Positions 1 through 64,000 of a stretch of 64,000 nucleotides of DNA are shown in pieces; the stretch's first letter is position 1, and the number at the start of each line of letters is the position of its first letter. Where the stretch lies: positions 5,404,001 to 5,468,000 of the forward strand of contig NC_053043.1 in the NCBI RefSeq assembly GCF_003473485.1, written 5' to 3'. This DNA comes from Medicago truncatula. Lineage: Eukaryota > Streptophyta > Magnoliopsida > Fabales > Fabaceae. A program made the translations under genes and the position numbers. The notes under the pieces are model-generated. The model was not told the DNA's origin and ran no database searches. It saw only the letters and a program-made list of their open reading frames with translations.

Positions 1-1055
1 TTATCAAGAGTTTAAAGATTATAAATGGACAGTACTAAAAAAACAGATTATACATGAAAATAATAAACAAATACTTACAAATTCATTTTTTTTTGGAAGA
101 GTACTTACAAATTCATTTTTTTTTGGAAGAGTACTTACAAATTCATTGAATCGTAAACTTTTTCATTTCATGAGCATTGAATTGTTGTTTATATGGACCA
201 GACCGTTTCTTTTTCATGAGCATTGAATTGTTTCTCAATATAAATTTTTGAGATTGTTTTTCAGAATGAATATCTATTTTAGTATTTAAGAAAACTGTGA
301 GACTTAATTTGGTCCATAAAAAAAATAAAAGAAATTTTTAATCAGTAATAATTTTTTTTTGAGAAAAGATAGTCAATACCTAAACCATCGTCAGAAAATT
401 GACAATTAAAAAATATTGTCAATTGAAATAAAATGGTCTTAACAAAGTAATAGAGATAATTTGATGTTAACAACAATTGATTTTTTCTTTTTTGAGTAAA
501 AATAACATTTGCCTAAACCATCGAGGGCTGGTGTAGAAGCCTAGAAGGTGGTATGGTATTTCGAGAGACAATAGAGTTGTTTTATGGGGGAGCTTGGTCG
601 TTCATTTGAGCATAACAACAACTTCTCTTCATACGAAGTTGTTGGCCGATATACATGCTATTAGAAAAAAATAAATAAAAATGATATTTGTACAATCATT
701 TTCTAATAATTTTTGACAATTTTCTCTCTCATACTCACATTATATTTTTACTTTCTTTTTCTATTGTTTTGGTTTTTGTGTCAACGCATAATGGCTTTGT
801 AAAAATATGATTGTCAACCAAATTGATGTTCGAATAACATTGCTCTAAAAAAATTGTCATATAAAGGCTTGTTCCATAGAGGTTTGTTTCAATATTTGGT
901 TAGAATGTGACACTACTTGTTCCGGTGAGATTAACTCAGTTGATAGGGACATTGGATAATGTATATAAGGGATCAATATTCCAACCTAAGACATTTCATT
1001 TCTCCATATTTAATATGTGTGAGCTCCAACTACTATGCTACTTGACAAAAAAATA
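1..1055. other. intergenic, no gene seen
   Basis: AT-rich sequence without a convincing reading frame. Near 80-150 a short unit of about 37 bp, built on the words acttacaaattcattttttt and ggaagagt, occurs three times in tandem. Nothing else is recognised. Confidence 0.5.
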
Positions 1056-1373
1056 GGCTTAATAGTAATTTTCGCCCCCTAACTTTCACAAAGTTGCGAT
1101 TTTGGCCCCATAAGAAAAAAAACTACAAAACCTCTCTCTAAGTGTTACAGTTGTCGCAGTTTTGGTCCCCCAAAGCCAATTTTTGGTAAAAAGAATAACA
1201 TGTGGCACCTCACTTAGGATGTCACGTCAGCGTAGACTGAGTCAAAATTGGCTTTTGGAGGCCAAAACTGCCACAGTTGTAAAACTTAAGGGACAATTTT
1301 GTAGCTTTTTTTCTTCTTAAAGGATCAAAATCACAACTTTAGAAAAGTTAGGGGATTAAAACTGCTATTAAGT
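1056..1373. mobile_element. MITE with long inverted ends (MULE-like)
   Basis: The ends are imperfect inverted repeats: the left begins ggcttaatagtaattttcgc and the right ends with its approximate complement, finishing in actgctattaagt. Both arms contain the gattttggcc / ggatcaaaatc type blocks common in short non-autonomous legume elements. There is no coding capacity. A-rich sequence on both sides makes the target duplication uncertain. Confidence 0.6.
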
Positions 1374-1975
1374 AAAAAAAAAAAATAGTGTGACAATATT
1401 TACATGGTTTGTAAGAATTGTAGTCATGTTCCTTGACAATCGGTTAATAGATAGAAGAATCGTATCACTTTCGTTAAAAACATGAATGCTAGTGTATCTT
1501 TCTCAAAAAATGAATGCTAGTGTATCTTTAATTTTCAAATAACAAAATAGTTGTGCAAATAAATTAATAAATTTTGGCATCTTTTCTCATGACTTGCATT
1601 GAATAATTCATGTATTTAATCTGACTTATTTGACACATTTTATCATAAACAAATTTTTTCTAGAATAGATACTCCCTCGGATCTCAATTTAAGCAACATT
1701 TTTCATTTTATGAACGAGCCAAACATCGGTCGATTTTGACAAATTCCACTACCTAATCAAACTACATTGGTTTCATCTGGATCAAGCATTTGTATTTTTC
1801 TATCAAAACTAATCGAAATTAACCTAAATCATTAATAAACGAGTTAACATAAATTGTTGAAAAACAACTAACATCATAGAGTTTGAGTTATCTTAGTCAC
1901 TTTCAATAGATAAATTACTCATAATATTAATCTTATTATTACAAATTATTATTATTTTTATCATCATATATTTAT

Positions 1976-2806
1976 GGGTTAATTAAGTTTTTGGTCCCTA
2001 TAAATATCTGCAGTTTTGTTTTTAGTCTCTATAAAAATAAATCACACTTTTTAGTCCATACAAAATTTTCTGTTAGTTTTTTAGCCCCGGTTAAATTAAA
2101 ATTTGTTTAATTTTGTTTAAACTTCTAAATTTTTGAAAGATTTTTTACATACATGTTCATAACATCTTAAGACACTCTTTTGTAAATTTTTTTACTTTTT
2201 TAACATGTAATGAATTAAATATGAATTTTTCTAAAAGGCAAATTTTGAAGATTATATTAATGAAAATTTGGACCTAATAATAAAATTTTAAGTTACTTTT
2301 TTGCGGATGAACTTTGTATAATATTCTAAGTAAGTATGTGAAAAATATGTTACAAATTTAAAAGTTTAAGCACAATTAAGCAAATTTTAATTTTACAATG
2401 ACTAAAAGTATGTGTTGGTCCCTGTTAAACTGAAATTTGTTTAATTATACTTAAATTTTTAGATGATTTTTAACAGATATGTTAAGAATAATAATCTCTT
2501 TTATAAAAAATTAAATTTTTTTAACATGTAATGAATAAAATATAATTTTTTTAAAACGCAAAAAATTCAAGAAATAAAATTTTTGAGTTAATTTATTGTG
2601 GCGGAACCTTTTATAATGTTTTAAATAAGTATGTAAAAAATTATTAAAAAATTTTAAATTTTAAGCATAATTAAAGAAATTTTAATTTAACAGGGACTAA
2701 AAACAATAACGGAAAATTTGATAGGGATTAAAAAATATGATTTATTTTTATAGGGATTAAAAATTAAACTACAAGTATTTATAGGGACCAAAAACTTAAT
2801 TAACTC
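1976..2806. mobile_element. MULE-type MITE with 9-bp target duplication, upstream of PDX1
   Basis: A non-coding element of about 830 bp. It starts gggttaattaag and ends cttaattaactc, which are near-perfect complements. The ttttggtccctat block at the left is mirrored by atagggaccaaaa at the right. The 9-bp word tatatttat directly precedes it (1967-1975) and directly follows it (2807-2815), as expected for a Mutator-type insertion. The interior holds two diverged copies of a segment of about 300 bp. It ends 223 bp before the PDX1 start codon. Confidence 0.8.
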
Positions 2807-3029
2807 TATATTTATTTTTGTTCCCTTAAAAAAAAAATTAATTTTTATCACCACACATAGGTAAGCAATGCGTGGCTAGATATGATTCGAAGGAGTGAAG
2901 GCAGGCACTGATAGAGTGATTTGAGCACTACTTAACCCTCTCATCACTTCATCACTCTCTTCACCGCACAATCCATTTCCTCCTTTCCTCCGCTTCCCAC
3001 ATTTTATTATTCCCATTTTACCCCTCAAC

Positions 3030-3974
3030 ATGGAAGGATCTGGAGTCGTAACCGTCTACGGCAACGGTGCACTCACTGAAACAACCTCCACCACCACCAA
3101 ATCCTCCCCATTCTCCGTCAAAGTCGGCCTCGCTCAAATGCTCCGCGGCGGCGTCATCATGGACGTCGTCAACGCCGAACAAGCTCGCATCGCTGAAGAA
3201 GCTGGTGCTTGCGCCGTCATGGCCTTGGAGCGTGTCCCCGCCGACATCCGTGCTCAAGGCGGTGTTGCTCGTATGTCCGACCCTCAACTCATCAAAGAAA
3301 TCAAAGCCGCCGTCACCATCCCCGTCATGGCGAAAGCCCGTATCGGTCATTTCGTTGAAGCTCAGATCCTTGAATCTCTCGGAATCGATTACGTCGATGA
3401 GAGCGAAGTTCTTACCCTTGCTGATGAAGACAATCACATCAACAAACACAATTTCCGTATTCCTTTCGTTTGTGGCTGTCGTAACCTCGGTGAAGCTCTT
3501 CGCCGAATTCGCGAAGGTGCTGCGATGATTCGTACCAAAGGTGAAGCTGGAACTGGTAATATCATTGAAGCAGTTCGTCATGTGCGTTCTGTTTTGGGTG
3601 ATATCAGGGTTTTGAGGAATATGGATGAAGATGAGGTTTTCACTTTTGCTAAGAAAATTGGTGCTCCTTATGATCTTGTTATGCAGACTAAGCAACTTGG
3701 AAGGCTGCCTGTTGTGCAGTTTGCTGCTGGTGGTGTGGCGACACCAGCGGATGCAGCTTTGATGATGCAGCTTGGGTGTGATGGTGTTTTTGTTGGTTCT
3801 GGTGTGTTTAAGAGTGGGGATCCGGCGAAAAGAGCGAGGGCGATTGTTCAAGCTGTTACTCATTACAGTGATCCAGAGATTTTGGCTGAGGTTAGTTGTG
3901 GATTGGGTGAAGCTATGGTTGGGCTTAATTTGACTGATCATAATGTTGAAAGGTTTGCTAATAGGTCTGAATGA
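3030..3974 (+). CDS. PDX1: PDX1, pyridoxal 5'-phosphate synthase catalytic subunit
   Basis: This 314-residue protein is a full-length PDX1 (SNZ/PdxS family). It makes pyridoxal 5'-phosphate (vitamin B6) from ribose 5-phosphate, glyceraldehyde 3-phosphate and ammonia, the ammonia being supplied by the glutaminase PDX2; the family forms cytosolic dodecamers. Visible signatures are [17 protein letters not shown] near residues 45-61, [11 protein letters not shown] with a lysine at 102, and [12 protein letters not shown] with a lysine at 170; these two lysines correspond to the relay lysines of the family. The [10 protein letters not shown] and [10 protein letters not shown] phosphate-binding loops follow. 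The gene is intronless, as in PDX1.1/PDX1.3-type plant copies. The start is the first ATG, preceded by a CT-rich leader and giving the expected N-terminus. An antisense frame of 322 residues over the gene is a composition artefact. Confidence 0.97.
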
Positions 3975-3986
3975 TTTCATTATCAT

Positions 3987-3988
3987 CG

Positions 3989-4020
<32 letters not shown>

Positions 4021-4021
4021 G
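3987..4021 (+). repeat. (GAT)n microsatellite in the PDX1 3' UTR
   Basis: About ten tandem GAT units start some 15 bp after the PDX1 stop codon and so probably lie in its 3' untranslated region. They may be length-polymorphic. Confidence 0.85.
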
Positions 4022-4149
4022 TTCTCTTTTGGCATGGAAATTTCTGTCTGAAAGGGTTTTACTTTACGCTAGTACTTTTTAGTTGTTTTTTTATATTTCA
4101 TTTTAATAAGGTTATCGTGTTTTTGGTTCTTATGTTTGAACTGTGTTAG

Positions 4150-5980
4150 ATGGGGAAATTGAAAAAAAGACAAAGCAATTGGCCTTTTGTGGCTTGTAAT
4201 GTTTCCGATACTTTATAGTGTTTACTCTAGTATGTTGAATTCATCATAAACTAGACCATTCTTGTTGGAATATTGAATTCTATTGTTATATTGGATGTTA
4301 AGCTTTGGCTCAATTCATTTTATTTCAAAGGTTTTAATTTCAATCCCTTTTACTTTTGGTTCCCAATTACTTGGAGCATAATTTGATTGGTTTTTTTGAG
4401 TTTATCTACTAGCATAAGTTTTGTATGATTGTTTGAGAGGACTTATAGACAGCTTTTGACATTGTTCATAAGTTGTTTTCAGCTTATTTTCACAAGTTTT
4501 CTAAGAGTTTATGAAAACATATAGCTTACACGAAAACAATTTTCCCTTTTTATCTTTTATTGTGTTACTGCTTTATTTCACAAGTTCTTTGAGATAGCTT
4601 ATCAAATCAGGTTATAGCTTACACAAAAACGATTTTCCTTTATTTTAGCTTTTGTTTTGTTACTGCTTTAAGCCAGTTTATCCAAATAGGGCCAACAAGT
4701 TTGTTATTTTTGGTGGCATTTGACATATTTTGAGAACTGTCATATATACTCCTATTGCATTCTGTTGTAATTGGTTTTACTAATGAAGAAAAACCACTTT
4801 TTTTTTTTTTTTACTTAGTATATGCATTAAGACAAATCAATATCCATATGGTATAATCATGTGAATATGGTATACTCTCTTGTTTTAACCTGATTACCAG
4901 ATGTTTATTTTGACTGTATATAGTTCAAGTTTGTAATTTGTGAAATAAGATTACAAAATGACAAATTTTATATTGGGTGAAGGAGAAGAAGAGTACGTGG
5001 AAGGAATTTGGTCTATGTATATTGTTGTGTCATTTGTAATATATGTTTCTGGATTGAACATGGAACACAGCCTGAAGCTTGTGTATGAGTGTATGACAAC
5101 TTTTGCTGTGTTTGGAAGTAGGGAAAGTAGTACCATAATTAGTGGTCATAGTTTATTACACTTTAGCCATATCTTATTGATACAATAAAGGCATGGATAT
5201 ACTACTCCATGAATATACAATAAAGGCATGGAGTATTTTCCACTTAAGACTTAATCACTATACAGTCATCATGCCACTAGCTTTACATAGACGGTGGGAT
5301 ATTATTTGTGGTATTTAGTTTCTAGACTAGATAAGATGCTCATAATCGATTGTTTCTATGGTGGAAATTCACGGGTCAACATCTTCTCCTTTTTTGATAA
5401 AATTGAGAGCTCCATGGAGATGTGAAATTCATTTTCAAAACAGAATGTAATAACTTCAATAAGATTGTCGTGCTTTTCGGGGGTAAATATGTTAATCCTA
5501 ATCTGTCGTTTTGTGTCTTATTATTTCATAAACGAAACTCTTCATTTCTTTTGAAAACTGAAGTGATCAAAATTCTAAACTCACCTATTGTGTGAATGGT
5601 TTGTTCTTGACAACATGCAAGCCTCAATTAACACACTCCACACTCAGTACTTTTTTCAACTAGGGCTTAAGGTACTTGGCCAGCTTCATTTAGCGTGTCT
5701 TTCTGCTATTTATAGTCTTCTTTACCTTACATTTCTTTCTGCCACCATTTAGCACTTTTTTCACTCCAAAACAACTTGTCTTTTTTACTTCCCCTCACGT
5801 TTTGAGCAAAAACAGAGAAACATGCCTAATCTCTTAGGATAGGGCAACGGCAATTGTAGATGATTGTACTTGTTTTAAGATGGCAAAAATGGCATGTGGT
5901 GTACACAATAGGAATGGCTATCAACTTGGTAGGCATGGTTGATGGCTACCACATTGATAGGGTATTTTGATGTGAGGTGA
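4150..5980. other. intergenic, no gene seen
   Basis: Contains the probable end of the PDX1 transcript. A stretch at about 4410-4690 has two degenerate copies of an agcttac/cacaagtt type repeat, reminiscent of common legume MITEs. Short reading frames near 4950-5190 occur on both strands and match nothing recognised. Confidence 0.45.
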
Positions 5981-6029
5981 AGTCAACACACCGGCGGAGT
6001 CCAAAATATTGCATTGGTGTTGAATGAGC

Positions 6030-6180
6030 TTTCCAAATTATGAAGCACAATACCAGACACAACACGAACACCGACGCACTAATAATTTGAGGAAATCACA
6101 TAATTCAGTGTAATTATATGTGTCGGTGTCGGACACGACACATATCCGACTCCGGGACACGCCTAATCCAAGTGTATGTG
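6030..6180. repeat. repeat rich in gtgtcggtgtcggacac words
   Basis: This block holds the words acaccgacgc, gtgtcggtgtcggacacg and gacacatatccgac, which are partly self-complementary. They resemble a short dispersed legume repeat. No ends or target duplication could be fixed. Confidence 0.35.
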
Positions 6181-6879
6181 ATTCATAGTTTGCAAAAGGT
6201 TTTGTAACCATTAAATGGAACACTGATGGGATCCTACATTAGGTGGCAAAGGGACAATTTCCACATCAATTGCCCAAGGTAGAGAGTTCTTGTTAAGAGT
6301 GAAAGTAGGAAATGATAACTTAATTGATGTTGTGTACAAGTGTGATATATATGTCCCAGATCGGATAAAAGAGCAAAGGTTGAACACCTTATAAGTAAGA
6401 TGATCCATGAACACATAACCTTAAGGTTTTGGGTAAGAGTGTGGCGTCTCTCTTGCTTGTGCAGTTGTTCTAGCCTCGAGTGTGGAGGGAACCCCTTGCT
6501 CCCCTTCAGTGACCCAACATGAATTGTGTGAGGGAATATTCACATTGCAGAGAGTGAGCAGGAAATGATAACTGAATTGTGTAAGGAAATTCTCTTATAA
6601 GGATTCTTAGTGGAGAGAAAGGAAGGGAGTGAAATCATTGAGTTTGTTAGGCAGAGCATTGGCTTGAGTGGTCAATAGGATCTTCATCCTATTGTATTTT
6701 ACTTTAATTTTCAGTGCTGTCTTGCTTCCTTCCATGTATTGTTTCTACATTATGGGTTCGCATCAAACATTACAGGACCATTTTTTTCAATCACAATTCA
6801 GGGAGAAATTGGATTGCCCTTCTAACTTCCCTTTATGGCTTAACGCATAACATTGCTTTGCACACTTGAAATGCAGTTT

Positions 6880-7345
6880 TAGGAAAGTTGGTTTCCCTAA
6901 GTACTTCCAGAATGAAGTGCCATTTCAACTTCCAGAATGCATTGGCCAAATCAACTTTAATAGAAACAAGCCTTTCTTATCCTTTGAAACAAATTCTTGA
7001 GCAACAGTAATATTCTCATGGAAACTCCTCCCCAGAAACAAAACCAATTTCAAAAGGAGAGATAATGTCTGAAAGGGTAACTTTCAATCTATTTACAACT
7101 ACTTCAATAATTTGATGAGAATATTATTGACTGAAGAGATAATTCTCATCAAATTCTTTTGATGTTAGTTTTATTCACAATTACATTATGTTTTGGATGA
7201 TCCAAACTTGCTCGACAACGTTGATGACATGTTCAGCAACGGTATTCCAAGATTTCTGATAAAATCCTGCAAGAAAATCATCGAGTCTGTCCAAGTGCTT
7301 TCCACTCCTCATACTAAAAAACCATTTTTATTTCCTTGTTCTCAA
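6880..7345 (-). mobile_element. LINE (L1-type) reverse transcriptase relic
   Basis: Read on the minus strand, pieces in several frames match the plant L1-type reverse transcriptase in the right order: LDDFLAGFYQKSWNTVAEHV (the usual DGFPAGFYQKFW block), then SLLLKLVLFLGRSFHENITV (usual SPFQ.GFVPGRSIHENI), then FVSKDKKGLFLLKLIW (usual KKGKKGYMAIKVDL). Frame changes and stops separate them, so this is a decayed LINE fragment without terminal features. Confidence 0.75.
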
Positions 7346-7749
7346 ACATGGAACTGAGATTGTTCATCACTCATTGGTCAAGTTCAGGAAAAGTAAACTG
7401 AGTTTGGAATCAATTCATATTAACATGAGTAATTGAGAACAATACTTCATAAAAAACTGAGCTTTCCACTCCTCAGAGTTTCTAAGCATTTGAATTTTCT
7501 TATGACAATGCTTATTATTCTTGTCCCCATTCCATTAATGAGTTTTTTGGCTATGGATTTCTGGAACCAGTTAAGGTCTTTTTAATACAAAAACGTGGCT
7601 AATTCACCCTGCCAAGCCGTTTCAAATCTACATAGATAAATGCTGAACCCACCTTCATTTTAACCTTTTTTTTAAGGCATCCAATTTTTAACAACAAATT
7701 TCTCTCTAATTTGGATGCTACCAAAGGTCAAAATCATCCACTCTTACTG

Positions 7750-8430
7750 TAAATTTTCCAAGTTATTCAGAGTTTGTCACCATAACTTCATAATTCCCCA
7801 ACAATTTTATACCATATTAGAGATATAGATTAGCTTTTTTTTTTTTTTTTTTTTTTTTGTAAAAGTGCTTTATATGCTTGAATATATTTGAAGCCTTATA
7901 TGCTTTACCGTTGTGTGATATTAACATGCATGTTGTGAGTTTATTCGTAAATTTATCCTTTTTGTTTTTAACGACTTTAAATTTATATTGCATTGACGTA
8001 ATCTAAAAATTTAAATGAAATATGGTTTATTTTTTGCCATAAAAAGTGATCACCCAAAACTCAAATCAAACCATTATATTTTTTTATTATTAATATTATT
8101 TCTTTTATTTCACTCTAGATTAATAGGTTTATCTTAAAAAAAATAGTGAAATTCTTTCCCCATACCTCATGCGCTATTGAAGTTTCCATTTTGCTGTGTT
8201 CAAATTCAAGAAGCTAAGGCTAAGCACAATCGGTCGAACCGACCATACTTGTTGATAACCGATAAATAAATTGGTTATCACGTTGCACTTAACTCTTATA
8301 ATGGACAAAAAAATTAATGATTGCATTGCCTAAGACATCTAATCAATGACTATTTAATGATTTTATAGTTTTAGTTGTTTTTAGTATTAAGTAATCCTTT
8401 TGAACTAGTAATGCTTGTCATGGATGTTTG
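7750..8430. other. intergenic, no gene seen
   Basis: AT-rich. A run of about 25 T lies at 7834-7858. No coding or element signature is recognised. Confidence 0.5.
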
Positions 8431-9660
8431 ATGATGTAGGTTAAGGAATGACTCTGAAGATATGAGAAGCTACAACGTGGACGAAGTTTGCTTTGCTGAA
8501 GATTTGGAAAGCTGCAGTGCCCTGGATTGTTAGCAGGGTCGTACATAGTACGAACGCATGGGACCACGTCTGACCATTGCTTAATGAGGAAGAATATGAG
8601 CTGTCCCCAATGATTGAAATCCTAGGAATAATGAAGGAACATGTCAGGAGTAGGTAGGATATGATAAGGACAGCCCATATGTGAAATGACCAAAGGGTAC
8701 AACTTGTAGTGGTTGGCCTTGTACTATAAAAGGACAACAATGTGTCGGTGCCAATGGTCCAAAAATTCATTACAGAATTGGAGAGGCCAGTTTACGGCTA
8801 TGGTTAGCAACTTTAGAGTTCTCATTTCATCTCATCTTCTCCATAGATGAGCATGAGTGCTAGATTCTAGAGGTTTAGAGTTAGATTACTTGGTGATGCT
8901 TCGGCTCACCACTTTCCTTCAAGGATTGCAATATTGCACTAGCTCTATTTAATCTATCAATTTAGTTTTCCATATTTTTATTTATGCTTATCTTTATTTC
9001 TATTTCTGAGGTTCAGCTCACCATTAGCTAAACCTCTTCTTTTGGTTTAGACATGGTGAGGTTGTGACTTTTATTTACTTGCAATATATAAAGCTGTATC
9101 ACCGAGCTTTTTTCTAACAAACTGTCTTAACTGAAAATCTTTAGAAGTTAAAATTTGATCACTTTTATTTTTAATGTTATAGCTCCCTGATCCTTAACCG
9201 GTATGAGAGTGGAACATGTTTGTTAGATATGAATTTGTCCTTAAACACCGTGAGGTGAAAGAATCACGAGAGACTGTTTGAACGTTAACTTGAACTTAGA
9301 AGAGACTTGTAGTTATAGCTAAGCGCTAAGATCTTGGTAGGAATCTTGTTATAGGCTAAAGGGCTCATGTGGAGTACTCTTCGTGAGGAAAAGGTGAGCA
9401 CCTAACCTAGCAATTGTTGCGTGTTAAGTTCTGCATAATCATACCCCTAACGATGTGTCGTTCCAGCCTTAACACGATGGATGAGGTAACACTCCCTAAT
9501 ACCAATTGGTTGCCAGGAAGCCGGATATATACAACTTTGTGAATCACAGTGGCTATATGAAGTTATAACTCTGTGAGGCACAAGAACCATACAAAGCTAT
9601 CGCTTTGTAAATCGCAGTAATGTTTTGTTATAGCTGAACCTAGTTTAAACCACACTTTCC
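8400..9660 (+). mobile_element. possible LTR-derived segment
   Basis: A less AT-rich block. It holds a TATA-like box (ctataaaagga, about 8724) with a tightly spaced leader downstream, then paired words such as ggttcagctcaccattagct. This is how an LTR promoter and leader often look. No matching second copy, TG/CA ends or target duplication were found, so family and borders are unknown and the call is weak. Confidence 0.25.
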
Positions 9661-9939
9661 ATCTTGAGAATTTCTAAATCTTTTTAACTGTTTTCCCAAA
9701 ACTTAACCTTTTATATTTATTGTTGTGACAAATGATTTTTTTTTTTTTCTTACAAACAAGTTTTCTACTAGTAAGGTATACAAAGTTATAGCTTCACAAC
9801 TCCGATGGGATTGATATCTTTTTATACTATAACTTGAACATTGTATACTTGCACTCAGTCTTTCCACTTTAAAATAGTCATAGTGTTTTTGGAGACACCA
9901 CCCGTCATTGAATCATTGAGGTCACTTTAAAATACTATT

Positions 9940-10580
9940 AAATTTTATTTTTTAAGAAAATAATTTTCCGATACGTCCCGATACACACGGATACTTGTGT
10001 TTTTTTATATTATTTTGATTTCTGTGTTTTTTTTTTAAATAAGAAAAAAAAACATAAGAATAAAATCATTATATTACTATAATATGTATACATTTCCTTT
10101 ATCTTTCTTTGGTGTCAGTACGACCCACACCATACCACATAAACAATTTCATCTTCCCCTTTTTAAAAAATTAGGGTTTCAACTTTTTCTTCCAAAATGG
10201 TTGCCTTCCACTTTGGATATAGTGCTTCTTTTTTGGATCGATATAGTATAGCACTAACAATGTTCCTTTTGGATATAAAATAGCATTCATATAACACTGA
10301 TGGTGTTTTTTTTGGTATATTTTGCGTATGTAATTGACTAATCACCACTCTCTTAATCGTCAATATTATGTATATTTATGTTAATGTACTACGAGTCTAG
10401 TTTCTTGTGTTTGTTAATATATTTGCAAATTAAAAAAAAGGTTATAATTATATTATACATTTAATTATATAATTTTTTTATTAACGTATCCCAGCCGTAT
10501 CGTATCTTGATTTTTGAAATTTTCCCGTATCGGCGTATCGGTGCAGTATCGTATCCGTATCGTATCTCATATCCAGACTT
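9940..10580. repeat. segment flanked by 'gtatcg'-type repeats
   Basis: The left side has gatacgtcccgatacacacg. The right side has a cluster of short cgtatc/gtatccgtatcg words. Such words are typical of a widespread plant non-autonomous element, but the two sides are not clean inverted repeats here, so this may be a truncated or rearranged copy. The minus-strand frame at 10163-10363 matches nothing known. Confidence 0.3.
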
Positions 10581-10794
10581 CACAACCTGAGAGGCACAAC
10601 GAACCATTTCTCTCTCAAAATCATATCATCATCTCTATCAAATGATTCTTTTCTCATTAATATTCATCTCTCAATTTTCCCTTCGTCACTCAATTATACT
10701 TTCTCTCTCAAAGTTTTCCTTTTTGGTTGATTTTGTTTTGGCACGAAAAGGTGTAACAAGGAAGCAAAAGAAGCTCCGAGGGCGAGGACCATTG

Positions 10795-11190
10795 TATGGT
10801 TTTCTTGAGTTTTATGTTGGTATTCCTTTAGATATATTGTTTAGGGTTGTTTTCTTAAGTTTTTTGTTGGTATTATTTTAGATCTGTTTTTTTAGGTTTT
10901 TTTAGATCTATGTTTATGTTCTAGCCTACCTTTTTTTTGTGTTTTCTTGAGTTTTCCGTTGGTATTCTTCTAGATCTATTGTTTAGGTTTGTTTTCTTGA
11001 GTTTTCTGTTGGTATTAGTTTAGATATATTTGTTAGGTTTTTTTAGATCTATGTTTATGATCTAACCTACCCTTTTGTTTTGTGTTTTCTTAAGTTTTTC
11101 GTAGATATTCCTTTGGGTCTATTTTTTGGGTTTGTTTTCTTGAGTTTTCCGTTGGTATTCCTTTAGATCTATTTTTTAGGTTTGTTGTTG
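10795..11190 (+). repeat. minisatellite, units of about 50-60 bp
   Basis: At least six degenerate copies of a unit built on ttttcttgagttttccgttg, gtattcctttagatctatt and gtttaggtttg follow each other. Copies vary in length, and a longer higher-order unit containing gatctatgtttatg recurs twice. The array lies just 5' of the plant-mobile-domain relics. Confidence 0.7.
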
Positions 11191-11599
11191 TTGTTGATTC
11201 TAAAGGACTTACATTTTATTTTTACCTTGTATATTCATGATTTAATTCATTTGTGTGTAATGTATGCGACTATTGTCTATTGACACATTTTTTGGAAGCT
11301 CATTTATTTTATCTTTACTCCATTCATTATATATATATTTGACATAAAAATAATAGAAAATAAAAATAATTTTCAACTACAATCATAAAGTGGAAAATAA
11401 TGGCTAACTTAAGTGCAACTATCCCGTTTTGGTTTGCTTATCGGATAACTAAATTGTGATTTTCAGTTATACCGCCTAATTTCGGAAAACTTTAACATGT
11501 TTTCCGATTATGTTTTTTTCTTTTTCGTTTTATATCTTTATAGGTTTCTAATTGGTTTTAGTTTGTTGATTTTTATGTAGTAATTCTTTGCCATTTTTT

Positions 11600-12640
11600 C
11601 AGTGGAGTAATGCAAAAGATGACATGGTAGGATAATACATGTAGGGCACGACGACAGAACACCAAGTCATGATATGGTTTGTGATCAGCAACATGATCAA
11701 TCGCTTGATTCAAACGGAGAGTAACCCATACATCAGGAGGTGGAGCAGCCTGCACATGTGGCGGTGGAGCAGATCATATATCAGGAGGTGGAGTAGCTCA
11801 TAGATGGGGTATAGGGGAGGACCGTATGACTTGTCTCCTCACATAGCATGAAGACCTCATTTTTCGAACTGTGGTAGATATTGATGGAGTACTTGAAAGG
11901 TGATCCTATGTTTACCGGTAAGTAACTTGGAGAATGTGTGACACTTATGTAGGTATTTTTATAATAATGTTAGAGACAACATATTATTTTTGTTTTGATA
12001 TTTATTATTATAATAATTTATCATGGTTTCAATTTATTATTATAGTTTTGATTTATTATTATTTCTATTTTTTTATTTTGTAACACTGTTGGATTCTTGA
12101 TTATTTTTTTACTCTTTGTAATCGACCACAAATCTGGATTTTCTGAGATGAGCCAGGAAGAGGTGTTGCTCGAGCTATGTGATGGAATTATAAACAGGAG
12201 ACTCTCAAAGTTCATAAGATACATAGGGTGATAGATGACATGCCTGACACCTATAAATGTCATATGGCATCCATTTGAGTATTAATGTCAGGTAATCCCA
12301 CTTGATAATATGTCTTTACGGTGGTTGTCGTCTTTGATGGTGCAACAAAGTAGTTTCTTACTGAGAGGTGCCTCCGACATGTTGGATACATAAATATATA
12401 CCACCACCACCTTCATATGGCCATACCTTTGATGTAGATACCGAGCAAATTGATTACTATTTTAGTGTGCATTGAGTCATTGGAAGAGTACTTTTGATGA
12501 CATATCCATTTGAGGCCACCTGGACATACATGGAGTGGTACTACAAAGTATCATATCCTTGTTTGATATGCCTTGCTGAGGTATGTATAGACTAGTCTCT
12601 ATTCCAACGTATAAAGTCCCAACTGATGCATGGTCTTCTT
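11600..12640 (+). pseudogene. plant-mobile-domain (PMD) transposon protein relic, + copy
   Basis: Short stretches in several frames resemble the C-terminal part of plant mobile domain proteins, which are found in MULE-type elements and their domesticated relatives. Examples are RCLRHVGYI followed by a histidine/proline-rich patch, and WTYMEWYYKVSYPCL, matching the usual WY.RVSHP motif. Stops and frame changes are numerous, so it is not functional. The segment 11880-12490 has an inverted, diverged partner at 13050-13570. Confidence 0.6.
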
Positions 12641-13049
12641 ATTTGAGATCCTTTTGATTGCTTTAGAGCTACAAGGTTACTTAGACGAGTTTGGGGAGAT
12701 GCCAAAGGAACCCATGTTTAGGGGTTTGTGTGAGCATTAGACTTACTCATTGTGGACATTTAGATTAGTTATCTTATCTTATTTATCTTAAAGCTCAATA
12801 CAAATGCCTAAACACGAGTTCTTTTGCATTCCCGTGAACTCTTCTATGTGACCATGTAGCTTGGAAGAAATTGAAGACAATCTCGAATTAAAAGGTCTAC
12901 GTCATTGGAGACTTTGTACGCTATAACAGAGACTAGTCTATTGGATCCTCAGTAGGGCATATCAAACCAGGTTGTGATGCTTTGTCATATCAATCTATCT
13001 ATGTTTTTTGTGACCTTAAATTAATATGTCACCAGAAGTGATCCTTCAA

Positions 13050-13570
13050 CGAATCGATGCACACTAGAATGGTAATCAATCCACTTGACATCTACATCAA
13101 AGGTATGAAAATCTAAAGGTGGTGGTGGTATATATCTTCTATGTCCAAACTGTCGAAGGCAACTCTCAGGCAAGTAAGGAACTACTATGTCGCACCACCA
13201 AAGACAACCAACGTAAATACATGTATCATCAAATGAGATTATCTGACAATGACTCTCAAATGAATGTCATATGACATCTATGAGTTTCTAAACATCTATC
13301 AACCTCTGTATCTAATCAACCTTAAGAGCCCTCCGGTTATACTTCCACCGCATAGCTGGAGCAAAACCTCTTTATGGCTCATCACATGAAATCTAGATTT
13401 TTGCTTGATTATGAAAAGTTAGAAAATATTTATGAATCCAACTGTGTTATATAATAAAAGAAAATAGAAATAATAATAAATGAAAACTATAATAATAAGT
13501 TGAAACTATAAAAAAATTATTATAGTAAAAATAAATAATTCATCTATAACATAACTATAAAAATACCGGT
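13050..13570 (-). pseudogene. plant-mobile-domain relic, inverted copy
   Basis: On the minus strand one frame reads VVPYLPESCLRQFGHRRYIP followed by a proline run and DVDVKWIDYHSSVHRFVEG, a clear match to the PMD segment LPERCLRQFGY...DVDV.WI.YH. This frame is better kept than that of the + copy at 12140-12490, to which it is an inverted repeat. The spacer between arms is about 560 bp. Flanking AT-rich intron-like blocks and a taccggta word also match in inverted order. Confidence 0.65.
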
Positions 13571-13579
13571 AGAAGAAGA

Positions 13580-14105
13580 GTCACATATCCCCTGAGCTGC
13601 TTACAAAAGTAAATATAAAGCCATATCTCAGGTACTTGCACAATGTAACTGAAGCAACGATACCCCAATTGGAGAAATTCCTAAAAAACAGTACAATATA
13701 TATTTTGCCTCTACAAGAGTAAGTAAAATTCTTACCTGTAGAAACAGTACACCCAAATAGCAACAACATATGTATAACCTAGCAACACAGTCAAGCATTC
13801 CAATTTGAGGATACCTATCAAACAAAGTGTATAACAAGTGCAATAATTCCATCTTCATTTACAACCACTCCTGACTATAACAGTCAATCCTAATCCTCTC
13901 TGTCTCTTCCCCAACTTCACGAACACTTATCCTCAACAAGTGAAGTTTCTCCTTCTTCATTTACACATGAAGGCTGATCATAGAAATCACCTATCATTGG
14001 AATGTGAGGTAGGCGGCATGCCCCATTAGATAGTGTAATCATCATTTCACCAAATGATATGGGAAATGACGACATCTGAAGGTGCCACCTTTCCGTAATA
14101 ACAAA
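13580..14105. other. no gene seen
   Basis: Probably more of the surrounding element debris. Reading frames at 13581-13858 on the minus strand resemble no known protein. Confidence 0.4.
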
Positions 14106-14106
14106 C

Positions 14107-16905
14107 TTGATGTGTGGAGTAAGGGATAATCAAGCAATCAAAACAAAGTGTATGGAACAATTATAAATACAAGTCAAAAGTAAAAAAACAGCAAGAGAGA
14201 AAAGAAGAGAGAACACAAAAGAATTTGTTGACCCAGTTCGGTCCAAATTGACCTAGTCTGGGGGAGAGAGCAGCCCTCCGTTCCACTATATGATGAGTAA
14301 TGTTACAAAAGAGATATCAATGGGTTACAAGAATAAGTCTCCGCCTAATTCTACCCAAAGTCCCAGCCTCTTCCCGTAACCAAGAGACTCAATCCTAATA
14401 GTGTTTCCTAAGGTGAATCAACCCTCAAAACTAGGGGTGACAATATGATCCATGAGATCCATATCCATCCAATACAAAATCCATCCAATCCATCCATCAA
14501 ACAAAAAAATTTGTTAATGGATTGGATTTGATCCATCCATTAAAAACTATGGATGGATTTGATCCATCCACCTTATTTTAAAAATCCAATGGATCACCTC
14601 TTTAAATTAAAAAAAGTCCAATGGATATCTTCAAAAAATATTAATCTTTTTTATTTAAATAATTATATTTTTGATTATCACCTTATTTTTTTTAACTAAA
14701 CTATTTAAATAAAAAAGCTTATTTATGCAAAACAGCTTATTAATATCTCATTTTAAAAAACAACTTATTTATGCAAAACAACTTATTACGATCTCATTTT
14801 TAAAACAACTTATTTATAAAAAACAACTTATTATGATCTCATTTTCAAAAATAGTTTATTCATGCAAAACAGATTATTTATGCAAAACAGCTTAGTATGA
14901 TCTCATTTTCAAAAACAACTTATTCGAAACAACTTATTTATGCAAAACAGCTTATTTCGATCTCATTTTCAGTAACAGCTTATTCAAAACAGCTTAATTA
15001 TGCAAAATAGCTTATTATGATCTCATTTTCAAAAACAACTTATTCAAAACAGCTTATTACAATCTCATTTTCAAAAACGACATATTCAAAATAACTTAAT
15101 TATGCAAAACAACTTATTATGATCTCATTTTCAAAAATAGCTTATTCATGCAAAACAGCTTATTAATATCTCATTTTCAAAAATAGCTTATTCAAAACAA
15201 CTTATTTATGCAAAACAACTTATTATGATCTCATTTTCAAAAACAGCTTAATTATGCAAAACAGCTTATTATGATCTCATTTTCAAAAACAACTTATTCA
15301 AAACAGATTATTTGTGCAAAACAACTTATTACGATGTCATTTTCAGAAACAGCTTATTCAAAACAGCTTATTTATGCAAAATAGCTTATTATGATCTCAT
15401 ATTCAAAAACAGCTTATTCATAACAACTTATTTATGCAAAACAACTTATTACGATCTCATTTTAAAAACAACTTATTTATGAAAAATAGCTTATTACGAT
15501 CTCATTTTTAAAAACAGCTTATTCGAAACATCGTATAATAAGCTATTTTGCATAAATAAGCTGTTTTGAGTTGTTTCTGAAAATGAGATCGAAATAAGCT
15601 GTTTTGCATAAATAAGTTGTTTTGAATAAGCTGTTTTTGAAAATGAGATCACAATAAGCTGTTTTGCATAATTAAGCTGTTTTGAAGAAGCAGTTTTTGA
15701 AAATGAGATCATAATAAGCTATTTTGCATAAATAAGTTGTTTTGAATAAGCTGTTTCTGAAAATGAGATCGAAATAAGTTGTTTTGAATAAGCTGTTTTT
15801 GAAAATGAGATCATAATAAGCTATTTTGCATAATTAAGCTGTTTTGAATAAGCTGTTACTAAAAATGAGATCGAAATAAGTTATTTTGCATAAATAAGCT
15901 GTTTTGCATGAATAAGCTGTTTTTGAAAATGAGATCATAATAAGCAATTTTTAATAAATAAGCTGTTTTGAATAAGCTGTTTCTGAAAATGAGATCGAAA
16001 TAATCTGTTTTGCATAAATAAGCTGTTTTGAATAAGCTGTTTTTGAAAATGAGATCAAAATAAGTTGTTTTGAATAAGCTGTTTTTGAAAATGAGATCAT
16101 AATAAGTTGTTTTGCATAAATAAGCTGTTTTTCAAAAGAGATCCTAATAAGTTGTTTTGCATAAATAAGCTGTTTTTTTTTTTAAAAAGAGATCGTAATA
16201 AGTTTTTTTGATAATACACCTATCAAAAAAAATATAATACACTTTAAAAAAAAATAATTCACCTATAAAAAAAAATAATACACTTTAAAAAAAATTATAC
16301 ACTTTGATTTATGGATCGGCTGGATTATTCATTCATTAAAATCTAATAATGGATGGATTGGATGGACTTTATTCTAATTGGATGGACTGGATGGTTTTTT
16401 TTTTAAGAAAAAATAATAGTGGATTGTAATGGACTAATGGACCTTTTTTGATCCATCCATTAGGATCCAAATCCATATCCATCCAATCCATCCACTTTGC
16501 CACCCCTACTCAAAACCTAGTGTTTGTTCCAAAGAGACAAACTCTATACAAACCTTAGTTTTGTTGTTGCCTTTCTAAACCCTTGTTTCAGTCCCCTCTA
16601 TCTCTCTCAAAGTTTGCTCTGAAACAAGGTCTATATTTATAGTGAAAGTAATCCCTTAAAAAACTGAAACAAATCTTCAATAAAAATAAGTTTTATTTTT
16701 ATCTTCATTCGCACCATCGTGGCACGATTTTTCCAATGATTGCTCCAGAATTTTGCTTCAACAATCGTGACACGAAATTCTCCATCGTAGCACGATTCTC
16801 CAGAATTCTGATTTTAAGTTAACTCTCAGTGTCAATAATCTTCATACTTACTAGTCATCTAAAGTGTGCTCAATCTAGAACCTTCTAGCCAATCCTCTGT
16901 AAAAA
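14107..16905 (-). mobile_element. LTR-like segment interrupted by a foldback element
   Basis: The sequence on both sides of the 2.1-kb foldback (14107-14431 and 16509-16905) reads as one block of about 720 bp. It has a promoter-like ctataaatata word on the minus strand and moderate GC content. It resembles Copia-type LTRs of legumes, but neither clear ends nor a partner LTR were established. Treat family and borders as tentative. Confidence 0.3.
14432..16508. mobile_element. giant hAT-type foldback element built of tandem repeats
   Basis: The ends are taggggtg and cacccct(a), typical of hAT MITEs. The exact 8-bp word ctcaaaac flanks it on both sides (14424-14431 and 16509-16516). Inside the ends lies a zone of tccatccaatccatcc words. 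The core holds tandem units of roughly 60-65 bp made of the words cttattatgatctcatttt, caaaaacagcttattc and atgcaaaacagctt. From about 15530 the same units run in the opposite orientation, so the whole 2,077-bp element is close to palindromic. No protein is encoded. Confidence 0.88.
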
Positions 16906-17540
16906 AAGGGAAGTTGTTGAGAAACCATGTTATGCTACCTTTAACTCCTTTTTGATATTGTGCTTCTGCATATATTTAATTAAATAATATTTTAATATTA
17001 AAAAACAACGAAAACAATTAAAAATCATAATATATAACTAAATAAAACCAATCAAATCAAATCAGTATCACGCTTCTGTGTATATTTTGGCATTGGGCCT
17101 CTCTATGAAGGTGTGTTTGACACCGTTGTCTGCTGCTAGTTCTCTTTTAATTTATGCATTCGAGACACTGTGCAGTTGTTTTGCATGTTTCTTGGTGCTT
17201 TGTTTTGTCTTCTGGTGTGCATTTTTACTTGTCCGATTTCACGCATTTTTTTTCCTCCAAATTTGTTTGTTAGCATCATCTATTTCACTTATGCGGTCGT
17301 ATATCAAGTCTTGTTGTCAATTTCAAGTTGTTCGTTTTTGTAATTTGTCCAAGTCACTCTTGTCATAGTGTGCCTTTTAGTGTGTTTTCTACTACTGCAT
17401 ATTTTGTTTAGATTGAATTTGTGACACTTCCAGGTTAAGGTTTTAGTAGCCAGAGTGAGCATTAGCCTAACACCTTTTTTTTGTATCCTCTTAACCAATG
17501 TCACAAGGGCATTCTTTAGCATTTTCCTTCTTATTTTTTA

Positions 17541-18892
17541 GGCTTAATTGCACTTTTCCCCCCTATAGTTTGCCAATTGTGCGATTTTGCACCCCGTAGT
17601 TTAAAACGTGCGATTTTGCCCCCTATATTTTACCCTCTTTCTGATTTGATGGTCCCCCTGGCATCTGGCGCTGATGTGTCTGTTTTAATGTGCCACGTGT
17701 TTGCCACTTGTGTAAGTCAATTTAAAAAAAAAAAAAAAGAATTTTCACATTTTTAGAAAAGTTGGCACGTGACCGTTGCAAAAAGGGATAAAAATCTAAA
17801 ATCCCTAATTTCCATCCTCATTCCTCATTCCTTCGATCTTTTTCCATCAATCTTCTTCATTACATAAACATTATCAAACTAATCACTGCATTTTATATCA
17901 GAAACATACTTTTATACCAGAAAGGAATCACTGCATACACTTTTTTAAAATCTTCATTTTCATAACATTAGAAGTTCAACATTACATCATAAATTCATTA
18001 AATACATCATTAACATTACACCATAAAAATACATCAACATAATGATCACCATTAAATAAACATCTTCATTACATAAACATCAACATTACAATCACAATCA
18101 ACTGGAACATTACAATCAAACCTAAACATACAATTCCTATAACAAGTTTGTTGTTCGAATTCTGCAGTAAATCGTTTTTCTTCAGCAGAGCATTGATAAG
18201 CTTCTTCTCTCTCTCAGAACATGCTTCATCGTACCATTTGAAGAAGTTACAGACCTTGCCCATACTTTTTGTATACAGCCCGCAACCAAAAAACCTTCTA
18301 CCTGGGTTCTCTACAGTCCATGCTGTACAAAGAGGAGAATCAACACCGCATCTACACTTGAATTGTGGCCTCTTCCAACTTGATGCAGATGAAGAACTGG
18401 ATTTGGAACCAAAGGAGAACGACGAACTGGGTTTTCTATGTTCCATGATTTTGCGATGCCAACCAAAAACGATGAAATCAAACGGTTTAAATTCAGGAGA
18501 AACCGGTTCAAAAGGAAGAAGAAAGCAGATAAGAGGAATAAGGAAGAAGGAAGCGGAAAAGAGGAAGAAGGAAGAAGATTGATGGAAAAAGATCGAAGGA
18601 ATGAGGAATGAGGATGGAAATTAGGGATTTTAGATTTTTATCCCTTTTTGCAACGGTCACGTGCCAACTTTTCTAAAAATGTGAAAATTCTTTTTTTTTT
18701 TTTTTTTTTAAATTGACTTACACAAGTGGCAAACACGTGGCACATTAAAACAGACACATCAGCGCCAGATGTCAGGGGGACCATCAAATCAGAAAGGGGG
18801 TAAAATATAGGGGGCAAAATCGCACGTTTTAAACTACGGGGTGCAAAATCGCACAATTGGTAAACTATAGGGGGGAAAAGTGCAATTAAGCC
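17541..18892. mobile_element. Mutator-like element with TIRs of about 335 bp
   Basis: The left arm (17541-about 17878) starts ggcttaattgcac; the right arm (about 18556-18892) is its near-exact complement and ends gtgcaattaagcc. The 9-bp word tatttttta flanks it on each side (17532-17540 and 18893-18901), the size expected for Mutator superfamily elements. No transposase is present, so it is non-autonomous; its only gene is the GRF-type zinc-finger frame described separately. The high arm identity suggests recent movement. Confidence 0.9.
18069..18446 (-). CDS. GRF-type zinc-finger protein with C-terminal membrane segment, inside a transposon
   Basis: An open frame of 125 residues fills the space between the Mutator-like TIRs. 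After a Ser-rich start (residues 7-23) comes a GRF zinc-finger pattern: CRCG at 31-34, NPGRRFFGCG at 47-56, and CNFFKWYDE at 66-74, with Cys31, Cys33, Cys55 and Cys66 as likely zinc ligands. A charged linker follows, then one hydrophobic segment at about 101-124 that would span a membrane. GRF fingers bind nucleic acid in proteins such as APE2 and TOP3A. Small GRF plus membrane-tail proteins are, from memory, common in legume annotations, where many sit in repeats. Whether this frame is made into protein is unknown; an intact frame in a young-looking element makes it plausible. Confidence 0.7.
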   Translation of the reverse strand: MEHRKPSSSFSFGSKSSSSSASSWKRPQFKCRCGVDSPLCTAWTVENPGRRFFGCGLYTKSMGKVCNFFKWYDEACSEREKKLINALLKKNDLLQNSNNKLVIGIVCLGLIVMFQLIVIVMLMFM

Positions 18893-18904
18893 TATTTTTT
18901 ATTG

Positions 18905-19588
18905 CACACCCTCAGGTTAACGCAGATCCACCTTTGCCATATAATAAAAAGATATCATAAAGATGACCATTATAAGCAAATTTTCTTTGAATGTTCTTTT
19001 GCTATACATGTTTGGATCTCAGCTGGGATATGGTACGAAGTTCAGAATGCAACTGTTCATAGTAATTTTTTCGTCGAATCTATCTTTTATCTACTGCAAC
19101 ATTTGTCAATGAGTTATCAACAACGTTTTGTTGCACTTTGTTGGAGTTTATGGAAGCACCGTAATCTGAAAGTATGGGAAGATACTGATGAGGTTAGCGC
19201 TACTGTTGTGGATAGAGCTTGCACACTGATTGCAGACTGGGAGGACGCAGATTCCCCCCCTTCAAGCATACTACTGCACGCGCATGGACAACAGGTGCAA
19301 TCTTCCACACACCGGAAGCAATCCTTGCACCAGCACCATCCTCACACATGTGCTGTCACGCATCAGTGGATGCCACCAAGTCTTGGGAGATACAAATGCA
19401 ATATTGATGCGGCCTTTTCGAATCAATTTCAGTGGACAAGTATTGGCGTCTGCCTTCGGGATGATTCTGGAACCTTCGTGTTGGCTAAGACGTTACAGTT
19501 CCATCATCTTTATCTCGTAGTCGTTGGTGAAGCTTTGGGTCTGTTTCATGCTCTCCGGTGGCCGCAAGACATACACTTTGATTATATT
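18905..19588 (+). mobile_element. LINE ORF2 C-terminal relic, part 1 (zinc-binding region and RNase H)
   Basis: A long open frame matches the end of plant L1-type ORF2. It has YKQIFFECSFAIHVW (the zf-RVT region), then CWSLWKHRNLKVWED (usual W.IW..RN...F), then the RNase H start KCNIDAAFSNQFQWTSIGVC and the EALGLFHALRW helix. The Mutator-like element ends directly before it. At 19588 the frame is cut by a hAT element and resumes at 21697. Confidence 0.8.
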
Positions 19589-19852
19589 CAGCGGCAAAGC
19601 TAGCAATAATTCTATGAGGTGACCACATATAAAGATTTTTTTTTAAACTAAACTAACCGAGTAGGCAACAAAAATTCACATTAACTATTACTTATATAAA
19701 ATGTTCTTCATAAAATATACACTTGATTCAACAAGTACGGATTATACCAAAAAATGCGGCAATAAACTATTTTGTACCAAAAAAGCCACAGTAGAATAGC
19801 GGATTGTACCAAAAAAGCTACAACAAAAGAAATAAAAACTAATAGTGGCTAT

Positions 19853-20340
19853 TTATGAAAATTGAACTCGTCGGCCCTTCAAAGACTCAAATTCATCCAT
19901 AATTGCATCTGAGCTAAATTGACTTGCAATGTTCTTTTCAATGTAGATAACCAAGTTGTTTGAAAGAAAATCATCACTCATTTTGTTTCTTTGTTTTGTC
20001 TTGAGATTTTTCATTGATGAGAAAGCTCTCTCTGTCGTTGCTGTCGAGACTGGGTTATAAGAATAGGTTGGCATGGCCCACGTCTAAGATAGGCACGACG
20101 AATTTCATCTCTTTGATTTAGAGGAAAGTCCCAAATCATCGATCGCAATCCTGGATCTACTTCAATTTGAGAACAACTCAATTCTTCATGATAAAGTCTT
20201 TGGTGTTTTGACTCAGATTGTTTTTGTTCTTGTTCTTGAGGTGAAACATCGAGGTTGGATGCTTCAATTGGAGAGGAACTACTTGCAGCATTTGTATCCA
20301 CTCTTTTAAAGAATGTGTCAATGGTTTTCATTTTACTCAT
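19853..20340 (-). pseudogene. hAT transposase remnant: N-terminus joined to C-terminal dimerisation domain
   Basis: From 20340 the frame starts MSKMKTIDTFFKR and runs to EIRRAYLRRGPCQP, the N-terminus of TTF-type/ZMYM1-like hAT proteins. It then passes abruptly, in another frame, into VSTATTERAFSSMKNLKT and SNNLVIYIEKNIA (20074-19853), the hAT C-terminal dimerisation domain. The roughly 500-600 residues between, including the catalytic core, are missing. This is a classic internal deletion derivative and cannot make active transposase. Confidence 0.85.
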
Positions 20341-20415
20341 ACCTAAAATAATAAATCAAATAAACATAAGAATTTTTGTTGTTTAAGTCAAATGTTACAA
20401 AAAAAAAAAAAAAAG

Positions 20416-20953
20416 GCTTAAATGCTCTTTTGGTCCCTTAAGTATTTAATTGGTATCGCTTTGGTCCCTTAACTAAAAAAAAGATTGTTTGAGTACTTTA
20501 AATTTTTTTTAGTCTCGTTTTGGTCCCTTCTGTTAGGTTTCCGTTAGTTTTAATAAAAAACGTTAAGTGTGGACACGTGTCACCTTGTCATTGGCTCTGA
20601 GATTTTTTTTTTACAAAAAAAAATATATTAATTTTTTTTAATATATATATTTTATTTTTTTGTAAAAAATTCCCAGAACCAATGACAAGGTGACACTTGT
20701 CACTTTGTCATTGGCTTTGGGATTTTTTTTTAAAAATAATAATATTTTTTTTGTAAAAAAAAAACTCAGAGCCAATGACAAGGTGACACGTGTCCAGGAG
20801 TTAACCTTTTTTTAAAACCCTAACGGAAACCTAACAGAAGAGACCAAAACGAGACTAAAAAAAAACTTAAAATAATCAAACAATCTTTTTTTTAGTTAAG
20901 GGACCAAAACGATACCAATTAAATAGTTAAGAGACCAAAAAAATATTTAAGCC
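20416..20953. mobile_element. MULE-like MITE nested in the hAT element
   Basis: The ends ggcttaaatgctcttttggt and its complement at the right (finishing atatttaagcc) are long inverted repeats. The right arm also mirrors the left at tggtatcgctttggtccc and aacgttaa-type words. A central AT-rich stretch is itself a short inverted repeat around ccaatgacaaggtgacac. Runs of A flank both sides, so the target duplication is ambiguous. Confidence 0.8.
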
Positions 20954-21696
20954 AAAAAAAAAAGAACTAGAACTATACGGTATTATTGTTAACCTAATTT
21001 GTTTTTCCTAACCCAAAACTAATTTTTTATGAAATTGCTTAACTAAAACATAAAAAGGTATAAAAACCTAACTATAAAAATATAGTAACCATAAAAACTA
21101 ACCAAAATTTTAACAGCTTGTAGTGCTATCTCATATCATATATGCTAAATTCTAAAGCAAAACATTAAAAATTGGTTTCAAATTAAATGAGATTACTGTG
21201 AATTGAGATCAATCGAATCTAATTATGTTGTTTGATGTTAGTTGTTGCTGTTTAGGTCACCATGTCGTTTGTGACTCTTCTCTTCTATTCCATCGTATTG
21301 TGTAATTGTATTGTGATTGTGAAAAATGAAAAGTTAAAAAGTCATCCTTGTTTTATTAATTGTGTGATGCTGGTGGGCTGAGAGTGTGTGAGCCTACAAT
21401 TGTATTACTTTATTTGTTAAATAAACCAAATATTGTTATTATTTATTATTTATCTCTTTTGGGTGTTAATCTTTCGGTTCTTATACGACATTATCAAATA
21501 ATTTGAAGTTCGACCGGAAGTTAAATAAAGATAGAAAAAATTATTTCACTTAAAATTAAATTTGGGGTAGCTAAATATATATATTATTAGGGGTAGCTAA
21601 ATATAAAAATATACCTACTTGCTCAGAAAAATATTTTTTTTTTGGGGTAGCAAGGGCTACCTCTCCCTTGTACTACCATCCGCCCCTGATTATATT

Positions 21697-21942
21697 GATT
21701 TTGAGCTTGATTCAAAGGTTACACGGGATGCTTTCCATTTTCGCCATAGCGATGCTACAACATTTGGAAGTATCAGTACTGCTTGTAGAGAGATGTTCTC
21801 TCTTTCTTTTCCTAACTCTCGGATAGAGTTTATTGGACGATAAGCGAATTCGGGTGCTCATACTCTCGCAAGAGAAGCCGTTTTCCTAGCTAGTCCTGCT
21901 ACTTATTATGTTATCCTAAACTGTATTGAAACACTATAATTC
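21697..21942 (+). mobile_element. LINE ORF2 C-terminal relic, part 2 (end of RNase H)
   Basis: Continues the RNase H domain cut at 19588: DFELDSKVTRDAFHF, then DATTFGSISTACREMF and FPNSRIEFIGR. One stop codon follows, then the expected ANSGAHTLAREA and ASPATYYVILNCI tail. This is the usual FELDSK.VVDA...FGSI...C and AHTLAR end of plant L1-type RNase H domains. Confidence 0.8.
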
Positions 21943-21944
21943 AT

Positions 21945-24200
21945 TACAATAAAAAAATATCTACATGAAAATTCGTTGCAATAAAAAATAGAATAAAACG
22001 ATATAGTTCTAGCTCGTGTACGATACACACAGCTAGATTATCTTAATTTAAAGTTTAAGTTAACTTCATCACTCTATAGTTAGTGGACGATGTTTTTAAC
22101 CCTTTATTTATTAGGTGATTATGCTAGTTATCGTTGTAGGCGGTTATTTTCCATGATTTTCTTTAAAGTTGTAATCTCCATTTCGGTAATAAAAAAGTTG
22201 AATTCTCCAATTTTTTAAAGAAAAAAAAGTTATAATGAGAGAGGAAAACAGATTCAATTTCTGTATAAAGAAATAAACGCAGGGGTCTTTGTCTGCCACT
22301 TAAATATTAGGATATACAAATATAAGAAATTGCTTAATACCTAACTTAGTAAGTTTTCTCTCCACAATGCATGGCAAGACTGAAGTCTTTCCGAAACTTT
22401 CCACTCTGAAATGACCAACTTACTGGACCAGGTTTTCCTGCTCTAAGGTTTTCGTGCCGTTTCACGCCGGAAGAGATAATGACCATTGATTTATGATTGG
22501 AGGATTCAGATTTTAAACTGAGTTTACACGGTAAAACAATTTCGACTGTTCATTCCAATCAGACTAAATTATTGTAATTTTTTAACATTAACACCTTTTT
22601 TAGCAAAGCATTGACATCTTAATAATATGTACTTTGTGTAAAAATATAAGTATGGACTAAATTGACTGATTCATATATTTTAGATCCCACTTATTATATA
22701 TATTGTCATAATCTAGAGAAATAATTGAAGAAGAAATAAAAATTTAGGAACTAAATTGATCGAAGTATATAACTTATTCAGCTAATTAAGAAGTCTAGCT
22801 CCTTCCATTAAATCTTTCTTGACATTTTTATATAGAAAGTGATGTAATTATGATATTTTTAAGACAATTTTTTATTTTATGCATTTCTTAAACAATGCAT
22901 TCAAGACATTTGTCATCAACAAGACCCTGTTTATTTTAATTACAAAAACCATATTTTTGTTGTTGACATAAATCAGATATCAACCATGCGCAATTAAATA
23001 GACTAATTGCTCGATCGATCATTATGAAACCCAAACATGTAGCAAACTCTTGTAAATGTTTTAACATATTACATCTTAAAGGCTGGTGTAACACAAAAAC
23101 AAATGTTTGAGTCATATTAGTTCGGAAACCATCCCTGACCGTTACCAATAAAAAGACACATGATGATGAGAGAATTGAATTGAAGGGAGTAATTAACTGC
23201 GAATATAATTGCGGGTCCATCCCATCCCATCAACCTGATATGGAGTTGGTGAAAGTAAGTCAATGCACAATTAAAAGCTAAATGAAGAAAAATAGTAAAA
23301 AACAGTTAAATTCCTACTCAATACTATATTAAGCCTGGTGTTGAAATGGTCGTGCGTGCGTACAGTGGGAGGTTGGAAAAAAATGTATGCGCATTGTGAA
23401 TGCTAATAGTCATCGGTATTTCTTCAACACTCGGACTTGTTCTTCTAGATTAGTTGAAAAATTACATAATGCACCGATGATTGATGCTAACTTTTCTTCA
23501 GTGTTGTGTAAATTGTATTTCCTCTATTCCTTTTTAAGTGTTTCTTTTAGAGAAAATTTTCGTTCCTTTTTAACAGTATTAACTGCGCAAGTTTTCCCTA
23601 AAAAATAAAAACTGTAAGTTTAAAATTTTAATCATACTATGGCTGAGTCAAACTTGCTGACTTCATGAGATCACGCATTCCTCTAATTTAAGACTTTGGA
23701 GTCAACTGTGATATCATATTTCGGTCATGGCAACGTAGGTGGACATTCTTGATCATTGACATGATGATGTGAGAAAGAATTAGGGTTCATATGTCAAGAA
23801 AGAAGATGAACTTGTAGTTGTTAAAAATGAATGATTTAAGGTTTTTATTTTGTTGTTTAAAACAATCTTGTCAAAATTATATATTGTAAATTAACCAGAT
23901 AAAATATAATTTAGAGGTCATGTCATAACTGCCAAGTAGATAATCTAACAACAACATTTCCTTTCTTTACAACGAAAGTGAAACAAACTTATAAAGATAA
24001 TGATGTTTGCATTTTTATTTTTAAATGCTCAAATGGAATCTATAGATCAAACCAAAAAGTTGACAAATTTGGTAACACAAGTTTGTGACATAAGTAGAGA
24101 AATTATGATGTTGGAAGGTCCTCTGCTGTGTGCAAAAAAAAGGAAAAACAAAGAGGTAAACAAATTTAGGTAATAACAGAAAAGAAATGAAAATGATTAA
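21945..24200. other. intergenic, no gene seen
   Basis: AT-rich sequence. Short frames near 22936-23220 (-) and 23387-23608 (+) show no recognisable domain. The left end may hold a LINE 3' tail. Confidence 0.5.
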
Positions 24201-24214
24201 ACCTCCAAAAATAG

Positions 24215-24900
24215 TAATCAAAGTCGAATGTAACATATTTCGATTAGAACTACAAAAAGATTGATGCTTAATTTTCTCACATAAGTTTTGCAATTGCTCA
24301 TCCTTTTGCTGAAAAATTCGCCCCTTTCTTTCTTTCCGAATTATCCGAACTGTCAAAATCCAAATAATGCTCAAAGCCAATCGAATATGTTTCGAAAAAC
24401 TACCTATATCACCAAAATGTACGAGAAAGATAACCACAAGACAGTTTCAAAGTCTAACCAATTTGTAACCAATGACCATAATCTTCCATAAAAATAAAAT
24501 TTGACAAATAAATTATGATTTGTCTTCATTCATACTGCACCCTCCTACACAAGTTTGATCGTCATAATTAATCCCCCCATTACCACTTCCACGCTTAACC
24601 ATTAACCCCCAAACCTAAAAAATGCATCTCCACTACCGTTGCCAGTTTATTCTCACTCAAACAACATACTGAACCTAACGCGAAACGGAACCCCACCTCC
24701 CCTCAACCAAGAATCCTTCTAGAACAAAGTATTGGACACCATCACCCACCACCCTCACAAATCCTAATAAGATTTTGCTACCAAACGAATCTTGTTCCTC
24801 CTCCATAACAAAGGCGCCTCCTTCCTTCCTATAACAAGCAATTTAAACTCTATACCATGAGTCCATGACTGTCCCTTCCATCTAACTCCAGAAAAAAGAA
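24215..24900 (-). mobile_element. LINE ORF2 C-terminal relic
   Basis: On the minus strand, in order: a stretch rich in Trp/Gly ending GWWVMVSNTLF and KDSWLRG (usual VGDG..TLFW.D.WLGG), a gap, then LALSIIWILTVRIIRKERKG and RIFQQKDEQLQNLCEKIKHQ. The latter match the RVFN.K....LL..IK.KSF tail of plant L1-type LINEs. Stops and frame changes interrupt it. Confidence 0.7.
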
Positions 24901-25149
24901 TGTGTTGATTTATATTTCTCATGGATAATAATTAAATTTTGCTGCTGCATCCCTAAATATAAGACTCTCATGAGATTTTTTTTATCCCATTTTATAATAT
25001 TCCCTTCAAGTTTTCGACAGTAAGTATTTTTAAGGGAAATTTTCAACTACATGAGTTCTATATTTACAATAGGTTTAATTATTTTGTTGGTCCCTAAACT
25101 ATTTAGAAGTTTTTAAATAAATCTCAAAACTAAAAAATAATATAGTATA

Positions 25150-25255
25150 ATCAAGTTCCTGACCTCGTGAGCTTAATTTAGTACATAATATAGTACATAA
25201 TATATTTAATATCAAGGGTTCAAACCCTAGGCACCACAAAAGAAAAGTTCCTGAA
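25150..25255 (+). mobile_element. tRNA-derived SINE fragment
   Basis: Contains an A-box-like gtgagcttaatttagtac and a B-box-like gggttcaaaccc at a plausible distance, the internal RNA polymerase III promoter of tRNA-derived SINEs. No clear 3' tail or target duplication. Confidence 0.5.
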
Positions 25256-26261
25256 ATAATATATTTTAATTCTAAAAATTGATTTTTTGTGGTACATTTT
25301 ATAAAATATGATCATTTTACATTTATTATATAAATACGAAGAAGAACATTTTACATTTAAAATAATAGAAAACACATTCTTCTTGATACTAATTATACAT
25401 TGACATCACCACCAAAAAAACTCATTTAGAGCACCACCAAAAAAATTATACATTGACATGTATATCTTTATTTAAGTTTAAACATTTTACAAGGAATTAA
25501 AAAATCATAATTTAATTTATTTTATTAAAATATTCAATAACTTCTACTTATGTATAAATAAAATTTTCAAAAGAAAAATATTAATTTTTGTCAAAATATT
25601 ACAAAAACTAAAATAGTATATTAAATCTATTTAGAATTAAATTTTAATAATAATTCAATATATGTTTTCCCTAAAAAATAATCAATATTTGTTTGAATTT
25701 TTTTCATCAAAATTATCAAATAAATGCTAAGAAAGTTTTACCAAATAAAACCGCGAACATTGAAAAATAATTGTGTACTTATCACGTAGTTTAACGATGT
25801 TTCTACTCTGAACATTCTTATTAGTTAAAAAAATCCCGTGGGATTTGATCTATCAAAGGAAACTATCGCAACCAATAAATGAGAGTTAATAATCTTTATC
25901 CATAGATCAATGTATTAAAAGTTGATTTCAATGTCATTCAATGTACTAAAATTTGAGTTCTTATCTATTCACGTCATCTCATTCTCATCCAATTTTTACC
26001 TTGAATATAACTATTCAAAGTTTAATCTTTCACCAATCTAAAAATCCATAATACTGTGTCAACCTCACATCATAAAAGTTCAAACGTTTGACTGAGAGAG
26101 ACAAATGGACAAAGAAGGAGGCTATATTATGGTAAGTGCCATTTATGTTCCATTCTGCATTTCCGGTGGGTAGTTGGACAAGCTTTCAATATCCTCCAGG
26201 ATCACAACTCACAAGCTACAAATATAATACTACTTTAATGATTTTAAAGGTTTGTTTAATC

Positions 26262-26309
<48 letters not shown>

Positions 26310-26860
26310 GAATCGTTTAAAAGAACATAAGTTTAATTTTTAGGTAAAATAATTATCGATAAATTTTACCTATCACGATTCAATTAATTGAATTTATTTT
26401 TATGAGACTATTCAAAGTTGTTTATGGAAATAATTTATGTACATTATTAACAAACAAACTTTTATAGAAAAAGTTATATATGACAAGAAATTCGTCTAAA
26501 ATTGTTATTATTATTAATTTTTGTATTAAGTCTAAAATCATTATTAATTATTATTATTTTAGTTTTTTGATCGATTTAATTGTTTGTAGTTATCATTTTT
26601 GACACATGAGACACTAAATATGATTAGTCAAGTTTCCAACTTTTGTTTGTCACGTAAGAGTTTGTTTGATCCAACACCGTTGTTTTTTCTTTGTAAAGTT
26701 ATTTTATTTTATCAAGCAAATCATGTGATTAAAAGTGGCATGTCCACAAAATACGTTGACACAAAAAATCGGTAATTTAATCCAATTTATTTTCCATCTG
26801 TGGAAATTGTGAAGAAGTCAAATTCTGAATCTCTCTATTCTCCTATCCCATCCTTCTTCT
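25256..26860. other. upstream region of NIP-A
   Basis: No gene. From about 25650 onward it is related to the sequence upstream of NIP-C (39770-40660), marking the start of the duplicated block. A run of about 40 T lies at 26263-26303. Confidence 0.6.
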
Positions 26861-26868
26861 TTATAAGA

Positions 26869-26878
26869 CTTTTGAGTG
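26869..26878 (+). promoter_or_regulatory. TATA-like box of NIP-A
   Basis: The word ctttataaga lies about 120 bp before the NIP-A start codon. The same word sits at the matching place before NIP-C. Confidence 0.5.
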
Positions 26879-26993
26879 CCCATAAATTGGGGCAGGTCTC
26901 TTAACTAAATACTTCATTTCTTAGTTTCTTTGACAAAGTTTAGCATTCATTTCACTTCATTTCTTTGCTTCATCCTAATTATTTGTCGGTGAT

Positions 26994-29953
26994 ATGGCTG
27001 ATCATTCATCAAGCAATGGAAACCATGAAACGGTTTTGAATGTAAATGGTGATGCCTCCCAAAATTGTGATGAGTCATGCATCCAAGACTATGTGCCCCT
27101 TTTGCAGAAGGTATGTATCTCCTAAACCACTCTACATAGAACTTATTTTGTTGATAATAACTATGAATATGAATTTACTCTCTAAAATATCAGTCATTAA
27201 TTTTATTTTTAAAGCATTAATCTCTAAAGTTTATTATATTAATTCCTATTATTTTAATAACAAAGATTAAAGTGACGAATTTCATATACTTTAAAAATGT
27301 TTATTACTTTTATATGCTTTAAAGATTTAATTAGAGAGAAAAAATACTTTAGAGATTAAATTAATTATTGTGAATTTAAATATGGAATCAATGTTAAAAT
27401 AAATTGGTTTGATTTGTATTATGTTGAATGTAGTTGGTAGCAGAGGTGGTAGGGACGTACTTCTTGATATTTGCAGGGTGTGCTGCTGTTGTGGTGAATC
27501 TTGACAATGACAAAGTAGTAACACATCCTGGGATCTCAATTGTTTGGGGCCTCACTGTTATGGTTTTGGTTTACTCTGTTGGTCACATCTCTGGTGCTCA
27601 TTTCAACCCTGCTGTCACCATTGCTCATGCTTCCACCAAAAGGTTCCCGGTTAAGCAGGTGATCCGAGTTCTAAAGTTATATTCCGTCATGTTCTTTATA
27701 TGAGAAAAAGCTGGGTCAACAAAAATTAATGTATTTGATTCAAAATTTGGATCAAGTACATAAATTTTGACTGACCAAACTTTAAAGCATACAAATTATT
27801 TTATTTTGAAAACGATGTTATGTTTGACTATGGTGGTAAACATTTATTCAATAATTTCTTAGATGATTTGGTAAATGAAAATATAATTATTACACTTGAA
27901 TTTTCTTGAAAATTACTCGTGTTAACTCCTTAAAACAACAATATTTTCTTTAAAAAAATGCTAACAAATGCCCTAAAAAGCATTTGATAAGAAGTTTAAA
28001 GTAGAATTTTTAATTTTTAGTTTTTGTAAATTTTTGAGATAACATTGATTTTACATATGAAAAAGTAAAGTTTAGGGAACTTCTACGGTACACCCGCAAA
28101 TTAAGGTGTACCGGCACTCTCGCTTACATTTTTATAAATTAACTATCATTTTTTATGAAAGAAATATGTGTTTGTTGACATATATATTTTAGAAAATATC
28201 ATTTTATAAGAAAAAACATCATTTCATTTTTTAGAAAAATCATACTAAATTTTTCTACATTTTATTGTAAAAAATAATCAAACTTCTCTATTATGAGTAA
28301 TAGGAATTCAGAAAAATCAAATTTTATTGTGTTGACGTTTTTGGTAAATAAGATTTAGTTATTATAATTATAGGTGATAGAAAATATTTTTTTCCTACAA
28401 AAAATAACTCATTTAACTATTAATTTAAGTATTTGGTGTACCAATACACTCAAATTGGTGGATGTACCATAGAATTTGTCAAAATGGGTTTAACCATGTG
28501 CTCTATATTGTGTCATTTTCCGTATGTGTATGCAACCGTTTTTGCATTCATAATATGGTTGAATTGACCTTCAATTGAAATTTCTCTTCCTAAACTTTTC
28601 ACATTGCTTTTAAAATTTTGCATATTATCCAAAGAGTATACTTAACTGTACTAGTTTGTCTAAAAAAATTGTTGAGTTTTTCTTCAATCTATAATCTTGC
28701 AGGTACCGGCTTATATACTATCTCAAGTTCTTGGATCAACCCTTGCAAGTGGAACTCTTAGGCTTATATTCAATGGCAAAGAAAACCATTTTTCAGGAAC
28801 ACTTCCAACTGGTTCTGATCTCCAGGCATTTGTGGTCGAATTCATAATCACTTTTTATCTTATGTTCGTCATTTCTGGAGTGGCCACTGACAATAGAGCG
28901 GTAATCTCCTTTGCCCTTGTATTGAAAACTGTTAAAATATTGTATATTCAACCATTGAAAAATTGTGTATTCAACTTTTTGAAAATAAAAAATTTGTTAT
29001 TTTCAATGAATAGTTTTATTACTTTCTTATTTTCTTAACTAGTTAGCATGATTGTAACCAAAAAAAACTAGTTAGCATGATTCTTAAAATACATATAAAT
29101 TACAAATATGTCACAAGTGGACATGGGCAACAAATTCTACATTTCAATGTCCATCAATCTTCAACACAATTGTATAAATTTTGTTATTTTAGTGAAATGC
29201 TAACATGTGCCTTAAAAACTCATGTTAATGAATATAATATGGATATTTTTTTTGAAAATTGTGCATTTAACGACACATGTTAATATGAATTATTTGATTT
29301 GTCAATACTGCAGATTGGTGAGTTGGCCGGACTTGCAGTTGGATCTACTGTGCTTCTAAATGTTATGTTTGCCGGGTATGAACCTAACTATACATCAAAC
29401 CTCAAACTAAACATATTGAGAAATGCTAGAAACATTCGCTGTTTAACATTCTCTTTAACACTCACTCTCTTATCGGGGAACTCATGTGAATCACACCACT
29501 TTAGGTGATACTCAATTCTAAAGTGTGAGACCCATATGAGTTTGATCCAATGAGAGAGTAAATGTTAGAGATGACATTAGAAAAAAGGTGCTCAGATCAT
29601 TCCTCAAATATAGTTAGTGGATACTTTTACGTCGAGAGTTCTTCAATACGATTACATTCATGTCGTCACAATTCAGTTTGGTCAAATAACTTGGAACTTA
29701 ATCATGCATGTAATCCTATATGTTTGATAACAGGCCAATTACTGGAGCATCAATGAATCCTGCAAGGAGCTTAGGGCCTGCTATTGTGCACCATGAATAT
29801 AGAGGAATATGGATATATTTGGTATCAACAACTCTTGGTGCCATAGCTGGTACATGGGCATATACTTTCATCCGCTACACAAACAAGCCAGTGCGTGAAA
29901 TTAGTAAGAGTGCCTCTTTCCTTAAAGGAGTACAAAATGGTGGAGCTAAGTGA
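26994..29953 (+). CDS. NIP-A, nodulin-26-like aquaporin (NIP group I)
   Basis: Five exons: 26994-27110, 27434-27658, 28703-28900, 29314-29375 and 29734-29953; all introns are GT...AG. They give a 273-residue membrane channel (soybean nodulin 26 has 271). Six membrane spans and two half-helices are expected. The first NPA is in [12 protein letters not shown] (exon 2), the second in [13 protein letters not shown] (exon 5). The predicted ar/R filter is Trp (SIVWG), Val (LLNV), Ala (TGASMN) and Arg (NPAR), the group I pattern linked to water, glycerol, ammonia, lactic acid and arsenite passage. The C-terminal KSASFLK keeps the serine that CDPK phosphorylates in nodulin 26 (Ser262). The copy has transposon insertions in introns 2 and 4 that its twin NIP-C lacks. 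Probably located in plasma, ER or symbiosome membrane; substrate unknown. Confidence 0.95.
28075..28495. mobile_element. MITE in NIP-A intron 2
   Basis: Absent from the otherwise matching intron of NIP-C. The arms acttctacggtacaccc and, reversed, aattctatggtacatcc are inverted ends, each followed by a ggtgtacc word. Half of a related copy lies at 59100-59235, and a partial one near 34720-34770. The inner words ataattataggtgatagaaa link the copies. Borders are approximate. Confidence 0.7.
29425..29690. mobile_element. insertion in NIP-A intron 4, probable MITE
   Basis: Defined by comparison: NIP-C intron 4 is about 110 bp long, while NIP-A carries about 250 extra bases. They run between aatgctagaaacattc and aatgttagagatgacatt, which look like degenerate inverted ends. 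Superfamily not determined. Confidence 0.5.
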
Positions 29954-30254
29954 TTTATTGAAGCTTTGCATATCTTCAATTTCAATTTTTGAAGATCATT
30001 ATTTGTTTCAGTTTTGTAAGCAGAATATCTCTAGTTAATTTACATTGGCAAATAACTATGTATGTAGTATACATAACTAGAGGAAATGGTACAACTTTTA
30101 TCTACTCATCTACCATGATATTTACTTTATGTTACGGTATAAGTTTTATGCAAAATCGATTTTTTCATCGAATGATACCGCTAATTATATATTTTTTTTG
30201 ACTGATACCGCTAAATTACCCGTATATGACTGAGCGTATGTTAAATAAGCGCTT

Positions 30255-32820
30255 TGTTATCGCGATTTTCGGGTGTCAAGTCATTAATTTGGCTTGAACC
30301 TTTCAATCTTTGATATTCTCTATTTTTTCTTGGGAAGGGCAAAATTGAGAAAAAACCCTTAGATTCTAAGTTCGGGGGTCGTTTTCGCTACGGGAAGGTG
30401 TTAGGCACCCGGAGCGATTATGGTACTCCATAAGAACCGTTCTCCTAAGCTTATTTCTACGCTTTATTTTTTATTGCCTACTTATTGAAAGAAAAGAAGT
30501 TTTATTTGAGTGAAGAATGGGGGAGAGAAGATGATTGAGATCTTATTTTTATTTGGAAAATGATTTTTGAAAAGGAGGAGAGAAGCCGTAAGGCATAGAA
30601 GAAAAATGTCGAATTTGATCTTTATTTTTATTTCACAAAAGGGCATTGGAGTATTGACTCCAAAGTTTGTTTGAAAAATTTAGCCTATTTCGAAGAAGAA
30701 ATTTCACTAGGCGTCGAATTCCTAAACATACACCTAAATCGATAATCATGCAACGTGTGTGCGAGTGTCGGTGCTTGTGTCGGTGTACATTATTAGAGAT
30801 AGTCCATAGTCCTTTACATTGTCCTAGATACATGCTATGGTCTTTGTGAAGAATTTTAAAAGGAACTAATCTATCTAAGATTATTACAAACCCAATTGAT
30901 ATAGAAATGAATAGAAAAAATGATGCCAAAACTATAGGATGAATGAAATGTGAGATGAGATGGTTAGTATCATAAAGCATAAAAATAGTAGAAAGGTAAA
31001 CAAAATTGAATAGAATAGCAAGAGAGAAAAAAAAAGTAATGAAATGAAATAAAGTGGTAAAAATACACCTAGAATTTAGGTATAACACTCATACATGCAT
31101 ATGACCTATAATTCCCTCATTATAGCCATTTTTGAAAGGTTTGAATTTAAGCTACAATGTGAGGATCATAAGAGCACACACAAGCAAAGCATTATATCAT
31201 ATTCCTAGAGATATTTTCACACATTATTTCACATGCCAAAATATCACAATATGAAAAAATGCATCAAGAACATATATGGAATTTAATGAGCAAGAATTAA
31301 AAGAACAAAGTAAAGAAAATAAATGCAAAAATAAGCAAATAAATTCTAAAACTTAGGGGAAAAATCAAAATGATAGGGAAATATTTTTAGAAAATTTTTT
31401 CGAAGCATAAAATGCCAAGAAAGTGTAAAAAAGGTATTTAAAACACAATTAAAAAGCAATAAAAAAAAGGCTCAGCAGGATTTAATCTGGTCCGCTGGAT
31501 GAATCCAGAGGTCCAGATCTAACTCCCAAGATCTCATCACAGCCATTGGATCAAAGATCCAAGGGTCCAAAAAAAAGCACAAAAGATAGTGTAAAAATGC
31601 AGGAAGCACAGTGACCGTTAGATCAAAGATCTAACGGTTCAAACAGAAGATATACCATATTCCACACAAAAAATCACACACAGGATTCAAAATCAAACAC
31701 ACAGCAGCCATCAGATCTTAGAAGAATCCAGATCTGATGGTTCACAGAGCGAGGGAACACAACAAGAGCACGCACGCGCGCGCGTGGGAACGGAGGGAGT
31801 ATAAAAAGGATTTTTCACACAAAAAACACATAAACTTCTTCCTCTTCTCTCTCTAAGTTAAACTTAGAGAGAGAAGCTCTCCCTTCTCTCTAAGAACTCG
31901 CCGCCGGCGAGCATGAGGTGGTGGTGGTTCCGGCGCGGCGGCGCCACCGCGCCGGAAAATTCAAACTACTTTTTTTTTCAAAATTTTTACATCAAAAGTT
32001 CCGTTACCACCTCCTCTACACAAATCCGGCGTTAGTTTTAGCGAGAACGGTTCGGTTCGGACTAGATCTACATTTTTCTTTGAAAAAATTTTCACACTTT
32101 TTTTGGACTTAAGGACTAATCTGCAAAAAAGTTAATATGAGGACTAATCTGCAATAATAAAAAAAAGACTAAAAAAAATGCAATTAAAAAAAGTATTGGA
32201 CAAAAATGCAATTTTGGGACTCTTTTGGGGGACCGAAATGTAAATAAAAAATAAAATGAATTAAAATTGGTAATTGGTAAAAAGGTAAAGTGAAACGAAA
32301 AATAAAATCAACAAACGGACTAAAACGAACAAATTACCGACATGAGGTATTTTAAAATACCTCCCTGTCGGAATTTTGACAGGAAAAGACCAAAATGCTC
32401 CTAGGGACTAAACTGACCCAAACTGACTCAAATGCAATTTTTGAAATGATTTTAAAAAGAGATTCAACAATGATTTGTATAGACAAGTTGAAAAGACTCA
32501 GAGACAAACACAGGGACTAAAATGGGTTCCACTGCAGGAAATGACCAAAATACCCTTTTGTATGATTTTTTGAAATAAAATGCAAGAAAAGTAATGCGAC
32601 GTTTCAGAGAGTTCTTAAATGACTTGTAATGCAAGGAAAACACTTTGGATAGCTTTATGCAAGAAAATCATGATTGAACATACTTTGAGACAGAGACATT
32701 AAAATATGCAGATAAAAAAAAAAGTAAAGGTTCGGAGTAAAACCACAGTAAATTGACAATTATCAGTGTTGAAAAAGAAATTTAAACGAGTATTTTTAGG
32801 TCCAAAATCAGGGTATAACA
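30255..32820 (+). mobile_element. large solo LTR, 3' of NIP-A
   Basis: A 2,566-bp segment begins tgttatcgcg and ends gggtataaca, so it has TG/CA ends with a 5-bp inverted match (tgtta/taaca). The 5-bp word cgctt flanks it exactly on both sides (30250-30254 and 32821-32825). A promoter-like gtataaaaagg at about 31800 with a CT-rich leader points to + orientation. No internal retroelement domain or partner LTR is present, which fits a solo LTR left by recombination, probably of a Gypsy-like element with long LTRs. Intact duplications suggest moderate to young age. Confidence 0.75.
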
Positions 32821-32897
32821 CGCTTCAATCAACAAATTTGTGTTCCAATCAAATTATTACTATGATTTTTTGAAGCTCCTAACATACAATGAACCAA

Positions 32898-33104
32898 TCC
32901 ATTTGGGGTTGGCTTGAGATCTTGGAGTTTGCTCCTCCAAAGGTCTCAGGTTCGATTCCCTCTGGTGTCAATTTCGATGGGCTAAGTCCATACAGAGTTT
33001 GCTCTGACTTTAAATGGGGCCGCCGCAAGTGGGCGGTGGGATTGGTCCGTTCGGATTAGTCGGTCCTTAGATCGGATACCGAATTTTCAAAAATAAAAAT
33101 AAAA
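32898..33104 (+). mobile_element. tRNA-derived SINE with 14-bp target duplication
   Basis: An A-box-like ttggcttgagatcttgg and B-box ggttcgattcc start the element. A body with gggccgccgcaagtgggcgg follows, and an A-rich tail (aaaaataaaaat) ends it. The 14-bp word atacaatgaaccaa flanks it on both sides (32884-32897 and 33105-33118). Confidence 0.88.
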
Positions 33105-33137
33105 ATACAATGAACCAAGTTTTATATAAAATAAATT

Positions 33138-33225
33138 GTTTTTTTATTGTCGATCTAAGTTAGTCCGTACCTTGAGTCGGATACCGATTTTTTTTATTTT
33201 TAAATAAAAAAAAAGCCTCAACTTC
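33138..33225 (+). mobile_element. truncated SINE 3' end
   Basis: The words gttagtccgtaccttgagtc and ggataccgatttttt match the 3' part of the SINE just to the left (gtcggtccttagatcggataccg). Only the tail half is present. Confidence 0.6.
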
Positions 33226-33242
33226 TGTTTAAAGAGAAGAGA

Positions 33243-33438
33243 GATACTACCAAAGAGCGCTTAGATGAGATGGAACGAGTCTCTTCTAGCTTAACCAAGG
33301 TCCTGGGTTCGAATCCAGCCTTGGGCATGCAGCATGTTAAAACTCTTAGGGAGAGCCTGCCGCCCATTTGGGTCCCACAATGCTCGTGGGATTAGTCTCC
33401 GCAGTTGCACGCGGAGGATACTCGATTTACACCCAAAA
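33243..33438 (+). mobile_element. second SINE, with 12-bp target duplication
   Basis: Has the B-box-like gggttcgaatcc, a body with gcccatttgggtcccacaat and gcgtgcaactgcgg-type words (complement), and an A-rich end. The word aaagagaagaga flanks it (33231-33242 and 33439-33450). Confidence 0.8.
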
Positions 33439-33450
33439 AAAGAGAAGAGA

Positions 33451-35095
33451 CCCCAAAATCTTATTGTTTCTATAGTTGTTGTAACATATAGTAGTAGTAG
33501 AAGATCCAGATAAATGATATCTCACACCCTAAAACTATCTACTTAACTACCGATCGAACTCTGAATTACATTTGTCATTTGCTCTAAAAATCAGAAGATT
33601 AAGACAAAATAAAAACCTAAATCTCAAATAGTTTTTTAGAAATGTTGAATCAAAAGGAGGGTTTACTTGCCTATTATATAGGTGTCTCAACTTATATAAG
33701 TGACAAGTGGACCTTTCATTCTTAGTGTGTATGTGTATTTCCCCCCTTAAATTCTTTGAAAAGAAATGTCTACCATTTTTCTTAAGATCAGAGAATACAA
33801 GTATCTGTAAAATTGATTACATATTAATTAACAAAAACGCATTATCAGTTGAGTATGAAAATGAAAAAGTTGATTTTGAATGGTAAAGCATGCAGGGGAA
33901 ACACGGGGTAAACTCTTTTGGTCATGAGTTGATGAGAAAAGCTAAATTCAACAATAATAAGATCAGAGATAAGGCTGAAATGTAGACAAAGCCTACGTTA
34001 GAATATTATCAGAATCACATGAATGCTATGTATTAATACACGAGATGCATTGACTTTGTAGGTGTGCATGTGTTTGGTTTCTACTTTAGAGATAAGTTTT
34101 GTATACAACGACGGTGTAATTCTTTTACACAGATATTGGTTGATGTATATATTTTAAGGACAAATTTAAATAAGTGGTATCCAACCAAATCATGACAAAT
34201 AAATATTTGTTGAATTATTTTAAGAGCTAACTTAAATAAGTGGTATCATAAATTACTTTACTCAATTACTTTTTAGAATCGATATAAGAAATCTTAAAAT
34301 TACAATCAAAATCGAAAGATTTTACCAAAACAAAAATAATGTTCAAAATATGTTATAAATTGTATATAGTCATAAATGACCCAATTTAAAGTCCACCAAA
34401 TACTTTATACATAAATGACTAAAAAATGGACAAAATCATTTAAGACCCTTTAAAATCCTGCAATTTTGTTTCTTAAAAAAAAAAAAAATCCTGCAATTTT
34501 GTTTGAATTTCATGATTTTGTGAGATTTTGATGCATTTTTACTAAGATTTTGCCTATTTTGAGATTCTGCTATGGATTTGAGTCATTTAAGATGAATAAA
34601 GTCGCAAAATCCTATATTTTATGATTTAGGTCAAAATTTTGACAACAATGGTAAAACACGACACCCATGTCACATATTTGGAAAAAGGATAACAACATTT
34701 TGTTAAAACAAAGAATTTGAAAAGGAAACGTCTACAGTACACCTTACAAATTGAGATGCACCGGTACTACTACTCCAACTACAAGTCTCTTTTCTTCCAT
34801 GCATGTATTCGTGTTGAAACTCTTCAAATGTCTTGATTTCGTGTAGAAATGATAAGTTGTTACCCTTATTTCCTTTTTTAGTTGTTATATGTGTTTTAAA
34901 GGGTACATTTTTTTTTTTCATTTGTTGTTATATTAACCGTCTTTTTGAGGAAAAAGTTGTATGTGGTGTTTTTTGAATTTGTGTTTGATTTTTTTGTTAA
35001 TGTACTGTCTATGTTTGAACTTGTTTAGATTGATTGATAACTGTACGAGTATATCCTAAATATGATGAAGTTTTATCTACAAGTTAGGTTCCCAC
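33451..35095. other. intergenic, no gene seen
   Basis: AT-rich. Near 34720-34770 lies a partial copy of the MITE found in NIP-A intron 2 (acgtctacagtacacctt). Nothing else is recognised. Confidence 0.5.
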
Positions 35096-35200
35096 GTCAT
35101 GTATCCAAAAATAAATATACACGTAAGCCAACAAAAAGGTTGTTTAGTCAAATATCTAACATGTTCTTGCTGTACTTTATAGTTTAAGACATTTTTGGTT

Positions 35201-35211
35201 TTCTATAAATG
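35201..35211 (+). promoter_or_regulatory. TATA-like box of NIP-B
   Basis: ttctataaatg lies about 115-125 bp before the start codon of NIP-B. The matching segment is deleted in NIP-D, its closest relative. Confidence 0.55.
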
Positions 35212-35326
35212 TGTTGTGCTCTCTCAACTCCTCATTCATTACTTCTGCTGCAACAAACAAAAGCATACCAATATTCTTTGATATAATCCATTTCTTAGCT
35301 TTATCCTTACATATTCATTATTAAAC

Positions 35327-37553
35327 ATGGGTGATATTAGCAATGGAAATCTTGATGTGGTTATGAATATAAACGATGATGCTACCAAAAAATGTGACGA
35401 CACAACCATTGATGATCATGTTCCTCTTTTGCAAAAGGTGATTTTGTTTATCTTCCAAAAAAATTAATTGTTGTTTATGGTTAATTAATTAGATGTTCTC
35501 ACTAAAAAAAATGGATGTTTTGCTTTGATTGTTGAATATAGTTGGTAGCAGAAGTGGTGGGAACATTCTTCTTGATATTTGCTGGATGTGCTGCTGTGGT
35601 GGTGAACCTTAACAATGATAAAGTTGTGACACTTCCTGGAATATCAATTGTTTGGGGACTTGCTGTTATGGTATTAGTCTATTCTATAGGTCATATCTCT
35701 GGTGCTCATTTCAATCCCGCTGTCACCATTGCTCACACCACCACCGGAAGGTTTCCATTGAAGCAGGTGAATTACAAAACACAAGCACTATAATTCATAT
35801 TAAGACAAACATAGTTTTTACACCGTCTCTTAAGTTATTTGATCGGAGGTGATCAGAAGAACTGCACTCAGACGCTCAAATCTGTATGAGAGCCAAGAGT
35901 TTTGAATTTTTGGAGTTAGAAGATTGTACCTTGGAGGACATGGGATGTACTCTTTTATAGTTGACTCAGAGTAATGGTTGGAGAGCCATTTGCTGAAGAT
36001 TATAGACGATGGGGTCTGTAACAATCGAACATTGCATTTTGAATGCATGCGGAGGAGGCGTTACAGACTTACGAAATCTAAACATTTGCTCGATGTAGTA
36101 GCAAAATGGGAGGTGTGAAGAGTAAGGGCCAAAGCGAGTTTGGGCGTATGTGAAGAAGATGAAAATAGTTGGAAGACCATTATTTAGGCCTATGTTCCAA
36201 GTATATGTTGACCGAATTAGATCATTTTCTTCCACTCACCTTCTCCCATCCACAATTTATGTCCATATCTCTCTCTCTCTCTCTTGATATTTTCTCTAAA
36301 TTTTAGAGAAAGATAGACACATATTGTGAAATGAGGGAGAGAGCAAGAGTGAGTGAAATGAGAGATCCTACAATGAGAACAACCTTTTTAGGAACATTAT
36401 TAACTTTGAATTTAATTTTTTCTTGCAGTTGCCAGCTTATATAATTGCTCAGGTCGTTGGCTCAACACTTGCAAGTGGAGTTCTCAAACTTATATTCAGT
36501 GGCAAGGAAAATCAATTTGCAGGAACACTTCCAGCTGGTTCTGATCTTCAAGCTTTTGTGGTCGAATTTATTATCACTTTCTTCCTTATGTTCATCATTT
36601 CTGGAGTTGCCACTGATAATAGAGCGGTAATCATTTTTTAAAAAAAAAAAATGCTTGGTTGATAATATTAATTGATAATTATACTTCTATTATCCCTCAA
36701 AAAAAAAAAATTATACTTCTATTAAGCATTTTGGATTAAGATTTTTTTTTTTGTGGCGGCCGGAGTTTAAACTCGAATCTTACATATATTATGCATTGTC
36801 CATAGCAGCTGAGCTAAGTTTTTTTATTAAGATTTAAGATATGCTAGTAAATTATATGTGATGAAAAATCACCTTGCCAAAATAAAATTGACTTTTTCTT
36901 TCAACATCAATAAAAAGTTCATTGACTAGATGTATATATATATATATACAATTTAATTGTGGATAAGTAGGGTTGGGGTGTCTGGGGTTCGAACCCCAGC
37001 CTCTGCATATAAAATGTAATATCCCTACCAACTGAGCTAAGTTCACAGGGATGTATAAATATATTCTATGCTTACATAAATATATTCAAAAAAAATATTA
37101 TTTAACCTTGTCTGATTCATTGCTTTAGATTGGTGAATTGGCTGGACTTGCAGTTGGATCTACCGTTATACTAAATGTGCTGTTTGCGGGGTATTGATCT
37201 CAAAAACTTACCACATATTATATCATAAATTAAAATGCATGCTTTGCACCAAGAATATATAAAAATAATACGTGACATGTTATTATGAGAAAGGTTAAAA
37301 TAAAATCTAACTTGTGAGTGAAAATATATTTGACAGACCCATCACAGGAGCATCAATGAATCCAGCAAGAAGCTTAGGACCAGCTATTGTGCACCATGAA
37401 TATAGAGGAATATGGATATATATGGTGTCACCTATTCTAGGAGCTTTGGCTGGTACATGGACCTACACTTTCCTCAGAATCACAAATAAGCCAGTTCGTG
37501 AGCTCACCAAGAGTTCTTCATTCCTCAAAGCAGTAAGCAAGGGAGCTGAGTGA
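35327..37553 (+). CDS. NIP-B, nodulin-26-like aquaporin
   Basis: Five exons: 35327-35437, 35542-35766, 36429-36626, 37129-37190 and 37337-37553, giving 270 residues. Exons 2 to 4 have exactly the lengths seen in the other four genes (225, 198, 62). Both NPA boxes are intact ([18 protein letters not shown]), and the ar/R residues are W, V, A and R. The C-terminus has KSSSFLKA, a likely equivalent of the CDPK site in nodulin 26. The N-terminus (MGDISNGNLDVVMNIN) sets it apart from the A/C pair and groups it with D. Intron 2 holds LTR-like debris that NIP-D also has; intron 3 holds SINE sequences. A decayed NIP fragment follows 55 bp after the stop codon. Confidence 0.95.
35815..36235. mobile_element. 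old insertion in NIP-B intron 2, shared with NIP-D
   Basis: Contains gatcggaggtg, gagagccaagagttttgaa, aggaggcgttacagactta and tttgctcgatgtagta. Equivalent words occur in the same order in intron 2 of NIP-D (46255-46700, opposite strand). A ctataaaagag word on the minus strand gives it an LTR-like look, but no ends were fixed. Insertion must predate the B/D duplication. Confidence 0.5.
36745..36830 (-). mobile_element. degenerate SINE in NIP-B intron 3
   Basis: On the minus strand: cttagctcagctgctatgga (A-box region), then gattcgagtttaaactccgg (B-box region). Similar to, but more decayed than, the copy at 36940-37046. Confidence 0.5.
36940..37046 (-). mobile_element. tRNA-derived SINE in NIP-B intron 3
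   Basis: On the minus strand the A-box-like tagctcagttggtaggga and B-box ggggttcgaaccccag stand about 35 bp apart, very close to a tRNA promoter. It cannot be a working tRNA because the acceptor stem and anticodon loop are missing. A short (TA)n lies at its 3' end. Confidence 0.7.
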
Positions 37554-37607
37554 TTATAAATGTGTCGCATGAATGTCAACACAATTTAATTTAAAATATT
37601 AAATGTT

Positions 37608-37740
37608 TAAGAAACTATATATAACAATGATCGTGTAGTGACACTTCTTGGAATTGCATTTACATGGGGACTTATATTGATTTACTCTGTTGGTCACATT
37701 TCTGGTCCCAATTTCCCCCCTACTGCTAAATACAGCTTCA
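37608..37740 (+). pseudogene. NIP exon 2 relic after NIP-B
   Basis: Reads NNDRVVTLLGIAFTWG, then [18 protein letters not shown]. This is the second half of NIP exon 2 with the first NPA box changed to PPT and part of helix 2 missing. The TLxGIAFxWG wording is closest to NIP-E. The flank tgtttaagaaactatatat also occurs just before NIP-E (about 53561). No exon 1, 3, 4 or 5 was seen nearby. Confidence 0.85.
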
Positions 37741-37744
37741 ACCA

Positions 37745-38530
37745 TCCAATCTCATTGTCTGTTAAAGACTCAAAGGTGTTTAAACTGACTGCTTCAAGCC
37801 AGCTAAATTAATAAAAACCAATCAATAAGAAGCAAAATAGGTTTAAACAGAGAACAGAATATGAGAAAATCAAAGAATGAATTGCAATATCCATGTACAT
37901 GTACACCCACGTGAGAAAATTATATAGAATAATCATCAAGAAAGTACCAAAAAGAAGAAAGAAGACTGTCATATATAGCTACTATTCAAAACCAAATGAA
38001 AAAAATAAAAGGCGTTTCTTGCAAACGAAAATAATAAACACCAATGACACTCCATAACTTTAACATGATGTATGGAGGGCTAAGATTCATTATTGACCAA
38101 CATAATTTCAAGAAAAGAGACAAATGTTTCCATCTCATTCTCATGTTAAGTGTCTTTGAAGGTGGTTAGGCACACTTGTTAAGAAAATCATTGAGTGTGC
38201 AAATTTCTATGATAAAATGTGTTTCATTTACTAAAGTACCCTTATTAATATAGTAGTTGGTGAAATAGTTAAACGTGTTCAGATAGAGTGACAAGTAGGT
38301 AGCTATTTCAAACATCACACTTAATGTAAGTCGGAAGAGTATGCAAAGGAAATGTAAAGGAGATAAAATAGACCGGAAGCAAAGACAATACTAATTTCAA
38401 AAACATCAATCGAACCCCCATAGACAAATGACAACTCTTCCACCTAGACAATTTTTATATGCGGTCAAGCAAAGGATACCAGAACGGTAAACGACGTGAA
38501 CCTCCACGGATTGGTAAACAACGGTACAAA
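37745..38530. other. intergenic, no gene seen
   Basis: No reading frame or repeat recognised. Confidence 0.5.
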
Positions 38531-38539
38531 AAGGAATAT

Positions 38540-38925
38540 TGTAACATCCCAGACTGCTTTTAGGATTGTCGACTGACCCCACAAACCAACACAAGTCTTT
38601 CCAGCGTGTTTTGTTCTCACTCGCACGCTTACCGGAAAACTTCCTGGTAGGTCACCCATCCCAAAATTTCTCCAAGTCAAGCACGCTTAACTATGAAGTT
38701 CTTATGGAATGAGCTACCGAAAAGAAGATGCATCTTGTTGATATAGGTAGTACCAAACAATTCTTATAAGCCTCCCTTAAACCATACACTCCCATACTTG
38801 CACGACCTCAAGATCCCTCTCATTCCGATGTGATTCAATTTTGCCTAGAAGCATGCCAGGAGCCGGACCACTCCCTGCCCTCATCAGCCTCAGGCATTAC
38901 ATGCTCACCAAGCGGAGGCGTTACA
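38540..38925 (-). mobile_element. Cassandra-like solo LTR with 5S rRNA similarity
   Basis: A 386-bp segment starts tgtaacatccc and ends ggaggcgttaca on the + strand, so TG/CA ends with an inverted tgtaac/gttaca. The 5-bp word aatat flanks it exactly (38535-38539 and 38926-38930). On the minus strand it carries agttaagcgtgcttg and gggatgggtgacct, the internal control region of 5S rRNA genes. A short LTR with embedded 5S sequence is the hallmark of Cassandra TRIM elements. No internal region or second LTR is present. Confidence 0.85.
38625..38740 (-). other. 5S rRNA-like promoter region inside the Cassandra-like LTR
   Basis: Words matching the 5S rRNA A box to C box region occur in order on the minus strand: agttaagcgtgcttg, a gap of about 20 bases, then gatgggtgacct. 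It is not a true 5S gene, since the remaining 5S sequence is diverged. Confidence 0.7.
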
Positions 38926-38934
38926 AATATTGTT

Positions 38935-39385
38935 AGTATGACAATTCAAAATCACAGATGATTCAGTCAACCACGATTTAGAACATTTACCCCCACCAAC
39001 AAACTCTTATGAAAATTTACGTCAAACATAATAAGAACCACTTCTAATGCATGAACATTAGTATAACCTTTCCTTGTAAAAAGAATAGTATCATCCCACT
39101 GCAAATGAGAAATGCTTACATTTGCGTCTACATTTGTGTTACTCCCCACACGGTACAGTTAACAAACCAGCTTCTACTGTCGATTTCAGAATAACATTCA
39201 GCCCTTCCCCCGCAATCAAAAAAAGAAAAGGGGAGAGAAGATCATCTTGTCGTAACCCCCTCTATAAAGGGAATTCATCTGGTGGGCTTCGATTGTCAAG
39301 CAAGGAAACCATAAGTAGAATCAAATCCTTTTTTGTTAACTTTCTCGCTTCATCAATCACCTTATTGCTATATTAATATTAATGG
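38935..39385 (-). mobile_element. LINE reverse transcriptase relic
   Basis: On the minus strand: GLRQDDLLSPFLFLIAGEGL (usual GLRQGDPLSPFLF), then, in another frame, VSISHLQWDDTILFTRKG, where the catalytic YADD box has become WDD, and FDVNFHKSLLVGVN (usual L.VNFHKS...G.N). This is the palm of an L1-type reverse transcriptase, non-functional. Confidence 0.8.
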
Positions 39386-39389
39386 GGAT

Positions 39390-40660
39390 CATAATAGGAT
39401 TTAAAAATTTAAGGTTATAGCTGCTCTATTTTTTTCTTGCTTTCGAGTATAATTGCTCTTTTTTTTTTTTGTCAAGTAGCCTAGTGGCTAGAACTCACAG
39501 AATTTAATTGCTCTTTTTTTTCAAGGTAAAGAGTATAATTGATCATTTGGTTACACTGAAATAAAATGAATAAAAATCAAGTGTTTAATGAACTTAACTA
39601 AATGACTCGGAGGACTCGAGTTTGATTTATAAATTAAACAATTTTTTTGTTAGTCTTTAGTTACTTTTTAACCGAACTTCAGATTAATATGACTTATTTT
39701 CTGCTAAAAATCGGAGAGTTAAAAAAAAGAATAAATGTGCAACTAAGCTAATTCATTTTATAACAGCACTATAATATAAGTAATAAATGCTATGCAAGTT
39801 TCTTTAGAACAAAAATGCTATGGAAGTTTTTTTTTATGGTAATAATGATATGAAAGTTTTACCAGATAAAATTCTCGAACATTGTTGAAAAATTGCTTAT
39901 CACATACGTAGTATGAAGATGTTTCTTCTCTTAACGTTCTTATTTAGTTTTTTTTTTTTTTTGACAAAACGTTCTTATTTAGTTAAAAAAAAACAAATCT
40001 CGTGGGATTTAATTTATCAAAGGAAAAATAACTATGTGCTTTTTTTTTTAGGGAAAAATTTATTATGTGCTTATCACATTGTTGAAAATAATTATGTGCT
40101 TATCACATAGCATTATAGCAACCAATGAATGAGTGTTAATAATCTACTAAATCTACAATTCATTCCATGTCCTATAATTTGAGTTCTTATAATAATTTTT
40201 TGGGTAAGAATTTTGAGTTCTTATCCCTTCATGTCATCTCATTCTCATCCGATTTTTATGGGTGTATTGGTAAAAAGAAAAAAAAGAAGAAAAAGAAGTT
40301 AATGCGTTTTGAAATTTGAAAAGAGGTTTGTAAAAATAGACAAATAAAAAACTCAAAAAAGTCTTATATTTAAGAACGGAAGTAATATTTTAATTTTTCA
40401 TAAGTTTATTTATTCGAAGTAATCATATTTAAGGTGTGTCGTAATCATATTTAAAGTTTGTCGAACACTAAATATACATATCCCTTTGAAATTCCAACTT
40501 TTGTTAGTTAAGTGAGGGTGAAACATCTTTGCTTGACCCAACCCGGTTGTTTTAGGTAAAGTTATTATGTTCACAAAATACGACAGAAAAGATCGGTAAT
40601 TAAATCCAATTTATTTTCCATATGTGGAAATTCTGAATCTCTCATATTCTCCCATCACTC
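39390..40660. other. upstream region of NIP-C
   Basis: No gene. From about 39770 it is alignable by eye with the region upstream of NIP-A (for example the tcgtgggattt and tttatcaaagga words), interrupted by small T-rich insertions. A SINE A-box-like tagcctagtggctag lies at about 39477. Confidence 0.6.
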
Positions 40661-40666
40661 CTTCCT

Positions 40667-40676
40667 CTTTATAAGA
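40667..40676 (+). promoter_or_regulatory. TATA-like box of NIP-C
   Basis: ctttataaga, about 130 bp before the start codon, at the same place as in NIP-A. Confidence 0.5.
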
Positions 40677-40802
40677 CTTTTGAGTGCCAATAAATTGGGG
40701 AAGCTCTCTTAATTGAATACTTCATTTCTTAGCTAATTTAACAAAGTAGAGCATTTCTTTTCACTTCATTTCTTTGTTTCATCCTTATTCTTTGTCGGTG
40801 AT

Positions 40803-43254
40803 ATGGCTGATCCTTCATCAAGCAATGGAAACCATGAAATGGTTTTGAATGTAAATGGTGATGTTTCCCAAAAGTGTGATGAGTCATGCATCCAAGACTA
40901 TGTGCCTCTTTTGCAGAAGGTGTGTATCTCCTAAACCACTCTGCATATAACTTTTTTTTGTTGATAATAACTATGAATATGAATTTAATCTCTAAAATAT
41001 CGGTCTTTAATTTTATTTTTGAAGTAAATAAAATTCGTTGTCATAGTCTCTATGGTATATGAAAGTTATTATATTAATTCCTAATACTTTAATAACAAAG
41101 ATTAAAGTGACGAATTTCATATACTTTAAAAATGTTTATTACTTTTATATGCTTTAGAGATTGAATTAGAGAGAAAAATACTTTAGAGATTAAATTAACT
41201 GTCTATCCTGATATATGTGATTTGTATTATGTTGGATGTAGTTGGTAGCAGAGGTGGTAGGGACGTACTTCTTGATATTTGCAGGGTGTGCTGCTGTTGT
41301 GGTGAATCTTGACAATGACAAAGTAGTAACACATCCTGGGATCTCAATTGTTTGGGGCCTCACTGTTATGGTTTTGGTTTACTCTGTTGGTCACATCTCT
41401 GGTGCTCATTTCAACCCTGCTGTCACCATTGCTCATGCTTCCACCAAAAGGTTCCCGGTTAAGCAGGTGATCCGAGTTCTTTATATGGGAAAAAGTTGGG
41501 TCAACAAAAATTAATGTATCTCATTCAAAATTTGGACCAAGTACATAAATTTTTACTGACCCAACTTTGAAGCATTCAAATTTTTTTATCTTGAAAACGA
41601 TGTTAGGTGTGACTATAATGGTACACATTTATTCAATAATTTCTTAGATGATATGGTAAATGAAAATATTAATATTACACTTGAATTTTCTCGAAAATTT
41701 CTTGTGTTAGCTCCTTAAAGTAATAATTTTTTTTTTAAAAAGAAAATGCTAACAAATGTCCTAAAAATATTTGATAAGAAGTTTAAAGTAGAAATTTTTG
41801 AGATAAGATTGATTTTACATATAAAAAAGTAAAAGTTAAACAATGCTCTATATTGTGTCATTTTCCGTATGTGTATGCAACCGTTTTTGCATTCATGATA
41901 TGGTTGAATTGACCTTCAATTGAAATTTCTCTTCCTAAACTTTTTCCTTTGCTTTTAAATTTTTGCATATTATCTAAATAGTATACTTAATTGTACTAGC
42001 TTGTCTAAAAAAATTGTTGTGTTTTTCTTCAATATATAATCTTGCAGGTACCGGCTTATATAATATCTCAAGTTCTTGGATCAACCCTTGCAAGTGGAAC
42101 ACTTAGGCTTATATTCAATGGCAAAGAAAACCATTTTTCAGGAACACTTCCAACTGGTTCTGATCTCCAGGCATTTGTGGTCGAATTCATAATCACTTTT
42201 TATCTTATGTTCGTCATATCTGGAGTGGCCACCGATGATAGAGCGGTAATCTCCTTTGCCCTTGTATATAAACAAATACTCTACGGTATTGGGAAGTGTT
42301 AGAAAGTTGTATATTCAACTTTTTGAAAATAAATTTTTTATTTTAGATGAAAAGTTTGTACTTTCTTATTTTCTTAAGGGTCTTGTTAACGAGTGCCCTT
42401 AGGGAACTCTTTAAGGATTTCAAAAAAAGAAATTTCTCAAATGTATTTATTTAAAAAGTTAAACATTTCAATTTTCAATGCATTGAATGCACATATTTCC
42501 ATAAAATATTACTATTTTAAACCCATAAAGAGTATCCTAAGGACACTCGTTAACATTTCCTTTTCAACATGACTCTTAAAATATGTATAAATTGCAAATG
42601 TCAGAAGTGGACATGGGCAACAAATTCTACATTTCAATGTCATTCAATCTTCAACACTTAATATAGATTGTTATTTTAGTGAAATACTAATATGTGTCTT
42701 AAGAGCACATGTTAATGAATCTAATTTAAAAAATTTATCTTGAAAATTATATATTCAATTTTTTAAATATTTAAAACTTGTTTTTTTCAATGTAAAAGTT
42801 CTATATGCCTTAAGAACACATACTAACATGATCATTTATTTTGTTTGTCAATACCACAGATTGGTGAGTTGGCTGGACTTGCAGTTGGATCTACCGTGCT
42901 TCTAAATGTTATGTTTGCTGGGTATGAACCTAACTATAATTCAAACCGTAAAATTACTCCAATGCAATACAAAGACAATAGACTATTCAGTTTGGTCAAA
43001 TTACTTAGAACTTAATTATGCATGTAAATTACAGGCCAATTACTGGAGCATCAATGAATCCTGCAAGGAGCTTAGGGCCTGCTATTGTGCACCATGAATA
43101 TAGAGGAATATGGATATATTTGGTATCAACAACTCTTGGTGCCATAGCTGGTACATGGGCATATACTTTCATCCGCTACACAAACAAGCCAGTGCGTGAA
43201 ATTAGTAAGAGTGCCTCTTTCCTTAAAGGAGTACAAAATGGTGGAGCTAAGTGA
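40803..43254 (+). CDS. NIP-C, nodulin-26-like aquaporin, near-twin of NIP-A
   Basis: Exons 40803-40919, 41242-41466, 42048-42245, 42860-42921 and 43035-43254 give 273 residues. By eye it differs from NIP-A at only six residues (H4P, T13M, A21V, N24K, L120I, N178D, written A to C). Four of the six lie in the cytosolic N-terminus and none in exons 2, 4 or 5. NPA boxes, the W-V-A-R filter and KSASFLK are the same, so channel function should be alike; regulation may differ. A MITE sits in intron 3 that NIP-A lacks. The near-identity continues some 230 bp past the stop codon, then ends abruptly. Confidence 0.95.
42383..42556. mobile_element. MITE in NIP-C intron 3
   Basis: Ends ttgttaacgagtgccctt and, inverted, aggacactcgttaac make good terminal inverted repeats about 170 bp apart. 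It is absent from NIP-A intron 3, so it inserted after the A/C duplication. Confidence 0.7.
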
Positions 43255-43869
43255 TTTATTGAAGCTTTGCATATCTTCAATTTAAATTTTTGAAGATCAT
43301 TATTTGTTTCAGTTTTGTAAGCAGAATATCTCTAGTTAATTTACATTGGCAAATAACTATGTATGTAGTATACATAACTAGAGGAAATGGTACAACTTTT
43401 ATCTACTCATCTACCATGATATTTACTTTATGTTACGGTATAAGTTTTATGCAAAATCGATTTTTTCATCAAATGATACCGCCAAATTATCCATATACGA
43501 CTGAGCGTATGTTAGCTAGATAGTTCCAATACAATTCTTACTGTGATTTGTTGCTTTAATGTGACCGTGCGGTCACAATATGTGATTACTTAAAATTCCC
43601 AACAGTGAACCAAATTTCATCTAACAAATATATTGTTTTTCTTGTTTGCTAGCTATCTAAACATACTAATCTACTATATTGTAGAAAGTTAAAATAACAA
43701 CATAGGCTAGAAACCAAAAATGGTTTGGTCGCTAAATTTCGTGTATTTAACACTTTCACAAAATAGACAATAACATTGTTATGCGTGACATTTTGAACTC
43801 TTTGTAAAAGATGCATAGCCTTTAATGCTAGAAAGCAAAAATGTCAAATGTAAATGGTATAAAAACATG

Positions 43870-44128
43870 CTCCCTCCGTTTCAAAATACATGTCCAATTT
43901 TTGCAATGTGCACTATTCACTTGACTTACTTTGACCATACTTTTTAACTAATATATAAATACAAATATTAGCATGTAAGATGTTGTTTGATTTGTCTCGA
44001 CAAATATTTTCAAAATATTAAATTTTTATAATTTTTTACTTTAGAAAATTAAAGATATTAACAGTCAAAATTATGCATTGGCATATGTGAAGTGGTTGAC
44101 TTGGACATGTATTTTGAAACGGAGGGAG
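43870..44128. mobile_element. Stowaway-type MITE
   Basis: Starts ctccctccgtttcaaaatac and ends with the complement (gtattttgaaacggagggag). The CTCCCTCCGT ends are typical of Tc1/mariner-derived Stowaway MITEs. TA is present at the right flank; the left flank TA is lost. Confidence 0.85.
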
Positions 44129-44134
44129 TATTAT

Positions 44135-45315
44135 TTTCATAATGCTATCTCATATTTGACCACTTTGTTAGAAGCGATTTTGAGGGTTATTAGTCCCACG
44201 CTAAAAGCCCTTGTCCCTAATCCCACAAGTGTGGAAATTATAGTTAAGTCCGCACATGCATGTTTCACTTTTATCCACCCGTACACCAGAACACTGCTAG
44301 CCTAAGCGTCAATCTTCCTTTCTGTGGGTCGGTCAAGAAGTTTACATGCGCCTCATTCTTCACATATACTCATGTTTGTCTAAATGTGTCAAAGCGGACA
44401 TCCCTAGCAATGCCATGCTTGCATTTGAAGCATGGAAGTTCCTTACAATGAGTTGCATGCTACTCAAATGTACCGAGACACACCTTGCGACAAATAGGGT
44501 AAACCTTATCACTAAGAAATAAGGTAATCATGAGGCGATGCATGATGATATTTTGTTAATGTAAAAAGTAATAGAAATTGATTCTCCTTTTGCCTCAAGT
44601 TTCTTGTTTAAAGAGAACCGATTCAAAGTAAGTTGAGTCAAACACACCCTAAAATTAAAATGCTATAAAAAATAAATTTTACGATAGGCCAGGTAGTAAA
44701 AGCTTCATTGTAAAATCTGATGTGGAATGCTTTTTACCATGTGGCCAATTAAAAAAATAAAAAAGGTCATCTCAGCGCGCCACATATTAGATTCTGATGA
44801 GTTGGATGAAGGAAATAGGTCTTCCGGAAAAAACATAAATTAAAAGGACGAATTTTAAACTGAAAGTTTCTTAGGGGTAAACCGGAAATGACAAATTTAT
44901 AGGGGAAAAAACACTATTAACCCTTATTTTTATGATGTACTATAACGGGTTTTTTTTCTCATACTTCCGTAAAACGCTATGGCCGATCCTGACATGTATA
45001 TATAGACACACACACAAATGAAGTGTAAATTATGTCATTTTCTCAATATTTATCCATGTATTAAATTATATCATTTTCTCAAGTTATTATATTCGTGTCA
45101 CAGTTTCAATGTCTTTGTCATGTCCCATGTTTATATGTGTTTTATAACTACTCTAGGTTAATTGAAAACAAATATCAAAGGTAATTGAGACAAAATAAGA
45201 AGAAACTTTGCATCCCATTTCCCTTGCAACACCAAAAGTAGTGACTCTTTCTTGTACACTTGGACCCCAATACAAGTTGATATTAAAAAGAACAATTAAG
45301 AATTTGCTTTCATTT
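44135..45315. other. region between convergent NIP-C and NIP-D
   Basis: No host gene. Near 44640-44930 are words such as tcttaggggtaaaccgg and aacactattaaccc, typical of one arm of a MULE-like MITE. The frame at 44078-44305 is partly made of the Stowaway element and is not a gene. Confidence 0.5.
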
Positions 45316-45320
45316 ATAAA

Positions 45321-47200
45321 TCACTCAGCTCCCTTGCCTCTAAGGAATGAAGAACTCTTGGTGAGCTCACGAACTGACTTATTTGTGATTCTGAGGAAAG
45401 TGTAGGTCCATGTACTAGCCAAAGCTCCTAGAATAGGTGACACCATATATATCCATATTCCTCTATATTCATGGTGCACAATAGCTGGTCCTAAGCTTCT
45501 TGCTGGATTCATTGATGCTCCTGTGATGGGTCTGTCAAATATATTTTCACTCACAAGTTAGATTTTATTTTAACCTTTCTCATAATAACATGTCACGTAT
45601 TATTTTTATATATTCTTGGTGCAAAGCATGCATTTTATGATATAATATTTGGTAAGGTTTTGAGATCTATACCCTGCAAACAACACATTTAGCATGACTG
45701 TAGATCCAACTGCAAGTCCAGCCAATTCACCAATCTGAAGCAATAAATAAAAACTATCAGACAAAGGTTAAATGATATTTAAGTAATTATGGAATGGGCC
45801 TCATGACTGATTTAAAGCTAACATTTATTGAAGTGATTTTAACATTATAAATATGTTTATACATCTTGTCAATGACCTTTTTATTGTTGTTGAAAGAAAT
45901 AGTCAATTAACTTGAGTCACAATTATATCTTAATCAAAATGATCAATAGAAATATAATTATCAATTACTATTATCAACCAAGCATTTAAAAAAGAAAAAA
46001 AATTACCGCTCTATTATCGGTGGCAACTCCAGAAATGACGAACATAAGGTAGAAAGTGATAATAAATTCGACCACAAAAGCTTGATGGTCCAAACCAGCC
46101 GGAAGTGTTCCTGCAAATTGATTTTCCTTGCCACTGAATATGAGTTTGAGAGCTTCACTTGCAAGTGTTGAGCCAGCGACCTGAGCAATTATATAAGCTG
46201 GTACCTACAGGAAAGAATTAAATAAAAATTAATAATATTTTGGACTGCACAAACGGTTGTCCTCGCCAACTAATGCTTCGAACATAGGCCCAAATAACGG
46301 TGTACCAACTATTTCCTTCTTCACATAGGTAATAGGTTGAAACTTGCTTTGGTCCATACTCTTCACACCGCCCATTTTGTTACTACATCGAGCAAACGTT
46401 CATCTCTCCTAAGTCTGTAACGCCTCCTTGCATGCAATAAAGGCTCGATGTTAGAAGGTTACAAACACCGCCATCTGTAACCGTCGGCCAACAGCTCTCC
46501 AAATATTACTCTAAGCATTTATATAAGAGGACTTCTAGTGTCGTCCTAGGTACGTTCTTCTAACCCCAAAACTTTAAACTCTTAGCTCTCATGCTGACTT
46601 GAACGCCAATGTGTCTTTTGCAGGTACCTCTGCCGTTTCAACAACCTACATTCTCGTAGGACGCCGTTCTTCTAACCACCTCCGCTCAAATAACTTAAGA
46701 GAGAAACTTATGTTTGTCTTAATATGAATTATAGTGCTTGTGTTTTGTAATTTACCTGCTTCAATGGAAACCTTCCGGTTGTAGTGTGAGCAATGGTGAC
46801 CGCGGGATTGAAATGGGCACCAGAGATATGACCTATAGAATAGACTAATACCATAACAACAAGTCCCCAAACAATTGCAATTCCAGGAAGTGTCACAACT
46901 TTATCATTGTTAAGGTTCACCACCACAGAACCACATCCAGCAAATATCAAGAAGAATGTTCGCACCACTTCTGCTACCAACTATACTCAACAATCAACGC
47001 AACACATCCATGTTTTTAGTCAGAAGATCTAATTAATTAACCATAAACAACAATTAATTTTTTGAAAGGATAAATAAAGTCACCTTTTGCAAAAAAGGAA
47101 CATGATCATCAATGGTTGTGGCATCACATTTTTTGTTTGCGCCATCGTTTACATTCATAACCACATCAAGACTTCCATTGCTAGATGAAAAATCACCCAT
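45321..47200 (-). CDS. NIP-D, nodulin-26-like aquaporin, inverted copy of the B type
   Basis: Minus-strand exons 47200-47084, 46980-46756, 46204-46007, 45734-45673 and 45531-45321 give an intact frame of 270 residues with both NPA boxes and a W-V-A-R filter. It is the closest relative of NIP-B (shared intron 2 debris, similar flanks). Several changes hit sites that are conserved in the other copies and in nodulin 26: Gly to Arg at 46 in helix 1 (EVVRTFF), Gly to Glu at 131 (LASEALK), Leu to His in GLDHQAF, and Gly to Ser in LASTWTY. About 130 bp of upstream sequence, including the TATA-like box of NIP-B, is missing. The gene may be weakly expressed or not expressed. It converges on NIP-C. Confidence 0.85.
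46255..46700. mobile_element. old insertion in NIP-D intron 2, shared with NIP-B
   Basis: Counterpart of the debris at 35815-36235, in opposite orientation. Shared words include taggcccaaata, tgctactacatcgagcaaa-like sequence and gtctgtaacgcctcc. LTR-like but without fixed ends. Confidence 0.5.
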
Positions 47201-47344
47201 GTTTAATAATGAATATGTGAAGATAAAGCTAAGAAATCGATTATATCAAAGAATATTGGTATGCTTTTATCTTACGTGTATATTTATTTATTTTTGGATA
47301 CATGACGTGGGAACAGAACTTTTAGATAAATTTTCATCTTATGT

Positions 47345-48340
47345 TGGATATATATCAACACTACAGGAACTTTTCACCAATAAAAAGGTCAACAAAAACT
47401 ATAAAGTAACAAAAGCATTGAAAGCTTGTAAAAGCGTCTGTTTGGATACCCGGTAGAAACCTTTAAACGTGGTTTTGGAGTGGTCAAACGCAGTTTGACA
47501 GCAAACTTTCTTGTTTGGCTTGCATCCATGTAAATCGATTCCATCACCAAAACCACGGTAGACCTGAAGCTACAATTTGGAGCTTCTGCTTTTGATTGAA
47601 TCGCGTTTGCTTTTTAATTTTGTTTTCCAATGTTATCTTCCCTTATTGCCCTTTATAATTGTTTGCCATAGCTGGGAAAAAACGTTGTTATTTAACTCAC
47701 CGAGGAAGAAGCAGAAAGAGTTGGACTATTTCTGGTGAAAAATCTTGGCTCGCAGGAAAGAAATTGATTGCTGTAAATTCTCGTTTGCGTTTTGCTGATG
47801 GTATCCCAATTCATTTTTCAAAGCGAGTGACTCACTAAGTTGCTTAATTTCTTTCGCTGATACCCTTTCCTTTTCCAGTTCTTAATAAATTTATCCTCCT
47901 TTTAATTTTTTACAATATATAAACTTTAGATCTCCCTTCCAAAAAAAAAACTTTAGATTTAAAATGATTTTCTAAACTAATAATTTTTTTTTGCCCGTCA
48001 TAGTCAACTTATATTTTCCTTCCGATAAGGATAGGAGGAATCAAATGCTAGAACATTATAAGTAATTTTATAATCATTTGTTCAACACAAGATAAACAAA
48101 AAAATATGTGCATACTATTTCCCCATTATATTTATTACTTCATATGCTTGGCTTGCACAATAAAAGTTGACCTTTTATATATAATAATCAACAACTTGCA
48201 AAAAAAAAAAAAACACATATTTTAGAAGGTCGACCCTATATAGAGACCCCAAAAACCTTAGCAACTATGCCAATCTTTCACATCATAAATACCCTTCATA
48301 CAATTATTGATTTTGCATTGATAACTTTCTGGAGTGCTAA
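47345..48340. other. no gene seen; element debris
   Basis: Words such as gtctgtttggatacccggtag and aacgcagtttgacagcaa at 47435-47520 resemble one end of a common legume MITE; similar words occur near 61430-61520. The rest is AT-rich. Confidence 0.4.
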
Positions 48341-48355
48341 ACTTCAAAGAAAAGA

Positions 48356-48768
48356 ATGGACACCACAAAGGAGTAAGTGTTTAAAATATATTGCATTCTA
48401 TATAATGTTATATATGGATGTAATTAAGTCTCATTTAAACTCTAATTTATCTCTAATATTTACAGTCATCAAAATGTTGTTACCTTAGATGTCCATGCTG
48501 CCAAAGATCTATTACATTCATCTGGTTACAATTATCTTGATGTGAGGTAATTAACAAAGGAATGAGATTCTCCAATTTCCTTCTTCATTTTTAATTTTCA
48601 ATGGAATCCTAACTGAAGTCATTTTCTTTCTTTTGCCCCTTTGAATAGGTCAGTTGAGGAATTCAATAAAAGCCATGTTGAGAATGCTATTAATGTCCCC
48701 TATATGTTCAAAACAGAAGAAGGTACTGTGTATATCGTCTCGTCTTTGTTATATAATTAATATTACAT

Positions 48769-48811
<43 letters not shown>

Positions 48812-49347
48812 AATTCTTAATCATATAGCTTATGTATATGTAATGTGATGTATTCCAAATGATCAACAGGAAGGGTGAAAAATCCTGATTTTGTTAACCA
48901 AGTTGCAGCAATATGTAAGAGTGAGGATCACTTGATTGTGGTAAGAACCTTTTAGCTCTCTAAATCATAAAACAACCTGTACGTATCATAAAATAGGTTG
49001 ATGTGTGACTATAATGGATTACAAATTCAGGCTTGCAATAGTGGAGGAAGATCGATTCGAGCCTGCGTTGATCTCCATAATTCAGTAAGTCTATGACAAT
49101 TATCAACCTAAAATTCTCAATCTTGAGCATTACTCGTTACTTTATTTTTAATTCCTCTAAAAGAATTAGGATTATTTCTATCATCTTGACTAAAATCTAA
49201 GGCATATGTGATATGATGTGGTAAACGCAGGGATTTCAACATATCGTCAACATGGGGGGAGGCTATTCTGCGTGGGTGGACGCTGGTTTTGCAGGTGATG
49301 ACAAGCCTGCAAACGAGCTCAAAACTGCTTGCAAGTTTCGTCCATAA
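48356..49347 (+). CDS. single-domain rhodanese (thiosulfate sulfurtransferase-like; possible HAC1-type arsenate reductase)
   Basis: Six exons: 48356-48372, 48466-48546, 48649-48722, 48870-48940, 49031-49084 and 49231-49347. All borders are GT...AG and phases agree, giving 137 residues. The fold marks are VTLDVHAAKDLLH, YLDVRSVEEFNKSHVENAIN (the usual DVR..EE...GH...A.N), then the active-site loop ACNSGGRS with its Cys, and NMGGGYSAWVDAGF near the end. No transit peptide is visible, so a cytosolic protein is likely. Plant relatives are STR16/17/18 and HAC1, a rhodanese-type arsenate reductase; the ending AGFAGD...KTACKFRP recalls the HAC1 group from memory. The first exon codes only six residues (MDTTKD), so the start is the least certain part. 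Intron 3 holds a (TA)n microsatellite (about 48772-48809). Confidence 0.88.
48772..48809. repeat. (TA)n microsatellite
   Basis: About 19 TA units in intron 3 of the rhodanese gene. Confidence 0.9.
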
Positions 49348-49349
49348 TT

Positions 49350-50930
49350 TCTGCAAGTGAACAATGTGTTTTATGTACTATCTGAGTGCCTATCTTCCTC
49401 TTTTTTAATTTTATGAATATTGCCTAATTTAATTTTAAGTGAGGTCTAAGCTATCTTTGAAAAATTGTGAATAATTTGCTCAATAATCAACCAAATTTGG
49501 TCATATAAGTACATTTGTATCTTGTATCGCTAATTTTTACTTCACTTGCAAATTTATTTACGTCGCTAATTTTTATGATTGTTGGATAAATTCTTTGAAG
49601 AGAGAAACGTGTTTCAAAGTATTCAATAATTGGAACCACAACAATCGTTGTCGTCCTCAAAAACGGATCCTTTGGTACCATTAATGTATATGATACCATT
49701 CATAATCGTTGGATTAATTTAAAGTGAAAACAGATCTATATCTAACCAAATTAGACCAAGAGGGACACAATCAACTAAGAGTTATGAATGAAAATTGCAG
49801 CGATGCAACTTGCTTTGTAACGGCGACGACAATTGTCTTTGGTGACGGGACGACGAAAGAGTTGCAGCGGCGATGGCAGCAAGCATGCTGTTTATATATA
49901 CATTCACGAGCATTAAAGAATTTATAAATAACTGGTTTTACAATTTTTAATAGTGTTATTTAATAAACATTCACTCTGTCTCTCTCACTTATAAGAAACT
50001 ACACTAGAAACATCATTAGTGTTAGCCAATTTCCTTTTTCACCATACTCTCTTCTCACGTGTCTTACCGAATTCTCAAAACACTCATGTTTAGATTATAT
50101 AATCCAAACGTCTTTTTAAAGATTTTTGAATAATATGATTCGAAAACCCTAAAATTTCAAGGAAAATTTCCGGATTATTTATAACATTCCAAAACGTATT
50201 ACAATGTATCAATTGACACATTTTTAATTATATAATCCGAACAGTGTCAACATAGAAACGAAACCTATATTGTTTAGATGACGCCTTTTTTTGGTAAATT
50301 GGGAAATCGAGATTGACTTAAACATACATCAAAACAAATCATCAAAAAAATATTTAATGCAAGCATAGGAAAAACATAATGGAAGCATAGATTAAAAAGT
50401 AGTTGACCTTTGTTGTTTTGCCTCGCATACATAGTAATCAAACAACTATACCAACAATTATTAGTCAGGTGCATTATAAAGATTAAAACTAAGAAAGCAA
50501 AAATATTTACAAGTTGTGTCTAGTTCCGCTAGGCAAGCAAATTTTGCAGAACAAGAAAAGTATTTATAACAGGTTCATAAAAAACTATAAACAAGCGAAA
50601 CCAATCTAATTTGACGTAGTCCTCGACGACGGCACCATTTGATAAAGAGAATTTAGTTTACCCTCGCACATCAGTGAGTATTATGCCAATTTCATCAAAA
50701 ATATATTGTCGAACCACTTAGACCACACTTAGCTCAATTTTTCCTGTTTTGACATAATTTCTAAACAGGTTTTGTAAAAGTGTTTTGTTGATGTGATCAA
50801 ATGTAAACTAGCCAAGATAGAGAAAGTTGTGCTGGGATCAATAGTTTTTTTTTAAGAAATATTTCAACAGTTATTCCTGGTATTTTTCCTCTTAATCAAT
50901 CGTTTACTTTTTATTCTTCAGATATAACTC
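49350..50930. other. intergenic, no gene seen
   Basis: Includes the 3' end of the rhodanese transcript. Around 50090-50260 the words tagattatataatccaaac and taattatataatccgaac recur about 130 bp apart, possibly the ends of a small element. Short frames match nothing. Confidence 0.45.
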
Positions 50931-51640
50931 CGCCTATCCCTCAGCATATGTCCATCTTTGGTTAACGATGCGAGATCCATTGAACCAACTGACTTCCAAC
51001 ACGTCAGTGGCAAAATAGTTCATTGTTTCAATGAAGTACACGAGGATAGTTATACAAGAATATATACCTACCCGCCAACACATAATGAGATACAGATGAA
51101 CCGGGAACAAGTTGGTGGGCGTCGCACTCTTTACCGACAAGACCACCACCTCTGTCAATGTGATATACCTCAATTTCTTATGTGGCCTTGAGCTGGCCAA
51201 CGATTATGCATGGGGAGTAGCTTCCCTTGCTCACTTGTATAAGGAGCTTAACAATGGATGTCGTTATCAGACGAAGAACTTAGCTGGATACGCGACCTTG
51301 TTTCATGTTAATAATGAAATTATTATTTAGTTAATAGTTAAACATATTTTTGTATGTGTTGTCTAATGATACATATATGTCGATGTTTATGCATGTTTGG
51401 ATATTTCAGCACTTTCAGGAAGTTAGGGGTAGGGAATTTTGGGGTGGATACAAAGACGATCACCATCCACGTGCCACAATGTTTGCTCCTACGAAGGAAA
51501 TGATCGTAACAGATACAACATGATCAAACCTGAATCGGATCATAGTTAGAGGCGTTTTCTTCTACTCGTACCATGTGATCTGCAACACACATCCATTCAA
51601 GCGAATCAGTCTTCTACTCGTACCATGAACCTTGCTTGTT
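50930..51640 (+). pseudogene. plant-mobile-domain relic
   Basis: The frame at 51112-51330 reads VNVIYLNFLCGLELANDYAW, then GVASLAHLYKELNNGCRYQT and LAGYATLF. This matches the central PMD segment (VHEYAWGAAALAYLYREL...GGYMTLLQAW). Further right, after an intron-like AT-rich stretch, another frame has GREFWGGYKDDHHPRA and HPFKRISLL. Reading is broken and no full protein is possible. Confidence 0.65.
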
Positions 51641-52159
51641 TCATTTTCTTCCGTAGCGCGTGTTGCGCTAGTTTTTGTAATGTTTTTGTAATGTCATTTT
51701 AGTTGGTCCTTGTTGTCATTAAAGAAAGATTTGCTAAAGATAGTTCAATTATAAAAAGAAGACATCTGATACATAATTTGAACTACTTGTCAGTTAGTGA
51801 TTCTTATATAATATATGATTTATTTTTAGGTGGAAGACTTCGAATCACCAAACGGAGTGCAACGTTCTTTTGAGTCTATTCATTTACATTAGGTTGATCA
51901 AGAAAAATTCTCAAGAAGGACCATCTATAATTTTTATGTTTGGAACTCAAGAAACTCTTTGTATATATTTTTTTTGTTAAACTTTGTATCATTTGTTTGT
52001 TTTTATTGAATCATTTTATATGAATGTAAAATTCATATTTTAGTTTGTGTGTTAAATCATATTTTAATAAAGAATAAAATTAGTTTTGTCACAAGTCACA
52101 ACAACATAATTCCACAAAAACATGCTAAAAATTCATTAAAAAACATATTCATTATTTTT

Positions 52160-52428
52160 CTTAAAGAAATTCCACTGATTGTGACGGTTCCAAACCGTTG
52201 CAACATCCCTTTCAAACAAATAAAATTGTGTAATTTGCTACAGTTCAAACAATCGCAGTACCCTTTGAGGAAGTTGTAACTACGGTTCTCAGAACCGTCA
52301 CAAAAAGGCCTAGCAATACCCATTTCGTCGACCGTTGGGGAACCATCGCAAAAGACAATTTGCGACGGTTTGAACAGTCGCGTATTCACTTTTTAACCGT
52401 CACAAAGGGCATTTTTTGTTGTAGTAAA
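52160..52428. mobile_element. CACTA-type transposon end, inserted in a PMD relic
   Basis: Repeated short sub-terminal words of the type gtgacggtt / aaccgtcac occur in both orientations. The segment ends with ccgtcacaaagggcatttt and ttgttgtagta, the complement of the familiar cactacaacaaaaaatgccc CACTA start (last base changed). Only one end is evident. Confidence 0.7.
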
Positions 52429-52429
52429 A

Positions 52430-53065
52430 GAGGAACATCAAAGTCCATGAGGCGGTCCTCGACTGGGAGATGCATCAGACATGACACATTATCCAGTGTT
52501 ATTGTAATCTCCCCAATCGAAAGATGGAAACTGGAAATCTACTCGTGCCAGCTCTTAACAAATTCAGACAACGAGCTATGGTTAATAATGTTATAGCTAA
52601 CATGCTTGAGCTAGTAAAAACCACTGACTTGTACGACATCTCTGAACCATGTCTGACACGTCCACACCTTATTTGAATCACGTATAGCCTTCAACTTCTT
52701 CTCGTTGTTCACACATTTTAAATTGTTACGCCATTGATACAAACAAAAAAATATCGGTTTACATAAATAAGTAAAACACAGTACAAAAAATATAAGTTGA
52801 AGAATCTTACTACTCCAGCAAACATGCACCTGGGCCACCAGGATTGGTATTCAGCAGTTGTGACTCCTTCTCCACATATTGTGGGTGCTCATCATCGTCA
52901 TTCGCCTCTTCCTCTGAATTATCTGAATCATCATCCTCCTCCTCAACATGGTGTTGTTGGGGTTGGAGCTCATACTCGTGCACCTGAGATGGTTCAGATC
53001 TATCAGTACTACGGTCTCTGCCCCTACCCCTGCCCACTCTCCCTTCTGCTACAACCTTCTGCATC
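52430..53065 (-). pseudogene. plant-mobile-domain relic, N-terminal part
   Basis: From 53064 on the minus strand comes a frame with GRVGRGRGRDRS and an acidic HVEEEDDDSDNSEEEANDDD stretch. It is followed, after a break, by SFHLSIGEITITLDNVSCLM and HLPVEDRLMDFDVP. The latter is the PMD N-terminal motif (FHLP.GEMTITLDDVSCLLHLP..G). A CACTA end abuts it at 52428, so the element was cut there. Confidence 0.65.
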
Positions 53066-53365
53066 CGCTATCACTTAATGGATGCAGTCATGACTGGTTA
53101 TGTAGTTTCTAATGCGGTATATGATGTCTATACCTAAAACATGCAAAATCACATATACATAGTTTCTGATGCGGTATATGATGTCCATGCCTAAAACATG
53201 CAAAATCACATACACATGCGACTTACAATAATCCACAAAATAATCAAATTACATCATATAGTGAAGCAGTTCGGTTTATATAATGGAAACCAAAAACAAT
53301 CATTAAGTGCAACTAAGAATGTTAGTTATTCAATAAAATTGAGGTGTTACATGTTTTTTTGAGAA

Positions 53366-53430
53366 ATGTTAAACTTAAAACTTGTGAGTGAAAATATATT
53401 TGAGAGGCCAATCACAGAAGTATCATATTT
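53366..53430 (+). pseudogene. NIP intron 4/exon 5 border relic before NIP-E
   Basis: The words aacttgtgagtgaaaatata, ttgag and ggccaatcacagaagtatca match the end of intron 4 and start of exon 5 of NIP-B (37311-37352), though the splice acceptor is altered. Beyond about 53430 the similarity is lost. This is the tail of a vanished B-type gene. Confidence 0.7.
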
Positions 53431-53714
53431 GAATTTTAGACATTATGGAACCATGACTTCGAGTTGTTGTCATAATATTGTCAAATTCATGATATAAGGG
53501 GGGTTAATTAACTATATATTTTATTCCAACAAAGGAATTGTGTTGAAATATCAAATTAATGTTTAAGAAACTATATATCTACTCAAACTATAACTACTTC
53601 TCAAATAGTTTTTCTCATCAATTGTTTGTCAATAGCAGAGCCACATTCATTTCTTGCGCCATTTTTCAGCTTCATATAAAAAATATATGTAGTATATATT
53701 TATTTTTGTCAACC

Positions 53715-55536
53715 ATGACTGATAATTCAGAAAGCAACGAAATTCATCATGAGGTAGTTTTAGATGTAAATAGTCATGCCTCACAAAATTGTGAAGAATC
53801 AGGCATCAAAGACTCTGTGCCCCTTCTCAAGAAGGTAACTTTTATTTCATTCTCTAGAAGGCATTCATTAAGTTTTTAGTCTTCTTTTGGATCATTTTAA
53901 TTTCATTTATATAGAGCTTGAAAATTTGATTTGAAATGACAAAAAAATTTACTTTTGTTGGATATTGAAAATAGCTGGTAGCAGAAGTGGTGGGAACATA
54001 CATGATGATATTTGCGGGTTGTGCTGCTGTTATTGTGAATCTTAACAATGATCATGTAGTAACACTTCCTGGAATTGCATTTGCTTGGGGATTCACTGTT
54101 ATGGTTTTGATTTACTCTGTTGGTCACATTTCTGGTGCTCATTTCAACCCTGCTGTTACCATTGCTTTTGCTTCTACGAGAAGATTTCCCTTCAAGCAAG
54201 TGAGTTTAAATACATCTTATGCATTTGATTATATATATATCTAAAATAAAATTGGAAAAAATCTTAATAATCAAAACATGCATGTTGATAATAAGTTGGT
54301 AATACTATAACTACTAACTCTAAAAGACTTCATTGCCTCAATTTGTCTTATATTATTGAATTTTCATTCATTTTAACTTTGTTGAAGGTACCAACTTATA
54401 TGATAGCTCAGGTCCTTGGATCCACATTAGCAAGTGGAAGCCTCAGACTAATATTTAATGGTGAAGATGATCATTTTATTGGAACACTTCCAGCTGGTTC
54501 TAATTTGCAAGCTTTTGTAATCGAGTTCATATGCACTTTCTTCCTTATGTTTGTTATTACTGCAGTAGCCACCGATAACAGAGCGGTAATGTTTCCTACT
54601 CTTATTTTTTACATTTTGATTAAATTTGTTTAACAAATTGGGTTGAACATTTTGATTAAATATTTTTTTATTGGTTACTTAAATTGACCAACTTATAATT
54701 AAACTTATATAAAGATATCTTTTGGAATAAGAGTTCTTCAAAATAGTAGTGGTATGCATTTCATATTGTCGTCAAATACTTAATGGATATTCTGAATACT
54801 TATTCGTATTTAAATATACTTTTTTCCTTTTACTTTTTGAATCTCTATATCAAATTTTGTCATGTTGTACTCTGGAGAATGTCATCTATATAGTCTGTTA
54901 TTTTATTTTTTTTTGAAATATATATAGTCTGTTATTTGTTCCAACGACTTAATAATATTAGAAGTTTACATTGTAACACCTACGCAATCACATGCCATGC
55001 GCATCAAAACATATAATAATCCAAATAATTTTTTATTTTTTCATGGATTTTGTTTATATATTTTTGTGAAATTATTTTGTTTTAAATTGCTGATTATTAT
55101 TATTTTATTTTTTTTGCAGATTGGTGAATTAGCCGGACTTGCGATTGGGTCTACAATAATAATAGATATATTGTTTGCGGGGTATTAACTAATCTTAAAA
55201 CCTAATTGAATATATTTTTTAGTGAAGTTTGTACACATAATATATAACTCTTTTGGAAGCAAAAGCAGATTTATAACTTGTGTGTGTGTGTGTGAAATTA
55301 TATTTTACAGACCAATGACGGGAGCATCGATGAATCCAGCAAGGAGTTTAGGACCTGCTTTTTTATACGACAATTATACAGGATTATGGATATATTTGAT
55401 TGCACCAATTCTAGGAGCTTTGGTAGGTACATGGACTTACAATTTCATCAGGCACACAAACAAGCCAACGTGTGATGAGCTCCCTAAGATTGAGCTCACC
55501 AAGATTGTCCCTTTCCTTAGGAGGAGCAGGTCGTAA
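53715..55536 (+). CDS. NIP-E, divergent nodulin-26-like aquaporin
   Basis: Exons 53715-53834, 53975-54199, 54388-54585, 55120-55181 and 55311-55536 give 276 residues. NPA boxes are intact ([18 protein letters not shown]). It is the most divergent copy: the third-helix filter position is Ile (IIDILFAG) in place of Val, giving W-I-A-R, which is still within group I. The loop region EDDHFIGTLPAGSNLQ also differs. The C-terminus (LPKIELTKIVPFLRRSRS) lacks the SASF/SSSF serine that the other four share with the CDPK site of nodulin 26, so control by phosphorylation probably differs. Introns are short (140, 188, 534 and 129 bp). A TATA-like ctatatat lies about 145 bp before the ATG. Confidence 0.95.
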
Positions 55537-55539
55537 CGG

Positions 55540-56530
55540 AGTCAAATGCTTCCACAAGTCCAAAAGTGACCACAATTCCATCATGTATTAGGGTTGAATG
55601 TTTTGATCTGGTTTGGATTGTCATATATATATATATAACACTGAAGTATACTTAGGAAAATGAAATGAGCATATTCTTCTTATCATTCATCAATTTGTAA
55701 GAAATGTAGGACCTTTGTCCAGGAATAAAAGCATGTGTGTCCATATCAAACCCCCTCTTAGGTCACAAATTCTGAAATTCACAACTAACATTTTTAGAGA
55801 AAGAAAAGTGAGAGATGAGTCTTCTAAATTCTAATTTTTGTTTGCTGAAGTGTGTGAAATCAACGGAACACCACGAGCCTTTTATTGTTTGCAAGGCCAG
55901 AGACCCTTTCCTACAATAGCCCCTACATTGACTCCTAAGGGTTTTGAAAATCATATGAAGGGCAAATGAAAGGATATGCAAATCACAGGTTGGAACGCTT
56001 TAGAAGAACCTAAAAGTAAAGCATAATTTAAAATGGTGAAATAAACATTGTTTTAGAGAGTTTGATAGAAATATTGATAAGCTCTCAACTCTCAAGGAGA
56101 TAAGATCAAATAGTTTTGAAAGTACAAAAAACTAGTTTGGGTGAAAGGAAAAGTTCGATTGCGATAAAAAGCTGTGGATCACTGACGAGAGTGATACTAA
56201 CTCCAAATATTTCCATGTTGTCACTAGCATTAAGAAACAATTTGTCGCACATCATAGACTAAAATAATTTCTTCATTGGCAAAGCAACAGTTTATCTATA
56301 TTTCATTTTCTCACAATATTACAATATAAATTAGTAAATCACATTATACATCTCGTGGCATTAAAATTTACATTGTGATTACAAATGAAATTTAAGAGAG
56401 AAAGAGGGGGGGGAAAGAATGAGACGTTAGGATTACTCACTATATATATATATATATGTTACATGTCAGACATACAAGGTTAAACTGTCGGACAAAAACT
56501 TCAATCATTGCAACAAAGCCTGGGAAATCA
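55540..56530. other. intergenic, no gene seen
   Basis: Probable 3' ends of the convergent NIP-E and seipin transcripts. (TA)n tracts lie at about 55623-55636 and 56440-56457. Confidence 0.5.
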
Positions 56531-56536
56531 GAAATC

Positions 56537-58942
56537 TCAAATTTGTGCCAGAAGACTGTTCGAAGTTGCAGGACTACGAGCAGATGCTACCCTTTGCCTT
56601 GTACTTGGAATTATTATAGGCCTACAAAATACTAGAACAAAAATTAACTCTGTCAAGAATGTCATCATTGTGATCCATATAAATATGCTAAGCTTCCAAT
56701 GCCAAATGATCTTTTTGAAAAAGGGAAGTTCGGACTCAACAACAAGAGATGCATCATATATTTCAGGAATGCCAGCACCAGGTTGATATTCTGGTCGTTG
56801 CTCAAGTGTCACTTTCAAGCACGAAGTAGGTATATTCCCTTCAACAAAACCTCTCATCTTGACATTCAGAATCTGGGTTTCGGATGTATAGCCGGTAATG
56901 AGAGGAGCAATCTTGAGAAAAGTCATGATTAGGTGGATAGGTTCGCTTCTGTATCTTAACATGCAAGGTTGACTCAAGCTTGCAATAGTTTTACCATTAA
57001 ACAATAGAAAATCCACCCTGGCCTATAAAAAACAAAGAAGCCAAAGAAGAAACACAAAGTAAGAAACATGAAACTCTGAACTGCAATTATCATTAGCAGT
57101 TTTAACTTCTCTAAGACTTAGAGTTGATGCAAAATTAAAAAGAAATGACAATTTCTACAGCGTGCAACAAGGGTATACTAGAAGAAATCATATCAACAGT
57201 TCTAATACAAACAATGCTCTTCTTTATCGAAAAATAAATAAAAATTTACCACGAAAAATATGTATCTCCTGTATAGATTAATGTGTGTAAGCATACAATT
57301 GATAAACCAACCTATGATAATGTGTATCACCCGAGTACCCTAAACATTTAAATTCGAGCGAATCACTGTTTCAGTCCTTGATATTGTAGTAGTCAGGCAA
57401 AATAGTCTTTCAAATTATTAAAATTTCAGAATAATCCCTAAAACTAAAACATTTCAATCACATTAGCTATTTGGGTCGGTTGATTAAGTTCCTAAAATTG
57501 TCTCGAATGAACTATTGTTACCAAAGATTGTCAATTTCAGAAATTCATTTTAGAATATCACTAATTTCATGGATCAAGCTGTCGACTCCTACAATTGATG
57601 AGACTAAGACTAAGTTGATGATTCACTCCTTGAATTTCAGAGAAGATGCTGAAGAAGTAAAACAACATAATGGCAAAGTAAATGAATCTTATAAAGAAAT
57701 TCATGACAATTCAGGAATCCAAATTCTATTTAGTGTATGATTGAAATGACGGTGTTTCTGACGAAATTAGTGTGTGATTTTATCGAGGCTTAAAATTGTA
57801 GCTTTTGCCAAAATCATGGAAGCACACTGTGATTCCGCCAAACTCACCATCAATTCAACCATGAACACAACAAAATGAACCGGATAGAGATAAGCAATCA
57901 CCTGAAAGACCCCAAGATTTCTGTTATATCCCGACTCCGGCACTCTCAACGAAACAGTAACTTGCACTTTATGTCTAGTAGGTATAACCCTTTCACCCAT
58001 CATCATCCCCTTCCCAACTTCAAAACCACCCTCATAATCTTTTCCCTTAACAACACCATCACACGAAATAATCGGAACATAAGCCACAGGACTAAGCTTA
58101 GTATAATCGAAATTCAAAACTTCATTCATCCGAATCGGTTTCTCCACGAAATACTTGATCAAAATTCCACTAAACACAAATGAAGAAACCAATAAACCAA
58201 CCAAAACACAACAAACATAAATTGACCACAATATTCCCCATACAAACCTAGACATTACACTCCAAATTGATTCATTCCCTTTATACAATTTCCTAACATA
58301 TGGTTCAATATATCCAAACACAACACTCCAAATTCTCAACATAATCCCAAAGATGATATCTTTCCCCAATTTCCTTATCCCAAAAGGATCCATAAAGAAT
58401 AAGCAACAGCGAAACATGAAAAACAATGGATAAGTTATAAACATGAAAATTAACTTAATTTGAAACTCTAATGCGTTAATTATCAATCCTGCTATCAATT
58501 CGAGAAAACTCGAAGATGAATCATGGAGTCGTGACACCGAGTCAATAGAATCGGAAGCTAAATCATCATTTGTAGCTGTAGTTATTGTAGATTCTTCGTT
58601 GTTCTCTTCAATTGCGTGAATTGAAGGTGGTGAAGTGCTAGGTTGTTTCTCGGTGTAATTTTCATCTTGTTTGAGATGCCTCCACCTTGGCTTATGCCGG
58701 AAGCTTATTCTTGTGGAATTAGGCGAATCAATATCGGTGCCGGAATCGGAGGGTTGGTTGTCTCTGAGGCGAATTGATCGGCGGCGGAGTGTGGTAGCCG
58801 GAGAGGGTGATGGTGGAGTGGAATGTGAAAGTGTGGGATCGGAGGTGGAAGTTTCCGGTGAGTCATCGGCGGAGCATTGGTGGAGTGCGTCGGAGAAAAT
58901 GTCATCGTCTTCTTGTTCGTGAATTGATGGTAACGAGTCCAT
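56537..58942 (-). CDS. seipin (SEIPIN2/3-like), lipid-droplet biogenesis protein
   Basis: Two exons on the minus strand, 58942-57902 and 57022-56537, join in frame (FQ, then ARVDFLLFNGK) into 508 residues. Seipins sit in the ER membrane, form rings and shape lipid-droplet budding. The long Ser/Pro/acidic N-terminal part (about 1-140) is typical of plant SEIPIN2/3 and absent in SEIPIN1. Hydrophobic segments lie at about 146-185, 232-263 and 455-485. The luminal domain between the last two has the family words FDYTKLSPVAYVP, VSLRVPESGYNRNLGVFQ, QPCMLRYRSEPIHLIMTFLK, EGNIPTSCLKVTLEQRPEY and GAGIPEIYDASLVVESELP. The intron is 879 bp. If it were retained, exon 1 would read on for 44 unrelated residues to a stop. 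The start is the first ATG of a long open frame. Confidence 0.95.
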
Positions 58943-59099
58943 TTAGATTCTGAGTTTTGGAATAGATCTTTTTTCTAAAAAAATAATATGAAAAATTGAA
59001 AAACAAGACGAGAAAAAAATTACTTATATCTGTCATAAAAAAATACCTATACACGTGGAATGCATGGTTTTTTTTCCTTAAAATAATAAATTAAAAATA

Positions 59100-59235
59100 G
59101 GCAAATGGTACACCTAAAGATTTGAGTGTATTGGTACACCAAATCATTAAATTAATAGTTAAATGTGCTATTTTTTGAAGAGAAAAATTATTTTCTATCA
59201 CCTATAATTATAATAATTAAATCTTATTTATCAAC
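59100..59235. mobile_element. half MITE, same family as in NIP-A intron 2
   Basis: Holds ggtacacctaaagatttgag, tattggtacaccaaatcatt and acctataattataataatta, in the reverse order and strand of the copy at 28310-28480. The other arm is missing. It lies 160-300 bp upstream of the seipin start codon. Confidence 0.7.
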
Positions 59236-59555
59236 GGCGGAGAACCTCAGAGATTGAAGGTTTGATGCCTTGGTGTATCGTTAAGAGGTCTCAAGGATGA
59301 ACTGACTGAATTCAACCAATGAGTCAACCCCGGAGACACAAGGAGGGTGGAACACGTTCGATATAAACGTCCAACGCTCGACGAGGGGAGAGTATCATTC
59401 ACTTGAGTGGAATTAACGAACGACGAAAACGTGACGAACATGTTTTGTGAGCACAGCATGTTCCAATGGATCGATATGCGGGTGACGTTGCTGATATCAA
59501 CTGAAGATATCATCAAAAGTTTGATTCCACCTGAAGATCGTCATTAGTTAGGGTA
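59236..59555. other. unassigned, more GC-rich segment
   Basis: A block with open minus-strand frame 59516-59247 (89 residues, STQVNDTLPSSSVGRLYRTC) that matches no family I can name. It may belong to the same unit as the inverted repeat directly to its right. Confidence 0.35.
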
Positions 59556-59556
59556 A

Positions 59557-59806
59557 GGTGCATTCCAACTGCAACAATTGTCTTACTCTGGATGGGGCAA
59601 TTCAAACTTGTTAATAGGCAGGACTCCAACATTCGATAAACGTCTTGAACGTTGATATTCAAGTGTCAAGGAATGCACCTCATTCTTTTGACACTTGAAT
59701 ATCAGTGTTCAAGATGCTGATCGAATACTGGAGTCCTGCTGGTTAGCAAGTTTGAATTTGCCTCATTCAGAGGCAAGACAATTGTTGCAGTTGGAAGGTA
59801 CATTCC
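59557..59806. repeat. long inverted repeat with 18-bp loop
   Basis: Left arm 59557-59669 and right arm 59688-59806 are complementary over about 113-119 bp with some mismatches and small bulges. Shared words include ccaactgcaacaattgtctt, attcaaacttg, caggactcca, cttgaac and gatattcaagtgtcaa. The loop is about 18 bp. A transcript would fold into one long stem. It could be a young MIRNA-type locus, a MITE, or an inverted gene fragment; no TIR/TSD pattern was confirmed. Confidence 0.75.
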
Positions 59807-59809
59807 GAA

Positions 59810-60295
59810 ATGTAATGTAATGCAATGTAATGTGATAACATATATTTTGTTTTGAATGGAAAAATAATTATCTTATTTATTCACTTTTCAAATTTATTTA
59901 TTCCTTACGCAATTTTAATTAGTTGAATTCACGTTAGATTTAATTAGTTTTTATTCGAATACGCAATTATTCAAAACGCGACTTTAATCGAAATTATTCA
60001 AAACACGATTTTAATTGAAATTATTTAAAACGCAAATTTATTCAAAGTACCAATATGTCAAGCAAAATGTCCCATTAAAAAAAGATCCAAAACAATTGGA
60101 TATTAAAACCCATTACATTCAATCATCTTCCTCATCACACAAGTCAATTGGGTTGTCCTCGAGAGTCCCTGGGGCACCTGCTTTTGGCTGAGGACCAAAA
60201 TAGCATGTTCTGCCGCTCCTCCTCAACCTCAAATGATTATGCACCAGCACCTTCGAATCCTTCTTCTTATTCAACTCAACGTTTCCCTGATTCTG
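59810..60295. other. no clear gene; possible element remnant
   Basis: A minus-strand frame at 60301-60119 (60 residues: MSQNQGNVELNKKKDSK, ending DNPIDLCDEEDD) has no recognised domain. The charged wording is like that of short frames seen beside mobile elements. Confidence 0.35.
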
Positions 60296-60300
60296 AGACA

Positions 60301-60582
60301 TACTCCCTCCGTCCCAAATTGTATGTCATTTTAGAAAAAATATTTGTCCCAAATTGTATGTCGTTTTACAATACCAATGAAATATTAATGTTACTTTTCC
60401 TATTATATTTCTTAACTATTTATTACTCTCTCTCCTTTCAATTCCTTCCTTTATCTTTCCCATATCATTTATTAAGGACAATTTTGTAAAATAACTCATA
60501 ATATCTCTTTCCCACGCAATATTAATTACATTTATTAATATGTGTGAAATGGCCAAAACGTCATACAATTTGGGACGGAAAC
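60301..60582. mobile_element. Stowaway-type MITE
   Basis: Left end tactccctccgtcccaaatt with an internal near-repeat (tgtcccaaattgtatgtcgt); right end catacaatttgggacgga, its complement. Typical Stowaway ends, with a somewhat worn right end. Confidence 0.8.
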
Positions 60583-60589
60583 AAATCGG

Positions 60590-62095
60590 CGATCAAAACC
60601 TACATCATTTCGTAACAATTCTACAATAATTCATCAAAAACCTAAACTAATCCTAAAAATTATACCGTAACTAATCGTAACAATTCTACCACAAATTCAT
60701 AACAACAAAATTTCATAACAAACCTAAATTAATCGCAACGATTATACAACAATTCATCTAATCATAAAAATTCTACCATAATTTCATAACAATTCTACAA
60801 TTCTAACAATCTAAACAATTTTAACCTAAACCTAACAATTCAAAGAACATAAACTATCATAACATCATAAAATCAATAAACCTCTAGAATCACAATTTAA
60901 CCAAAAAAAAACTATCAAATCAATCACAAAATAGCAACGCAATAGAATTCAAAAAACTTACTTGATTTTGTGCTTGAAATTGGCTTGAAATGGCTTATGG
61001 TTTGTGAAATTCGCACCTATGGAAGCAAAAAACGTAACAATGGAGTTTTGAAAACTCCTATGTTGTTTTGTTCATATCACGAACACAACGGCAGTTAGCT
61101 GTCGCTGGCTTCCAGCGGTTGTTAACTATCGGCGCATTGCCTAACGGCAGTTTACTGCCGTTGGGGTAAAAGCGTCATTTACTTGTGTCAATAGAAAGTA
61201 TTCGCTGTCAAAAAAGCAATTTTCTCATCCCTAACCTAAAAACCAATTACGGCTGCATCTTGAAACATGGACATACATAACTGCAAATGACAAACAAAGG
61301 GGCAAAGCTGAAAAATAAAGTTTATTTGATGCAGAATCGATTATGTAAGATGTAGAAGCTAGGAAAACCAGCTTCAAAACAACCGGCGCTTTGGACTCAA
61401 AACCGAGTTCACGGAATGCGCTTTTCATTCACCCAAACAAGCTGAAAATTCTAGAAACCACGTTTCAAAAAGTAAACACGCTTTGCGCACTGAAAACTTG
61501 TTGCCAAACAGACACGTCATTGGTTGACAAATAGAAATAATATAACCATCTTTGGTTGACAATTAGTAACAATGTAACCATATTTCTGTCATTTAAATTA
61601 ACTGGTTTAGCATACATAACATCTATTAAACAAATCAAGCATGTAGTATGTTGAAAAATTGATCGAACAGTTTCAGTTAAACAGTTACACTGCCCCTGCT
61701 GCAGTTACTGTTCCGGTAACCTAATCCCGCATCCTAGTTTCAAAACCATAATTAGGATAAATGTAGCTTAGTTTAGACATTGCTTGCGTTCACATTCACA
61801 AGGGACTACAAATCTAGGGTGAGTCTGTTGGTATTCCTTTATGTAACGTGTTTTCTATGGTATTTTAAAAATACCTGAACATAAAATCCTGCAATATAAT
61901 AATACAATTAAAGTATACCAAGTAATATCAATGGAGACACCAAATAAACTAAGTGCTAGTTATACTTTCTTGACCTTTTCAGCTCGTCCAAAGAATACAT
62001 CTGTATTCAAAATATAGTCTGAGAATAATCAGGAAACCTGAATTGTACATAACAACTTGTCTCCTTAAAGTGCTAGATTAACCATAAGTTCCAAA
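60590..62095. other. intergenic, repeat-like, no gene seen
   Basis: From 60600 to 60900 a low-complexity stretch repeats aacaattctac / cataacaa words. At 61085-61165 there are short words of the type acggcagttagctg and acggcagtttactgccgt. Near 61330-61520 is the probable end of a common legume MITE (accacgtttcaaaaagtaaac, gccaaacagacac). Confidence 0.4.
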
Positions 62096-62104
62096 AAGAC
62101 AACT

Positions 62105-63042
62105 CTAGAAGACAACAGTATCAAGCATCATTCCAAGAGTTTGAACGATGTTAGAAGACATCAAATTTGAGACATGCTCTTCGAGGTGCTTCTTGGCATC
62201 TTGTCTTCCAACATTTGCTATTGCAAGTTTCTCAGGTGTCAGCTCATCTTCCTCTTGAACAGCCTTGTTGTATTTGGTAGCTAAGCTTAGCATTTCCTAC
62301 ATTTCAAATTAATTGAGATCTATTAGAATCTAGGGACTGTTTTCAGCTTTATTTCCTTAAGTTTTCCCTGAAAGCTTATGAAACTTAATATGAAAATGGT
62401 TACTTTATTTTATATTTTGTTATAGAAATACTGAAATAGCTTATACATATTCACTTATATTATAAGTGTTGAATGTTATAAGCGTCAGTTTTTAAATCTA
62501 AAAATCGGCATAAGAAACTTATGCAGCAAGTTTATTTGATTAATCAGATAGGCAACAACCCACATTACACGCTGCATCTTAAAATTACCTGAACAGTCTG
62601 TTCATTAGTTTTGGAATGTGTATCAAATCGCCTAAGTGTCAAGCCATCAGTCCATTTCTTTTTGTGAAGATTAAGCAGCATCTTCTCCTCGAGTTCATTC
62701 TTCCTGTAATTGATGGCTATGGAATAATAATGCCGGTTCAACCCATGGATCAACGCCTAAAGAGAGGCAATATGATATGTCAGAATTAGTAAAAAGAAGT
62801 CCAAAATAATGCATCCAAAAAAATAGTATGAATATCGAAAAAGAAAAGTGTTTTGAGTTACGCACCTGAATGGATGGTTTATTCAGATGTCCCAGATTGG
62901 AAGTTGTCTGCCTTGGTTCTTGTCCAAGCATCATTGTCTGTGGATTGATCAATCGAAAAGCATCAATCACCACCTTTCCTTTAACACTTTGAATTGGATC
63001 CACAACTACAGCCACGGCTCGCTGATTCAAAGCCTCAAAACT
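62105..63042 (-). CDS. RPN11: RPN11, 26S proteasome regulatory subunit (deubiquitinase), last three exons
   Basis: Minus-strand exons 63042-62866, 62756-62589 and 62296-62105 join in frame into the last 178 residues of RPN11/PSMD14, a lid subunit that removes ubiquitin chains from substrates at the proteasome. Recognised stretches are [80 protein letters not shown] and [20 protein letters not shown], ending MLDTVVF. The family is about 308 residues, so about 130 are missing, including the whole JAMM metal site, whose last residue falls just before SFEAL. They must be encoded beyond the right edge; the intron starting at 63043 is longer than 950 bp. Conservation is so high that a working gene is likely. 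Confidence 0.93.
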
Positions 63043-64000
63043 CTGCAGGACACGAGCAATTTACTTGTATTAACCATTAGCACCAACCAATAAATAATTA
63101 GAAACAAGTCATTCCAACCACTAGACCTAGCTGAAAACTTCGACCAACGTAATTCAAATTTTTGGTTTATAAAATAGCCATTAGTTGGCACTTGGCAGTG
63201 CATTTCATGACACTAATTTCAATTAGCAAGACAATGGTTTGCTTCCACTGATAACGGAAAATATTTTATATTCAGATTAAGAGCTCCTTATTTGAGGGAT
63301 CAGAGCAGGCTTCCATGTTTAACAAATATTGACTTTCTAAGAAATCAGGATGAAATCTAAGATTTTCATTCATTAAATGGCCCCAACAAAATCTAACAAT
63401 TATGAACCTAAAATACCTTTAAAAACAAGATTACAACTGCAATGGACCGGCATAACTTGCATGGGTAATTTATTCCTTAAATTAATCAAACTCATTTAAC
63501 AGTACTGTTTCAGATAAGCTGGCACAGAGAATACTTTGCACGCTGTTTGGATTTGGATTGTCTGCAGTGTGACTGCATATGCAGTCAACCACACCTTGAC
63601 GATCCAAATTTCAATGCTGATTTTATTTTTTTAAAAGCTGTTGAAATTTGGGGTCTAACTCATCCTTACAAAACCGGCTTGTAAGGTGAGGAGTGTGTCC
63701 TATCTATCCGATGTGGGACTAAACCCACCCTCTCAAAGGCAACACAATGAAGGTGTTGGAGGCTGCAATGAAGGAAAACCAAAGGCCGCAATTTAGGCGA
63801 CTAGGGAAGGACAGCAATTAAGGTGGAATTTCCAACAAAAGCCAAAATACCAAGTTTGAAATCTGGACTGTCTGATCTTGATTGGACGGTACATATGTGG
63901 TTGGCTGCATGCAGCCACAAGGTTGTGACTGCACGCAGCCCAGATCCGATCTTCTTGGGGAAACTAAGCATACAGTGCATACTATAGGCAGCAGTATATA
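63043..64000. mobile_element. RPN11 intron with a dispersed repeat
   Basis: From about 63540 words such as tgtttggatttggattgtct and gtgactgcatatgcagtcaa face tggacggtacatatgtggtt and gtgactgcacgcagcccaga near 63885-63945, as in a TIR element of about 420 bp. Between them is gtcctatctatccgatgtgg, a frequent legume repeat word. No RPN11 exon was found here. Confidence 0.5.

Follow-up and report, generated by a model that had tools for sequence, protein, structure and literature searches.

A 64,000-nucleotide stretch of Medicago truncatula DNA (the window, on contig C2) carries an array of five intact nodulin-26-like aquaporin (NIP) genes, A to E, at positions 26994–55536. We interpret the array, with considerable confidence, as a birth-and-death set of group I NIPs, in which old A, B and E types, a younger doubling, decay and later gene conversion would have produced the present complement of W-V/I-A-R aquaglyceroporins.

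All five genes could be rebuilt from the sequence. Their open reading frames are intact (270–276 amino acids), GT–AG boundaries occur at 20 of 20 introns, and the start and end of the array agree exactly with the preliminary description, which had placed five complete NIP genes in 28.5 kb. A PDX1-like gene (about 3 kb) and a seipin gene (about 57–59 kb) lie to either side of it. Because the copies are 65.4–97.8% identical in protein, chance is excluded as the source of the gene models; the rebuilt models, open frames and splice sites also rule out misread exons.

NIP gene A: 26994..29953, + strand; exons 26994-27110, 27434-27658, 28703-28900, 29314-29375, 29734-29953 (117/225/198/62/220 bp); 273 amino acids, filter W-V-A-R, Pfam MIP
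NIP gene B: 35327..37553, + strand; exons 35327-35437, 35542-35766, 36429-36626, 37129-37190, 37337-37553 (111/225/198/62/217 bp); 270 amino acids, filter W-V-A-R
NIP gene C, sister of A: 40803..43254, + strand; exons 40803-40919, 41242-41466, 42048-42245, 42860-42921, 43035-43254 (117/225/198/62/220 bp); 273 amino acids, filter W-V-A-R
NIP gene D, inverted sister of B: 45321..47200, − strand; exons 47200-47084, 46980-46756, 46204-46007, 45734-45673, 45531-45321 (117/225/198/62/211 bp); 270 amino acids, filter W-V-A-R, Pfam MIP
NIP gene E, most divergent copy: 53715..55536, + strand; exons 53715-53834, 53975-54199, 54388-54585, 55120-55181, 55311-55536 (120/225/198/62/226 bp); 276 amino acids, filter W-I-A-R, Pfam MIP
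Decayed E-type NIP exon-2 fragment, not a gene: 37623..37739, + strand; found by tblastn, DNA match and site pattern

The inversion of gene D is a strand point absent from the preliminary description, which also overlooked the decayed fragment. A second in-frame exon-5 acceptor is present 18 nt upstream in both B and D; protein alignment favours the downstream site (217 and 211 bp), the one chosen previously.

Pfam MIP covers the whole channel in all three proteins scanned whole (A, D and E; E-values 1.6e-62 to 2.4e-67), and exons of B and C, scanned as exons rather than whole proteins, match PF00230 above the cut-off. Two NPA motifs (NPA/NPA) occur in every protein. The aromatic/arginine (ar/R) filter, read from the alignment columns taken as the filter positions, is W-V-A-R in A to D and W-I-A-R in E; the same columns give G-S-G-R, a known NIP III filter, in the NIP gene L014, which agrees with the column choice. 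The filter of NIP group I is defined as W, V/I, A and R (PMC2726226, excerpt). Judged by their NPA motifs and pore filter, which fit in all five copies, the genes are group I NIPs, as had been proposed. The five-gene clade groups with two genes of the same genome, L010 and L011 (the C8 pair; 91/95), whose filters are also W-V-A-R, in a tree of NIPs from this genome.

The C-terminal motif reads KSASF in A and C and KSSSF in B and D, and KSxSF is absent in E; Ser262 of soybean NOD26 presumably sits in a KSASF context. This serine is the C-terminal CDPK serine of NOD26 (PMC2726226, excerpt). Gene E may have diverged in regulation, because it is without the serine motif kept in A to D. Each intact copy, presumably expressed, would form a six-helix, tetrameric nodulin-26-type aquaglyceroporin with a narrow hydrophobic W-V/I-A-R filter, predicted to transport water, glycerol and small neutral solutes and possibly ammonia, the passage of which has reportedly been seen for soybean NOD26.

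The preliminary description had drawn attention to the invariance of the inner exons. Exons 2, 3 and 4 are indeed exactly 225, 198 and 62 bp in all five genes, and variation is confined to exon 1 (111–120 bp) and exon 5 (211–226 bp). As a mark of the array, however, this invariance is weakened, and we reject it as a special feature, because matching or closely similar exons recur in NIP genes elsewhere in this genome, unlinked to the array: 225/198/62 bp in the C8 pair and 225/195/62 bp in L018 and L020 of the C4 group. The plan is usual for the NIP family (PMC2726226, excerpt). Our exon finder leans towards the lengths seen in the window, because candidates were scored against the exons of A, B and E and exon 4 was restricted to 59, 62 or 65 bp; it nonetheless required splice sites and open frames. 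Exon 1 is missing from the models of L009, L013, L014, L015, L016, L018 and L020, and we omitted L017 and L019 (both strands) for want of a complete exon set.

The tree pairs A with C (100/98) and B with D (100/100) and places E outside; supports for the ABCD group (92/87) and the five-gene clade (93/95) fall short of the tree tool's 95/80 star. It holds 16 rows rather than every NIP of the genome, because L017 and L019 were dropped, and three rows carry a long-branch flag. Nearest to the five-gene clade, though outside it, is the C8 pair; the C4 group lies on another NIP branch. Synonymous divergence (dS) is 0.047 overall for A–C and 0.109 for B–D, against 0.69–0.81 for the other eight pairs, and dN/dS of 0.16–0.40 over the ten pairs indicates purifying selection overall.

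The 97.8% identity of proteins A and C would also be expected had assembly error inflated the copy number. We consider such an artefact extremely unlikely, because the A–C introns differ by 8–26% and the closest of the 75 matches listed for protein A outside the array are exons of the C8 pair, at only 67–80% identity; B–D introns differ by 2–41%, and no near-identical copy elsewhere is among those listed matches.

We propose that group I NIP genes of the A, B and E types would have come first, and that a younger duplication would have yielded A/C and B/D, with D inverted. A single block event is unproven, because no shared intergenic sequence of at least 120 bp was found linking the A–B and C–D units. 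An E-type copy beside B would have decayed to the exon-2 relic, which starts about 70 bp past the gene B stop and matches exon 2 of gene E at 79% over 116 bp of DNA. The relic may predate the A–C duplication, because it is more diverged than a simple three-gene block duplication of A–C age predicts. Last, gene conversion would have re-homogenized parts of A/C and of B/D, for which three tracts are candidates.

Gene-conversion candidate, A versus C: 27428..27702, + strand; identical over 252 aligned bases; exon 2 and a little intron on either side, with a gap inside
Gene-conversion candidate, A versus C: 29730..30169, + strand; one mismatch, identity runs 253 and 186 bp long; exon 5 and the 3′ flank for 216 bp
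Gene-conversion candidate, B versus D: 37215..37451, + strand; 232 aligned bases without a difference; spans most of intron 4 and the first part of exon 5

The longest A–C identity runs (253 and 252) compare with a permuted maximum of 99 (2000 shuffles), and the longest B–D run (232) with one of 55; the shuffles draw no line between exons and introns, and purifying selection therefore contributes to the runs within exons. Cleaner evidence comes from the A–C 3′ flank (3 mismatches in 230) and B–D intron 4 (3 in 141). Exons 2 and 5 are identical between A and C, with no synonymous change at about 107 sites compared with 8 at 89 sites in exons 1, 3 and 4 (Fisher p 0.0015, for a contrast picked after the identity had been noticed). 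Between B and D only exon 5 is low, with 1 change at 49.5 synonymous sites versus 15 at about 142 elsewhere (raw counts).

Strong constraint that extends to synonymous sites could instead account for the identity of exons 2 and 5 in A and C: these exons encode the two NPA motifs, and purifying selection is evident across the copies. We regard this as very unlikely, given the contrast in synonymous changes between these and the other A–C exons, the reach of the nearly identical A–C tract into the 3′ flank and of the B–D tract over most of intron 4. The same exons vary synonymously in A–B (25/56 and 19/51) and in A–E (19/55 and 12/48). Gene conversion is thus the probable cause of the tracts, as judged from these patterns. 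A cDNA-mediated route is disfavoured because the tracts extend into introns and flank. We found no literature on nodulin-26/NIP tandem genes with gene conversion in legumes, although such work may exist. It is also conceivable, if rather improbable, that ongoing conversion holds the pore exons 2 and 5, with an NPA motif each, in step as the N-termini, introns and upstream sequences diverge, giving one pore with several controls, and that hairpin RNA from the inverted B/D pair could tune the array.

Among the radical private changes of gene D is G46R, an Arg where all 15 other aligned NIPs retain Gly. Fourteen nonsynonymous and 9 synonymous changes fall on its branch and 2 and 4, respectively, on that of B, with 16 further B–D differences unplaced. 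Relaxed constraint on D was not significant relative to the B branch (Fisher p 0.36) or to the A–B background (p 0.12), in relative-rate tests over five outgroups (p 0.06 to 0.42) or in a binomial test against neutrality (p 0.09). These tests do not show D to be a neutral pseudogene; given its radical changes, D may be losing function.

The array might also be an adaptive symbiotic expansion, its copies serving as symbiosome or periarbuscular membrane channels under separate symbiotic control. MtNIP1 of M. truncatula has been reported as arbuscule-linked (PMC3667144 and PMC3435296, excerpts) and, as cited in PMC3533510 (excerpt), as ammonium-transporting, and its expression is up in some mycorrhizal root compartments (PMC8229133, excerpt). 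NOD26 is a soybean symbiosome channel (PMC4266029, excerpt), and M. lupulina NIP1;2 and NIP1;5 are up in mycorrhizal roots at the second-leaf stage (as cited in PMC13233624, excerpt) but down in the leaves of mycorrhizal plants at flowering (same excerpt); LjNIP1 is inefficient at carrying ammonium (PMC3533510, excerpt). None of the published symbiotic NIP1 reports could be matched to any copy in the window, and the arbuscule-linked NIP1 gene could equally be one of the C8 pair. Six Medtr2g locus tags matched no paper; five further tags or tag stems led to a chromosome 8 MIP gene (PMC5748714, excerpt), as did a search on nodulin 26 in the Medicago symbiosome, and to two papers matching by a chromosome 2 tag stem only. 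We scanned upstream regions of nine genes, using mononucleotide shuffles for expectation. A CTTC-type core occurred in none of the five upstream regions of A to E and once in the C8 gene L011, at −19. Among A to E, P1BS occurs only in B (2) and the AW-box only in D (1), and NODCON counts are near chance except for NODCON2 in C (7 versus 2.6 shuffled). These motifs contain nothing convincing and lend no support to a symbiotic role, nor does anything else found in the sequence back the nodule or mycorrhizal transport raised in the preliminary description. We consider a symbiotic expansion unlikely.

The array is ordinary in kind, with useful refinements. It resembles known group I NIPs (NIP1: soybean NOD26, MtNIP1/MtNIP1-2, LjNIP1 and AtNIP1;1/1;2) in its MIP domain, two NPA motifs, W-V/I-A-R filter and five exons, and in the C-terminal KSxSF serine motif of four of the five copies, a likeness to the named proteins judged from published and generally known features. 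Gene E differs by carrying Ile at H5 of the filter and by lacking the KSxSF serine, and gene D by its Arg at the conserved Gly. Chickpea, a related legume, also has tandem NIP1 groups, likened here by description: the triplets CaNIP1-6/7/8 (chromosome 1) and CaNIP1-3/4/5 (chromosome 6), of three genes each as against five here, with four introns in 10 of 16 chickpea NIPs (PMC5126082, excerpt). In the same genome, the C8 pair and the C4 group near 0.74–0.80 Mb (L018–L020) are likewise local duplicates, and tandem aquaporin duplicates have already been published for M. truncatula. The array provides a case of young tandem channel genes in which conversion-like tracts occur together with a relic and a copy of doubtful status. 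Exons 2 and 5 offer no site at which A and C differ, so neither primers nor short reads confined to them can separate the two genes, which matters to anyone measuring these genes.

Gene models for the five nodulin-26-like aquaporin (NIP) genes A to E were reconstructed from splice sites and open frames. The window lies on contig C2 (5404001-5468000) of an assembly of 42 contigs totalling 429.9 Mb.

26994-29953, plus strand: gene A
35327-37553, plus strand: gene B
40803-43254, plus strand: gene C
45321-47200, minus strand: gene D
53715-55536, plus strand: gene E

The models bear out every figure in the preliminary description: five genes, exons 2, 3 and 4 of 225, 198 and 62 bp in all five, and variable exons 1 (117, 111, 117, 117 and 120 bp in A to E) and 5 (220, 217, 220, 211 and 226 bp). 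All 20 introns, which range from 103 to 1,044 bp (intron 4 is 146 bp in B and 141 bp in D), have GT-AG boundaries, and D alone lies on the minus strand. Intact NPA motifs occur in all five proteins, and membership of the MIP family was confirmed for three of the five, those scanned whole. The best solved-structure match of protein A is ‘Aquaporin NIP2-1’ (7nl4, 7cjs), which we take to be rice Lsi1. The pore filter reads W-V-A-R in A–D and W-I-A-R in E, both within the W, V/I, A, R combination published for NIP group I (PMC2726226). The C-terminal motif is KSASF in A and C, KSSSF in B and D, and absent from E. We assume that the KSxSF of A–D is comparable to the sequence context of Ser262 in NOD26. 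Phosphorylation of that serine is reported to raise water permeability (PMC2726226).

The invariance of the inner exons, presented initially as a property of the array, does not distinguish it, as the same or near sizes recur in NIP loci elsewhere in the genome. A simple exon finder returned 225/198/62 for the C8 pair (L010 and L011), 231/198/62 for L009, 222/198/62 for L012, 219/207/62 for L013 and 225/195/62 for L014, L015, L016, L018 and L020, with an incomplete set for L017 and both copies in L019; exon 4 was restricted to 59, 62 or 65 bp and scoring was against the window’s own exons, which biases the finder towards window lengths. Even allowing for this bias, exon sizes track the NIP family and not the array. 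This resembles the pattern published for Arabidopsis and rice NIP duplicates, in which gene structure is similar and introns vary, with one exception (PMC2726226). Among the other loci, L002 (C3:1753514-1754191, minus strand) is an intronless NIP gene with an open frame of 304 codons; because it lacks introns and groups with the five-exon L012 on C5 (100/99), it is probably a retrocopy whose frame is still open. The NIP5-like gene L017 (C1) has NPS and NPV motifs, in agreement with the description of MtNIP5;1 (Medtr1g097840; PMC7724820). A second NIP group on C4 (L018, L019 and L020, ~739–797 kb) comprises four near-identical exon 2–3 stretches in mixed orientation; no exon 4 or 5 was found in the inner two copies, both of which lie in L019.

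A review citing Min et al. 2019 gives M. truncatula 46 aquaporins, of which 18 are NIPs, and places seven of the aquaporin genes in tandem duplicates (PMC12036568). In a separate survey, the NIP count is 17 for M. truncatula and 14 for alfalfa, the latter including one tandem pair (PMC8950044); in chickpea, two tandem NIP1 triplets are described (PMC5126082). Genes A–E are very likely already within the M. truncatula inventories, and the locus is for the most part unremarkable: NIP I genes in tandem, built on the gene plan usual for the family. The analysis adds the A/C–B/D doubling, the conversion-like tracts, an exon-2 relic and the divergence of copies D and E; a limited literature search did not find the tracts or the relic in print.

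A tree built from 16 NIP proteins of this genome groups A with C (100/98) and B with D (100/100), the only array nodes to reach the tree tool’s star (95/80). The four join at 92/87; E is added at 93/95, with the C8 genes as the next branch. dS is 0.047 for A–C, 0.109 for B–D and 0.69–0.81 for the remaining eight pairs. A and C have no mismatches in exon 2 (0/225) or exon 5 (0/220) and three in 230 bp of 3′ flank, with introns differing by 8–26%; their synonymous changes number 0 in ~107 sites of exons 2 and 5 versus 8 in 89 sites of exons 1, 3 and 4 (p 0.0015, a contrast picked post hoc). The longest identity runs are 253, 252 and 186 bp in A–C, against a permuted maximum of 99 bp, and 232 bp in B–D, against 55 bp (2,000 shuffles, which disregard selection on exons). 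Most of intron 4 lies inside the B–D run, and B–D identity is 97.9% in intron 4, versus 75% and 59% in introns 2 and 3. These patterns favour exchange at the DNA level between neighbouring genes; given the post hoc contrast and the disregard of exon selection, the flank and intron portions weigh most. Because the A–C rate outside exons 2 and 5 is close to that of B–D, both pairs may share a single date, roughly 4–5 million years ago at a substitution rate of ~1e-8 per site per year. A single block event may account for the doubling, although intergenic sequence of at least 120 bp common to the duplicated units was not found.

A further trace of turnover lies ~70 bp past the stop of gene B.

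37623-37739, plus strand: decayed NIP exon-2 piece, E type

This relic matches the E protein at 61.9% of 42 residues and E DNA at 79% over 116 bp. When the alignment is widened to 156 columns, beyond the limits of the homology, E remains closest at 67.3% identity, followed by L010 and L011 at 60.3% and A–D at 56–57%; of 40 informative columns, 10 are common to E alone, 5 to B/D alone and none to A/C alone. Its E type suggests that an E-type gene formerly adjoined B. The NIP protein alignment lists 14 residues private to gene D; Gly46, present in all 15 other proteins, is Arg, and Gly240, present in 14 of 15, is Ser. Its branch is longer than that of B (0.083 versus 0.019), and dN/dS is 0.40 for B–D and 0.16–0.34 for the other nine array pairs. 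No single test of relaxed constraint on D was significant; its function may be impaired.

Published work ties a NIP1 gene to arbuscules (PMC3533510, PMC8229133, PMC3667144, PMC3435296) and describes NOD26 as a channel of the soybean symbiosome (PMC4266029). In a weak scan of 1.5 kb upstream of the five array genes and four other NIP genes, no array gene carries the CTTC-type core TCTTGTTC, which is present in one of the other four, the C8 gene L011, at -19. Within the array, P1BS occurs only in B (two sites) and the AW-box only in D (one site), and NODCON motifs are close to shuffled counts, except for NODCON2 in C (7 versus 2.6).

Other features noted in the window are as follows.

2925-3974, plus strand: intronless PDX1-type reading frame of the SOR/SNZ family (E 5.2e-112)
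11918-13604: 1.7-kb palindrome (73% identity between the stretch and its reverse complement)
14704-16214: tandem-repeat array, with repeat units spanning 28–60 bp as well as longer periods
17539-18894: ~325-bp inverted ends with 98% identity, flanking a reading frame for a GRF zinc finger
56537-58942, minus strand: seipin gene with at least two exons (Pfam Seipin)

The PDX1-type frame, presumably for vitamin B6 synthesis, and the seipin gene are useful flank markers for synteny. Pieces (~240 bp) of the inverted ends around the GRF frame recur at many genomic sites, often as adjacent inverted pairs (at least 152 matches, with 40 of 385 candidates scored), and probably represent a mobile-element family. 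The tandem-repeat array reverses orientation at ~15530, which makes it a single large palindrome. Stretches related to the 1.7-kb palindrome occur at three other places (C36, C4 and C7), with both strands matching at each.
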